From positions 1-50,494 of IMG/VR virus record IMGVR_UViG_3300025853_000135: 50,494 nucleotides of DNA. The stretch is one strand, 5' to 3'. This DNA is from a virus. The position numbers and the translations under genes were made by a program. This document shows positions 1-50,494 of the stretch, one piece after another. Position 1 is the first letter of the stretch. Each line of letters opens with the position of its first letter. Under the pieces are notes generated by a model that worked only from the letters and a program-made list of their open reading frames with translations, was not told where the DNA came from and ran no database searches.

Positions 1-158
1 TCGTTATCTTTAAGTTCATCAAATCTATCTTTACTCAAATCGATTTCTTCAGCAACCCATGTTTGGGATTCAGCGTTTTTATATCTTTCCCAAAGGTCAT
101 TATGTGTTATTGGAAATATTGAATATCGTTTACCTACGTCTTTATTTTTTAAATACAT
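1..158 (-). CDS. nrdB: Ribonucleotide reductase small subunit, N-terminal part (cut by window edge)
   Basis: The first 52 codons of a minus-strand gene are present; the rest lies beyond base 1. The protein would begin MYLKNKDVGKRYSIFPI and continue through THNDLWERYKNAES and WVAEEIDLSKD. This matches the start of class I ribonucleotide reductase beta subunits, which have a conserved 'FPI...D.W..YK.AE..FW..EE.DLS.D' segment. The beta subunit carries the di-iron/tyrosyl radical cofactor that lets NrdA reduce ribonucleotides to deoxyribonucleotides. The iron ligands lie further in and are not visible. The ATG sits 17 bases after the helicase stop, so the gene is probably cotranscribed with it. 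A glutaredoxin at 34637-34894 could supply reducing power. The family call rests on a short segment but the pattern is distinctive. Confidence 0.85.
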   Translation of the reverse strand, partial: MYLKNKDVGKRYSIFPITHNDLWERYKNAESQTWVAEEIDLSKDRFDELKDN

Positions 159-175
159 TCTGTTTAATTTTAATA

Positions 176-1576
176 TTATATTATTTGTTCTGAAGATTTC
201 CCTCTTTGAATTCTATCCAATACATTATTTACCACCTGTTGGTTTATACCGTTAATACCACTTTTTGCTTCAAACTCCGTAACTGAATTTTGTTGTTCAC
301 CAATATCAATTTGTATTCGACCATTATCAAATACACAATCTTGGAATACTAAACCATCCTTACCAAATCTAGATTTCAGTATTGCGATATTAGCGTGTCC
401 ACTATCTTTTTGTGATAAACTCTTGGCAATACTCATAATAAAGTGACCAATCTGACCTTTTTTAATTGAACCACCAATTTGGTCAGCTTCAACAACTTCA
501 GCCTTTATTGAACTTCTATTACCTTGTACAAACGTCCAACCAGCAATATTGAAATCGGAAAGCATCGTTTCAAATTCACGCATTACATTACCCTCACCTG
601 AGTATACGTCATCAAATTTTCTAGATGGTTGAACACAATCGATGTAATCTAAAAGTAATATATCTGGTCTAAAACCTTCAGATATTTTCTTCTCAATATA
701 TTTCCTAATAGTTTTAATGGTTGTACCGTCACTTGGGAACCTTTTAAGTTTAAGACTACCATTAGATTTTTCCTCCATCTCCTTTACCTTAGCTATTACT
801 TCCTCTCTATAGATTCCAAGAGTATTTAATTCATAGCCAGTCCAACAAGAGTAGTGTTTTCTTTTAATAACTTTTGGTTGGTCTTCAAAGAAGATTTGAA
901 GAACGTTATAACCCTCATTAAACGCACTATTAGCAATTTTAGTGGCTAATGTAGTTTTGCCAATCCCGAACGGAGCGACAACAACGCCCAATTCGGTCTT
1001 AGACAACCCACCATTCATAACCTCATCCAATTTAGCTATACCAGTTGGGATTGGGTTACGATAATCGTCAGCCAATACCTCATCTATACCGTCAAATAAC
1101 GTAGTATCATCATCTTTGGCGTAACCAACATCTAAAGCTGTTCTTACAAATTCACCAGCCGAATCAAAGTTCTCAGCTTTACCAGTATCAATAAGTTTCT
1201 GTATCTTTTTAACTGCTTTACTTAACTCTTGTTGTTTACAGAATTTAATAGCTTCTTCATGAATTAGTTTAGGTGTTTTTACCGTTATATTTCTAATTGT
1301 TTCTAATCGCTCTAAAGTGAAATTACGTAAAATACTTTCATCAATCTGTTTAAGCTTAAATTCCAGTGTTGGATAATCAGGTATTGAACCATAATTATCT
1401 TTTATATTTTTAACTGCAACCATTATGTTTCTTAGGTCGGCAGTTTGGAAATAATTAGGGTCAATTGCATCAATTACACTTTCACCAAATTTAGTGTCTA
1501 CAATTATTTGGTTTAACAACCTATTTTGGTAGTCGACACCAAGAAAACCAAAATCATTTTTTTCATTTTTACTCAT
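176..1576 (-). CDS. 41: Replicative DNA helicase, T4 gp41 / DnaB family
   Basis: 466 aa, close to T4 gp41 in length. Residues 10-125 resemble the DnaB N-terminal helical domain. The RecA-like motor follows, with a Walker A loop APFGIGKTT at about 201-209, a Walker B strand ILLLDYID at about 306-313, and a QGNR motif at 351-354 typical of DnaB-type helicases. The enzyme unwinds DNA 5' to 3' on the lagging strand and normally works with a primase, which is not in this window. The gene lies between nrdB and an unknown gene, in the same direction as RNase H, uvsX and gp32. It starts at an ATG; an element GTATTTATAAAAGCA sits 18 nt upstream. Function is secure from motifs and context. Confidence 0.93.
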   Translation of the reverse strand: MSKNEKNDFGFLGVDYQNRLLNQIIVDTKFGESVIDAIDPNYFQTADLRNIMVAVKNIKDNYGSIPDYPTLEFKLKQIDESILRNFTLERLETIRNITVKTPKLIHEEAIKFCKQQELSKAVKKIQKLIDTGKAENFDSAGEFVRTALDVGYAKDDDTTLFDGIDEVLADDYRNPIPTGIAKLDEVMNGGLSKTELGVVVAPFGIGKTTLATKIANSAFNEGYNVLQIFFEDQPKVIKRKHYSCWTGYELNTLGIYREEVIAKVKEMEEKSNGSLKLKRFPSDGTTIKTIRKYIEKKISEGFRPDILLLDYIDCVQPSRKFDDVYSGEGNVMREFETMLSDFNIAGWTFVQGNRSSIKAEVVEADQIGGSIKKGQIGHFIMSIAKSLSQKDSGHANIAILKSRFGKDGLVFQDCVFDNGRIQIDIGEQQNSVTEFEAKSGINGINQQVVNNVLDRIQRGKSSEQII

Positions 1577-1594
1577 ATTAAAACTTTAAATTGT

Positions 1595-1609
1595 TGCTTT
1601 TATAAATAC
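1595..1609 (-). promoter_or_regulatory. Weak match to the putative phage late-promoter element
   Basis: On the minus strand this reads GTATTTATAAAAGCA, 18 nt before the helicase ATG. It shares TATTTATA with the element found before structural genes but has a poorer 3' half, and it precedes a replication gene. It is the least certain member of the set. Confidence 0.25.
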
Positions 1610-1649
1610 CTAAAAGTGGTACACTAATTAACTTAATTTTCCGTTTTTT

Positions 1650-2126
1650 TTATGAGTTACTCATGTGCATTCTGATTGTTCTGATTATATCTGGTATAAT
1701 TTCTTTTATGTTGATTTCATAACGAACTTTAGGTGGGAAAAAGTTTCCACTGAAAGCACTTTCACCTATTAATCTTTCCTCATTTCTTCTAGAATCGAAG
1801 AAAGTTACTTTGAACCCTATAATGTCTTCATTTTCAAAAACATTACGTCTATCAATCATTTCTTCGGTTTGTTTATAGTGTGGATTATATGTTCTCCAAA
1901 GAAAATCAATACTGTTTTCTTTAAGGAATGAAGGTATAATACCCATACTACCAAAACGGTCATTATTCATACCAGTTAATTCATCCATCATTGGTTTAAC
2001 TTCTTTGAAGTTATCAAAGTTAATGTCTCTAACTGAAAAAAATCTTTTACAAAGAATGTTCCCGTTAATTGTTAGAGTGAATTCAAAATTCTGATGTGGT
2101 TTTCTCTCGTAATTGTGATTTGACAT
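1650..2126 (-). CDS. Unknown protein in the replication block
   Basis: 158 aa, ATG start, not recognised. It is a mixed-composition soluble protein with no signal peptide or membrane segment. It has aromatic beta-type segments (FEFTLTINGNILCKRFF near the start, IIGFKVTFFDSRRN in the second half) and a C-terminal IIPDIIRTIRMH helix. It lies 12 bases after the RNase H stop and upstream of the gp41-type helicase. In T4, gene 59 (helicase loader) and gene 33 lie near such genes, but I see no specific resemblance, so the context only suggests a replication or transcription accessory role. Confidence 0.75.
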   Translation of the reverse strand: MSNHNYERKPHQNFEFTLTINGNILCKRFFSVRDINFDNFKEVKPMMDELTGMNNDRFGSMGIIPSFLKENSIDFLWRTYNPHYKQTEEMIDRRNVFENEDIIGFKVTFFDSRRNEERLIGESAFSGNFFPPKVRYEINIKEIIPDIIRTIRMHMSNS

Positions 2127-2138
2127 TTTTTTTAATTT

Positions 2139-3185
2139 TTAATTTTTGTTATAATCTCTATCTATTAATTTTTTAAATGGTAGGAAATAATCGGACATAT
2201 AATATTCTTTAATTAAATCGTCCAGACTATCACGTTTAACCATTTTATATACATTCATAATGCTTCTATCATCACTCAAAGGTGTTTCAATGACATCATA
2301 GAAATGTTTTATCGCCTTTTCGGTCATTTTCGGTTTTTTCAAGTTAACTAATTCATCGTTTATTTCATATAGTTTTGAACCTTGAATACCATCAGTAACC
2401 GAATTTAAGATATTATCCAAAGCTTTAAGTGGCTTTTTTTTATTTAAGGTTCGGTCTTCTTGAATTTTTTGCGCATCAATTAATATTTCTTCTAATTTTA
2501 CTTCTCTTTCTGTTATCTGAGGAAAATGTTTAATAAGTGTATTTTCTTTTACACCCTTTATACCCTTTATACTATCTGAGTTATCTCCAGTAATCGTTTT
2601 AATTAATGCAATGTTGGTATAGTGATGTGAAAAATATTCATTATAGTTACTTTTCGTTAGATATACTTTCTTATCACAAAGATATATTTTTATATTGTCA
2701 TTTACAAGTTGACAAATATCTCTGTCACTAGTACAGATAGTAATATCTTCGTTATCAGCTTTGTTATTACAATAGAAAGCTATATAGTCATCAGCCTCAA
2801 CAACATCATCTTCTATTTGACGTATTGATAAATGGTATAGATATTCCTTGACCATATACTGTTGTAGCTTTTCATCCATGTCATCTGGTTTAGTACCAGT
2901 TTCATAGTTTTTGCCACGGTCAGACTTATAGTCTTTATATATTGTATATCTTAGTTTACCACTGAATTCACCATCCCAGAAGACGTATACTCTATGATAT
3001 ACGTCTTCGGATAGTAATTTCTTTAGAATAGTTATGAATTGATATAGACCACCGATATGTTGACCCTCTTTATTATAGGCATCATGACTTCCATGGTAAC
3101 CTCTTTTGAATAATGCATTACCATCAATCAAAAGTGTGTTTATTCTATCAATACGTTTACCTTTTTTGGGAGGTAATTTAGGCAT
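2139..3185 (-). CDS. rnh: 5'-3' exonuclease / flap endonuclease, T4 RNase H-like
   Basis: 348 aa, somewhat longer than T4 RNase H (305 aa). The acidic metal-binding residues of the FEN/5'-3' exonuclease family are visible in order: LLIDGNALF (D21), VFWDGE (D71), VVEADDYIA (E130, D132, D133), CTSDRDI (D154, D156) and ITGDNSDSIKGIKGV (D201, D204). The last motif runs into a helix-hairpin-helix-like DNA-binding segment. The enzyme removes RNA primers and 5' flaps from lagging-strand fragments. Its N-terminus has a basic stretch (KLPPKKGKR). It lies between uvsX and an unknown gene in the minus-strand replication block. The family assignment is firm; T4-type RNase H rather than a host PolA-type nuclease follows from context. 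Confidence 0.9.
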   Translation of the reverse strand: MPKLPPKKGKRIDRINTLLIDGNALFKRGYHGSHDAYNKEGQHIGGLYQFITILKKLLSEDVYHRVYVFWDGEFSGKLRYTIYKDYKSDRGKNYETGTKPDDMDEKLQQYMVKEYLYHLSIRQIEDDVVEADDYIAFYCNNKADNEDITICTSDRDICQLVNDNIKIYLCDKKVYLTKSNYNEYFSHHYTNIALIKTITGDNSDSIKGIKGVKENTLIKHFPQITEREVKLEEILIDAQKIQEDRTLNKKKPLKALDNILNSVTDGIQGSKLYEINDELVNLKKPKMTEKAIKHFYDVIETPLSDDRSIMNVYKMVKRDSLDDLIKEYYMSDYFLPFKKLIDRDYNKN

Positions 3186-3217
3186 TTACATTATTTAAAT
3201 GGTTAAACATTCAATTA

Positions 3218-4342
3218 CTAATTCGATACAGACTTAATTAAATCTTCGTCTGAAAAATTTTGTTCCTCTTTAACAATGTCAAAATCATCATAAGGAACAT
3301 TTAATCTATTTAAGATAAAATCACGATGTTCTTTCTTATAATCATTGATTTTATCAGGGTTCCAATAACCATGTGGTGTTGAAGCTAATTTACCTTGTTC
3401 TTCAATACCATTAACTTGGTTCTTTTCACATCTAACTTTGGTTTCAATACCAAATTGGTACGTTTCACCACCAGATGTGGCTTTTAATTTTGATGTTGAA
3501 TGTGATAATATCCCACCAAAATGCACAATCACTCTAGGTGAATAGAAAAACGCTTCACCACCCTTGTGTTTAACAACTTTATTTTCGTTATCCAACCAGA
3601 TTTTTTGAACAACAGCAAAGGTGTTTGTATAAGGTTTACCTTCTTTTTTTGAAGCTGGAATTCTATAGTTAATTAGTGATTTAAATGCCGATTCCATTGC
3701 ACCAGCATTCCATTGGTTATTGTTATTTTTAGATGTCGCTGAACGGAAACCATTGATTGAACCAACAGAATCCCAAAGAAAACATAGATTTCTAGGTAAA
3801 TCACCAGCTTCCTGTGCGTCTAATAAGTCATGCATTAATTTGGCAACATCTTCGATTACTGGTTCAAATCTTAAAGGCTTTGTACCTTCTTTACCTGAAG
3901 AATGGTCAAAATATTGATATCTTTTTAGTAAGTCTTCACCACTGATGAAAATAAAGTCACCCTCGTAGTCATATATTTCACCTGTTGATTCATCAACTAA
4001 TTCTGTAAATTGTACCCCAATGTTTTTAGCATGTTCCCAATTCCAGTTACCTTCAGTTTCAATAATAACTGGTAAGTCACCAATTTTTTGTGCCCCAGCA
4101 ACAGCTTCATAAATGGCTGTTGATTTACCAGTGTTACTATAACCTCTAAATGAGGTCAGATAACCTCTGGCCAAACCTGGCATTTTTAAAGCATCATAAT
4201 AAGCTTGTGACATCGGTATCCAAGTCAATTCTTTTTCTTTAACAGTTACATCATAACCGTTACTTTTCTTAAAAGAATCTAAATCAAATTTTTTATTTGC
4301 TGTATTTGTTTCAGTTGTTTTTTTAGGTGCTTTTTTTGCCAT
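3218..4342 (-). CDS. uvsX: UvsX-like RecA-family recombinase
   Basis: 374 aa, close to T4 UvsX (391 aa). A Walker A loop GYSNTGKST lies at about 67-75, the catalytic-glutamate region IIETEGNW at about 93-100, and a Walker B strand LCFLWDSVGS at about 186-195. The NNNNQWNAGAMESAF segment corresponds to DNA-binding loop territory. The protein forms filaments on single-stranded DNA coated by gp32 and drives strand invasion for recombination-dependent replication. The lysine-rich N-terminus (KKAPKKTT) is low complexity. The gene is separated from gp32 upstream by a strong terminator, so it may need its own promoter; I found no TAnnTTTG match in the short gap, so read-through from gp32 is possible. 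Confidence 0.92.
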   Translation of the reverse strand: MAKKAPKKTTETNTANKKFDLDSFKKSNGYDVTVKEKELTWIPMSQAYYDALKMPGLARGYLTSFRGYSNTGKSTAIYEAVAGAQKIGDLPVIIETEGNWNWEHAKNIGVQFTELVDESTGEIYDYEGDFIFISGEDLLKRYQYFDHSSGKEGTKPLRFEPVIEDVAKLMHDLLDAQEAGDLPRNLCFLWDSVGSINGFRSATSKNNNNQWNAGAMESAFKSLINYRIPASKKEGKPYTNTFAVVQKIWLDNENKVVKHKGGEAFFYSPRVIVHFGGILSHSTSKLKATSGGETYQFGIETKVRCEKNQVNGIEEQGKLASTPHGYWNPDKINDYKKEHRDFILNRLNVPYDDFDIVKEEQNFSDEDLIKSVSN

Positions 4343-4383
4343 TTTATTTTTATTTAATTTACAATGTTATTTTTTTTTGGTAA

Positions 4384-4415
4384 AAAAATAAGTGGAAATA
4401 TTTCCACTTATTTTT
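4384..4415 (-). terminator. Bidirectional Rho-independent terminator after gp32
   Basis: This is a perfect 32-bp palindrome with core GTGGAAATATTTCCAC flanked by A5 and T5 runs. It lies 17 bases beyond the gp32 stop. On the minus strand the hairpin is followed by a run of seven T. It is symmetrical, so it could stop transcription either way. It would isolate a highly expressed gp32 transcript from uvsX downstream. Confidence 0.85.
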
Positions 4416-4432
4416 AATACCTAATTTAATGA

Positions 4433-5335
4433 TTAGAATGGTAAATCATCTTCATCATCGTCAGCACCAACAGTTGCTGGTGTTGAAACAGCGGTGTCAT
4501 CAGTTGTCAAGTTTGAACTTGATGAACCCATTGTCAATTCACTTTCCAAATCATCCGTAGATGTATCGGTTTGTGAATCATTATCATCAGACAATGTGTC
4601 TTTATCAACCCAACATTCCTTAACTTTATCCCAAGCTGGAACACCACCACGAACAACGATTTCCAAATAATCATAGGATTTAACGGAATATACATCTCGC
4701 CATGTTCTAGTATCTTCTAACCATGCTTTAGCTTTTGATTCATCTTCTGACAATGGACTCTTATCTAATTGGATAATTGATTGTACCACTGGTGAACCAT
4801 TTGAATTTCTTGCGATGTTAATTTGTAGGTCACGACCTTCATTCTCATCAGCAATATCATGTTTAACAGCTTTATAGATACCGACAATCTTATCGAAAGT
4901 ACCTGTTTTTTGCCAGTTATCGGCAAATCTCCAGAATTTCACACCCTCATTCTCTTTGTCCCTATCAATTACTTTTACAACGTAGAATTTACGTACATTG
5001 AATTTTTTTGCAAGCTCTTTACTCTCTTCAGTACCTTCTGCTCTCAAGGCGTTTCTTGTCTCACAGAAAGGACAATCTTTACCTTCTTCTTTATCAAGAC
5101 ATGGGAATGTCTTCCACTGACCATCAAGTTTATACTTGTGACCGTGCATCTCAACAAATGGGGTTGCTTGACCTTCAGCAGCTGGAAGGATTCTAATTGT
5201 TTTAGTACCTTCAGTAACACCTTCAGGTAGATAAGTGCTGAAATAATTACTTAAATCGTAAGTTTTTGCTTGGAAATTTGAATTACTACCAGCTTCCTTG
5301 TACTGGTTTAAAATTGCATCTAATGGATTACTCAT
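4433..5335 (-). CDS. 32: Single-stranded DNA-binding protein, T4 gp32-like
   Basis: 300 aa, the same size class as T4 gp32 (301 aa). The zinc-binding pattern is visible: His64 or His66 in VEMHGHKYK, then C79 (FPCL), C88 and C91 (CPFC). T4 uses His64, Cys77, Cys87 and Cys90. KTIRILPA ahead of it opens the OB-fold core. From about residue 250 the protein becomes an acidic, Ser/Thr-rich low-complexity tail ending DDDEDDLPF. That end resembles the DDDIPF tip of bacterial SSB, which binds host repair proteins. It coats single-stranded DNA and organises the replisome and UvsX filaments. It has its own host-type promoter with a leader hairpin upstream and a strong terminator downstream, so it is a monocistronic, highly expressed unit. 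Confidence 0.92.
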   Translation of the reverse strand: MSNPLDAILNQYKEAGSNSNFQAKTYDLSNYFSTYLPEGVTEGTKTIRILPAAEGQATPFVEMHGHKYKLDGQWKTFPCLDKEEGKDCPFCETRNALRAEGTEESKELAKKFNVRKFYVVKVIDRDKENEGVKFWRFADNWQKTGTFDKIVGIYKAVKHDIADENEGRDLQINIARNSNGSPVVQSIIQLDKSPLSEDESKAKAWLEDTRTWRDVYSVKSYDYLEIVVRGGVPAWDKVKECWVDKDTLSDDNDSQTDTSTDDLESELTMGSSSSNLTTDDTAVSTPATVGADDDEDDLPF

Positions 5336-5377
5336 GTTTTTAAAAATTTAATGTTAAAAATTATTATTATTTATTAT

Positions 5378-5399
5378 GTTATATATGTAGTCGTATAAC
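5378..5399 (-). promoter_or_regulatory. 5'-proximal hairpin in the gp32 leader
   Basis: On the minus strand GTTATA and TATAAC flank a 10-nt loop, starting only a few bases after the predicted transcription start of the gp32 promoter. The stem is AT-rich and only 6 bp. It could stabilise the 5' end or be an operator; T4 gp32 represses its own translation through leader RNA structure. Confidence 0.4.
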
Positions 5400-5407
5400 A
5401 CACATTG

Positions 5408-5438
5408 CAAATGTACCACAAAATTGCTCTGGTGTCAA
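5408..5438 (-). promoter_or_regulatory. Bacteroidota-type promoter of gp32
   Basis: On the minus strand the -33 element TTG (5438-5436) and the -7 element TACATTTG (5415-5408) are separated by exactly 20 nt. This matches TTG-N19/21-TAnnTTTG, the consensus of the Bacteroidota primary sigma factor. The predicted start is near 5402, giving a leader of about 65 nt before the gp32 ATG. The same spacing recurs at three other sites in the window. Confidence 0.8.
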
Positions 5439-5460
5439 CAGTTATGTTAAAAAAAATGTA

Positions 5461-6189
5461 TTAATCTATGTCTTCCTCTTCAAAATCACCAAAACTATCT
5501 CTAATATCTGGTTCTGAAAAGTCATCAACATCGGCTTTGGTTAGAACATACTCTTTTGGTTTTTCTTCACCCATATCACTTTTTGATGAGCCAACAGTAG
5601 TTACTTTATCAGCATTATCTGACCAAAAATCACTCAACTTAATATTATATGGGAATGAATCCAATGAACGCATTTCAATTTTCTCAGTCGGTGTTGGATT
5701 ACGTTTTTCTATTTCAGCACTAATAGTTTTCAATTCATTATCCAATGAATCGATTTTCTTACCCATTTGAGTCATTGAATTTACTTGACTGGCCAATTTG
5801 TTGAAATTATCTATTAATTCCGCCATTTTAGTGCTATTCTCTTCAGATGAAGCTTTAAGCTCATTTGATGTATTAACTAAATCAGTAACATCAACCTCAA
5901 CTTCATCACCACCCATATCGTCCATAGGTTCTTCTTCACCAAAAGCACCTTCTTCATCACCCATATCATCCATAGGTTCTTCTTCATCACCCATGTCATC
6001 CATAGGTTCTTCCTGTGGTTTTTCGACATCATCTGCTGGTGGTAATTCAGCTTCTAAATCTTTAAGTTCATCATCAAGTTCAGATTCTTCATCTTCAGCT
6101 TCATTAACACCATAAAAAGAGTATTCTGAAATTTGCATGAATCGTTTTGACTCTTCCGTAATAAGTTTATCTATGTTAAGTTTTTTCAT
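5461..6189 (-). CDS. Unknown acidic protein with DDMGDEEEPM repeats and a coiled coil
   Basis: 242 aa, ATG start. Residues 1-30 form a helical segment (LNIDKLITEESKRFMQI). Residues 30-95 are extremely acidic and contain three copies of an EEPMDDMGDE-type repeat, visible at DNA level at 5912-6013. A predicted coiled coil follows (TSNELKASSEENSTKMAEL through ELKTISAEIEKR). The C-terminal third is acidic again and ends FGDFEEEDID. No enzymatic motif is seen. Such acidic, helical, repeat-bearing proteins in T4-like phages are often scaffold or internal virion proteins, but that is inference. The preceding 60-aa gene ends 1 base before this start, so the two are translationally linked. Confidence 0.8.
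   Translation of the reverse strand: MKKLNIDKLITEESKRFMQISEYSFYGVNEAEDEESELDDELKDLEAELPPADDVEKPQEEPMDDMGDEEEPMDDMGDEEGAFGEEEPMDDMGGDEVEVDVTDLVNTSNELKASSEENSTKMAELIDNFNKLASQVNSMTQMGKKIDSLDNELKTISAEIEKRNPTPTEKIEMRSLDSFPYNIKLSDFWSDNADKVTTVGSSKSDMGEEKPKEYVLTKADVDDFSEPDIRDSFGDFEEEDID
5912..6013. repeat. Three short tandem coding repeats (about 24-27 nt units)
   Basis: Units related to CCCATATCATCCATAGGTTC occur at 5912-5938, 5960-5986 and 5990-6013. They encode EEPMDDMGDE-like peptides of the acidic protein. The last two are spaced exactly 30 nt, so copy number could change in frame. Confidence 0.8.
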
Positions 6190-6190
6190 A

Positions 6191-6373
6191 TCAAGTAAGT
6201 AATTGTCTTCCGTCTTGTGTTATTACTTTTTTATTCATAATCTCAACCAAACTCTTGTCATTCTTGATTATACAAACATCATCTTTACATTCGATGGTTG
6301 GTTTTTCTTGATTTTCATTTTGAGCTAAAAATTCATCAAGCTCGGTAAATAGTTTTTGTTTTTTATTTTCCAT
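6191..6373 (-). CDS. Small unknown protein (60 aa)
   Basis: 60 aa, ATG start, stop 1 base before the ATG of the acidic 242-aa protein, which suggests translational coupling. The sequence is hydrophilic: a helical N-terminus (KQKLFTELDEFLAQNENQ), then CKDDVCIIKND with two cysteines five residues apart, then EIMNKKVITQDGRQLL. No family is recognised. A match to the putative late element (ATATTTACTATTATA on the coding strand) ends 22 nt upstream, so this and the next gene may form a late transcript. Confidence 0.65.
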   Translation of the reverse strand: MENKKQKLFTELDEFLAQNENQEKPTIECKDDVCIIKNDKSLVEIMNKKVITQDGRQLLT

Positions 6374-6395
6374 AACAATTAAATTTAATAGATGT

Positions 6396-6410
6396 TATAA
6401 TAGTAAATAT
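6396..6410 (-). promoter_or_regulatory. Putative late-promoter element
   Basis: Coding-strand sequence ATATTTACTATTATA, 22 nt before the ATG of the 60-aa gene. It keeps the ATATTTA core but diverges in the TAAAA half. Confidence 0.35.
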
Positions 6411-6420
6411 CTGAAAATGA

Positions 6421-6825
6421 CTAAAAAACTCGTTTTATTTCATTAATAATGAGTTCATTTTCAAATGATGTTATGAACTTATTCTGATATTCGGACCAAT
6501 CAATTTTAAATGAGCTGTGGTCAATATTACCTGTAATATCAGAATTAAGCGTCTCAATCAAACGATTGAGTCCATTTATTGTGTAAAGACAATCACCCTT
6601 TTTATGTACAATTAATGAGTTTGTAAAATCCTTACTTAGATTTAATTTCTCATTATTTGAAACTGAATATCTGAAGGTCATTATATAATGTTCTGGGTTG
6701 TCAACATTAAGGTATTTGAAAATGTGTTTTTGTTTAATATCAAATCTACCCTCCATAAAACCATAAAACCATTCAAGCTTGTCTATTTCAACAAATGTGG
6801 CTATGATTATTTGTTTATCACTCAT
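6421..6825 (-). CDS. Unknown protein (134 aa)
   Basis: 134 aa, ATG start. It overlaps the end of the upstream 202-aa gene by 8 nt, so translation is probably coupled. It is a compact alpha/beta protein: IIIATFVEIDKLEWFYGFM at the N-terminus, IMTFRYSV in the middle and a polar helical C-terminus ending EIKRVF. There is no membrane segment or catalytic motif. It belongs to a two-gene unit with the 202-aa protein, driven by a host-type promoter, so early expression is likely. Confidence 0.75.
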   Translation of the reverse strand: MSDKQIIIATFVEIDKLEWFYGFMEGRFDIKQKHIFKYLNVDNPEHYIMTFRYSVSNNEKLNLSKDFTNSLIVHKKGDCLYTINGLNRLIETLNSDITGNIDHSSFKIDWSEYQNKFITSFENELIINEIKRVF

Positions 6826-7426
6826 CGTTAATTATAGAATATAGATATGGTATATATTTGTAATCATTTTCATACATACTCATATAGTCTTTATATTCTA
6901 TAATTATCTCGTTACCATGCAGAAAGACGTCTGATAAATTTTTTATTTTGGATATTATTTTTTCTCGGTCATCACCAATGAATTCATAGAACATTATATT
7001 GATTCCCAATATGAATCCTTTAGTATAGATATATATCATATCCTTATGATGGAAGGTAATTATTTTATCGTCCTTTTTCTCTATCTTATCAAACATTTTC
7101 TGATGTTTATCTTCGGACATGAGTAATGGGTCAATAAAATAGTAATTTACATCTTTTACAATTTTACCATAACAATGTTGTGAAAACTCATAAGTGTCTA
7201 AGTCATGATAACTTCGGTGTTCATCTAAAGTGAATGTCCAATAAGTATCATCATCAATCTTTCGGTCCAAAATGCTAATCGTATCACCGAATAACTCTTT
7301 GATTTTATCATAACCAACGAATAATACTGGTGAATGTGATTCTTTATCGTATTGTGAATACGATATAACCTCGAAATTATTTTCGGGTTCAATTTTTTCG
7401 TCAGATATTATATAACCTAATGTCAT
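6818..7426 (-). CDS. Unknown protein (202 aa), probably from a leaderless mRNA
   Basis: I start this gene at the ATG at 7426 (MTLGYIISDEK). A longer reading from a TTG at 7441 would place coding sequence inside a perfect promoter -7 box, so I reject it. The protein is rich in Asp, Lys, Tyr and Ile, with segments such as VLFVGYDKIKELFGD, IITFHHKDMIYIYTKG and IIIEYKDYMSMY. No family is recognised and no membrane segment is convincing. The predicted transcription start coincides with the ATG, so the mRNA would have no leader. It forms a unit with the overlapping 134-aa gene. Confidence 0.75.
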   Translation of the reverse strand: MTLGYIISDEKIEPENNFEVISYSQYDKESHSPVLFVGYDKIKELFGDTISILDRKIDDDTYWTFTLDEHRSYHDLDTYEFSQHCYGKIVKDVNYYFIDPLLMSEDKHQKMFDKIEKKDDKIITFHHKDMIYIYTKGFILGINIMFYEFIGDDREKIISKIKNLSDVFLHGNEIIIEYKDYMSMYENDYKYIPYLYSIINDE

Positions 7427-7430
7427 CTTG

Positions 7431-7461
7431 CAAATATACAAAAAAGTTTTTTAGTTATCAA
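7431..7461 (-). promoter_or_regulatory. Bacteroidota-type promoter of the 202-aa gene
   Basis: On the minus strand TTG (7461-7459) is followed by exactly 20 nt and then TATATTTG (7438-7431). The -33 element overlaps the stop codon of the giant hub gene. The -7 box ends only 4 nt before the ATG, which implies a leaderless transcript. Confidence 0.75.
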
Positions 7462-10400
7462 ACGGTATATTCAGTTATTTGACCAGCATCTAACGCTGCT
7501 ATTGCTTGTGCTGTAAATGCGGAACCTTCAGTACCACCATCTTCACGATATGAAATATGGAAATGCGAACCAGTTGCAAATGCAGAAGGGTATCGATACT
7601 CATCCAAAAATTTAAATTGTGGGTTTTTGCCGACTACAAAGCCTTGAATTATTTTTTTAACATTATCGATTGCGATTTCATTCTGTGGTGAATATGTAAC
7701 TGCTTTTTGCTGAGCTAATGGTTTAGGTTTTCTGTTAGGGTTATTTTGCTTTCTAATGGTTATATAATCACTTGGCGTTGGTATTTTTTGACCATTAACA
7801 TAGATTACAAAATCTATTGCGTCACCTGTTTTGTGTCTGCTTTTTGCGCTATCTTTATGAGATGTATCATTTCCAGCTGTAACCTCAATTGTATATGTTG
7901 GGTATAGTTGTTTTATTTTCTTAAAGATAGCTGATGCATATTTTTCAATCTCAGAATTTATGTCCTTACCAGCACTAGTTATTTCCCTATTTTTTTCACG
8001 ATAACCTAGAGATTTAAGTGTCGCTCTTAATTTGTCAGCGTTAGGTGTTTTTGATACGTTAATAGATGGTTTATAATCGTCAGTAATAGCATAATATGCT
8101 GCGTCAATTCTACCACACCAACCATTGACCCAATCGCGATATATTCTAAGATATTTTATATCATTATAAAGTGGTTTATTACCTAACATTCTTCCAGATA
8201 ATGCACTTCCATCATTTAATTCAGTTAAATCATTGGTTATTATATTGTTATAACCAGTTTTGCCTTGTTGATGACTTAAATACGCATCTCTGGTATTCTG
8301 TAGTGATGTTGGGTTTGTATTCAAGTTGAAAAGCGCTAATTGTGCTGCCGCAATTATTGATATTAAATCATCAAAAAATGAATTTGTTCTACGATTATTA
8401 TTTTTAGTGTTTGAAGTATAGTCATTAGGTATAACTAAGGATTTTTTGTTATAATCAACTGTTGAAAAGAATGTGTATTGATTCAAATCTTCTAACTTAT
8501 TAAACAATAAATCAGCCGTTGATTTTGCCACTTGTTTCGCAGCCAAGTCCCCAAACTGCATTAAACCAACATAACCGAGTGGATTCATACCGTCACCGAT
8601 ACCACCCTTATTAGTACCAACGACACTTTCTAATACAGATAAGGTTTTAAGGACTTTAATATCAACCTTTGTTAATTTACTAGCGATGTCAAATATTTCA
8701 TTATAAGTTAAACGTGTACCATTTTTAACTGTATTTGATTCTCTATCAAATAACGAGTTGTTGAAACCATATTCAGTATTTGAATTCCTAAAGTTATATT
8801 CATATATACTTAAATTACCACTACCAGTTGCAGTATCTTCATTGGCATCTTTAACTGGTACTGGGTCATAACCTGTCGTGTTATCAGTATTTACCACTGG
8901 GTCAGGTAAATTATATTTAATTGAAGCTAACTCTTCTGAACCAAGTATCAAATCCTTAATTTCGTATATGTCTTGATTTAATGGTGTATCAACGTCTTTA
9001 ATTCTAACACCAGTAAATTGTGTTGTCATATGATTCGGTTTAATATTATGTGAAGTGTTAATTATCATATAACCACCTCGGAACATTGGTATATTATTTA
9101 GTTGAAAATACATCATAGGTTGTATCATTGGCATACCCATGGCGTCAACTTTAGCGCTATAACTTCTGGTTTGATATACATTAAATAGGTTCTGACCTTT
9201 AAAAGCTGGGTCATTTTTATCACCACTTTTACTTATCTTATCAATGATTACCAAAGATTCTTCAGTTTCAATAAACTCTCTCTGGTCCAAATTTAAGTCC
9301 TTAAAGTAGTTTTGATTTTGTTGTGCATAATTCACCTCAAAAATGGGTATTGCTCTTTGAAATTTCTCAGAATCTGGTGAACTATTAAGTATTTTACTTT
9401 TTATTGGTTTACCACATGGACTAAAATCTACACCATCATCAACGAAATCACTGTTATTACCTAAATCCAGACTTGTTGATGTCTGTCCAGCATAAACACA
9501 AACGAAAGATGGTCCATATGTCGTGTTTCCATCATTGGATACCATATCAATATATGATATCGGTCTAAAAATATCTTTAAGTCCTTTCTCAGTTTTAAAA
9601 TTGATAAAAGTAGGTAACGGAATAAAATTAAAATTATTATTTGCTAGTATATTACTTATTAAATCAAAAAAACTTTGATTATAATTTTTAATTATCAAAT
9701 CTGAAACAACAGTTGGGTTTATTATAAAATCATCACTTATATCAATAAAACCTTTATCTAAAAAACTAAATGAATCAAATAAATTATTATACGCACCAGA
9801 AACACCATTGTCTGAACATGGGTAGAACATTTTACCATCAATATTTTCAGAACCTAACCATTTATTATTTATAGCAGATAAATGTCGATAAATTTGTAAT
9901 TTAATTAAATCATTTGATTTGCTTTGGAATATATTGTTTTTTATAGTGTCTTCATCTATCTTATTTTTACGATAATCGTCATAGAGTCTTTTAAATTCTT
10001 CAACGAAAACCTCTAAGAATTTTTTAAATGTTGTTTTTGCAACTGTTATTGGTTTATATGTACCTGTTAGTTTACTATCATCGCGTTGACCTTGATAAAA
10101 TGGTAGTGGTGATGCGTTAAGTATTGTTAACTGTTTACCAAATAATTTCATCATAGTATTATTAAATTGGGTGTTAAAATTAAACGTTAGGCTGTAATAC
10201 CTACTTTCACCACCAATTACTGCTTTATTCGGGAAAATATATTTATAATTTTCATAATTAATAGGATTATTTTGATACCATGGATTGTCTATATTGACAT
10301 TCGCAGTCATTGCAGAATAATTAACGGTAATAATTCCTTGCCAAGTTGTTAGGTCAGCCAAACCATTATCATTCGAAATATAGCCATCTGGAAAAACTTC

Positions 10401-13400
10401 TAAAATACTTCTTAAATACTTAAAACCAGAGTCGATTGAATTATTATTATTTGACCAGCTTATAAATGTTTGAATAAATTCATCTTTAATCTGTTTCGGT
10501 AAATTTAATAATGTTTTATCAACTTTTCGATATACACCACTTGGACTAAAAAACATTGCTGGTTTATCATCAGCATCAATTTCATCATCAGATAAATTAA
10601 AGAATAACTCATTTGGTTTTGGATATACAGTTATGCCAGGCACTAAATTTATGTTAACATTATTTGTTTTAGTTATTATAGGGTCGATATCATTTTGTTT
10701 ATGATATTCATATCGCCATAATATACTACCAACCCAATAAACCCAAAGTGCTGGAGAATTAATAAATGCGGATGAACTAGTGAACATAGCCATGACACTA
10801 CGATAATCTCCGATTGAGAAATTATTAAATAATGTATTTTCATTAAAATCATTTTCGGTACCATTTAACAAACCTTTTAATGGTAATGAATTCAAAAACA
10901 TAAAAGCTTTAGCTAAATCAGGCTCTTCTGAGATTTCTTGTGCGTAATATAGAGGACTACCAAATAAACTAACATTCCTTAGATGACCTGAGCCACTACC
11001 AGTTTTAGCAAAACCAAAACTTACTTCTGTTAGTACATTGTTTTCAGTTTCAGTATCGGTTATTTGATTATTAACTATCTGTATATTACTACCTTCACTT
11101 TCAAATTCATATAATATAGGATTTTGTGGTACACCACCAACAACGTTAAGCGTATTTAACCCACTATATGTTGGATTTTTAGCCAATCTAGTACCGTAAC
11201 GACTATCAGTATTTGAAAAAAACAATGGTGACATTAGTGAATAACCTTCACTGTTAGAAATAGATTTTGCTTCATCACCATTGGCTGATACTTTTGAAAA
11301 ATCGGTTACACCAAATTTATTTCGCTCAATTGGGTTAGTATTTTTTATCAAATTAGGGGTTGTAATAGCTCCACCACCAAGTTCCTTAAGAGAGTTCTCA
11401 TCTGGATATTTAGAATATAAATCACTTTCTTTATACTCTTCATAAGTTTTAATAGCTTTATCTACAGGTAATTTATAGTCATTTTTTGAATATATTGAGG
11501 TATCTATTATTTTTAGATAAGTAGCACCATCATCAATTTTTTCATCTAAATTTGTACCGTTAACATAATTACCAAGATATGTTGAGGTGACGTTGCTTGA
11601 TGTTTTAGGGTTTTTTATTAATGTAACTCCGTTATAAAATTCTGAACCATCATAATCACCGTCTATAGGTATGTAAGCTCTTCCAGTATCTTCAGTCTGA
11701 ATATAAACATACTTATACTCACTACCAATATCATCCATATATTTCGCTATATTTGGGTGTTTTAAATCTCCAGGAATTACAAATTCACCTTTGGTAAATG
11801 AGTTTATCACATCATCAGCACTTTTATAAAAATCAACTAACGCTGACTTTTTAGTGAAATCTGAATCATCATAACCAATACCATCAAACATATTCCATGC
11901 TTCAAATTTTGCAACAAATTCCAATAAATTAGGATTAGGTACATTAGTATTACTATAACCTGGGTTACCTAAACCAAGATACATGAACATTCGGTACATT
12001 AACAACCTATAATATTCATCTGTTTTTGCAGCACTACCAAGTCTATAATATGGATTTTTAGAATAACCAAAAATACTTATAGGTGTATCAAACGGATTTA
12101 AACAGAACCATGAGCGATTTTGATTTTCTAAAAAACTAGAAAGATTTATATCATCCTGTTTGCTTTTTATTAACGCCTCTAAAAGTTCTTCAACAAAGGC
12201 AACTTCATCAACATTACTTTTATCAACTTTTGAACCTATCCAAGTTTCCTCACCATCCACATTATATTCTGGCCATGGATATATATCTGAACCTTGTCTA
12301 ATATTTAAATCATTTATTAGTTTTTCAAGTTCTTTTTTCCGTTCATCAGATTTAAATGCATTATCAGAAACTCTGGCAACAGCTCTTAAGAATGTTTCAC
12401 AATGAGCAACTAACGTTCTAAATATGGTACCGATTGTTGGGTCAATATTAAAGTTTCTTTTACCATAACGTCTTATTTCTCTAGAAAATTCTTCCCTTAA
12501 CTCTTTGTCATATTTTTCATTTGCCTTTATAATTTCATCTATTTCATCAGTATTTTTTTTAAGGTCATAAACATAAAAATCACCAGTATAATTTGATAAT
12601 TTTCTATCGTTAGTTTTAATTAAATTAGTTACCCTATTTTTATCATCATCAATATTCTTATCATAACCATTATTTGAAGCATTAATAAAATTGTCTATTG
12701 AAGTTTCAATATTTGTGGGTGAATCACCTACTTTTATATCTTCGTATTTTAAAGGTCCAGAAATAATCGGTAGCATATTATCTGGCTCAAATTTAGTTGA
12801 TTGTAGATATTTGTTGATTTCTGAAGTTTTTTCATTTATATTGGACTTGTATTCATTTAAAACATCATCTTTTTTTTCTTTAACATAAACAAAATTTTCA
12901 CCACTAATACTAGGATTCATTCTATTCGCATCATCACCTAAACTAAGTATAAAATCTCGATTAAGTTTTTTTATCTGCAATAAAATATTATTAACTTTAT
13001 TTATAGATGCTATTTTTTGAAAATTTTCACTTTCTTGTTTTATATCTGGTATTGCAGCATTTAATTTGGCAATCTTTTCCAACAAATCGTTTATGGTATT
13101 AACTTGTTTTGACGCATCACTGTCAATAATATTACCATCATAAGCTTCTTTAACCTTTTTAAATTCTTCACCACCTATAGTTGTATATGGTATAGCTTTT
13201 AAATAACCAATCAATAAATCAGTTAACATAGCATAAGTATAACCAATAAATTCAGCGTCAATTTCAAAATTACCAGTTTGGCTATTGAATTTAGCATTCC
13301 ATCTTGTCAAATGTAAACAGTAACTAACCGCTTTACCATAATAACCTTTAACAGTTAAATTAAACAATGGATATGGTAACTCAAAAAATATCCCATATTT

Positions 13401-13817
13401 TGAATTATTACCCCTTGAAATCATATTACCCCTAGTATCAATAAACTGTATTTTAATCAGTGGTGTATATGCTGTATCGAAAGTGATATCAATTGAGCTT
13501 ATACCAAAACCTTCTAATGATTCATCACCTGAAGGTTTATCAAAAGTTGTACTAATATCTGTGTAACTAGTGGTTAAAGACCTATCACATTCACTATTAC
13601 CAAATTGACTACCGTTAATAAAGTTTATCTTACCGATATTATTACCAGAATTGTATAACTTTTCATTAACAATTCTAGACCTAGATTTTGAAGTTGTGGT
13701 AAGTTCTACGTATATTGATAAATCTTCTGGATTAACTGGAACATTTGTTAGATTATTATTATCCAAATTATTAGGGTCAACATATAAACCTCTTGGTATT
13801 TTAGAATATTTTGTCAT
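7458..13817 (-). CDS. Giant baseplate hub protein with lytic transglycosylase-like and M15 peptidase-like C-terminal domains
   Basis: 2119 aa, ATG start. The first 200 residues contain beta-rich structural sequence (GISSIDITFDTAYTPLIKIQ; LPYPLFNLTVKGYYGKAV) expected of a tail-hub protein. A long middle region with coiled-coil stretches (about 240-480) has no recognised enzyme motif. Near 1710-1860 a lysozyme/transglycosylase-like domain appears: VLESVVGTNKGG with a candidate catalytic Glu, NPLGYVGLMQFG, then AYLSHQQGKTGY. Near 1985-2095 an M15 (VanY-like) peptidase follows, with zinc-ligand motif SRHKTGDAIDF and terminal SHFHISY. Together they would cut glycan strands and peptide cross-links during injection, as T4 gp5 lysozyme does. 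It is the last gene of the tail block. Exact hub position is inferred; the M15 motif is clear and the transglycosylase motif fairly clear. Confidence 0.82.
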   Translation of the reverse strand: MTKYSKIPRGLYVDPNNLDNNNLTNVPVNPEDLSIYVELTTTSKSRSRIVNEKLYNSGNNIGKINFINGSQFGNSECDRSLTTSYTDISTTFDKPSGDESLEGFGISSIDITFDTAYTPLIKIQFIDTRGNMISRGNNSKYGIFFELPYPLFNLTVKGYYGKAVSYCLHLTRWNAKFNSQTGNFEIDAEFIGYTYAMLTDLLIGYLKAIPYTTIGGEEFKKVKEAYDGNIIDSDASKQVNTINDLLEKIAKLNAAIPDIKQESENFQKIASINKVNNILLQIKKLNRDFILSLGDDANRMNPSISGENFVYVKEKKDDVLNEYKSNINEKTSEINKYLQSTKFEPDNMLPIISGPLKYEDIKVGDSPTNIETSIDNFINASNNGYDKNIDDDKNRVTNLIKTNDRKLSNYTGDFYVYDLKKNTDEIDEIIKANEKYDKELREEFSREIRRYGKRNFNIDPTIGTIFRTLVAHCETFLRAVARVSDNAFKSDERKKELEKLINDLNIRQGSDIYPWPEYNVDGEETWIGSKVDKSNVDEVAFVEELLEALIKSKQDDINLSSFLENQNRSWFCLNPFDTPISIFGYSKNPYYRLGSAAKTDEYYRLLMYRMFMYLGLGNPGYSNTNVPNPNLLEFVAKFEAWNMFDGIGYDDSDFTKKSALVDFYKSADDVINSFTKGEFVIPGDLKHPNIAKYMDDIGSEYKYVYIQTEDTGRAYIPIDGDYDGSEFYNGVTLIKNPKTSSNVTSTYLGNYVNGTNLDEKIDDGATYLKIIDTSIYSKNDYKLPVDKAIKTYEEYKESDLYSKYPDENSLKELGGGAITTPNLIKNTNPIERNKFGVTDFSKVSANGDEAKSISNSEGYSLMSPLFFSNTDSRYGTRLAKNPTYSGLNTLNVVGGVPQNPILYEFESEGSNIQIVNNQITDTETENNVLTEVSFGFAKTGSGSGHLRNVSLFGSPLYYAQEISEEPDLAKAFMFLNSLPLKGLLNGTENDFNENTLFNNFSIGDYRSVMAMFTSSSAFINSPALWVYWVGSILWRYEYHKQNDIDPIITKTNNVNINLVPGITVYPKPNELFFNLSDDEIDADDKPAMFFSPSGVYRKVDKTLLNLPKQIKDEFIQTFISWSNNNNSIDSGFKYLRSILEVFPDGYISNDNGLADLTTWQGIITVNYSAMTANVNIDNPWYQNNPINYENYKYIFPNKAVIGGESRYYSLTFNFNTQFNNTMMKLFGKQLTILNASPLPFYQGQRDDSKLTGTYKPITVAKTTFKKFLEVFVEEFKRLYDDYRKNKIDEDTIKNNIFQSKSNDLIKLQIYRHLSAINNKWLGSENIDGKMFYPCSDNGVSGAYNNLFDSFSFLDKGFIDISDDFIINPTVVSDLIIKNYNQSFFDLISNILANNNFNFIPLPTFINFKTEKGLKDIFRPISYIDMVSNDGNTTYGPSFVCVYAGQTSTSLDLGNNSDFVDDGVDFSPCGKPIKSKILNSSPDSEKFQRAIPIFEVNYAQQNQNYFKDLNLDQREFIETEESLVIIDKISKSGDKNDPAFKGQNLFNVYQTRSYSAKVDAMGMPMIQPMMYFQLNNIPMFRGGYMIINTSHNIKPNHMTTQFTGVRIKDVDTPLNQDIYEIKDLILGSEELASIKYNLPDPVVNTDNTTGYDPVPVKDANEDTATGSGNLSIYEYNFRNSNTEYGFNNSLFDRESNTVKNGTRLTYNEIFDIASKLTKVDIKVLKTLSVLESVVGTNKGGIGDGMNPLGYVGLMQFGDLAAKQVAKSTADLLFNKLEDLNQYTFFSTVDYNKKSLVIPNDYTSNTKNNNRRTNSFFDDLISIIAAAQLALFNLNTNPTSLQNTRDAYLSHQQGKTGYNNIITNDLTELNDGSALSGRMLGNKPLYNDIKYLRIYRDWVNGWCGRIDAAYYAITDDYKPSINVSKTPNADKLRATLKSLGYREKNREITSAGKDINSEIEKYASAIFKKIKQLYPTYTIEVTAGNDTSHKDSAKSRHKTGDAIDFVIYVNGQKIPTPSDYITIRKQNNPNRKPKPLAQQKAVTYSPQNEIAIDNVKKIIQGFVVGKNPQFKFLDEYRYPSAFATGSHFHISYREDGGTEGSAFTAQAIAALDAGQITEYTV

Positions 13818-13824
13818 ATTGACC

Positions 13825-14145
13825 TTAAGTTAATCCATATAAATTTATGTATCTATTATATGCTGCGATATATCTTTCAACAGCACTATCAAATGGAAAC
13901 GGAACTCTAATTATATCCCTATCCTTAATATCAAACTCCAAACCGCCATATTGTGGATTTGCAGCCATTATTAAAAACCCATGATAACCATTACCATAAT
14001 ACGTTTGACTTAATTTGTCAAGTCTTGTTTCACCAACTTTATATAAAACTTGTTTATCTGTACCAACAATAGGTATCTTTATGCCTGGTATCGGTTTAAC
14101 CGTACCATTAATCTTAAACTTTTCATATCTATCAAAATAAGCCAT
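13825..14145 (-). CDS. 53: Baseplate wedge protein, gp53-like, with LysM fold
   Basis: 106 aa. The core reads VLYKVGETRLDKLSQTYYG, then GFLIMAANPQYGGLEFDI and DRDIIRVPFP. This is the LysM pattern: a start strand with G-E-T-x-L-D-K-L-S, an asparagine in the second helix and a final D-I-I-R-V-P strand. T4 gp53 has a LysM-like domain, and short LysM proteins are standard at this point of contractile-tail clusters. The gene lies between the 1348-aa baseplate protein and the giant hub, 7 nt before the hub's ATG, so they are cotranscribed. The gp53 equivalence is inferred from the domain and context. Confidence 0.75.
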   Translation of the reverse strand: MAYFDRYEKFKINGTVKPIPGIKIPIVGTDKQVLYKVGETRLDKLSQTYYGNGYHGFLIMAANPQYGGLEFDIKDRDIIRVPFPFDSAVERYIAAYNRYINLYGLT

Positions 14146-14156
14146 GTATTATTAAA

Positions 14157-17100
14157 TTAATTTGTTGTAATATTAGCAGTCAACGGTGTTGAAATACCAT
14201 CTAATGTGACTGTTAGTTTGTCTAACGCACCAGGAAAAGCAAACTGTTGATAATCGTAACTCTGATTATCACTAACCATTGACAATTGTAGTTTTTCTAA
14301 AGTATAATTTTCAACCAAATTAACACTACTTAAATTCTGATTAGGATATACCACATTTTGAACCAATCCTGAAGCGTTAACTAGATTGCTATCATCAACA
14401 GTTACGGTTATTTCATAATCTTTTGATAATGCAGTATTGTCAGTGCCATCAATTCTAGAAATTGAGAAATTAAGGGTGTCACCATCCCAGAAAGCTCTAC
14501 TGATTGTCAATCTTTCAATATCTGATTGTTCTGTTGAAGTTTCTACTGGTGGTTGATTAGCATCATTTGCTGAATCAGCTTGAGCTACTTGGTCAGTATC
14601 AGGTACTGTAGTATTATTAGTATTTAAACCTTCGGTATCTGAAGGTTGAGTATCTGTTTTGATTGGTGTTGTTGGATATTCACCTCTATTAGGTATAAAT
14701 TTATCATCTTTCTTTACAATGGTGTCCGATTGTGGACTATAAACTTCAGTATTGGCAAAGAAGTTATATGAAACAGCGTTCTGTAATCTACTTATTGGAC
14801 CACTAAGACTTGAACCACCAATAAATGCAAAGTTAATATCAACAGTACATATCATTGGTTGAACACCAACACCCTCTGGATTTAAATCCCAAACTAATGG
14901 GTCATAAGAGAAATTCAATGAATCTATAACTATCTTGGTATGATAGAAGTCACCAATTCTTAATATACAAACTGGCGATTTACCAAATGCTAAATTATCT
15001 GGTGAACAATTTCTAGTAGCATTTGATACATTATTTAAATCAGTAATTGTTTTACCTTCACTATCCTTAAAAAATCCAGTAGGGCCTTGTCTTGTACATT
15101 GCTGTAAGAATGTTAGTCTACTATTGAAACCTTCTGGTGTTATTGAATGGAATGCTGGGTGAAAATGACCTATTTTTTCACTAATTGACTGGTATACGAA
15201 TTTATCTTCCTGTTCAAGTTTTTTAAAATATGAATATTCAGTATAAAATCTACTTTTAGCCTCACTATTTAAACGGTTTAAGTTAAATTCAATATCTTCT
15301 AATTCTGGTTCAACTTTATTAGGGTTCATTAACTCAGCTAATTCAGAATCCCATTGAAACTCTACAGTTACTTTTGCATTTTCTTTAATATTTTTAGTAC
15401 CTGTAGGTAGCGGAATTCCATTAAAATCAACCAATGGAACACTAACTGTACCACCGTCTTTAACAAAATATCTTCTAATTGTTACTTCATTACCTTGGCT
15501 ATCATAACCTATATCATTACCATTGTATGTTACAATTTCATTTTGAAACCACCTTTCGACAGTTCGACCTCTATTTTCACTCGTAAAATCAGATTCACCT
15601 GGTAAACCATAATGTGTTATAATAACTTTACAAGCTGTACATTGTTCCATTGCCTCGACTAAACCACTGGCAAATGATGCATCGCTTTTACCTTTATTTA
15701 AACCGTAATTAGTATTATCAATTCTAGTAATACCATCATCATCTTCGTAACTACCAAGACCTCCACCAGCACCATTAGGGTTTTCATTGTAATCAATATC
15801 TGTTGGTAAGAATGGTGGTATTGTAATTTCACCATTTTCATAACCATTATCCAATATATCAGCTAAAGTACTTGCATTATAAGGAAAGTAGAATGTAAAA
15901 TCATCAGGTTCTGGTTGTGGTGTATTATTTTCTTCCTTTATTGCTTGATTTAAAGCAATTTCAACCGCTTGTAATTCATTTGCTGATAATCTACTTCTAA
16001 CCCTATCATCAACTTCAAATCCACCAGCAAAGAATGAACTTATTAATTCATCACTTTCACCTTTTAAATTGTTAAGATATGATGGATGGTCAATTATTAT
16101 TTTGAACTGTAAAGTTCCAGTTCTTGTTGTATTATTGTATGTATATATCGGTTCACCTCTACCGATAAAATCAGTTTTCTCCCAATTAACAGACGTATTA
16201 TCAGTAAACGCCATTTCATATGGTGGAAACCACATTATTCTACCCTTTTTACCTGTTATTGGGTCACCATTACCAATCTCTTCTGGTATTAAATTCTGTT
16301 CATAACCAGCCCAAGCTAAATTCTCAATCGAAAACATGTATTTTTTAACTGGTATATCAATTGATGATGTTGTACTATAAGAATACTTGTCATCACTATA
16401 TGGTGCTATTTTGACAAATCCATTATCATCCAACACCGATTTATCTGTATTTCGTCTTTGGTTTGTACCAGCATTTTCCAATAAACCACCATGTTTTTGT
16501 AGTCTATTTACTCTATCATATCTTCTTGAAGAATTAAATGTTCTGAAAAACATTGTTTCTGGGTCAGTTTCCTGATTTAAACCATCATATTTGATTTTAT
16601 TACTACCTCTGGAAGCATAACTTAAACCGTTATTATTAACAACTGCTGAATTGACTTCTGTCTTTTCTTGAACTCTAAAACGGTCATTGACCATTGTTTT
16701 CATTTTTTCATTCTGAATAGAATCAATACCAGCACCAGCATTGAACAATTGTTGAGTTTTACCCAACATTGTTTTCTTATCAAAACGTTCACTGGTTAAT
16801 CCCCAAGTAAATGGTATTGTTTCACTTCCACCATCACCATCATCAACAGTTATTGTCTTATCGGCCAATGATTGAAATCCCGAATTCCTAACCATACCTT
16901 CAAGTTGGTAATTACTTCTTGATATTGGATTATTATCTGAACCAAACTCAATATCAATTACTTGCCCATCAGTTGTTTGAAATGCATATATGTTAGGGTT
17001 TAAACCTTGATTTGGACTTCTTGGGTCTCTTAAGCCTGGTGCATATCCGCTTTTCCTATCGTTAGAACTCAATAAATTTTGACGTAAATTGAAAAATAAT

Positions 17101-18203
17101 GCTTCAACTTGACCCCTTCCAGTATTTTCAATCATACTGTTAGCTCTTTCAATATTACCAATTGGGTTTTCAGAAGAAAATATTGATGATGTTGTTGATA
17201 ACAAACTTACTGGTGTTTGGAAACCTAATATCCTTTCAGCAAAATCCAATACTGCACCTCCACCACCTTTGGCAACCGTAATGCTGTAATTTGGAACTAT
17301 GAAACTATCACCTTGAAGTATACTTATCGGATTGGTATTAACGTTACCTATCGTCTCTTCAATTAAATTAAAAGCCGCATTCTGTCTTATGGCAAAACCT
17401 AATCTATCACCAGCGATTATACCTAATGGTGTTTCTGGTGTATCTGGATTTCTACCACCACTTAATAGACTCGTAACGTCAAATAACGGGTCTGTGCCAC
17501 TAACTGAATAATTTGGTACAATACCACCTAAAAGATTATCTATGACCGTAGAAGCGTTCTTAGAGGCTCCTCCGCCAACGATACCAGCCATTCTTTCAGC
17601 ATAGTTTGGTAAATTCTTATTAGTAACAATTGGTGTAGTTATAATATCAGTCAATATTTGAGATTCAAAATCCAAATATAAATTCTTAGTTGTGATATTC
17701 TTACGATAAGACTTTGAATCATCACTTGAACCTAAATCAGCTAAACTATAATCGTAGTTGATAAAAGTTTCTTCTGTTGGTTGATAGGTTACTAAAGATA
17801 TTGTTGTATTATTCTGTAATAAACCTTGATATTTGTTCTTCAAAGCATTGAATTCCCTATCAAACTCACTGTTTTGGATTATAGGGCTATTTGCTGGTTC
17901 AGGAGTTGCATCATATGGTTGACCATCAGAAACTTCAGTAGCGGTTGTTACAATTGATACTCTTTGGTAATCATTTAATTCACCTTGAAATTTATTATTG
18001 ATAATTAATAAATCCTTATATAAATCACCAATCTCTTCTAAATTATCCGAAGGTCTTACATTTTGAGTACCATTCACAATACTTGCAAATTCCCCAATAT
18101 TGAATAACAAACCTGAAAGACCATTGTCTTCAACAGTATCTGAAGTAATATTTCTTGAAAGTAAACTCTCCCTAATACTTGGTGATAAACTACTTATATC
18201 CAT
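14157..18203 (-). CDS. Large baseplate structural protein (1348 aa), possible OmpA-like insert
   Basis: 1348 aa, ATG start. The N-terminal half is Asn/Gly/Ser-rich with many short beta segments and no catalytic motif. At about 770-870 there is FYFPYNASTLADIL and later KVIITHYGLPGESDFTSEN followed by RGRTVERWF. This is reminiscent of the 'I.G.TD..G....N..LS..RA..V' layout of OmpA-like peptidoglycan-binding domains, though weakly. After it come CILRIGDFYHTKIVIDSLNF and YDPLVWDLNPEGVGVQPMI, which look like a conserved structural core. A Thr/Asp-rich linker and a C-terminal beta-sandwich-like region follow. It lies between the tape measure and gp53-like genes, so a baseplate wedge or hub role is likely. 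A putative late element precedes the start. Confidence 0.75.
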   Translation of the reverse strand: MDISSLSPSIRESLLSRNITSDTVEDNGLSGLLFNIGEFASIVNGTQNVRPSDNLEEIGDLYKDLLIINNKFQGELNDYQRVSIVTTATEVSDGQPYDATPEPANSPIIQNSEFDREFNALKNKYQGLLQNNTTISLVTYQPTEETFINYDYSLADLGSSDDSKSYRKNITTKNLYLDFESQILTDIITTPIVTNKNLPNYAERMAGIVGGGASKNASTVIDNLLGGIVPNYSVSGTDPLFDVTSLLSGGRNPDTPETPLGIIAGDRLGFAIRQNAAFNLIEETIGNVNTNPISILQGDSFIVPNYSITVAKGGGGAVLDFAERILGFQTPVSLLSTTSSIFSSENPIGNIERANSMIENTGRGQVEALFFNLRQNLLSSNDRKSGYAPGLRDPRSPNQGLNPNIYAFQTTDGQVIDIEFGSDNNPISRSNYQLEGMVRNSGFQSLADKTITVDDGDGGSETIPFTWGLTSERFDKKTMLGKTQQLFNAGAGIDSIQNEKMKTMVNDRFRVQEKTEVNSAVVNNNGLSYASRGSNKIKYDGLNQETDPETMFFRTFNSSRRYDRVNRLQKHGGLLENAGTNQRRNTDKSVLDDNGFVKIAPYSDDKYSYSTTSSIDIPVKKYMFSIENLAWAGYEQNLIPEEIGNGDPITGKKGRIMWFPPYEMAFTDNTSVNWEKTDFIGRGEPIYTYNNTTRTGTLQFKIIIDHPSYLNNLKGESDELISSFFAGGFEVDDRVRSRLSANELQAVEIALNQAIKEENNTPQPEPDDFTFYFPYNASTLADILDNGYENGEITIPPFLPTDIDYNENPNGAGGGLGSYEDDDGITRIDNTNYGLNKGKSDASFASGLVEAMEQCTACKVIITHYGLPGESDFTSENRGRTVERWFQNEIVTYNGNDIGYDSQGNEVTIRRYFVKDGGTVSVPLVDFNGIPLPTGTKNIKENAKVTVEFQWDSELAELMNPNKVEPELEDIEFNLNRLNSEAKSRFYTEYSYFKKLEQEDKFVYQSISEKIGHFHPAFHSITPEGFNSRLTFLQQCTRQGPTGFFKDSEGKTITDLNNVSNATRNCSPDNLAFGKSPVCILRIGDFYHTKIVIDSLNFSYDPLVWDLNPEGVGVQPMICTVDINFAFIGGSSLSGPISRLQNAVSYNFFANTEVYSPQSDTIVKKDDKFIPNRGEYPTTPIKTDTQPSDTEGLNTNNTTVPDTDQVAQADSANDANQPPVETSTEQSDIERLTISRAFWDGDTLNFSISRIDGTDNTALSKDYEITVTVDDSNLVNASGLVQNVVYPNQNLSSVNLVENYTLEKLQLSMVSDNQSYDYQQFAFPGALDKLTVTLDGISTPLTANITTN

Positions 18204-18215
18204 TTAACCATTTTT

Positions 18216-18230
18216 CTTTACTGTAAATAG
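18216..18230 (-). promoter_or_regulatory. Putative late-promoter element (TTTACAGTAAA subtype)
   Basis: Coding-strand CTATTTACAGTAAAG, 12 nt before the ATG of the 1348-aa baseplate gene. It has the palindromic core TTTACAGTAAA, shared with the element at 22708-22722 at the same 12-nt distance from its ATG. Confidence 0.55.
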
Positions 18231-18408
18231 TTTAATACTCAAATTTTAAAACTACCTATAGTATTTTAATGGTACCATAGAATATATAAAAGTATATATT
18301 ATATATTAATAACTATATTATATATATTATATTAATTATTTATTATATATATTATAGTATATAGGCCCCCCTTTTATTCCCCCCGTTTGGTTAATGCAAA
18401 TTAACAAA

Positions 18409-18424
18409 ACTTTTCACCAAAAGT
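18409..18424 (-). terminator. Possible weak terminator after the tape measure gene
   Basis: A six-bp stem ACTTTT/AAAAGT with loop GGTG (minus strand) is followed by TTTTG. It lies 22 bases past the tape-measure stop. The stem is AT-rich and the T tract short, so termination may be partial. Confidence 0.4.
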
Positions 18425-18446
18425 CAAGTCTTTAAGAAAAAAAATG

Positions 18447-20954
18447 TTAATTATTGTATCTTGGTATAGGATTTGGCGATAATTTACCTCCAGCAAGGTT
18501 AGTTCTTAGCTGTTCTTGTATCATAGTTGACAATTTTCGGACAAATTCTGGCTCTCTGGTTAAGTCAATATCCATTGTAGTTGCACCAGGCATTTCTAAT
18601 GTTATTTTACCACCAATATCAAGCTTTCCGAACTCGATTTTCTGTTTTTTAGTACCTCTACCTTGAACCAATTCATCAATTTTACCTTTACTTGTTGACG
18701 CAACAAGACCATCATCCATTGAAACAATCTTATCCTGTGGGTTGAATTTAATGATTGCATCGTCAACAAAATTTGTTGATATGGCATCACCACCCATTTT
18801 ACCCAACGCTGAACCTGCTAAAGAACCAATTGCAAATCCGACACCTGGTATCGGTATAAGTGTTTGACCAATAGCCCCACCAATTAACCCACCAGCTACT
18901 GACCCCATATCACCTATTGCGGTATCTTGCAAACCCATAGCTTCACTACCCTTACCGCCTAAATAATCACCTAAAAGACCAGCACCTAATCCAGCTGCAC
19001 CACTAGCTAATTTTGCACCACCAATTGCAAGTTTAGTACCAGTTTTACCCACTTTAGGTAATAGTTTTCTAGCCATTTTACCTTTAGTACCTTTACCCAA
19101 AAGAGTCTTATCTAAAAATGAATCACCCATTCCGCCAGCATTAGCAACACTATTAAAACCCATACCCAATTGAACTCCTTGAGCATACCATTTTGCCGCA
19201 TTGAAAAATACAGTACCACCTAATATTGTAGCTAAAGTACCACCAATACCTAAAGTATCTATAATCGCTGTTGTAACCTTTCCAATACCAACTATGAAAT
19301 TACCTACATCTTCAGCAATTTCCTTCATTTTACCAATCCAATTCTCATCAACTAACTTTTTTTGGAAATCCCTTAATGCTGGTACAAAATAAGAATTAAG
19401 AGATTCAACAAATGGTAACATTACAGTTTTAAACTGATTAACCAAATTATTAAATGCATCATCAAATGTCTGAGCTTGTTGTGCTCTAGCATCCAAAGAT
19501 TCCTTTTCTTTTTTATAGGTATCTAGAATAGTACTTGATAATTCATTAAGTTTTAAGTCGTCACCATTTATATGTACAAAATATTCACCATCTTTACCCA
19601 TCTGTGCCAATGATGATATAAGTTGTTTATCAGCTTCATCGGTAAAAACACCTGGTATTAATGATTCAATCTGATTGAATTTTGCTGCGGCTTTTGCCAT
19701 CTCTGATAATTGTTCTTCACCAATACCAGTTATTTTTGCAATTTCACGTAACCTATCCAATTGAAGACCACTAATTTCAAACTCACCACTACCTTCATTG
19801 AATTGTGCCAATTCAGCTGTTGCTGCCGCAACATCCTTTGTAAATGCGCCAAAATCATTTCTTGCCTTGAACATCAACTCAAATGGATTTCCAAGCCTAG
19901 CAAAAGAACCACCCATTGTTTGTAATTGTGCGGCCATTTCAACAGCACCCTCTGGTCTAAATACTTTACCAGCCATAGATGCAATTGAACCCATGTCAAC
20001 TTTCATTTTTTCAGCATATACAGCCATTTCAGCCATACCCTTAACACCACCTTTAAAGTGATATGTGTTGGCAATCTTTAGATTCTTACCGAGACCTTTT
20101 ATGGCTTTCTCAGCATTAACACCCATACTATGTGCAATATCAACAGTTTTTTGAATTGCATCTCTAGAACTTTCAACACTTAAACCAAAGCGTTCCATAT
20201 CACCAGCCATTTGAGCTGCACCTTGCATACCCAAAGTGGTACCCTTTGCCATTTGTGCCATTGCTTCATAACCAGCTTCAGATAACATCACTGACCGACC
20301 TATTTCAGCTGAATAATCAGCTTGTCCCTTTGCCAAATCACTTACACCAACACCCAATTGTATTGTTGATTCAGAAGCTGTTGAAATTGTTTTTGAAAAG
20401 AACTTTGACTGACCATTAAGTATACCCATACTTAATTCAGCGGCTTTAATGTCTTTTGACATTTGAACCGCAGCCAAATTTTTAATTTTACCATAAAAAC
20501 TTTGAGCTAAACCTGGTAATTTATTCCAGATTTTACCAGCCTCAACATATGCTATATTTGCTTTATTAGCTTCTTGAACAATCTTTTTTTGAGTTTTTAA
20601 TTGCTCCTCTAAGTTTTTTGTTTGTTTCTTATTGTATTCAGCTAACCCTTTAGCCGCTTTATCAGCTTTCTTAGCTTCTTTAAGTTTTTGTTTAGCAGCA
20701 GCAATATCAGCTGCAATACCAGTTTGTCTAGCTGCTGCCAAATCATTTTCCGCAGCTATTCTATCTTGTTCAGCAGCAGTTGCTTTGTCGTCTAATTCGG
20801 TTTGTTGTTTTTTTAGCTTATTTAAGTTTTCCTGTAATAAACCAATCTCCTTTACTAATTTAAGATATTCAGCAGCACTGTTATTTACCTTATTTTGTAA
20901 AGCTTCTTGTTCGGCTAAACGTTTAGCTATATCATCCCAATTATTACTTGCCAT
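18447..20954 (-). CDS. Tail tape measure protein
   Basis: 835 aa. Residues 1-140 are a long Gln/Lys/Ala/Glu coiled coil (LLQENLNKLKKQQTELDDK). The middle is helical and Ala/Met-rich (LGMQGAAQMAGDMERFG), as in tape-measure proteins. Residues about 560-740 are hydrophobic and Gly/Ala-rich with several membrane-like segments (GGTLATILGGTVFFNA; LIGGAIGQTLIPIPGVGFAI). The protein sets tail length, occupies the tube lumen and is thought to help DNA cross the inner membrane. It lies after the tail tube and chaperone-like genes and before baseplate genes, the standard order. Length is typical for a medium-length contractile tail. T4's own gp29 is shorter (590 aa). Confidence 0.88.
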   Translation of the reverse strand: MASNNWDDIAKRLAEQEALQNKVNNSAAEYLKLVKEIGLLQENLNKLKKQQTELDDKATAAEQDRIAAENDLAAARQTGIAADIAAAKQKLKEAKKADKAAKGLAEYNKKQTKNLEEQLKTQKKIVQEANKANIAYVEAGKIWNKLPGLAQSFYGKIKNLAAVQMSKDIKAAELSMGILNGQSKFFSKTISTASESTIQLGVGVSDLAKGQADYSAEIGRSVMLSEAGYEAMAQMAKGTTLGMQGAAQMAGDMERFGLSVESSRDAIQKTVDIAHSMGVNAEKAIKGLGKNLKIANTYHFKGGVKGMAEMAVYAEKMKVDMGSIASMAGKVFRPEGAVEMAAQLQTMGGSFARLGNPFELMFKARNDFGAFTKDVAAATAELAQFNEGSGEFEISGLQLDRLREIAKITGIGEEQLSEMAKAAAKFNQIESLIPGVFTDEADKQLISSLAQMGKDGEYFVHINGDDLKLNELSSTILDTYKKEKESLDARAQQAQTFDDAFNNLVNQFKTVMLPFVESLNSYFVPALRDFQKKLVDENWIGKMKEIAEDVGNFIVGIGKVTTAIIDTLGIGGTLATILGGTVFFNAAKWYAQGVQLGMGFNSVANAGGMGDSFLDKTLLGKGTKGKMARKLLPKVGKTGTKLAIGGAKLASGAAGLGAGLLGDYLGGKGSEAMGLQDTAIGDMGSVAGGLIGGAIGQTLIPIPGVGFAIGSLAGSALGKMGGDAISTNFVDDAIIKFNPQDKIVSMDDGLVASTSKGKIDELVQGRGTKKQKIEFGKLDIGGKITLEMPGATTMDIDLTREPEFVRKLSTMIQEQLRTNLAGGKLSPNPIPRYNN

Positions 20955-20961
20955 AATTTAT

Positions 20962-22695
20962 TTATATTATGTTATATTTAATAACTTTTATTTTTGTTTT
21001 TTTCTCAAGATGATTATCCGTATAAACTTTAACATTAAAAACTCCATTACCAGCCTCATCGGTTAATAACATTTTAACATTTATTTTTTCTGTATCATTA
21101 ATTTTATGTGTATAGCTAAAATAGGTTTTTTCTTTAACTTTTTGAATTTTAGCTCTTTCATCTACACCTTTTTTAAGTTCTAATTTAGGTTCAGCTGAAC
21201 CAGGTTTAGTATCTAAAGTGATGTCTTTTAAATATTTAAATTCAACAAATCTATTGTTACTAAATTCTGTTGTGATTTTACCACTTTTTTCGTCATCAGA
21301 CACAAACCCTTTATTATTTAATATTTGATATACCCTAGATAAACCTTTATAATCAGCACCTTCAATAAAACCCAATAGTTTAGGTCTATCAACAAAAAAC
21401 TTTTTAAGATTTGGGTTTGAATTTATCAAATCAAATAGTTCATCTGACGTTAACTCATCTTCATCTTCTTCATCATCGATTTCAGTAAATGATGTTGGTT
21501 CGTATTTTTTGATATTTTTTATAAAAAATGGTTTTTTAACTTGTTTACCTTTTAATATTAAATCAAAGACGTCACCATTTAATTTTACTAAATCATCTGG
21601 TTTTGAAAAGTCTATAACTAATTGTACACCTACACGCTTAGAAAACTTTTCATTATCAGTATCCACTAATTTTATTGTTGCAGATTTTAAGGTCGACCCC
21701 TTACCAAGTACCTTTGCTTCTTTTTTATCCACAACATTAAAAGTCATAGTGCTTGAATCACCTAACGTTAATTTAAAATAATCATTTTCATCTATTAGTT
21801 TTTTTAAATCATCAACAATACCATTAACACTTTTAAGTACATTACCCTCAGCATCTTCTTCATCACCAATTTTATCAACCCATTCAGTAACATTATAATC
21901 ACTGACATCGGAAACTTTTATTGGTTTATATTCATCTGTCCCATCAGCTTTTCCAATTATTTGCACTAAATTAAAATTCCTATAAAATTCAGTTTTATCT
22001 GATGGTTCAATAACACCATTTTTAAAAAATAAATTGAATCTACTATGTTTTAATTTACTATATCTTGAGTCATCAACAATCATTAATTGCATTACAGCAA
22101 CCTTATCGGTTTTACTTAAAACATTAAAAGTTAATCGATTAGATTCATTTGTTTCAAAAAAGAAACCTTTGTCTTCTTGAATAATATTTCTTAATTCATT
22201 AATTTCATCTTCAATGATTCTATCTTTATAACACTTAGCATATTTAACCACATTACCCTTATCTTTATTGTCGATAACGCATTTTTCACCTTCTTCTGGA
22301 TGTTCAACATCTTCACCATCAACTGGAGCCTCATCTTCATCATCATCAGCTGAAGCATCATCAAGGTCCATTGCGGTTACTCTTTTTAATGTATAATTCG
22401 TTTCTTTCTTACTTTTTTTGCTGATATTTTTTGATTTGATATCACTGTCACTTACATCCTCATTTTTCTTAATAATCCATTCAAAACCAGTGAATGTTGA
22501 ATCTTGAGTTAAACTTTCCAATTTCCAAGAATCACCCAAATCCTCAACAACTTTGAATTTGAAATCGAATGGTTCACCCGTCTTTGCACTTTTTGCTGTT
22601 ACAACAATAATTTTACCAACAGATAAATTAGCAAAAGGGGACTTTAAGTTTAAAGCCTCCAATAGTTTTCTATATTGATTTTCAGTGAGTATCAT
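20962..22695 (-). CDS. Unknown tail-block protein (577 aa) with acidic linkers
   Basis: I use the ATG at 22695 (MILTENQYRKLLEAL) rather than a TTG three codons upstream, because the ATG is 12 nt from a late-type element. The protein alternates beta-rich segments (NRLTFNVLSKTDKVAVMQL; SSTMTFNVVDKKEAKVLG) with acidic low-complexity linkers (DDASADDDEDEAPVDGED; DDEEDEDELTSDELFD). The first two named beta segments look like repeats of one domain. The N-terminal ILTENQYRKLLE helix resembles short N-terminal tags seen on structural proteins of related phages. The gene ends 7 nt before the tape-measure ATG. Its position suggests a role in tail or baseplate assembly, but no family is recognised. Confidence 0.75.
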   Translation of the reverse strand: MILTENQYRKLLEALNLKSPFANLSVGKIIVVTAKSAKTGEPFDFKFKVVEDLGDSWKLESLTQDSTFTGFEWIIKKNEDVSDSDIKSKNISKKSKKETNYTLKRVTAMDLDDASADDDEDEAPVDGEDVEHPEEGEKCVIDNKDKGNVVKYAKCYKDRIIEDEINELRNIIQEDKGFFFETNESNRLTFNVLSKTDKVAVMQLMIVDDSRYSKLKHSRFNLFFKNGVIEPSDKTEFYRNFNLVQIIGKADGTDEYKPIKVSDVSDYNVTEWVDKIGDEEDAEGNVLKSVNGIVDDLKKLIDENDYFKLTLGDSSTMTFNVVDKKEAKVLGKGSTLKSATIKLVDTDNEKFSKRVGVQLVIDFSKPDDLVKLNGDVFDLILKGKQVKKPFFIKNIKKYEPTSFTEIDDEEDEDELTSDELFDLINSNPNLKKFFVDRPKLLGFIEGADYKGLSRVYQILNNKGFVSDDEKSGKITTEFSNNRFVEFKYLKDITLDTKPGSAEPKLELKKGVDERAKIQKVKEKTYFSYTHKINDTEKINVKMLLTDEAGNGVFNVKVYTDNHLEKKTKIKVIKYNII

Positions 22696-22707
22696 TTTTA
22701 ACAAATC

Positions 22708-22722
22708 ATTTACTGTAAATAT
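22708..22722 (-). promoter_or_regulatory. Putative late-promoter element (TTTACAGTAAA subtype)
   Basis: Coding-strand ATATTTACAGTAAAT, 12 nt before the ATG of the 577-aa gene. It contains a perfect inverted repeat ATTTAC-T-GTAAAT on the plus strand and matches the element before the 1348-aa gene. Confidence 0.55.
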
Positions 22723-22728
22723 GCTTAT

Positions 22729-23049
22729 TTAGGCATTTATTTCACCATTCCTTAATTTGTTCTTAAGTTCCTCACCACCTATTGTTCTTGTACGTTTACC
22801 TTTACCACTATTACTATATTCTTTTCGCATATTTTCATAGTGTTCCTCTCTTGCCCTATTTTCCGTTTTAAGCAAGTGAATCTGATAGCGTCTACTGTTT
22901 ATAGACATATCCATTAAATCCTGACGAGACCACCCTATATGTTTTCTACATATAAAAAGCTCCTCCTCCCAATTAGCTCGGTAATCAGATGTCAGGCCAA
23001 AAAAAGTTGGACTCAATGGGAAGAAACGTAGAAATGGACTCACCTCCAC
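22729..23049 (-). CDS. Overlapping downstream ORF, probable frameshift extension of the gp26-like protein
   Basis: 106 aa if begun at the GTG at 23049; no ATG occurs before residue 46. It overlaps the end of the gp26-like gene by 65 nt in the +1 frame. Convincing sequence begins at FFGLTSDYRANWEEEL, exactly where both frames cross a T7 run (22999-23005). It continues FICRKHIGWSRQDLMDM and RRYQIHLLKTENRAREEHY, the 'R.Y.I..L..E..RE' pattern common in small tail-assembly chaperones and T4 gp26/gp51-type proteins. The basic C-terminus ends KLRNGEINA. Either ribosomes slip +1 (or -2) at TTT TTT TGG to make a fusion, or translation restarts at GTG. Its place between tail tube and tape measure is where other phages encode frameshifted chaperone pairs. 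Confidence 0.7.
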   Translation of the reverse strand: MEVSPFLRFFPLSPTFFGLTSDYRANWEEELFICRKHIGWSRQDLMDMSINSRRYQIHLLKTENRAREEHYENMRKEYSNSGKGKRTRTIGGEELKNKLRNGEINA

Positions 23050-23965
23050 TTGTCCGAACTTGTACCTGTAAGTCGATACCTGACTCTATGTTATCAACGT
23101 ATTTTCTAAATGCCTTTATATCACCTATTCGCATATTCTCAATGTACTTCTGAACATATGAACTATCAAAATTACCATTGACACCAACAATCTGTTTATG
23201 TAGTGTATATGTTGAACGATTATTTACTTCAACACCATTTTTAGTTTCTTCAGCTAATTTGGCTTCAATCTCATCCTCATCACCAGCAGTCAAAAACTTA
23301 AATTTTAAATCATCACCACTAACTGGACATTTAAAATCGAATAAACCATTTTCATCTGGTTCAGCACCCAATGGTTTATACTTTAACTCAGATAAATCAA
23401 CCTCACCTTCAACCAATTCATAATCATCATTATAAATTGATACATTATAAATGTTACCAAAAGCACTGGCTCTTAACCAAATCATCAAGGCATTTCTATC
23501 ACCAACATGCAAATCTTTATACTTAAGATTTGGTTCCAACAGATTTCTGCTTATTAATATCTCCAAGAATTTACCACTCTGTACTAGGTTTGGTGATGTC
23601 AATATGTTCTCATCTGAACCTGTCATATAAGAAACTTTAACACTTTCTCTAACACCTTTATATAATTTACCTTTTGATGGTAATGGCACCAAGTCAAATG
23701 CCGCATCCCATTTAGGTTCAGCTAAAGGACTGTATTCAACTTTCTTAACTTCTGGTTGAGCAATAGGTTTTGGTTGTTCAACAACCTTAGCAGCTTCCAT
23801 TGCAGCTTTTCTAGCAGCAACTTCTTCTTCTGCACGTTTTTTTAATTCTTCAGCAGCTTTTCTCTGCTCTTCTGGTATTTCAAATACGCCAACTGGCGGT
23901 GTAGTTTCCTCAACAGGTTTTTTATCCCCACCTTGTGGAAATACATTTGGTTTTGTGTCAGACAT
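22985..23965 (-). CDS. 26: T4 gp26-like baseplate / tail-assembly protein
   Basis: 326 aa, ATG start. Residues 1-85 are a Pro/Lys/Glu/Ala-rich linker. The remainder matches the T4 gp26-type baseplate family pattern: LVPLPSKGKLYKGV, SYMTGSDENILTSPNLVQSG, LEILISRNLLEP, LHVGDRNALMIWLRASAFGN, then FDFKCPVSGDDLKFKFLTAGDE. T4 gp26 acts in hub assembly; relatives in other phages may serve as tape-measure chaperones. It ends SNFFWPDI just after a T7 slip site that could shift ribosomes into the overlapping ORF. It lies downstream of the tail tube and a 92-aa gene. The family call is good; hub component versus chaperone is undecided. Confidence 0.78.
   Translation of the reverse strand: MSDTKPNVFPQGGDKKPVEETTPPVGVFEIPEEQRKAAEELKKRAEEEVAARKAAMEAAKVVEQPKPIAQPEVKKVEYSPLAEPKWDAAFDLVPLPSKGKLYKGVRESVKVSYMTGSDENILTSPNLVQSGKFLEILISRNLLEPNLKYKDLHVGDRNALMIWLRASAFGNIYNVSIYNDDYELVEGEVDLSELKYKPLGAEPDENGLFDFKCPVSGDDLKFKFLTAGDEDEIEAKLAEETKNGVEVNNRSTYTLHKQIVGVNGNFDSSYVQKYIENMRIGDIKAFRKYVDNIESGIDLQVQVRTSGGESISTFLPIESNFFWPDI
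22999..23005 (-). other. Candidate programmed frameshift site (T7 run)
   Basis: In the zero frame the mRNA reads AAC TTT TTT TGG CCT GAC ATC TGA. The seven T allow the P-site Phe tRNA to re-pair after a +1 or -2 slip, giving the FFGLTSDYRANW frame. A -1 slip does not lead into the downstream ORF. Confidence 0.5.
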
Positions 23966-23979
23966 CTTAAAACTATTTT

Positions 23980-24258
23980 TTATTTTTTATTATTACTTAA
24001 AAACTTCATCATCTCATCAAATAAAGCTTTTGGTATTTGAACCGTATCATTATCGTCTATTTGTTCAACATCCTTTAATTCATTTAATTTTTTCGGTTCA
24101 TTATCACCACCGAATTCTTCAAATAATGCTTTATGTATCGTTGTTTTAGTTTTTATAGGATTTTTCATATCAGAATACTCAATTAACTTTCTGATATAAT
24201 CAACATCAAATCTTTCGTAAATTTGTTTTTTGGTCAGTAACCTGTAATTTCTATCCAT
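23980..24258 (-). CDS. Small unknown protein between tail tube and gp26-like genes (92 aa)
   Basis: 92 aa, ATG start, 14 nt before the gp26-like gene. It is basic at the N-terminus (MDRNYRLLTKKQIYERF), then helical (VDYIRKLIEYSDM), and ends with DNDTVQIPKALFDEMMKFL. It has no catalytic or membrane motif. Upstream lies the tail-tube terminator and a partial late-type sequence (ATATTTAATATAAAA on the coding strand), so it may start a new transcript. Its position suggests a tail-assembly role but no family is recognised. Confidence 0.7.
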   Translation of the reverse strand: MDRNYRLLTKKQIYERFDVDYIRKLIEYSDMKNPIKTKTTIHKALFEEFGGDNEPKKLNELKDVEQIDDNDTVQIPKALFDEMMKFLSNNKK

Positions 24259-24304
24259 AACTCTTTTATATTAAATATCAGTAATAACATTTTTATAAAA
24301 AAAA

Positions 24305-24353
24305 TGCTTTACCTTTTACACATTTTAAATTACAACATGTAAAAAGTAAAGCA
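24305..24353 (-). terminator. Rho-independent terminator after the tail tube gene
   Basis: 16-nt arms (TGCTTTACTTTTTACA and TGTAAAAGGTAAAGCA on the minus strand) pair with one mismatch around a 17-nt loop, followed by eight T. It lies 27 bases after the tail-tube stop. It would limit read-through, giving tail tube higher expression than the genes that follow. Confidence 0.8.
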
Positions 24354-24380
24354 AGTACTGTATTTGATAGAGCAATTCTG

Positions 24381-24869
24381 TTAGAACAAGAGTATAGCTC
24401 GGTCAAATCTAAGTGTTGCACTAACGTCAGCTATTCCGTCATCGTCCATACTTAAATCTCCGAAGTTAACGGTTGTTAACATTGTACCTTGAAGTTCCCA
24501 TTTTTCAACAACAACACCAGTCGGGTCAAGCATTTCCAAATAAACATCTCTTTTATAACCAGCAGCATAACCTTGTCTACCAGTAATTGATTCAGAACCC
24601 AATCTAACCCATTCCATAATTGCTTGAGTTGTTGAAGGTCCAATAGCATCCCTAAAAGTCACATCGATAGCTTCCCAAAGAAATCTACCAAGAACATAGG
24701 TTGAAGTGTTCAAAAACGGAATTTCAACATCCGATTGTGTAATTGTAGGTCTTGATGCTGAGGCCAACCACCACTCTTGAATACCCAAATCTGAAGGGAA
24801 TCTCAAGAGCCACCTATTTTTTCTTTTTGGCTCATACGGTAGGGGCATTTTCATTAATAAGTCTGCCAT
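24381..24869 (-). CDS. 19: Tail tube protein, T4 gp19-like
   Basis: 162 aa, the same length as T4 gp19 (163 aa). The pattern of the gp19 family is clear: PYEPKRKNRWLLRFP near the N-terminus, then WWLASASRPTITQSDVEIPF, TYVLGRFLWEAIDVTFRD, AIMEWVRLG, and a C-terminal ATLRFDRAILLF strand. Subunits stack as hexameric rings inside the sheath to form the DNA channel. The gene has its own late-type element upstream and a strong terminator downstream, fitting a monocistronic high-output gene. In T4 the tube gene directly follows the sheath gene; here a homing endonuclease on the other strand separates them. Confidence 0.93.
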   Translation of the reverse strand: MADLLMKMPLPYEPKRKNRWLLRFPSDLGIQEWWLASASRPTITQSDVEIPFLNTSTYVLGRFLWEAIDVTFRDAIGPSTTQAIMEWVRLGSESITGRQGYAAGYKRDVYLEMLDPTGVVVEKWELQGTMLTTVNFGDLSMDDDGIADVSATLRFDRAILLF

Positions 24870-24874
24870 TTTTC

Positions 24875-24904
24875 TTGTTTTTTAAATATTTATTATTATC
24901 TTTG
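24875..24904 (+). promoter_or_regulatory. Bacteroidota-type promoter of the homing endonuclease
   Basis: TTG (24875-24877) is followed by 19 nt and TATCTTTG (24897-24904), matching TTG-N19/21-TAnnTTTG. The predicted start near 24910 gives a leader of about 20 nt. Its last four bases overlap the divergent late-type element of the tail-tube gene. Confidence 0.7.
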
Positions 24905-24915
24905 TATATAAATAG
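24901..24915 (-). promoter_or_regulatory. Putative late-promoter element of the tail tube gene
   Basis: Coding-strand CTATTTATATACAAA, 31 nt before the tail-tube ATG. It shares bases 24901-24904 with the plus-strand host-type promoter, so the two could not be occupied together. On the plus strand it contains TATAAATA, the T4 late consensus, 18 nt before the endonuclease ATG. Confidence 0.45.
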
Positions 24916-24931
24916 TTAGAAATTAAAAAAA

Positions 24932-26578
24932 ATGATAGACCGTAAAGAAAAATTTATAAATAAGTGTAAAGAAAATTTTGGTGACGCTTTTGATTATTCA
25001 GAAATCAATTATATTGATTCAAAGACTAAAATAAAAATACGTTGTAAAAAACATGATTACTACTTCCATCAAGCACCTTCAGAGCATTTAAGGGGTAAGA
25101 AAGGTTGTGTTTATTGTACTGGTAAAACTAAATGGACTGTTGATTCATTTATTCAAAAAGCTAAAGAAAAACATAATAATAAGTATAGTTACAGTAAAAT
25201 TTATAAAGTGGATACGGTTAATAAACTTACAATTAATTGTCCACTACATGGTGATTTTGAACAATTATTACACAATCATTTAAAGGGTCAAGGATGTCCA
25301 ATGTGTGGTACAATTAAAACATCGAGTGAAAATAAATATAGTACTGATGATTTTATAGCTAAAGCCACTGATAAACATGGTGGTAAGTATAATTACTCTA
25401 AAGTTAATTATATTGATAGTAAAACTAAAATTACCATCGTTTGTAACGAACATGGTGAATTTAAACAACAACCGTATAATCATTTAAGAGGTAAGGGTTG
25501 TCCTAAATGTGGTGATAATAAAGTTAAGTTAAAATTGACCTATATTGTTGATGATTTTATTAAAAAAGCTAAAGGGGTACATGAAGATAAATATGATTAT
25601 TCTAAGGTACAATATAAAGATATAAGAAATAAAGTTTTAATTAACTGCCCAATACATGGTGATTTTGAGCAATCACCTTATATCCATATAAATGGTCATG
25701 GGTGTACAAAATGTAGTAGTTCAGTATCTAACCAAGAACTCGAAATTAATGAGTATTTAAAGAGTCTTAACTTAGAAACAATTACATCGTCAAAAAGTAT
25801 TATACCACCATATCAAATTGATATATACATACCATCACATAAGTTGGCAATTGAATTTAACGGTTTATATTGGCATTCAGAACTACATAAAGATAACAAT
25901 TATCATATCGATAAAACTAAAGCATGTGAATCTAATGGTATTCAATTAATACACATATTTGAAGATGAATGGTTAGATAAACAGAATATCGTTAAAAGTA
26001 GGTTAAAAAACTTATTAGGTCTGACTGAGAATAGAATTTATGCTAGAAAATGTGAAGTTAAAGAAGTTCCATATAAGAATAAAGTTAAATTCCTTAATGA
26101 GAATCATATTCAAGGTGATACAGTATCTAAAACAAATATAGGTTTGTATTATAATGATGAATTGATTTCAATAATGACCTTTGGTAATAGTCGACTAATA
26201 ATGAACGGCAATAAAAATGACATTGAATTATTAAGGTTCTGTTCGAAATTAGATACAAATGTCATTGGTAGTTTTAGTAAACTATTGAAACATTTCATTA
26301 AAAATAATAATGGTAAAAATATAATATCATATGCTGATAAAAGGTGGTCACAAGGTTCAGTTTATGAAAAAAATGGTTTTGATATTATATCAGAATCCAA
26401 ACCCAATTATTGGTATGTTATAGGTAAGGCTCGAAAACATCGTTTTAATTTTAGGAAAGATGTTTTGGTACGTGAAGGTTTTGATTCTAAATTAACTGAA
26501 CACCAAATAATGTTAAACAGAGGTATATATCGTATTTACGATTGTGGTACTATTAAATACAAAAAAAGCCTAGAATAA
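24932..26578 (+). CDS. Free-standing homing endonuclease: four zinc-ribbon repeats plus a Vsr-like nuclease domain
   Basis: 548 aa. Residues 1-262 hold four tandem repeats of about 60 aa, each with a KxxYSK or DYS motif, C-x2-H, and C-x2-C: C38/H41/C59/C62; C103/H106/C122/C125; C171/H174/C190/C193; C239/H242/C258/C261. These are probably zinc-bound DNA-reading modules. Residues 268-355 form a Vsr/EDxHD-like PD-(D/E)xK nuclease core: YQIDIYIPSHKLAIEFNG with D297 and E308, then LYWHSE, then HIFEDEW. The C-terminal part (YARKCEVKEV, SIMTFGNSR, ISYADKRWSQG, NYWYV) is a domain commonly fused to such phage nucleases. It is inserted on the opposite strand between sheath and tail-tube genes. It has its own promoter, and a terminator overlaps its last codons. 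Confidence 0.85.
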   Translation: MIDRKEKFINKCKENFGDAFDYSEINYIDSKTKIKIRCKKHDYYFHQAPSEHLRGKKGCVYCTGKTKWTVDSFIQKAKEKHNNKYSYSKIYKVDTVNKLTINCPLHGDFEQLLHNHLKGQGCPMCGTIKTSSENKYSTDDFIAKATDKHGGKYNYSKVNYIDSKTKITIVCNEHGEFKQQPYNHLRGKGCPKCGDNKVKLKLTYIVDDFIKKAKGVHEDKYDYSKVQYKDIRNKVLINCPIHGDFEQSPYIHINGHGCTKCSSSVSNQELEINEYLKSLNLETITSSKSIIPPYQIDIYIPSHKLAIEFNGLYWHSELHKDNNYHIDKTKACESNGIQLIHIFEDEWLDKQNIVKSRLKNLLGLTENRIYARKCEVKEVPYKNKVKFLNENHIQGDTVSKTNIGLYYNDELISIMTFGNSRLIMNGNKNDIELLRFCSKLDTNVIGSFSKLLKHFIKNNNGKNIISYADKRWSQGSVYEKNGFDIISESKPNYWYVIGKARKHRFNFRKDVLVREGFDSKLTEHQIMLNRGIYRIYDCGTIKYKKSLE

Positions 26579-26592
26579 TTCTAGGCTTTTTT
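26562..26592 (+). terminator. Bidirectional terminator overlapping the endonuclease stop codon
   Basis: The hairpin GCCTAGAATAATTCTAGGC is flanked by A6 and T6. The endonuclease's final codons (Lys-Lys-Ser-Leu-Glu-stop) are inside the left arm. On the minus strand it lies 22 bases after the sheath stop and would terminate that gene too. Confidence 0.85.
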
Positions 26593-26613
26593 CTTTTATT
26601 ATCATCTTAATCT

Positions 26614-29514
26614 TTATACATTCTCGAAAGAAGCTCCAGTATTAAGGATGTTGAATTCGATTGAAATATATTCAAGAGAACGAGTAGGTTTCAAGAATAT
26701 CTTTCCATTCAATTCATTTCTATCGATTGATTCTGGTGTATCAACAAGAACCACACGGAAATCTGTAAGACCTCTTTCACTTCTAATGTTATCCAATATT
26801 GGGTTAACAAGTGTCAAGAATTGGTTTCTAACAACATCGTCATTTTGTTCGAACAACAATCTGATAGATACGGCAGAAATAAGTTTTCTTGCTTGAAGAA
26901 GTAGACGTCTAACGTTAACTCTGTCAAGTGCAGATTCTCTAACTTGCATTGTTTTGTTACCCCATATCTTGATACCTTCTGATGCGAAAGTTGTCACTGG
27001 GTTAACTCTTGCAGCATACAATGTATCTCTTTCATCCAATGTAAGTTTCTTTCTTGCTTTGATACCGTCAACGTTACCTCTTTGGATACCAGCTACAGCA
27101 AACCATGGGAATGCGATATTATCGGTCAATGCTGTGTTTCTAACAACATCTCTCGTTGGTGGTAACCAGATATAAACGTTATTTTCAGTATCATTTACTT
27201 GAATCCATGGGAAGTAAGTAGATGTATAGCTACTGTCATAAAAACCATCTAATGTATCGGCAACTTCTTCAGCGGTAAGAACATCACCAGCCGCATCAAC
27301 GTCAGGTATTGTCATAATGTACCATGAGTCAGCTCTATCTTCTTCAATCATTTCAATTGAAGCTTCGATAAGGTTGCTGTTTTCAAATCCATCGATACCT
27401 GGTGTTGCAAACACATTAATGTTAACAGCTTCAGGGTTTCTGAATGTCCAGATACCTTCCAAATATGCATAGTAATCTGAAGTTATACCTAAATCACCAT
27501 TAGACAATACTCGGTTTTCAAAAGGTTTATCTAAACCTAAACCTAAACTACCTTTGACACCATTGATTGCGTAAGTATCGGTATTGGTTCTTCTATCTCT
27601 GTAGATATCCCATCCATCGAAACCACCGTAAGGTGCCAATGTGAATTTTCTTGCATAGATTTTTTCGTAATCAGTACCTTGAATACCTAAGTCAGTTCTG
27701 AATTCAGCATTACCAGTTTCAAATAGGAATACTGGTGAATATGTATCACCTGAGCTATTTATCACGATTTCAACACCATCAATTGTTGCACCAGTAGCTG
27801 CAATATCCATGTGGAATCCTTTGGTCATACCTGTCCACATATCAATATCACTACTATCTGGAACACCTTTATAGTCAAAGAAGTCAGCGTCAATACCTAC
27901 GGTGTTTGAAAGACCTAAGTAATATCTACGTTTATTTTCAAACACACCATAAGTTTGTTTATAAAGAATATTAGGTGTAAGGACATCAGTATTGTTTGTC
28001 TGAGTGTAATCTCTCACTGGGAATCCAACGAATCCAGCTGGGAATGCCTCACTAGTATCGTTCGTATCATCAAGCTCAATTAAAATATAGCTTGATTTTG
28101 ATGCATACTCACCATCCAATGTACCTATTCTCTTAGCGATATAGTTATTTGATTGTGGGTTCATTGTCAAACGAGAGAATTTCTCCAATACAACTTTATT
28201 TGCATCAGTATCGTAGAAAGCTCTAACCTCGATATCAAATTCTCTTTCGTCTGGTTTAATATTAGTTATTGATAATTTAATTTCTTCATTTGCTGAATTA
28301 CCATCAGAAATTGTCCACATTCTGAACAATCTAAGTAAGTTTGTACCACGAAGTTCCGATACAACATATGGTGTAACAGCTGGTTTATATTCTTGAAGAT
28401 AATCATCAAATGGTAACCCTTCTGTTGTCGTATAATCAACCAAACTTATAATGTTGATACCTCTTACTTTATCGTTATCAACCAAGTTCTCAAACATATT
28501 CTGATAAAGTTCTTCAACGAATAATGCTGTTCTACCATCTTTTTCACCTCTACCAAGAACTTTACCAATGTAGTTTCGTTTAGATGTATCAAAAGAACAT
28601 TCATAACTGAAATCACCTAAAGTCAATGCAGTACCTGTAAGTGCAAAATCACCTTTAGGGTCTAATGCTGCGGTAATTGGAGATGGTCCAAACACAACAT
28701 GTGTTGCATCAGAACTAGTGTAACCAGTAACCTCAAATAAGATATCTTCGTTAGCATCATATTGACCTCTTGACCTTAATAATGCTACCAATTTGTTTTC
28801 AACATCAGTAAATCCAGTACCTGAATAATGAACAGTTACACCAGAAGTATATCCAGTATAAGCTGTTGCGCCAGTTGGAATAGGTGATGGGTTAGTATTA
28901 GTAACGGTTAAGTTAAATGATACACCACTGAAAACATTATTTGCTTGAGTATTTAAGTATGTTGTACTAACATTAATAGTATCACCAGTATCGGCTGATG
29001 CTAAACTAGATAAATTTGATACCAATTGACCTTCATCAATAAGAGCTTGAACCCTTGGGTCAGCACTTGAATAGGTCAATGTACCAGCGGAACTGACAAC
29101 ATATGTGATAAGTGAGTTACCGCTGAAACCAAAATATGTAAAGGTTCCAGTTATACCTGTTGTTGATGTGTCCAATGCGGCATCAAGAACGATACCCCAA
29201 GCTGGTCCAGCGTCATAACCAGAAAAACCTAAGATTCTTGATACGAATAATTGGTTTGATTGTGTAAGATATGATTTTGCAATGTATGGTAATTCATACT
29301 GTGGATAACCAGTATCTTTGAATTTTGTTGGATTCAACGCACCGAAAAATGTTGTGAATTCATCGTAATTTGAGATGAAAACTGGTTGAAAAGCTGGTCC
29401 CTTTGTTGTTTCACCAACAAGACCCAAAGTTGTTACACCAACTTGACGGGTTACAAATGAAAGGTCTTTTTCTGAGGTATAAACACCTGGACTAACGAAT
29501 ACTCTATCTGCCAT
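26614..29514 (-). CDS. 18: Tail sheath protein, T4 gp18-like
   Basis: 966 aa, longer than T4 gp18 (659 aa). The N-terminus reads RVFVSPGVYTSEKDLSFV, then GVTTLGLVGETTKGPAFQPV and SNYDEFTTFFG, as in contractile sheath proteins. The conserved C-terminal domain is present: IKIWGNKTMQ, VNVRRLLLQARKLI, RLLFEQNDDVVRNQF, NPILDNIRSERGL and LEYISIEFNI. The extra length is in the middle (about 130-300: Thr/Ser/Gly-rich beta sequence), suggesting an additional surface domain facing outward. The protein forms the contractile outer tube. The late-type element ATATTTATAATAAAG lies 34 nt upstream. It ends at a terminator shared with the endonuclease gene. Confidence 0.93.
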   Translation of the reverse strand: MADRVFVSPGVYTSEKDLSFVTRQVGVTTLGLVGETTKGPAFQPVFISNYDEFTTFFGALNPTKFKDTGYPQYELPYIAKSYLTQSNQLFVSRILGFSGYDAGPAWGIVLDAALDTSTTGITGTFTYFGFSGNSLITYVVSSAGTLTYSSADPRVQALIDEGQLVSNLSSLASADTGDTINVSTTYLNTQANNVFSGVSFNLTVTNTNPSPIPTGATAYTGYTSGVTVHYSGTGFTDVENKLVALLRSRGQYDANEDILFEVTGYTSSDATHVVFGPSPITAALDPKGDFALTGTALTLGDFSYECSFDTSKRNYIGKVLGRGEKDGRTALFVEELYQNMFENLVDNDKVRGINIISLVDYTTTEGLPFDDYLQEYKPAVTPYVVSELRGTNLLRLFRMWTISDGNSANEEIKLSITNIKPDEREFDIEVRAFYDTDANKVVLEKFSRLTMNPQSNNYIAKRIGTLDGEYASKSSYILIELDDTNDTSEAFPAGFVGFPVRDYTQTNNTDVLTPNILYKQTYGVFENKRRYYLGLSNTVGIDADFFDYKGVPDSSDIDMWTGMTKGFHMDIAATGATIDGVEIVINSSGDTYSPVFLFETGNAEFRTDLGIQGTDYEKIYARKFTLAPYGGFDGWDIYRDRRTNTDTYAINGVKGSLGLGLDKPFENRVLSNGDLGITSDYYAYLEGIWTFRNPEAVNINVFATPGIDGFENSNLIEASIEMIEEDRADSWYIMTIPDVDAAGDVLTAEEVADTLDGFYDSSYTSTYFPWIQVNDTENNVYIWLPPTRDVVRNTALTDNIAFPWFAVAGIQRGNVDGIKARKKLTLDERDTLYAARVNPVTTFASEGIKIWGNKTMQVRESALDRVNVRRLLLQARKLISAVSIRLLFEQNDDVVRNQFLTLVNPILDNIRSERGLTDFRVVLVDTPESIDRNELNGKIFLKPTRSLEYISIEFNILNTGASFENV

Positions 29515-29548
29515 TATTTTTTATTTTTTAGTTCTTAATATTATAATA

Positions 29549-29563
29549 CTTTATTATAAATAT
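29549..29563 (-). promoter_or_regulatory. Putative late-promoter element of the sheath gene
   Basis: Coding-strand ATATTTATAATAAAG, 34 nt before the sheath ATG. Together with those at 32746 and 45845 it gives a nearly invariant ATATTTATAATAAA. Confidence 0.6.
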
Positions 29564-29570
29564 GAGATAA

Positions 29571-29596
29571 TTACCAAAAGATTTATTCTTTGGTAA
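29571..29596 (-). terminator. Inverted repeat between appendage and sheath genes
   Basis: TTACCAAA and TTTGGTAA form an 8-bp stem with a 10-nt loop, just upstream of the sheath late element. No strong T tract follows, so it may be a weak terminator, an RNA-processing signal or an operator. Confidence 0.4.
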
Positions 29597-29629
29597 ATTG
29601 TTTAATTTTGGAATAATATTTATTTTTCA

Positions 29630-30796
29630 TTATGATATTTTTAAAGAACTTATTTGTGCGCCAGTTGTTTGAATTGTCGATACATTTCTCAATCGCTCAG
29701 CCAATGGGTTTGATGATGTGGTTATTTCATCTAATAGGTTAGAGGCAAGTTGTGCGGTATCAACATTAACAGGTTCCAATTCACCCGTCAATTCACTTGA
29801 TGGGCCATAAACAACATCCTTACGAACATCACTCTCTGTTGCTTGACCTAAAACACCACTACCTACTGAATAAAGGTACATGTCATTATTCGTATCATCA
29901 ATTAGTTTCCAAGACATTTCAGTATCATTATCTATGATTAGATTATTGACAAGAATTGCCATTTGCGAACCATCATTCACTATATCACCGAACATAGTGA
30001 CAAAACTATCAGTTATATTGTTCGGGCAATAAACAGATGCTGCTGAATTATTTGATTTAGCAGTTCCTGTTATATTTACATTATTTCCTCCTGTGTTAAT
30101 TAAAATTCCATTTGCACTATAATTAAAACCACCAATAACATCACCCACTACATTAATTGTATTGTTTGATGTCGCAACAAAAATCCCACTATTATTTCTT
30201 ATACCAGCAATAGGACCTCCTCTAACAATACCTGTTATATTAACAATACAATCTACATCATTGATATAAATTCCAGTATTTTGAACGGAAAAACTACTTG
30301 TTGCTCTACCACCCTCAACATCACCTATTATATTCAATCTTGCACCTGATACATTTATTAAGATACCACTATCATTTTTAGCATTCTGCGCTCCTGAAAT
30401 ATCTTTATTTAACACACTTCCTATTAAATTTAATAAACAAGTCCCATTTAATGCTAATCCATAATTTAAATTATTTGAATTTCCTTTCGGCATATAAATA
30501 TCACCTATTATTGTGGTTGTTCCACTATTTGAACTTACCTGTATTCCAAAACCATCATCTATTGGCCATATAAAATCACAACTGACCTGCAAATCATCCG
30601 AAACAACATCAAAGTATCCACCAGCAACCGCTGTCGTTCCAGCATCAGTTCTTAATTCGAGAACATCAACATCCTCATCAATATCAACGATAAAGTTATT
30701 AGAATGAACAACATCACCACTAGTTGGTTTAGTTCCACCGTTCCAATTGGCAGCATTGCTCCAAAGTCCATTTGCTAAAGGGTATTTTTCTGCCAT
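29630..30796 (-). CDS. Beta-helix-like virion appendage or tail-tip protein
   Basis: 388 aa. The N-terminus LANGLWSNAANWNGGTKPTSGD is the 'G.WS...NWNGG..PT.GD' start used by beta-solenoid surface proteins. Repeating beta turns follow (NIIGDVEGG, NITGIVRGG, INVVGDVIGG, VNITGTAKSN), consistent with a right-handed beta-helix. The C-terminal part (SDVRKDVVYGPSSELTGEL) resembles a linker common in phage fibre proteins, and the last 50 residues are helical (ASNLLDEITTSSNPLAERLRN). It lies directly upstream of the sheath gene and downstream of neck genes. Host-surface binding or virion decoration is likely. No catalytic residues for glycan cleavage are evident. Confidence 0.7.
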   Translation of the reverse strand: MAEKYPLANGLWSNAANWNGGTKPTSGDVVHSNNFIVDIDEDVDVLELRTDAGTTAVAGGYFDVVSDDLQVSCDFIWPIDDGFGIQVSSNSGTTTIIGDIYMPKGNSNNLNYGLALNGTCLLNLIGSVLNKDISGAQNAKNDSGILINVSGARLNIIGDVEGGRATSSFSVQNTGIYINDVDCIVNITGIVRGGPIAGIRNNSGIFVATSNNTINVVGDVIGGFNYSANGILINTGGNNVNITGTAKSNNSAASVYCPNNITDSFVTMFGDIVNDGSQMAILVNNLIIDNDTEMSWKLIDDTNNDMYLYSVGSGVLGQATESDVRKDVVYGPSSELTGELEPVNVDTAQLASNLLDEITTSSNPLAERLRNVSTIQTTGAQISSLKIS

Positions 30797-30799
30797 CTG

Positions 30800-30955
30800 T
30801 TAATCTTTTATGATTTCAATTATATCATCTAAGGTATCGTATACACCCCTCTCTTTCCTAATTACAACTTCTTCACCATCAACAATCTCAAACACAACCA
30901 TATTAAGTGCGTATCTATCGTCAACTGGTGATATGTTAATTCTCTTCTTTTCCAT
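30800..30955 (-). CDS. Small unknown protein (51 aa)
   Basis: A 51-codon gene fills most of the gap between the appendage gene and the tail-terminator-like gene. It starts with ATG at 30955 (MEKKRINISPVDDRYAL), continues MVVFEIVDGEEVVIRKERG and ends TLDDIIEIIKD. Alternating beta residues and balanced charge suggest a small folded domain. It stops 3 nt before the appendage ATG, and codon use matches its neighbours. The compact spacing in a cotranscribed cluster supports its being real. Function is unknown. Confidence 0.65.
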   Translation of the reverse strand: MEKKRINISPVDDRYALNMVVFEIVDGEEVVIRKERGVYDTLDDIIEIIKD

Positions 30956-30986
30956 TCTTAATCAATTATTTTTAATTTATTATTTA

Positions 30987-32219
30987 TTATGTATATATTA
31001 GTATATATCTGTCATTCCAAGAACCAGTTGCTGAACCAGAAAAAATAGTACCATTGGTACCTATATCAATTTTGGTTATGTCCCAAGTGGTAGCACTAAC
31101 TGGTGTATTTTCCAAAGAATAACCGATATAACTTATACTATTACCAGTTGAACCACTTACCCAATCTGATTTTACTTGATAAACCGAACATGTTGTGGCT
31201 GTAAATGGTGTTTGTGCTGGTAGTGTAACAGGATTACCGTCACTATCGATATGTGTAATATTGGGTAATTCGAGATTAACTGTTGCTGGCACTATTTGAC
31301 TATATGTGTTTCCAGAGTTAAATACCAATGAATTACCAGCAACATAATTTTCACCACATGTTACTATAGATAGTATTGTATTATTAGTATTTTTTACTAT
31401 AACATTACCTTGAGTTGCAACAACACAACCCTTACCTTTTTTAGGGTCGGTTATTGGTGTCGTTACACCATCAGCAAGTTCAATCTCACTCATAACCATA
31501 GCCCTATTGATTGTTGGTATTACTTCAAAATCATCCTCATCTAAAATGTAACCAGCCAATAACATTTCAAACGGTTGAACATAGAATCGTCTATTTTCAA
31601 AATCATCAATGTTCGATTCATCACCGATACTTTCCAACATCACTGGCATTGGATGACCCTTTGGCCAAACATAAGCTTGTCTTGATTGGAATTTCTTTTG
31701 AATCTTAGAGTTCAATAAATTCAAATCAGACATTTTATTTGTGAATAATCTTACCTCATAGGTGATGTCAACTGATGTTGGTTGTGGAATCTTATAAACA
31801 TCAACACCGACCCTTGCACCATCATTTGTTGGCACTTTATAGTATGTGAAGGTCGGTCTACCAGGTATATTATATAATCCGTTATAGTTTGTACCTACTT
31901 GAACATCTGGTTTTCTGACAATTGTTATGAACGGTATTTTGATGTTTTTATATTCATCGGTAAATTTCCATGTTTTTGTAAATTCAGAATACCTTTGAAT
32001 TGTTAAAAATATTACAGGTACTTGTTGACCATCAATCTCAATATTAAGTTCCTTATTAACAAATTCTATGAACGTTTCATCAATATCCTTATAATGTACA
32101 CCTCTGGGTAAAAAAGTTCCATCATCAGCAATATTATCCAATAATTCCTGACGTCTTGGAACACCGATATTCGGTGAAGTTAATCTTATATTATTTCTAA
32201 AACCTTTAGGTAATGCCAT
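30987..32219 (-). CDS. Probable tail terminator / neck protein, gp15-like, with C-terminal extension
   Basis: 410 aa. Its ATG overlaps the stop of the upstream gp14-like gene (TAATG), so the two are translationally coupled. The N-terminal 240 residues contain PVIFLTIQRYSEFTKTW, IPFITIVRKPDVQVGTNY, PRPTFTYYKVP-like (GRPTFTYYKVPTNDG), IPQPTSVDITYEVRLFT and RRFYVQPFEMLLAGYILDE. This is the sort of pattern seen in tail-completion proteins of T4-like phages. Residues 260-410 are Thr/Asn/Gly-rich beta sequence and may be an added surface domain. In T4, gp15 caps the tail next to the gp13/gp14 neck, so context fits. The gp15 equivalence is inference; I cannot confirm it from motifs alone. Confidence 0.6.
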   Translation of the reverse strand: MALPKGFRNNIRLTSPNIGVPRRQELLDNIADDGTFLPRGVHYKDIDETFIEFVNKELNIEIDGQQVPVIFLTIQRYSEFTKTWKFTDEYKNIKIPFITIVRKPDVQVGTNYNGLYNIPGRPTFTYYKVPTNDGARVGVDVYKIPQPTSVDITYEVRLFTNKMSDLNLLNSKIQKKFQSRQAYVWPKGHPMPVMLESIGDESNIDDFENRRFYVQPFEMLLAGYILDEDDFEVIPTINRAMVMSEIELADGVTTPITDPKKGKGCVVATQGNVIVKNTNNTILSIVTCGENYVAGNSLVFNSGNTYSQIVPATVNLELPNITHIDSDGNPVTLPAQTPFTATTCSVYQVKSDWVSGSTGNSISYIGYSLENTPVSATTWDITKIDIGTNGTIFSGSATGSWNDRYILIYT

Positions 32220-32740
32220 TATTCGCTTGTGAATTCATTATAGTCAACAGGTGCGCATGTTATTGTTCTATATGCACCCTTATAACCCATAATTGTATGT
32301 TTGTTATCATAATTCTTAACACCATCATTTACAACACTGAAAAACCTAACTTCAGTTTCAGTAACAGGATAACCGATATAATCACCGTATGATATTTCGA
32401 CACCCAAACCATCAAGTTGTGCTTGATATATGTAAAAAACTAATTGACCATCCTCTAAATCCCTAAGACCACCACTACTGTTATTGAAAGCTTTATTTTC
32501 AGCTTCATTTAATAATGGCATAACTTTAAGTTCAACAGGTGGCTTATATGCAACCTCATTCATTCTGGCCTCATTATAAATATCGGAAGGTGTCATTTCT
32601 CTATCTACCCGATATAATATAACAGTGAAATTACCATCACCCTCAATAGCCTCTCTACTCATTTGGATTTCCAATTCGTAATCCTCTTGAGAAAAAAACT
32701 TATAGTTTCTGGTTATCGGTATTATTTTAGGTTTTGGCAT
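32219..32740 (-). CDS. 14: Neck protein, gp14-like
   Basis: 173 aa. The sequence has IIPITRNYKFFSQEDYELEIQ near the N-terminus, an acidic-aromatic middle (DREMTPSDIYNEARMNEVAY) and a C-terminal LGVEISYGDYIGYPVTETEVRFFSVVND. The 'GD.I.YP..E..F.V..V.D' pattern is typical of gp14-type neck proteins of T4-like phages. T4 gp14 is larger (256 aa), so this is a shorter form. Its ATG is only 5 nt downstream of a late-type element. Its stop overlaps the next ATG. A gp13-like gene lies 2.2 kb away on the other strand, which supports the neck assignment. Confidence 0.6.
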   Translation of the reverse strand: MPKPKIIPITRNYKFFSQEDYELEIQMSREAIEGDGNFTVILYRVDREMTPSDIYNEARMNEVAYKPPVELKVMPLLNEAENKAFNNSSGGLRDLEDGQLVFYIYQAQLDGLGVEISYGDYIGYPVTETEVRFFSVVNDGVKNYDNKHTIMGYKGAYRTITCAPVDYNEFTSE

Positions 32741-32745
32741 GGCTT

Positions 32746-32760
32746 TTTTATTATAAATAT
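32746..32760 (-). promoter_or_regulatory. Putative late-promoter element of the neck operon
   Basis: Coding-strand ATATTTATAATAAAA, 5 nt before the gp14-like ATG and identical over 15 bases to the element at 45845-45859. If it is a -10-type box, the leader would be almost absent. Confidence 0.65.
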
Positions 32761-32828
32761 CTGTTTAAACGTTATTAGTGAAGAATCATTGATTTTTAAC
32801 TTGATTATAATTATAATTATACTTAGTT

Positions 32829-34634
32829 ATGATTAAAATTGAAAATATAAAAGCCTTTACAGCTCTTAATAAATTAAGAGAATATAATGGTAAAAACCCT
32901 TATCTTAAAAAACTCAAAAGTGAGTTAACTAATAAGGGTAAATTATCTTTAACATCAACACAAGAAGAATATATAATCTCCAACTTTGATTTCGAACCAT
33001 ATAAGGTTGATAGAGTTATTGGTATAAGTGAATATCTTGGTGAAGAATTTAAAAAGAAATATGACCTACCATTTGTGCCGAATAAAATGTATATCGGATT
33101 CATATTGGGTGAAAATGAAAAGTCTTTCCACGTTTTTGGTAAACTAAAGAAAAATCAAAAACAAAATGAAATATATTGGGTACCAAAAACACAAATTATG
33201 GAAGACCCATATTACACACCAGTAGATATTGATATCGATTTTGAAAATTATGAAGAAAAAGATAAATTAGGTAGAAAACTATACGAACATCAGAAAGACG
33301 GTATTAAGTTCTTGGTATCAAGAAAAAAAACCATTTTAGCAGACGACATGGGGCTTGGGAAAACCTTACAATCGGTTATGGGTACATTGGCCGCTGAATC
33401 AAAAAAAGTGTTGATAATCTGCCCATCATCAACAAAAATAAATTGGGAACGTGAAATTAACATGTTCGGTGAATATGATACAGCAATAATCAGTGGTAGA
33501 AAATGGAAACCAGCCAAATATACAATTATCAATTATGATATTCTTAAAAACTTTCATACTGTTAAAAAAAGGGGTGAAAAACCTATTGAAGAATTAACAC
33601 ATATTCTTGATGAAAAATTCGATACCTTAATTGTTGATGAAGCGCATTATTTGAAAAATCATAAAAGTATAAGAGGTTCAATCGTTACTGATTTGGTCAA
33701 AAAGAACGCTTTTGAGAACGTTTGGTTATTAACTGGTACCCCAGTGGCAAATAGACCTAAAGACCTTTATAACCTTCTTAAAATCATTGGACACCCATTA
33801 TCTGATAATTGGCAGTTCTACGTTAAAAGATATTGCGATGCCAAGAACTTCAAGAAAAAAATGAAGAATGGTAAGATTAAAAACATATGGGTAATTGATG
33901 GTAACTCAAACTTAAATGAACTATCAATACGTATAAAGAATAAGGTATTGAGACGTATGAAAGAAGATGTATTGGATATGCCTGAAAAGACAATCATACC
34001 AGTATTCAATGAATTAACATCTAAGGAATGGGTTGAATACGATAACCTATGGGAAGAGTATCTTATAAAAAGGAAGGAACAAAAGAAACGTGGGAAACCA
34101 CAAAGAGATTTGGTTGAGTTGATATTACTTAGACAATTCATCGCGTTAAAATCGATACCTAACACAATAGAATTAGCTGAAAATGCGCTTGAAGAGGGTA
34201 AAAAGATAATTATTTTTACCACATTTACCGATGAATTATTAGAGTTACAGGAACATTTTGGTAATCAGTGTGTGGTTCATAATGGTTCAATGAGTGATAA
34301 AGATAAACAATTTTCTGTTGATGAGTTTCAAAATAACCCAAAGAAAAAAGTATTCATCGGTAATATTATGTCAGCTGGTGTTGGTATAACACTAACCGCA
34401 GCAGACACGGTTATATTCAATTCATTTGATTGGGTGCCTGGTAATAATGAACAAGCTGAAGACCGTAGCTACAGAATTGGGCAGAAAAATAATGTATCAG
34501 TTTATTACCAACTATTTGACGATACAATCAGTACAAGAATGTGGTATACATTAAAACATAAAAAGAATGTCATTGACCAAATCATAGGTAATAATAATGA
34601 CATGGATGACATAGTAAAAGATATAATTGAATAA
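32829..34634 (+). CDS. SNF2-family DNA helicase/translocase, SMARCAL1-like
   Basis: 601 aa. The SF2/SNF2 motifs are complete: LYEHQKDGIKF (Q/I region), ADDMGLGKTLQ (Walker A, about 171-181), LIICPSSTKINWERE, VDEAHYLKN (DEAH, about 269-277), LLTGTPVANRP, RRMKEDVLDMPEK, then the second lobe KIIIFTTF, VHNGSMSD, SAGVGITLTAADTVIF and QAEDRSYRIGQ (about 542-552). The QxxxRxxRIGQ motif is diagnostic for SNF2 ATPases and closest in style to annealing helicases such as SMARCAL1. It may take the place of T4 UvsW in fork remodelling. It lies alone with glutaredoxin on the plus strand between two neck genes, 2 nt before the glutaredoxin start. No recognisable promoter precedes it. Confidence 0.9.
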   Translation: MIKIENIKAFTALNKLREYNGKNPYLKKLKSELTNKGKLSLTSTQEEYIISNFDFEPYKVDRVIGISEYLGEEFKKKYDLPFVPNKMYIGFILGENEKSFHVFGKLKKNQKQNEIYWVPKTQIMEDPYYTPVDIDIDFENYEEKDKLGRKLYEHQKDGIKFLVSRKKTILADDMGLGKTLQSVMGTLAAESKKVLIICPSSTKINWEREINMFGEYDTAIISGRKWKPAKYTIINYDILKNFHTVKKRGEKPIEELTHILDEKFDTLIVDEAHYLKNHKSIRGSIVTDLVKKNAFENVWLLTGTPVANRPKDLYNLLKIIGHPLSDNWQFYVKRYCDAKNFKKKMKNGKIKNIWVIDGNSNLNELSIRIKNKVLRRMKEDVLDMPEKTIIPVFNELTSKEWVEYDNLWEEYLIKRKEQKKRGKPQRDLVELILLRQFIALKSIPNTIELAENALEEGKKIIIFTTFTDELLELQEHFGNQCVVHNGSMSDKDKQFSVDEFQNNPKKKVFIGNIMSAGVGITLTAADTVIFNSFDWVPGNNEQAEDRSYRIGQKNNVSVYYQLFDDTISTRMWYTLKHKKNVIDQIIGNNNDMDDIVKDIIE

Positions 34635-34636
34635 TC

Positions 34637-34894
34637 ATGGTTAGAGTATATACAATGGAAGGTTGCCCTTATTGCGATAAATTAAAGGGTCTATTAAAAG
34701 ATGATGATATTGAATTCAAAGAAATCGATATTAACGATAAAAGATATAAATTGGAATTCAATAAGATAATGGAAATAAGTGGTGCTGATAGCGTACCGAT
34801 TGTTATCGTTAAGAAAAAAATACTTATACCAGAAAAATCATTTATGACAATTGAAGAAGGTTTTGATATAATTAAAAAACTACTGAACGAATAA
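34637..34894 (+). CDS. grx: Glutaredoxin
   Basis: 85 aa, the typical length of a small glutaredoxin. The redox-active motif is CPYC at residues 10-13, preceded by VRVYTMEG. A cis-proline loop SVPIVIV lies at about 54-60, and a helical C-terminus (EEGFDIIKKLLNE) completes the thioredoxin fold. It would supply electrons to the phage ribonucleotide reductase, whose small subunit is at the left edge, as T4 NrdC does. Its ATG is 2 nt after the helicase stop, so both are probably on one transcript. Confidence 0.92.
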   Translation: MVRVYTMEGCPYCDKLKGLLKDDDIEFKEIDINDKRYKLEFNKIMEISGADSVPIVIVKKKILIPEKSFMTIEEGFDIIKKLLNE

Positions 34895-34912
34895 CGATTA
34901 CTGAAATTTCTT

Positions 34913-34927
34913 ATATTTATATTAAAA
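34913..34927 (+). promoter_or_regulatory. Putative late-promoter element of the gp13-like gene
   Basis: ATATTTATATTAAAA, 10 nt before the ATG of the neck gene. The plus-strand element at 45873 is at the same distance from its ATG. It would let gp13 be expressed late although early-type genes precede it on the same strand. Confidence 0.65.
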
Positions 34928-34937
34928 GGAATATAAG

Positions 34938-36089
34938 ATGGCAGTATCAAATTCAGAAAAGGAAAAATTGTTTGAAAGATTCAGACACACGATGGGAGCA
35001 CCCATACGTAACATAGAACTTACAGACGAACAATTATGCACCTTATTAGAAATTGCAATTGAGGATTACTCTCAATATGTACAAGAATGGTTGATTGAAC
35101 ATCAATGGCAATCATTACTGGGCCAGAATGTTGATACGATTGATATGTCATTCGCATTAAGTGTAAGGTCTTTGGATTTTATGACATCTTATACTTATGC
35201 TTATTCAAAACAAGTGGGTTTACAAGCCAGAGGTCCATGGGAGTTAAAAAAAGATTACGTTGAATTAGAAGCTGGTAAACAAGTTTATCAGATACCAGCT
35301 GGTAGAGAAATAAATGAGGTGTTATGGATAACACCACCAACGACTGATATGGCTTTATTTGCCAACTACGCTGGTATTGATTATGGTTTTGGTGGTGGTT
35401 ATGGTCAATTGGGTTCAACAGGTGGTGGATTTAATGCGGCTGGTGCTGGTGGTGCTGGTGGTTATTATATCGCTCCAGCATATGATATTCTATTGACAGC
35501 TTCAGATTTCAATCTTAAAAATAGGATACTAAGAAGTGAATTGGTGTATAAGGTAACAGCTGGACCTAATGGCACCAGATTATTACATTTGATGTCAACA
35601 CCAGGTTCAAAACTATCTTTTGGTCATGGTATCGGTGGTGCTACCAGTAGCAGTATCAATATGACTGGATGTCAAGTTTGGTATCATTATTACGATACAA
35701 CACCAGAAAACGTTGACCAATGTAGATTGGAAAATCCAGATATTATTTTAATGCCAAATGATGTTCCTTTGGCTAAATTGGAATATGAAAGATTCAATGA
35801 ACCAACAAAAACATTGATACGTCAATTATTCTTCGCTGAAGCTAAAAGAGCTTTGGGTAGAACAAGAGGTAAATTCGGTGGTATTGTTGGGCCACCAGAA
35901 GCTGAACGTACATTGGACTACGAAACTTTAATATCAGAAGGTAATGAAGAAAGAAAGGCCATATTAGAAAGACTGGATGAGAGATTACTTAGATTATCAT
36001 CAACTAGTCAGCTTGAAAGAGGTGCTAAAGAAGCCGAATTCCTTAACCAATCTTTAAAATATAGACCTTTAGGTTTCTGGGTGTATTAA
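34938..36089 (+). CDS. 13: Neck protein, T4 gp13-like
   Basis: 383 aa. The N-terminal domain matches the gp13 family: KLFERFRHTMGAPIRNIELT, then DEQLCTLLEIAIEDYSQYVQEW. YVELEAGKQVYQIPAGREI and EVLWITPP follow. A Gly-rich segment at about 150-180 (GFGGGYGQLGSTGGGF) is a flexible insertion. The C-terminal part (MPNDVPLAKLEYERFNEPTK; LFFAEAKRALGRTRGKFGG; ERTLDYETLISEGNEER) is the conserved helical core. T4 gp13 (309 aa) joins with gp14 to seal the filled head before tail attachment. Its stop codon overlaps that of the converging DNA polymerase gene in TTAA. Confidence 0.85.
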   Translation: MAVSNSEKEKLFERFRHTMGAPIRNIELTDEQLCTLLEIAIEDYSQYVQEWLIEHQWQSLLGQNVDTIDMSFALSVRSLDFMTSYTYAYSKQVGLQARGPWELKKDYVELEAGKQVYQIPAGREINEVLWITPPTTDMALFANYAGIDYGFGGGYGQLGSTGGGFNAAGAGGAGGYYIAPAYDILLTASDFNLKNRILRSELVYKVTAGPNGTRLLHLMSTPGSKLSFGHGIGGATSSSINMTGCQVWYHYYDTTPENVDQCRLENPDIILMPNDVPLAKLEYERFNEPTKTLIRQLFFAEAKRALGRTRGKFGGIVGPPEAERTLDYETLISEGNEERKAILERLDERLLRLSSTSQLERGAKEAEFLNQSLKYRPLGFWVY

Positions 36090-39000
36090 AGGATTTCTGA
36101 TTCTGAAATATTCATCATTTCATTTTTAACCAATGACATAATATCATCAGAATCTTTATTACCCATGATTTCATCAATTTCTTCTTCATCAAATGATTCA
36201 ATCATTTCATTAAGAACCATATCGGTAGCATGTTCTTCGTCAAACTCATCATCAGTAGAATTTGAAATGGTGGTACCACTTAATACTTCAATCCACATAT
36301 CTGTTATTTCACCTATTTCCATGTTAAGGAAATTGTCATAACCGACTTCAACCGCTTTATCAATCCAATATGGACAGTTATCAATTGTTAATTCAGATTT
36401 TATTGTCGTATCCTTTATTTTATGAACAAACATTGTCCATTTATCATATAGAGCACTAGGTGTTTCAATGAATGGAAATAATTTACGATAGAATTCATTT
36501 CTTAACTTGGCCAAGTCTTCATATTTGAATAGTACATCAAGGCCGATTAATGAATCACCACACTCTTTTGAAGTGAATGATAGTGTATCTGGATTAACAT
36601 CAGCGAATACTAAGATAGTATCAGGTATGTTACCTTCAGATTTAATAAGGTTTAAATCATTAACCTCTAATCGTTTAGCAATTTCAATTATTTTATCTCG
36701 TTCATCAGATAATCTTTGTTGCTTTTCTTCTTCAATACGTTCTTTATAATCATTTTTAACAGTTTCCCACTCTTCTTTGGGCATATTATTTGGAACCTCA
36801 TTTGCCGCTAACCAGAATTTAATTTCCTTATCCTCAATCTGCATTAGTTCTTCATAAGAATCTTGGTCTTCTGGTTTAAGTGGATATCCAGCCACCAATT
36901 TACACTGACTTTCTGTGAATAAACTTTTTTCAGTCAATACATATTTTTTGGTTTTCTTATCTTTTACCATATCGATAAGAATGTTATCTCTTATATCTTC
37001 ATTGAAACAAACTAACAATGGTGTGATACGCTTATTAAGTGCATTGAGATATCTTGGTGCGTTATATTCATCCGTTGTAAGTTCTGGGTTTGTTTCTATT
37101 TGGTCTTGAGGTATAAGTTTACAATTAAGTGTAACTGTTCTTTGACCAGTTTCCTTATCAGTTGTAACTGTAACATCACCTTTTGATTTGGATTCACCAG
37201 TATTAACATAATAGATAACCTCACCCAGATTTGGTTTTAAATCATGTTCCAAAACCAATTCCATATGGGCTTTTCTTGCTTTAAAGTTACCAGCTTTTGT
37301 TTTTGTTTTACACTCTCTAAGATATTCATCGACACTTTCTTTAACCTTAGCTTTTGATGCTATCTTAACCAATGGTATCTTATAATTGAAAATCATATCA
37401 ACATATTCATTGTAATGTTCTATGAAATCATGACCTTTACCATCCAAAAGTAATCTTATCCCCTTATCAAGAAATTCTTCAATATATGTTGGCATTTTTT
37501 TAGACTTGATTGAGTTACCAACCAACTTAACTTTACCATCGATAAGGTTAGCATAGTTCTTTCTTTTGAAGTTGATTGTTGAAGTACAAACATCATCAAC
37601 ATCCAGACCCATCCACTTATCCATATAGGTTTCATTAAAGAAAGAAACACAAGCATCCAAACCGATTAATTCAACGCCTGCTTTATCCTTTGTTTTCCAA
37701 TGGTTACCCTTTGCCACATATTTTATCTCATCGATATTCTTTGGTAATGCAAAGTTAACACCATCGGTGTCCATTACTAATGGTCTAAGATTATATTTTT
37801 CCTTAAACACCTTAACCAATAATCTTAAGTTCTGTCTTGACATACATGTGATTTTTTCAGCACACATACTATCACCCCATGGGAATATGTATGGTGCACC
37901 GAATGAACCGTAGAATGAGTTAGCTAGAATCTTAAGTGGTAATTGTTTCTTATCATAATCAGATGCTAATTTTGAAGCTTTTTCAATCTCTTCTTCACTT
38001 GCATTAGATTCTTTTAATTGTTTTGATTTATATTTGTATTCACCAGTAAGTGCCTTATAGGTATCCCTTGTATCAACAACATACTTAAGTAGACCTTTCA
38101 TTACACCGCTGATATCCAAGTCTGGGAATATATCATATGTCAATGTTGTTTTAGGGTAAAGTGCGGCATAGTCAAGTTTTGCAACATCCTCAGCAAAACC
38201 AGTTTCTATTAACCTAGATAGACCACCAGTAAAATCCCTTTTTGGTTCATAATCTGGAACACCAAGACCATTCTCATACGACCAAGCTAATAATATTAAT
38301 GTCCATTGACCAGCGGTTCCCATTGTGGAACTTCTCATATATGATGTCGGCAATAACTTAGCCAATAGGAAAGATGCTTGGTTATAGATTGCATCAACCT
38401 TCTCAGTTTCCCAAAGGTCATCCAAAAGATATCGTTGAACAATATAATCACCTTTAACCATTTTTAATGGTTCTGGAAGTTCATTAACATATTGCGAACC
38501 TTCCAACAAACCCCAAGAACCATCCTCATCGTTGAACCAATAATCACGAGTATCAGCCCATGTTGAATGTATCTTATCACCGTCAACATAAACACGGTTC
38601 TTTTTATTTATTTTTGAAAACTTGGTTATGTATTTAAGACCCCAACTCTTAATATCTGAGTTAATTGCCTGTGCCCTTCTTACAGCGTGTGAAGTGTCCA
38701 AGATATTTGTACCCCATAAGGTCGTTTGTGTATATCGTTCAGTCTCATTACCCAACTTCAAAGTAGAATTTGGTATTCTTTTTAAATTTGTTTTACCATC
38801 AAAACCAAATAATAATTTATCGAATTGAAGACCAAGACGTTGACATCTGCGTTCAAAAAAATCCCAGTCAAAGTTTTCTGAGTTATAACCAGCGATGATA
38901 TCTGGTTTTATTCGCATTACTTCGTTTGCGAATGTCACGATATTCAATCTTTCAGAATCTCTACGTTCTTGTTGTGTTTCACCGATGGTTTCCAAAACCA

Positions 39001-39589
39001 TTTCAAAACCCTTATTATCTCTAAGACCTATTTGAAATATTGCATCAGTTTCTGGGTTAAGGCCTTCAGTTTCAAGGTCAAATTGGAATCTATGCAAATC
39101 ATCATAATCATCCATGCCCTTGAACATTCTTTTACCAGTCTGAATTAAGAATTGTTCAGCTGGCTGAATTCTCATTATTAATCTTGAGTTCTCTTTATTA
39201 AACGGGTCAAAACCACCTCGTTTAAAGAATGTTATTAAATCATTCGGTGTTTTGCTACATGTCACAAGATATTTGAAACCTCTTGACATTCTGGTGGGTA
39301 TATAACCCTCATCATTTTGAATTCGCAACACTTCGATTTTAATACCGTATTTGAGCATTGCTTCACGTAACTTACTTCTATTACCATTGTATAGGGTCTT
39401 ACCAACAACCTCTTTCATCCAAAGAAATGGTTTGTAAGTGTGTACCTCAACACGCTTACCACTTTCTGGGTCATTGATAACTAAGTAAGCTTTATTCTCA
39501 TTGTTTGGCGCTTCAATTGCGACAATATACTTTTGTTCATCTTTACCTGCGATGAACTGTTCAATTACATTAAAATTGATTTCAGACAT
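36086..39589 (-). CDS. 43: Family B DNA polymerase, T4 gp43-like
   Basis: 1167 aa from the ATG at 39589; a TTG 12 codons upstream is rejected because it lies in the leader between promoter hairpin and ATG. It is longer than T4 gp43 (898 aa). The exonuclease motifs are FDLETEG (D171, E173), NSENFDWDFF (D241/D243) and YLLDD (387-391). The polymerase motifs are LDYAALYPK (motif A, D473), KILANSFYG (motif B, 553-561) and VMDTDGVNF (motif C, D607, D609), with Gly where DTDS is usual. An insert rich in Lys/Glu (about 515-550) separates A and B. The last 70 residues form an acidic tail (DDEFDEEHATDM; FDEEEIDEIMG). It has its own host-type promoter and a leader hairpin. Confidence 0.94.
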   Translation of the reverse strand: MSEINFNVIEQFIAGKDEQKYIVAIEAPNNENKAYLVINDPESGKRVEVHTYKPFLWMKEVVGKTLYNGNRSKLREAMLKYGIKIEVLRIQNDEGYIPTRMSRGFKYLVTCSKTPNDLITFFKRGGFDPFNKENSRLIMRIQPAEQFLIQTGKRMFKGMDDYDDLHRFQFDLETEGLNPETDAIFQIGLRDNKGFEMVLETIGETQQERRDSERLNIVTFANEVMRIKPDIIAGYNSENFDWDFFERRCQRLGLQFDKLLFGFDGKTNLKRIPNSTLKLGNETERYTQTTLWGTNILDTSHAVRRAQAINSDIKSWGLKYITKFSKINKKNRVYVDGDKIHSTWADTRDYWFNDEDGSWGLLEGSQYVNELPEPLKMVKGDYIVQRYLLDDLWETEKVDAIYNQASFLLAKLLPTSYMRSSTMGTAGQWTLILLAWSYENGLGVPDYEPKRDFTGGLSRLIETGFAEDVAKLDYAALYPKTTLTYDIFPDLDISGVMKGLLKYVVDTRDTYKALTGEYKYKSKQLKESNASEEEIEKASKLASDYDKKQLPLKILANSFYGSFGAPYIFPWGDSMCAEKITCMSRQNLRLLVKVFKEKYNLRPLVMDTDGVNFALPKNIDEIKYVAKGNHWKTKDKAGVELIGLDACVSFFNETYMDKWMGLDVDDVCTSTINFKRKNYANLIDGKVKLVGNSIKSKKMPTYIEEFLDKGIRLLLDGKGHDFIEHYNEYVDMIFNYKIPLVKIASKAKVKESVDEYLRECKTKTKAGNFKARKAHMELVLEHDLKPNLGEVIYYVNTGESKSKGDVTVTTDKETGQRTVTLNCKLIPQDQIETNPELTTDEYNAPRYLNALNKRITPLLVCFNEDIRDNILIDMVKDKKTKKYVLTEKSLFTESQCKLVAGYPLKPEDQDSYEELMQIEDKEIKFWLAANEVPNNMPKEEWETVKNDYKERIEEEKQQRLSDERDKIIEIAKRLEVNDLNLIKSEGNIPDTILVFADVNPDTLSFTSKECGDSLIGLDVLFKYEDLAKLRNEFYRKLFPFIETPSALYDKWTMFVHKIKDTTIKSELTIDNCPYWIDKAVEVGYDNFLNMEIGEITDMWIEVLSGTTISNSTDDEFDEEHATDMVLNEMIESFDEEEIDEIMGNKDSDDIMSLVKNEMMNISESEIL

Positions 39590-39626
39590 TAAATAATTTT
39601 TTTTAATATTATAGTTTGCAAACAAG

Positions 39627-39644
39627 AACCATAGACTTATGGTT
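39627..39644 (-). promoter_or_regulatory. 5'-terminal hairpin in the DNA polymerase leader
   Basis: On the minus strand AACCATA-AGTC-TATGGTT forms a 7-bp stem with a 4-nt loop. It begins 4 nt after the -7 box, so it would be at the very 5' end of the mRNA, about 38 nt before the ATG. T4 gp43 binds a hairpin in its own leader; this may be an analogous operator or a stability element. Confidence 0.6.
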
Positions 39645-39648
39645 GTCG

Positions 39649-39679
39649 CAAATATACACTAAAAATCGTTGAGATACAA
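39649..39679 (-). promoter_or_regulatory. Bacteroidota-type promoter of DNA polymerase
   Basis: On the minus strand TTG (39679-39677) is followed by exactly 20 nt and TATATTTG (39656-39649). It starts immediately after the stop of the preceding gene. The predicted leader is about 55 nt. Confidence 0.82.
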
Positions 39680-40063
39680 CTATTTTTTAATGTAACCTTC
39701 GATTACATTTATGATAAGCTCTTCTTGTATAGGTACAATCAAAGTACCTGAACCATCCAAGAACTCAATAATGAATTTACCTACGTATGTCCCAGCTTTA
39801 TTGGTATCCCTTTCGGTAAATTTATAAGATAGATAATACTCTTCACCCAAACAATCTTCACAACTATAACATTCTTCCTTTAATAATGGGTTAGTTAATT
39901 TCTTACCAATTTTTTTCACGCCTGTCTCGATATCGGACATTGTGAAATAAATATCCGAATTCTGTAATTTATTATAGAAATCTGAATAATCATATCGACC
40001 ATCTTGAATCAATTCAAGATTCAAAACTGGTAAAGTAGCGTTTTTATTTATATTAAAAATCAT
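39680..40063 (-). CDS. Unknown protein of the fibre cluster (127 aa)
   Basis: 127 aa, ATG start, 1 nt after the stop of the 784-aa fibre gene. Segments such as ATLPVLNLELIQDGRYDYSD, IYFTMSDIETGVKKIGKK, YYLSYKFTERDTNKAGTYVG and FIIEFLDGSGTLIVPIQEEL look like a beta-sandwich domain. It contains a CYSCEDC cluster near residue 65, which may bind a metal. The tight spacing suggests it is a fibre accessory or chaperone or a small adhesin component. No family is recognised. Confidence 0.72.
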   Translation of the reverse strand: MIFNINKNATLPVLNLELIQDGRYDYSDFYNKLQNSDIYFTMSDIETGVKKIGKKLTNPLLKEECYSCEDCLGEEYYLSYKFTERDTNKAGTYVGKFIIEFLDGSGTLIVPIQEELIINVIEGYIKK

Positions 40064-40064
40064 A

Positions 40065-42419
40065 TTAATAAACTTTATGTAGATAAAATATATCGCTTAA
40101 TATTGAATTTGATGCGTTAGTTGAACCCCATTGAACTGTAATATCCAAAGTATTACTTGAGGTTGTATCAATTATTGTGTTGGTGTTATAACCAGAACCT
40201 TTGTATGTACCCGAACCACCAGTATCAACATAATTGAATTGACCATTGGTTTGAAGTCTAGCTGAAGCACCTAAAGACCTAATAGCAAAATCAATTTCAA
40301 GTTCCCAAAATTCTGAAGTCGTTGTTGTAAAATCAATTGGCCCTAAAGTCGCTAAAGTTGACGCACCGCTTTTAATTCTAATAGTTAAAAGTTCAGTATT
40401 TGCTGCGGATATAACACCACCGATTTTTGCATGAAATGAATCACCAACTTGAAAAGTATTGGCTGGAACCGTTAACGTACCAACACCACCACCTAAAATA
40501 GAAATTTCATCTGTTGTTGCTGATACTGTTACCGAATCACCAGTTTGAGAAAACAGACCACCAATATATGGATTTGCCCAAGATACATTACCACTACCAT
40601 CAGTTTGTAATATCTGACCTGTTGAACCATCAGTATTTGGGAATGTAAACGAATTGTTAAATGTCACTTGACCATTGGCATTGATAGCAAAACGTTCACT
40701 ACCACCAAAATTCGCAGCTATTTCATTATCGTGTACTATTTTTATTTCGGTTCGAGTTCCACCAGTACTGTGATATAATGTTGCGTCATCTTCACTTAGT
40801 TGTAGCACTGATGAAATATTATTAGATTGGTCTATATATCTAACAAAAGCTTCTGTATCACTAAGTTGTACGTCAGTAAAAGTATTTAAATTTGTATCTT
40901 GGTGCTTAAATGATGAAACAGTAGTTGCTAAAGTTAAACTAGACTGAATACTAGTTGCTAAATCTTGCATTGAAAGTCCAAGATAAGCTGGTCTTATGTT
41001 AATAATTGAACCATCATTACCCACAAAATCACCATAACCGATAAATGTCTGATAATCAAAACCCGTTAATGACGTAAAATCACCTTGGGCAAAAATACTT
41101 TGTTTTGATGAACCAGTTAATGTATTATAATATACAATTGATGTACCACCAGATATGGTACCAAATGAACCAAAATCAGTTAAACCATTTTCTATCTTAG
41201 CGTTGCTAGTACCAATGGTTGTTTCTGTTTTAAATGTGTTATCCGTATAATCATAGGTTAAACCAGAGTTTGCACCAAATGAACCACTATCATTGAATTG
41301 GATGAATGTATCAGAACCTGCTGGTGATGTGCTACCAGATAAATCAACCCAAGATACTGTACTAGCACCATTGGTTTGTAATATCTGACCTGTTGAACCA
41401 TCAGTATTTGGTAATGTATATGCACTATTTATTGTAACATTACCATTGGTATCAACCTCAAATCTCTTAACAAATACACTTGGTGATACTTCTTTGGTAA
41501 CGTTGAATGACTGTGTTATACCAGTATTATCAAAATTAGCTGCTATCTGATTATTATTAATAAAAAACCCAGTAGAGGATGAAGCGTCTTCGTATCTTAA
41601 ATTAATACCAGTTAACGCCAAATCCAAATAACTACGTACATTATTATTATTGTCAATAAAATATAATTCAGTATCAGTAGTCCTAAATTTAGCGTAACTA
41701 CTAACACTATTAGCACTATCAACAAACGAAATCTGAGTTTGAGTGCTATCAAACTCAGCAAAACTGGTAGTACCACTATTACCATCATCAAATTTTATTT
41801 TTGTATTACTATCAGTAATCTCTAACTCCCCAGTAGTATTTAATATATTATCATCATAACGTAATCTAACGACATTATTTTCTGGTGAAATTACTAAATC
41901 AGCTTCATATGCTAATGGGTCACGATTTAATAATTGTATAGCTCCAGGATTAATATTAGCAAAAGAAGTACCAGATGTCGAATTATTATAATAACCAATA
42001 AATGATGTATTATCACCACCGCCAGTATCGGTAAAATCACCAACAAAAACACCTGTAAATGCTGAAGCACCACTTAATGAATTATTATAACCGATACCAC
42101 TGGCACCACTTAAAGGTTGTCCAAATAAACTAGTTATACCGTTTGTCAACGTGGTAGTTTTGGTACCAATTCTTGATTCTGTGAAGAAATTATTAAATGT
42201 GTTATCATAGGTTAAACCAGAGTTTGCACCAAATGAACCAGCGTCATTAAATTGTATAAATGTATCAGAACCAGCAGGTGATGCCGTACCACCACTTGTC
42301 GTTCCTGTTGTAACAAAACCAAAAGAATCTACAAATAGACCATTAACTAATGTACCCGAACCGAATTGACCTATTGTTAATCTTCCGTCAATATATAAAT
42401 CATCATAAAAATTACTCAT
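40065..42419 (-). CDS. Tail fibre protein with two duplicated modules
   Basis: 784 aa. It contains two copies of a module of roughly 250-300 aa. Each begins SPAGSDTFIQFND(A/S)GSFGAN, passes through SGLTYD, (S)IGT and FIGY motifs and ends PNTDGSTGQILQT. The DNA of the module ends is almost identical (41281-41328 with 42232-42281; 40604-40640 with 41382-41420). The C-terminal 170 residues (LFSQTGDSVTVSATTDEIS to DIFYLHKVY) are a different beta-rich domain, probably the receptor-binding tip. The Ser/Thr/Gly/Asn-rich repetitive sequence is typical of trimeric phage fibres. Related modules are common in Bacteroidota phages. Duplication implies recombination within the gene. Confidence 0.78.
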   Translation of the reverse strand: MSNFYDDLYIDGRLTIGQFGSGTLVNGLFVDSFGFVTTGTTSGGTASPAGSDTFIQFNDAGSFGANSGLTYDNTFNNFFTESRIGTKTTTLTNGITSLFGQPLSGASGIGYNNSLSGASAFTGVFVGDFTDTGGGDNTSFIGYYNNSTSGTSFANINPGAIQLLNRDPLAYEADLVISPENNVVRLRYDDNILNTTGELEITDSNTKIKFDDGNSGTTSFAEFDSTQTQISFVDSANSVSSYAKFRTTDTELYFIDNNNNVRSYLDLALTGINLRYEDASSSTGFFINNNQIAANFDNTGITQSFNVTKEVSPSVFVKRFEVDTNGNVTINSAYTLPNTDGSTGQILQTNGASTVSWVDLSGSTSPAGSDTFIQFNDSGSFGANSGLTYDYTDNTFKTETTIGTSNAKIENGLTDFGSFGTISGGTSIVYYNTLTGSSKQSIFAQGDFTSLTGFDYQTFIGYGDFVGNDGSIINIRPAYLGLSMQDLATSIQSSLTLATTVSSFKHQDTNLNTFTDVQLSDTEAFVRYIDQSNNISSVLQLSEDDATLYHSTGGTRTEIKIVHDNEIAANFGGSERFAINANGQVTFNNSFTFPNTDGSTGQILQTDGSGNVSWANPYIGGLFSQTGDSVTVSATTDEISILGGGVGTLTVPANTFQVGDSFHAKIGGVISAANTELLTIRIKSGASTLATLGPIDFTTTTSEFWELEIDFAIRSLGASARLQTNGQFNYVDTGGSGTYKGSGYNTNTIIDTTSSNTLDITVQWGSTNASNSILSDIFYLHKVY

Positions 42420-42425
42420 GTTAAA

Positions 42426-42590
42426 TTAATTTTTTTCACTGTAACCGCTTATTATAAAACCAAAAAAGAACTCTTCAGTAATTTTATTATCATACAGGTC
42501 GTAATATATTATTTTTTGTTTAGTTAATTCACCTTCTGTCGGGTGAATAACAGTATATTCTTCTATTTCATATGTACCTAAATAACCCAT
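42426..42590 (-). CDS. Small unknown protein (54 aa) between two fibre genes
   Basis: 54 codons, ATG at 42590, starting 1 nt after the stop of the 511-aa fibre gene and ending 6 nt before the next fibre ATG. It reads MGYLGTYEIEEYTVIHPTEG, then QKIIYYDLYDNKITEEFFFG and ends GYSEKN. The beta-rich, aromatic composition suggests a small folded domain. The tight fit between genes and continued sense codon use support it as a real gene. Function is unknown; a fibre-assembly role is only suggested by position. Confidence 0.65.
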   Translation of the reverse strand: MGYLGTYEIEEYTVIHPTEGELTKQKIIYYDLYDNKITEEFFFGFIISGYSEKN

Positions 42591-42591
42591 T

Positions 42592-44127
42592 TTAATATTC
42601 TATTTTTAAATTAAATTGTTGTCTTACTGAAGTTGGATTTGTGGCATAAACTGGTGTTTGCCACTCAATTTCTAATTTATCACCCGAATTAACTGCCAAT
42701 GGCGAAGCTAAAGTATAATTATTTAAACTAGAGCTAGAATCAAGCGTTTCACCTGAAGTTATTAAAGCGCTAGTAGCTTGTGTTACATTGTTAATTTGAT
42801 AAGTATTATTTTCACTACTACCTATTGTACCCGTAATTATTCTACCAATACTAACTTCAGTAACCTGACCAGTATATTGAGAAATAATCCTTCTATCATC
42901 CCCTGATGAGGTAACAGCACCTAATTGCGATAAATTACCGATATAATAACTATTATTATCAGCTGGACTGGTAGAATCGTGGGATAGATAGTATATTGAA
43001 GAGTTAGTACCTGAACCACCTCCACCACCAGAACCAATTACAATTACTTTTACACCAGTTAAATTGCTAGTTAACGTTACATCCACAGAGTTTAACTGAT
43101 AGTTATCAACAAGACCATAAATTAATTGATTTTTATATATAATTTGAACATGGATGTCTGTTGAATTAAAATTATGATTTATTGTTTGTGAAACACCAGA
43201 AACATAATTATTGATTTGTGTATATATGGTATTACCAGTAAAACCTGATAATATTGGTGATAAATCTACAGAATAAGCGTTAGGGGTATCAGTTCTATCA
43301 AATTCAATGGTATTCCCATTTAATCCCGCACTAATCGTATAATAATCAGTACCAGTACCACCAGATATACCTGTTACAGTAAAGGTACCACCAGTATTAT
43401 TAGTAAAAGTAATTGTTGATGCTGATGAATTATAAGTTCCACCAGTAACAAAAACATCTGTACCAGTACCACCAGTTGTAAATCCTGTTACGGTAAAGGT
43501 CCCACCAGTATTATTGGTAAATGTGGCTATACCATTTGATTGATTATAAGTTCCACCAGTAACAAAGGTATCGGTACCAGTACCACTAGGAAATGAAACA
43601 AATGTTGTTGTACCAGAATTATTAAACGTACCACCACTGTTTATTAGTGAACCATTTATAATAACCACATTGCCTAAGTTATTAAGCTGACCAGCCAATG
43701 TTAAATCACCATATACAAGATATTGTTGGTTTTGAGGTACTGTTATTGTTAAACCACTGGGTATTATGTTATTAACATATTGTGAACCACCACCACTAGT
43801 GACTCCTGTTACGGTGAATGTACCACCAGTATTATTTGTAAAGGTTATTGTTGATGCTGATGAACTATAAGTTCCACCAGTAACAAAGACATCAGTACCA
43901 GTACCACCCGTAAACGCTGATAGGTCGATATTAATCGTGTCACCATTAATTCTATTAAGAACCAAGTCACTACCATTAACCGAACCATTTTGGATATTTA
44001 AACCTTTTAAAAATATAAAGTTATTATCAACCTCATTCCATGATAGAACTGAACCTTTAACAATATCTGATAAAGGAAAGATATACGGACTTGGCGTACT
44101 CCTTAAAATTAATCTATTACTTGGCAT
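42592..44127 (-). CDS. Tail fibre protein with TGGTYxxSxxTxTFTNNTGG repeats
   Basis: 511 aa. Three copies of a repeat containing GTGTDVFVTGGTY, (I/A)TFTNNTGGTFTVTG occur at about residues 76-110, 182-216 and 219-254. They are near-identical at DNA level (43371-43472, 43473-43588, 43798-43909). The N-terminal 60 residues (LPLSDIVKGSVLSW-like) probably attach to the virion. The C-terminal half carries GSGGGGGSGTN as a flexible linker, then a beta domain ending RQQFNLKIEY, a plausible receptor-binding head. No enzymatic motif is visible. Repeats of this type are common in fibres of Bacteroidota phages. Confidence 0.78.
   Translation of the reverse strand: MPSNRLILRSTPSPYIFPLSDIVKGSVLSWNEVDNNFIFLKGLNIQNGSVNGSDLVLNRINGDTINIDLSAFTGGTGTDVFVTGGTYSSSASTITFTNNTGGTFTVTGVTSGGGSQYVNNIIPSGLTITVPQNQQYLVYGDLTLAGQLNNLGNVVIINGSLINSGGTFNNSGTTTFVSFPSGTGTDTFVTGGTYNQSNGIATFTNNTGGTFTVTGFTTGGTGTDVFVTGGTYNSSASTITFTNNTGGTFTVTGISGGTGTDYYTISAGLNGNTIEFDRTDTPNAYSVDLSPILSGFTGNTIYTQINNYVSGVSQTINHNFNSTDIHVQIIYKNQLIYGLVDNYQLNSVDVTLTSNLTGVKVIVIGSGGGGGSGTNSSIYYLSHDSTSPADNNSYYIGNLSQLGAVTSSGDDRRIISQYTGQVTEVSIGRIITGTIGSSENNTYQINNVTQATSALITSGETLDSSSSLNNYTLASPLAVNSGDKLEIEWQTPVYATNPTSVRQQFNLKIEY
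43371..43909. repeat. Three approx. 105-nt coding repeats in a fibre gene
   Basis: Related units at 43371-43472, 43473-43588 and 43798-43909 each contain versions of GGTACCACCAGTATTATT and AGTTCCACCAGTAACAAA. The first two are directly adjacent; the third is separated by unrelated fibre sequence. Confidence 0.8.
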
Positions 44128-44137
44128 TTAAATTTTC

Positions 44138-44152
44138 TTTTTTAATAAATAT
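44138..44152 (-). promoter_or_regulatory. Putative late-promoter element of the 511-aa fibre gene
   Basis: Coding-strand ATATTTATTAAAAAA, 10 nt before the ATG. Confidence 0.5.
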
Positions 44153-44154
44153 GG

Positions 44155-45837
44155 TCATAAACCGTATCTTGCTTTTTCTTGCTTATAATTATTTTCAATA
44201 TCCACCCAACTCAAGTTACATGCGTAAAATTTAAACTGAGATATTGAACCTATGAATGTTCCAGCAAAGTTCTTTTCTATGTTAAGACCTAAATCTTCAG
44301 GGTCTTGACCATCAAATGTCATACTTTCCAATAAACCTTGTGAACCACCACCTAAACTTATATTATATGGTACAGCGACCTGTTTTTGGTAATTGGTGTC
44401 CAATCTTCTTGGTATTATTTCCAAAAAGTCATCAACCCAAAATTTTAATTTACCATTAACATAAATGGCCAATCTACCTAATCTTCTACCTTTACATAAC
44501 AATTCCTCATCTGTCATTCTCTCATAAGCATAGAATCTTATTGCGATATTTTTCCACACATCATTGGTCACCATACCACTTGCTGAATAACCTTCAGTAA
44601 CTGTAACGCCAGATATATAAGTGTCACCAGAACATGCACCAGTAACCGATAATAAACGATAACCGATGCTACCGTCATCTTTAACTCTGAAACCGATTGC
44701 GTTATCAATAATATCCAAATTGTAATCCAATGACAATAAAGGTCCTGTTCTACCAGAATAATCGCATACAGTACTACAATCGGAATCATCACATGAACAC
44801 CCAGTACTATTACATTTATTACAGTATATTAAGAATGGATTACGATTATCTTCCAATAACTGTGTTGTCGCAGTTATCGTTATGCTATCACCAGTAAATT
44901 CAGGTGCTGTTTTACCTTTTGGATAACTGATACCATAATGTGTTGTGGTAGCTTGACCATTATGGTATATCATAAACTGATTTTTAATTTCAATCTCTTT
45001 TATTTCTGGTGGGTCTAATGACACACCGCTTGATAATACTATTTGATTTTCTTTAGGTACTGTACAGAATGTTGTTACCGTACCTGTGCAACCTATTGGT
45101 GTGGTACAAGCGCTTGTACAACCAGTATTAAGACCCTCAAATACATCCCAGAATTTATTTTCAGCTCTGGTTCCCATATAGAAGAAGAAACCTTTGTTAT
45201 CTGGATATAGGTCATTTAATGTCGTTGCCGTTGTACCACTACATGTTGAATCAGATTTTTTTAACCAGAATTCAGCGACCCAACCTTTATTTACTCTATT
45301 TGGTAATACTTGATAGTCAAACCCATCCAATTTATAGTAACCTTGATAAAATCCACCACAAAAATCCATATAGTCACCTGTTGTTCCAGTGCTTGTGACA
45401 AAATTCATTGGATATTCGTATTGTTCGGTCATACCAGTAACCCTTGTCATCATAAATCTGGTATCACCAGATGGTATATATAATGTTGAGGCTGTTAAAG
45501 CTGATAATAATGCTTGATTTGTCGTATCAGCTGATAATTTTTCAAAGGTAATCAGACCATTATCAATACCTGTTATACCTATTGTATTTGCAGTAACACC
45601 AGTATTTGTTGCGCCAGTCCATGTCTGTGTTGAATATATTGTATCGGCTGAAGTTGTTCCAGTTCCGAATATGGCTGGATTATTAAAGTCAAAATCAACG
45701 ACAAAACATGTACCTGAAGTTGTTCCAGTAAATGGTGCATAATTAGGCATTGTGTTTTTCAAATAAAAATCCCAATAGTATTTATTTGATAAAACTAATT
45801 TAAGATTATTCGGTGTATAGTTAATTATATTGGTCAC
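44155..45837 (-). CDS. Cysteine-rich virion adhesin with LamG/concanavalin-like domain
   Basis: 560 aa with a GTG start at 45837; no nearby ATG fits and the start is 7 nt from a late-type element. The protein has the layout of a LamG/concanavalin-like jelly roll: GWVAEFWLKK, KGFFFYMGTRAENKFWDVFEG, NQFMIYHNG, then VWKNIAIRFYAYE, RLAIYVNGKLKFWVDDF and FAGTFIGSISQFKFYACNLSW. Cys-rich stretches occur in the middle (NTGCTSACTTPIGCTGTVTT; CNKCNSTGCSCDDSDCSTVC), unusual for a cytoplasmic product and perhaps metal-binding. It lies in the fibre cluster, so surface binding to host polysaccharide is a reasonable inference. Confidence 0.72.
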   Translation of the reverse strand: MTNIINYTPNNLKLVLSNKYYWDFYLKNTMPNYAPFTGTTSGTCFVVDFDFNNPAIFGTGTTSADTIYSTQTWTGATNTGVTANTIGITGIDNGLITFEKLSADTTNQALLSALTASTLYIPSGDTRFMMTRVTGMTEQYEYPMNFVTSTGTTGDYMDFCGGFYQGYYKLDGFDYQVLPNRVNKGWVAEFWLKKSDSTCSGTTATTLNDLYPDNKGFFFYMGTRAENKFWDVFEGLNTGCTSACTTPIGCTGTVTTFCTVPKENQIVLSSGVSLDPPEIKEIEIKNQFMIYHNGQATTTHYGISYPKGKTAPEFTGDSITITATTQLLEDNRNPFLIYCNKCNSTGCSCDDSDCSTVCDYSGRTGPLLSLDYNLDIIDNAIGFRVKDDGSIGYRLLSVTGACSGDTYISGVTVTEGYSASGMVTNDVWKNIAIRFYAYERMTDEELLCKGRRLGRLAIYVNGKLKFWVDDFLEIIPRRLDTNYQKQVAVPYNISLGGGSQGLLESMTFDGQDPEDLGLNIEKNFAGTFIGSISQFKFYACNLSWVDIENNYKQEKARYGL

Positions 45838-45844
45838 AATTATA

Positions 45845-45859
45845 TTTTATTATAAATAT
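45845..45859 (-). promoter_or_regulatory. Putative late-promoter element of the LamG-like gene
   Basis: Coding-strand ATATTTATAATAAAA, 7 nt before the GTG start; identical to the 32746-32760 element. It is divergent from and 13 nt away from the plus-strand element at 45873. Confidence 0.65.
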
Positions 45860-45872
45860 TAGGTTTTTGGTC

Positions 45873-45887
45873 ATATTTATATAAAAA
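45873..45887 (+). promoter_or_regulatory. Putative late-promoter element of the plus-strand virion operon
   Basis: ATATTTATATAAAAA, 10 nt before the ATG at 45898. It matches the gp13 element in 12 of 15 bases or better and has the same distance to the start codon. Confidence 0.6.
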
Positions 45888-45897
45888 GCTTTTTAAG

Positions 45898-46452
45898 ATG
45901 ACTATTTTAAAGAAACATGAATTTTTATCAAAATTCAACATAAGGGAAAATACTGAAACCAACGAAGAAATCATAGATGAATTCGTTGACCCAGATGGTT
46001 CATTTGCCGACAGCGCTGTTCCTGATGGTAATGAAACTGATATACAAACAGGTCCAGTACAAAAACCATCAAAAGACCGTGGAATGTCAAACTATAAGAA
46101 AGGTGTCGCACCAGATACTGATAAGATAAGACGGGATACCAGTCAAGGTGATAGGTGGCAAAGAGCATTTGCTGGTCTTGGTGGTACAGCTTACAGTCAT
46201 GGTGAAAGACTTGGTGTTGGGACTTGGTTAAGTATGTTACACGAATCTTCAGATAAACAAATGAGGGAAAATATCAAATCGATGATTGAAGATATCGTAT
46301 CAAAAAAAGATAAACCTGATTTGGTAGCAAAAATCAGCAATGATGAATTATCTAAAAATGATAAGTTTACTGATTTGGTATCAAAAATTGATAAACTTTC
46401 AGATAAAGAAAAGGAAGAACTTAAAAAAATATTGAGCGATGCCAAATCTTGA
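45898..46452 (+). CDS. Unknown protein, first gene of a five-gene virion-like operon (184 aa)
   Basis: 184 aa. Residues 1-30 are helical and basic to acidic (MTILKKHEFLSKFNIREN). A Pro/Asp/Gly-rich low-complexity part follows (DPDGSFADSAVPDGNETD). The middle reads DRWQRAFAGLGGTAYSHGERLGVGTWLSMLHE, and the C-terminal 70 residues are a Lys/Asp/Ser-rich helical region ending EELKKILSDAKS. No family is recognised. It overlaps the next gene by 14 nt. The mix of disordered and helical sequence with a late-type element upstream suggests a virion or scaffold component. Confidence 0.75.
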   Translation: MTILKKHEFLSKFNIRENTETNEEIIDEFVDPDGSFADSAVPDGNETDIQTGPVQKPSKDRGMSNYKKGVAPDTDKIRRDTSQGDRWQRAFAGLGGTAYSHGERLGVGTWLSMLHESSDKQMRENIKSMIEDIVSKKDKPDLVAKISNDELSKNDKFTDLVSKIDKLSDKEKEELKKILSDAKS

Positions 46453-46906
46453 TTTGAAAAATAAATCATTTGAGGTTCCAAAAAACCTTAGGTCATTGTT
46501 AAATGACAATGAAAGTATATCATATTCAAATATGAATAAAAAAAAGTCTGAGTTGAATAAAAAGGATAAACTAACACCTGATGATAAAAAGGTCTTAGAG
46601 TGGTTAAAAAATACCCTTGAAAAAGAAATAACCGCTAACGAAGCACCAAAAAGAATTAAAATGGAAACTGGTGCCAGTGGTAATAAAGAAGGTGGTAATA
46701 ATTTTAAGAAAACGCATAACAAAGATAGGGATAATGCAAACCCAACAGCTCCTGGTGGTATTCCAGATGTTGGAACAATGCCGAATGGTAGACACATAGT
46801 TAACAACACCGTTGGTTACGTTAAGGAAGAATATGAAAAAGAAATGTCTAAAATGCGATATTTAATAGAGTATATGGACAATAACAAAAAAACTAAATTA
46901 AACTAA
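46439..46906 (+). CDS. Unknown protein, second gene of the operon (155 aa)
   Basis: 155 aa, ATG inside the end of the previous gene (14-nt overlap). It is strongly charged and mostly disordered or helical: KKSELNKKDKLTPDDKKVLEWLKN, then a Gly/Asn/Lys-rich linker (ETGASGNKEGGNNFKK), then NPTAPGGIPDVGTMPNGRHI and a C-terminal coiled-coil-like EEYEKEMSKMRYLIEYM. Its codon use and tight coupling support a real gene. It has no recognised family. The next start is 1 nt after its stop. Confidence 0.75.
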   Translation: MPNLDLKNKSFEVPKNLRSLLNDNESISYSNMNKKKSELNKKDKLTPDDKKVLEWLKNTLEKEITANEAPKRIKMETGASGNKEGGNNFKKTHNKDRDNANPTAPGGIPDVGTMPNGRHIVNNTVGYVKEEYEKEMSKMRYLIEYMDNNKKTKLN

Positions 46907-46907
46907 A

Positions 46908-47222
46908 ATGAGTAAAGCAGCAGAAAAATTAACACAATTTGCAAATGATGCAAGAAAAAATAATATTGTTAAAAACGCTTTTAACGGTGAAGATGACGCT
47001 AACGGATATTCAGCAACCCATACTAAAGCATTAAGTGACCAAGAAACACCAATCAAAGGTAAAGGAACTGGTGTTTATTTGGACACATATAATGGTGGTG
47101 GCGAACTGGATATTTTAGGTAACCCTAATTACGGTGGTTCTGGTAGATTAGCAGCAATCGCTTATAACCAATCACAATGGGGAATGTCACCTCAAAATCC
47201 ATATACGGCACCTGAACTTTAA
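46908..47222 (+). CDS. Unknown protein, third gene of the operon (104 aa)
   Basis: 104 aa. A helical N-terminus (SKAAEKLTQFANDARKNNIV) is followed by a Gly/Asn/Tyr-rich, low-complexity half (KGTGVYLDTYNGGGELDIL; NPNYGGSGRLAAIAYNQSQW) ending NPYTAPEL. The second half looks like a flexible, aromatic-rich arm. No family is recognised. Its stop TAA overlaps the next ATG by one base (TAATG), giving tight translational coupling to the 221-aa gene. Confidence 0.75.
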   Translation: MSKAAEKLTQFANDARKNNIVKNAFNGEDDANGYSATHTKALSDQETPIKGKGTGVYLDTYNGGGELDILGNPNYGGSGRLAAIAYNQSQWGMSPQNPYTAPEL

Positions 47223-47887
47223 TGTTAAAACTCAATGACATATTTGAAAGTGTTTTATTGGAACAACAACTTAACCCGTCAAATCCATTTCAAGGGTTAA
47301 GTAATAGGGATGTTATTATCATAAACGCAAATGGTAATGAAATTCCGTTTGAAGTTCTTAATACCAGTGGTAATGATGTTGAACTTGAAATTTTACTACC
47401 AAAATCAATGTACAGTGGATATAGGTGGTTTGCCGATAAAAACGAAGGTATTGTTAACGGTAATTTAAAATTAAGCACCGTTAATAAACGAACTGGTGAT
47501 ATAAGACCATTTACTTTTAAAAATGTCAGTAGTATTAATATGGAGGATGAAGGTCAACCGACATCAATTAGTGTTACTAATATTAATAACGCAATAAATA
47601 ACAAGAATGAGGTCATAATTTATTATGACGGAGATGAAAACACATCAAAAGGAAAAAGGAACGTTGAAGTGTGTGCTTACGGTATATCAATGGCTGGTAA
47701 TCCAGTAATCAGGGCTTACCAACTTAGTGGTGATAGTGACACGATAGTTCCAGAGTGGAAACTGTTCAGGGTTGATATGATAAGTCAATGGTCCGTATTA
47801 AAAAGGAGATTTACGACACCAAGACCAAAGTTCAACCCTAATGGTGATAAAAGTATGAAAAGTGTTTTAAACATAGCTAAATTTTAA
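47222..47887 (+). CDS. Unknown protein with a WYL-like C-terminal domain (221 aa)
   Basis: 221 aa. The N-terminal helix MLKLNDIFESVLLEQQLNP resembles the short tags on other proteins here. A beta domain follows (RDVIIINANGNEIPFEVLN; DVELEILLPKSMYSGYRW). The C-terminal region has NEVIIYYDGDEN, KRNVEVCAYGIS, NPVIRAYQLSGDS and PEWKLFRVDMISQW, similar in layout to WYL/SH3-like ligand-binding domains (I-x-Y ... V-E-P-Y-x-L ... R-x-F-x-x-D-R-I). The match is by pattern only. WYL domains usually regulate transcription or defence, but this gene is in a virion-like operon. It could instead be a structural SH3-like fold. Confidence 0.72.
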   Translation: MLKLNDIFESVLLEQQLNPSNPFQGLSNRDVIIINANGNEIPFEVLNTSGNDVELEILLPKSMYSGYRWFADKNEGIVNGNLKLSTVNKRTGDIRPFTFKNVSSINMEDEGQPTSISVTNINNAINNKNEVIIYYDGDENTSKGKRNVEVCAYGISMAGNPVIRAYQLSGDSDTIVPEWKLFRVDMISQWSVLKRRFTTPRPKFNPNGDKSMKSVLNIAKF

Positions 47888-47891
47888 GAAT

Positions 47892-48494
47892 ATGCAACAA
47901 CCAGTAGATGTACCATTATCTTTTTTAAAGAATCTAAACAAAAGTAAAGCTGTTATGGAAATGGCTGAGTCTGTTAAAAAGACTTCACCAAACCAACCGA
48001 CAACACAAGGTTTTTTGGATGAACAACCGACAGAATATCTTTCTGAATTACCACAAGGTATGGTTAATGAAAGTTATGGGGCACCAAGCCGCAGCACTGA
48101 ACCTAGACCTATAAGTAAGGATATGATTCAAAATTCTAAATTACCAGATAGTATTAAAAAAATAATGTCTGAGAATATTATTGAAACACCTGATATGTTT
48201 GTATCAGAAAATAATTTTAATCTATCAAACGTAAGAATGGACCTTATGGGTGGTGGTGAAAAAGAAGTTGAGTATAAACAACCAAGCAGTTTAAATGAAT
48301 TGATGCAGAATAAGAAAAAGGTCATACCCACTCAACAACAAACATCTACATCTAATGTTAATGAAGATACGATTAGAAATATTGTCAGAGATGAAATTGT
48401 TAGAATAATGAGTGAATCCTATACTAAGAAAATTAAGGAAGATACCGTTAAGAAAACTATCATGACGTTAAAGAAAAAAGGTTTGCTAAAATAA
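47892..48494 (+). CDS. Unknown protein, last gene of the operon (200 aa)
   Basis: 200 aa, 4 nt after the previous stop. It is largely disordered in its first 140 residues (QPTTQGFLDEQPTEYL; GAPSRSTEPRPISKDM) and ends with a helical, basic segment (NEDTIRNIVRDEIVRIMSE; KIKEDTVKKTIMTLKKKG). The C-terminal helix with regularly spaced Ile/Val could be an oligomerisation or scaffold-binding motif. No family is recognised. It is followed 39 nt later by a strong terminator. Confidence 0.75.
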   Translation: MQQPVDVPLSFLKNLNKSKAVMEMAESVKKTSPNQPTTQGFLDEQPTEYLSELPQGMVNESYGAPSRSTEPRPISKDMIQNSKLPDSIKKIMSENIIETPDMFVSENNFNLSNVRMDLMGGGEKEVEYKQPSSLNELMQNKKKVIPTQQQTSTSNVNEDTIRNIVRDEIVRIMSESYTKKIKEDTVKKTIMTLKKKGLLK

Positions 48495-48533
48495 GTCTCT
48501 CTCTTTAATATGTTGTTATATCAGCAAGCCTTT

Positions 48534-48560
48534 AAGCACCAGAAATGGTGCTTTTTTTTT
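48534..48560 (+). terminator. Rho-independent terminator of the plus-strand operon
   Basis: AAGCACC-AGAAAT-GGTGCTT forms a 7-bp GC-containing stem with a 6-nt loop and is followed by a run of T (nine from 48552). It lies 39 bases after the 200-aa gene and ends the 45898-48494 transcript. Confidence 0.92.
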
Positions 48561-48585
48561 GTTTCATATTGACTTATTCTTTTAC

Positions 48586-48607
48586 TATGGTTATTATTAG
48601 AACCATA
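48586..48607 (+). promoter_or_regulatory. Hairpin upstream of the glycosyltransferase
   Basis: TATGGTT-ATTATTAG-AACCATA, a 7-bp stem with an 8-nt loop, 14 nt before the ATG. The arms are the same 7-mers as in the DNA polymerase leader hairpin, in opposite order. No good TAnnTTTG or late element is seen upstream; this may be an operator or RNA structure. Confidence 0.4.
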
Positions 48608-48621
48608 AATAATAATTAATT

Positions 48622-49902
48622 ATGGAAGAAATTAAAAATGATTTTGGTCGAAAAATAAGGGTATTAGTAGTCCCTAGTGACCGTACTGGAGTTGGATATT
48701 ATCGTTCAACAAAACCGCATATGACATTGGAAAAAAACTATCCAGATGAGTTTCATGTGGATATTGATTTCGAACCAAAACTCAATGATAAAGAATGGTT
48801 AAGTAAATATGATATTGTTCATTACCATAGAAATCTTGGTAGTTTTGAAACAATGCAATCAACATTGGACAGATTGGATGAATTGGGTATTGTAAGCTTT
48901 ATGGACATTGATGATTATTGGGCACCTGGTAATCATCACCCAGCTCATATGATGATTAAACAAGCTGGTTTGGATAAAAAAATTCCAAACAATATCAGAT
49001 TGTCTAAGAATGTGATAACAACAACTGATGTGTTTGCTGAAGAAATTTCAAAACTAAATAAAAACGTTTACGTACTGCCAAATGCGATTGACCCAACAGA
49101 GAAACAGTTTCAAAATGAAACAAAAAAATCTGATAGAATAAGAATCGGATGGCTTGGCGGCTCCAGCCATCTTGAAGACCTTAAACTTTTAAAAGGTCTT
49201 GTAACCAAATTAAAGGGTGATAAATTAATCGATAAGGTCCAATTTGTATTATGTGGTTATGATACTAGAGGTATGGTGACAACAATTGACCAGAAAACGG
49301 GTCAACAAACGCAAAGACCAATTAAACCTCATGAGAGTGTGTGGTATGAATATGAAAAGATTTTCACTGATGATTTTAAAATCGTAAGTCCAGAATATAA
49401 AGCTTTTCTCCATGAGTTTTCAAAATCAGATTATCCTGATGTTAACAATGAACCATATCGAAGGGTTTGGACAAAACCTATTTCAACGTATGCCAGCAAT
49501 TATAATATGTTTGACATTTCATTGGCACCATTGGTTACACATACCTTTAATAAGGTTAAATCGCAATTGAAAGTTATTGAAGCTGGATTTCATAAAAAAG
49601 CGTTGGTTGCTCAGGATTTTGGACCATATAAGATTGATTTGACATCAGCAAAAGATAAAGGTGGTGAATTCAATGATAATGGAAATGCTTTATTGGTTGA
49701 TACAGCTAAAAATCATAAACAATGGTACCAACATCTGAAGTATCTTATCACCAATCCTGATAAAATTGAAGTGTTAGGTAACAGACTATATGAAACTGTT
49801 AAAGATACTTACAGTGTTGATTCTGTGACCGCTAAAAGACGTGAACTATACCTTAAGGTTTTGGCTGAGAGTAAGAAATCAGAAACTGTCGAATCCGTTT
49901 GA
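48622..49902 (+). CDS. GT-B fold glycosyltransferase (GT4-like)
   Basis: 426 aa. The N-terminal Rossmann-like half has IRVLVVPSDRTGVGYYRSTKP and YDIVHYHRNLGS. The linker contains VITTTDVFAEEISKLNKNVYVLPNAIDP. The C-terminal half has RIRIGWLGGSSHLEDLKLL, KVQFVLCGYDTRG, NMFDISLAPLVTHTFNKVKS and LKVIEAGFHKKALVAQDFGPY. The terminal K-x-x-E-x-G (KVIEAG) sits where GT4 enzymes bind the donor phosphates. The acceptor is unknown: virion proteins, phage DNA or host surface glycan are all possible. It is transcribed after the terminator at 48534-48560, so it starts a separate unit. The fold assignment is good; substrate cannot be read from sequence. Confidence 0.85.
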   Translation: MEEIKNDFGRKIRVLVVPSDRTGVGYYRSTKPHMTLEKNYPDEFHVDIDFEPKLNDKEWLSKYDIVHYHRNLGSFETMQSTLDRLDELGIVSFMDIDDYWAPGNHHPAHMMIKQAGLDKKIPNNIRLSKNVITTTDVFAEEISKLNKNVYVLPNAIDPTEKQFQNETKKSDRIRIGWLGGSSHLEDLKLLKGLVTKLKGDKLIDKVQFVLCGYDTRGMVTTIDQKTGQQTQRPIKPHESVWYEYEKIFTDDFKIVSPEYKAFLHEFSKSDYPDVNNEPYRRVWTKPISTYASNYNMFDISLAPLVTHTFNKVKSQLKVIEAGFHKKALVAQDFGPYKIDLTSAKDKGGEFNDNGNALLVDTAKNHKQWYQHLKYLITNPDKIEVLGNRLYETVKDTYSVDSVTAKRRELYLKVLAESKKSETVESV

Positions 49903-49929
49903 CTTTTGTCTTAAAATTTTGTAAGTTTG
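49899..49929 (+). promoter_or_regulatory. Bacteroidota-type promoter of the HD-like gene
   Basis: TTG (49899-49901) is followed by exactly 20 nt and TAAGTTTG (49922-49929). The -33 element overlaps the glycosyltransferase stop region. The predicted leader is about 30 nt, A-rich and without a Shine-Dalgarno box. Confidence 0.78.
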
Positions 49930-49964
49930 TAAATATAACTAAAAAAAAGATAAATTAAAGACAC

Positions 49965-50494
49965 ATGTTAACAACAGAAAAAGTAACTAAAAACGCTGGT
50001 AAATTTTTTAAGACAGCAGAAACCTATGGTTTTATGACAACCGAACTTATGGAATTTTTGGGTGTTGATTTTGTTAAAGCACCAGCAACAACAAAAACCA
50101 GCTCATATAATGCATTTGAAGGTGGTCTGATTGACCATATTCTAAAAGTGGCCAAATACGCTGTAACAATCAATGAAAGTCTTCCAGAGGGAGTTCAAGT
50201 GAAAAAAGATTCATTATTGAAGGTATGTTTGCTTCATCAGATTGGTAAAGCTAAATTGTTTGTTGAGAATGATTCACAATGGCATAAGGACAATCTGGGT
50301 CAGATGTATAATTTCAATGAGGATTTGGTCGCAATGAAAGTTGGTGAACGTTCGATATATTATGCAACACAACATGGTGTTTCATTTACAGAGTCGGAGT
50401 ATCAAGCAATCCTTAATTACGATAAGGAGTATACTGATAAACAAGCCATGTGGCATTCTGAACCTTTGGCTGTTATATTGAGAACGGCACAGGA
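49965..50494 (+). CDS. HD-domain-like protein with an altered HD motif (cut by window edge)
   Basis: 176 codons are present with no stop. Residues 49-60 (AFEGGLIDHILKV) provide the first histidine region of an HD phosphohydrolase. The signature LLHDIGK is here LLHQIGK (about residue 85-91), so the metal-binding aspartate is replaced by Gln. Further on are LFVENDSQWHKDNLGQMYNF, ERSIYYATQHGVS and AILNYDKEYTD, which retain histidines at expected positions. Related phage proteins are usually annotated as HD hydrolases of unknown substrate. Loss of the Asp suggests altered or lost catalysis. It has its own host-type promoter, so early expression is likely. Confidence 0.75.
   Translation, partial: MLTTEKVTKNAGKFFKTAETYGFMTTELMEFLGVDFVKAPATTKTSSYNAFEGGLIDHILKVAKYAVTINESLPEGVQVKKDSLLKVCLLHQIGKAKLFVENDSQWHKDNLGQMYNFNEDLVAMKVGERSIYYATQHGVSFTESEYQAILNYDKEYTDKQAMWHSEPLAVILRTAQ

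Follow-up and report, generated by a model that had tools for sequence, protein, structure and literature searches.

The analyzed stretch of DNA (50,494 nt, hereafter the window) is a 50-kb fragment from a T4-superfamily phage. Its gene content includes a gp18-type tail sheath, a tail tube and a neck-like protein, and the non-virion genes encode a DnaB-like helicase, a UvsX-like protein, an SSB and a DNA polymerase. The tail sheath gene (26614..29514, minus strand) belongs to the T4 gp18 superfamily (PHROG 23, E=1.1e-56), and the tail tube gene (24381..24869, minus strand) matches PHROG 4542 (E=1.9e-23). The SSB gene (4433..5335, minus strand) and the DNA polymerase gene (36086..39625, minus strand) have host-type promoters, TTGACA...TACATTTG and TATATTTG, respectively, and lack the element described below; they were used as negative controls. 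Because host-type promoters (TTG, TAnnTTTG) precede these two genes, the sequence suggests that the host of this phage belongs to Bacteroidota. Relatives of the window, up to 362 kb in length, were retrieved from IMG/VR via the sheath. These relatives are metagenome contigs, mostly partial, with gene starts taken from a simple ORF caller; the closest ones, G004 and G005, are both partial. Among the relatives, Flavobacterium phage immuto (160 kb) is available as an isolate.

An element with the core TATTTAT lies just 5' of many structural genes and reads on the sense strand of the downstream gene. All eight 15-mers listed in the preliminary description are present letter for letter, six on the minus and two on the plus strand, each directed toward its downstream gene. 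The minus-strand copies include CTATTTACAGTAAAG at 18216..18230, 12 nt before the 1348-aa gene 14157-18203; ATATTTACAGTAAAT at 22708..22722, 3 nt before the gene 20962-22704 (12 nt with the ATG at 22695) and kept in G004, G005, and G006; ATATTTATAATAAAG at 29549..29563, 34 nt before the tail sheath gene; ATATTTATAATAAAA at 32746..32760, 5 nt before the gene 32219-32740; and ATATTTATTAAAAAA at 44138..44152, 10 nt before the gene 42592-44127 and present in G005. On the plus strand, ATATTTATATTAAAA at 34913..34927 precedes by 10 nt the neck or head-tail adaptor-like gene 34938-36089, which has a weak match to the head-tail adaptor family PHROG 211 (E=4.8e-8). The other two copies lie back to back in the short intergenic region 45838-45897, one for each gene of a divergent pair: ATATTTATAATAAAA (45845..45859, minus strand) is 7 nt upstream of the gene 44155-45837, and ATATTTATATAAAAA (45873..45887, plus strand) is 10 nt upstream of the gene 45898-46452. 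The GTG start of the former gene is supported by its G001 and G007 homologues, which align from residue 3; the plus-strand element is kept with its gene in G005 and G001. This divergent pair of elements is seen again in G001 near 178 kb. The start-codon distance of 5-12 nt proposed earlier applies to most gaps but not to the sheath.

Three weaker copies, at 6396, 24901, and 1595, are present as well, all on the minus strand. The first, ATATTTACTATTATAAC (6396..6414), precedes the small gene 6191-6373 and was included in the shuffle test. The copy at 24901, CTATTTATATACAAAG, contains the box CTATTTAT (24908..24915) in sense orientation for the tail tube gene, 38 nt from its start codon, and this box is identical in G004 and G005. 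The copy at 1595, GTATTTATAAAAGC, contains the box GTATTTAT (1602..1609) and precedes the DnaB-like helicase gene 176-1576, which is non-structural.

Enrichment, placement, and conservation of the element

Sense TATTTA[TC] occurs at most 45 nt upstream of 10 of the 40 window genes, compared with 2.4+-1.4 expected, and none of 1000 dinucleotide shuffles reached 10. The longer pattern [ACT]TATTTA[TC]N3-5AAA was found six times versus 0.4 expected, with 0/1000 shuffles reaching six. The reverse orientation, [AG]TAAATA, is not enriched in the window (6 vs 3.9, a value reached in 191/1000 shuffles). Since the sense element beats shuffles of its own upstream sequences and the reverse orientation does not, the window by itself supports the observation; the relatives are decisive. 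Upstream counts of TATTTATA versus dinucleotide shuffles are 68 vs 9.3 in G001, 24 vs 3.2 in immuto, and 13 vs 1.6 in G003, with 6 vs 0.9 both in the window and in phage Mel-JY01 (PP395634). The longer pattern TATTTAYARTAAA has 33 copies in G001, and its reversed control has none.

The placement of the element is equally specific to one strand. In G001 (362 kb), 34 of the 156 sense copies of TATTTATA sit 10-14 nt before start codons, and the reverse profile is flat, as is the profile of sense TATAAATA, the T4 late box, around the same start codons. The last observation bears on the possibility that the element is a T4 late box working on the opposite strand in divergent promoters. Indeed, the other strand reads TATAAATA, and in the divergent intergenic regions at 32.7 and 45.8 kb both strands could be in use. 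Still, this explanation is hardly credible: most such promoters would point antisense into another gene, and near starts in the relatives sense TATAAATA is flat or weakly enriched, whereas sense TATTTATA is strongly enriched.

Downstream of the core, A is found at position +11 from the TATTTAT start in 79-91% of cases in the window, G001, G003-G005, G007, and immuto, and in 62% in G002. Upstream, 54 of the 85 element genes of G001 have at least four T's in a 5-nt frame 18-14 nt before TATTTAT, compared with a baseline of about 8-15 of 85 at most of the offsets farther away. This T-tract is likewise enriched in G002-G005 and G007, and none was found before the element in immuto. Its interpretation as mere terminator U-runs was rejected, as a terminator-like stem is near only 4 of the 54 G001 tracts.

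The element is conserved upstream of orthologous genes. TATTTAY within 60 nt upstream was observed for 14/15 orthologues of the sheath, 7/8 of the 173-aa gene 32219-32740, 5/7 of the 1348-aa gene, 5/7 of the neck-like gene, and 8/15 of the tube, these counts not being independent events, as some relatives (e.g., G004 and G005) are mutually close. Most tube orthologues have the element at varying distance upstream, and a wider frame raises their count. By the same measure, the element precedes none of the SSB (0/8) and DNA polymerase (0/5) orthologues and only 2/8 orthologues of helicase 32829. The DnaB-like helicase is the exception among non-structural genes, with the element in 6/8 orthologues, so the element class is not purely structural. 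Moreover, several window structural genes inside tight operons lack the element. The association with structural genes proposed initially is therefore seen for many of them, with exceptions on both sides.

In immuto, the genes with the element encode the terminase, portal, PhoH, virion structural protein, sheath, tube, hub, tape measure, and tail spike. Among immuto genes whose upstream gap is 20 nt or longer, it is found at 16/29 genes of the virion-gene regions versus 10/67 elsewhere (Fisher p=9e-5, only indicative because the region boundaries were set by hand from the annotation after the hits had been seen). If these genes are indeed late, the element offers a direct guide to where the late genes lie in a large set of uncharacterized Bacteroidota phages, most of whose proteins have no annotation. 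HNH homing endonucleases make up many of the genes with the element in G001, 7/63 of which match one HNH family.

Element-bearing genes and host-type promoters

The element is nearly missing upstream of closely packed co-directional genes (3/127 in immuto, 7/193 in G001, and 0/15 in the window), compared with 20/51, 29/108, and 5/10, respectively, for the gap and divergent gene classes. This distribution points to a role in transcription and not to a ribosome site. A signal for translation initiation or in the 5' leader, such as an AU-rich ribosome site with Kozak-like A's, would account for the short and almost constant spacing from the start codon and for the A-rich tail, the more so as Bacteroidota have no Shine-Dalgarno sites and favor upstream A's (PMC6847099). 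We consider it very unlikely, because the closely packed downstream genes need translation signals equally, the element of the sheath gene is some 25-50 nt upstream of the start both in the window and in many relatives, and the conserved T-tract is far beyond any ribosome footprint.

The element-bearing genes also form a class distinct from the genes with host-type promoters. Two-component EM on G001 yielded 84 genes with the late element and 75 genes with a host-type promoter, in agreement with the initial claim that the two are largely separate, as also seen for SSB and DNA polymerase. Here, EM was seeded with both motifs; a prior run seeded from enriched 6-mers had fused them into one ATATTTaTA motif. 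The late-element motif in G001 is cTTTTt, 13 nt, ATATTTAT, about 4 nt, and AAA. Its ATATTTAT box is similar to the host -7 box TATATTTG and shares its register, and both are found before genes of AT-rich genomes, so that a degenerate host sigma promoter (TAnnTTTG at -7) or AT-rich chance could be suspected. Either origin is highly improbable. The -7 box of the Bacteroidota housekeeping promoter (-33 TTTG / -7 TAnnTTTG) is partly similar to the element in sequence and register, but the element does not have this sigmaA-type combination: the class separated by EM has no -33 TTG, and its last -7 position is A instead of G, so the two are distinct classes within one genome. Chance is excluded by the shuffles, the reversed-pattern control, and the conservation in orthologues.

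Several other signals were observed in the relatives. The host-type promoters of G002 (TTTGGcca...TATCTTTGCA, about 55 genes) are unusually uniform across 40 nt. In immuto, a strong separate promoter-like class, TATATTTAGGTATCAATAATTAAAA, precedes small unknown genes at about 60-75 kb and is probably early. A search for a third promoter class in G001 gave only tRNA signals; the 0-36 kb region of this contig has many tRNA-like TTCGA signals between genes.

Comparison with the T4 late promoter

Taken as a sequence class, the element probably represents the -10 box of a late-class promoter in a large clade of the T4 superfamily, with a gp55-like protein as its reader. The promoter would have the consensus [A/C/G]TATTTATA, followed by about 3-4 A/T bases and then AAA. 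The preliminary description noted that the T4 late box is the reverse complement of the element and concluded that this is not the T4 promoter in its normal orientation. However, TATTTATA and TATAAATA are identical at 6/8 bases, the central AA being replaced by TT, and because only these two bases differ, a T4-type late box in the normal place and orientation is the more fitting interpretation of the element.

T4 late promoters have an A/T-rich stretch directly downstream of the box and no -35 element (PMC2988020). In the studied phages, an A/T-rich stretch also directly follows the box, which stands in sense orientation upstream of virion genes; a -35-like element is absent from immuto, and G001 has the fixed T-tract. 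Thus, with the T4 late promoter, read by gp55-RNAP with gp33 and gp45, the element shares the 8-bp A/T box, strand orientation, A/T-rich downstream stretch, virion genes, and a small sigma domain-2 protein as the likely reader. It differs in the consensus box, which is TATTTATA and not TATAAATA, with its central TT, in the short and almost constant distance to the start codon, in the additional upstream T-tract in one lineage, and in having no detectable gp45 clamp.

The same counts were made for other phages. In the T4 late region, TATAAATA is strongly enriched (12 vs 0.7), with a smaller signal for TATTTATA (5 vs 0.4). The late promoters of T4-like cyanophages and pelagiphages belong to the same superfamily and are gp55-dependent by annotation, but feature ATAAATA (12 vs 2.2 in pelagiphage Mosig and 6 vs 1.3 in cyanophage MbCM1) and have no TATTTAT at all. 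Neither ATAAATA nor TATTTAT gave a signal in the stretches read of Caulobacter phage Cr30 and the huge phage LR756508. In the records examined, the box change follows the gp55-like clade, as Mel-JY01, which has a distant gp55-like protein, shows TATTTATA. LR756508 is an exception, with a weak gp55-like match but without such a box in the stretch read. Among open-licence papers containing the terms for a TATTTATA phage promoter, none concerns such a promoter, judging by title and abstract. The TATTTAT-core box appears to be an altered version of the known T4 late promoter type, with AA changed to TT, and this suggests that the T4 late box can switch specificity while holding its place.

As in T4, the host core RNA polymerase would probably be directed to the box by a small sigma domain-2 protein made by the phage. 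At T4-type late promoters, transcription begins late in infection, about one helical turn beyond the box. Assuming the T4 geometry, with the box at about -13 to -6, the A's conserved 11-13 nt from the box start would lie at the transcription start site, and most mRNA leaders would be only about 5-12 nt long. In the lineage with extra sigma70 factors, the T-tract (cTTTTt) 18-14 nt before the box would be an addition to this promoter, missing from immuto.

Candidate reader of the box

No sigma gene was found within the window, and the phage-encoded late sigma-like factor proposed in the preliminary description has a plausible candidate in the relatives. It is a diverged sigma region-2 protein of about 232-256 aa, common to G001, G002, G003, immuto, and Mel-JY01, with 254 relatives among the matching IMG/VR stretches; its gene occupies 78174-78872 in immuto and was not seen in the window or in the partial contigs G004 and G005. 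In seven contigs, this gp55-like protein matches Sigma70_r2 with E from 5e-7 to 1e-5, a better match than that of T4 gp55 itself (E=0.004). Its sigma70 similarity is confined to domain 2, as in the gp55 family, and the G001 protein has no other Pfam sigma region. Alignment of the gp55-like and gp55 profiles by hhalign covers 101 collinear columns over domain 2 (E=4.6e-4, with a probability of only 33%). The curated gp55 profile phrog_234 has no significant match to it (E=0.5 for the immuto protein) and found nothing in a genome search of G001 and G003; the search for T4 gp55 in the relatives via PHROG models gave no convincing match. The predicted structure is a low-confidence model (pLDDT 67), and a PDB fold search with it returned nothing significant. 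Thus, the protein resembles T4 gp55 in small size, similarity to sigma70 domain 2 only, and a collinear profile match, and differs in being about 240 aa long, with additional sequence at the C-terminus, in having no PHROG late-sigma match, and in its very weak sequence similarity.

A competing reader is a conventional phage sigma70-family factor with regions 2 to 4, for which the T-tract would be a -35-like contact. Such factors are available: G001-G004 encode two or three sigma70 region-2 proteins, some of them under host-type (early) promoters, and the T-tract of G001 is at a fixed distance from the box and mostly away from stems. Nevertheless, this assignment is unlikely, since immuto and Mel-JY01, both complete records, carry the element and the gp55-like protein without a recognizable sigma70 region-2 factor, and immuto has no T-tract. 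For the same reason, the gp55-like protein is the best candidate reader. A phage multi-subunit RNA polymerase was rejected, as no RNAP beta' gene was matched in nine records.

Other components of the T4 late system were searched for around this candidate. In T4, gp45 is required for activated late transcription (PMC2988020). The gp45 clamp (PF02916) was not found in nine relatives by a profile that detected the T4 control, such profile absence not being a proof; it prompts one to ask how late transcription and replication are coupled in these phages. The small ORF adjoining the gp55-like gene was considered as gp33 and rejected, having no similarity to T4 gp33. A gp55-gp47-gp46 cluster was suspected from the neighbors in PhiW-14 and Moby, but the immuto and G001 neighbors match no gp46 or gp47 family, and hence synteny was not used as an argument. 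A bolder reading combines these features into an undescribed phage sigma cascade, where late transcription dispenses with a T4-type sliding-clamp activator, the re-specified late box is the target of a diverged gp55-like sigma, helped in one lineage by the upstream T-tract, and two further phage sigma70 factors act beside it. This is possible, if rather doubtful.

Most phages of the clade with the element apparently infect Bacteroidota, and the isolation of immuto with its host, Flavobacterium sp. LMO8, makes the proposed promoter and its reader directly testable. Host-type TAnnTTTG is not enriched in Mel-JY01 within the 50 kb read. This phage was deposited as a Microcystis phage and has both the gp55-like protein and the element in common with the Flavobacterium phage clade.
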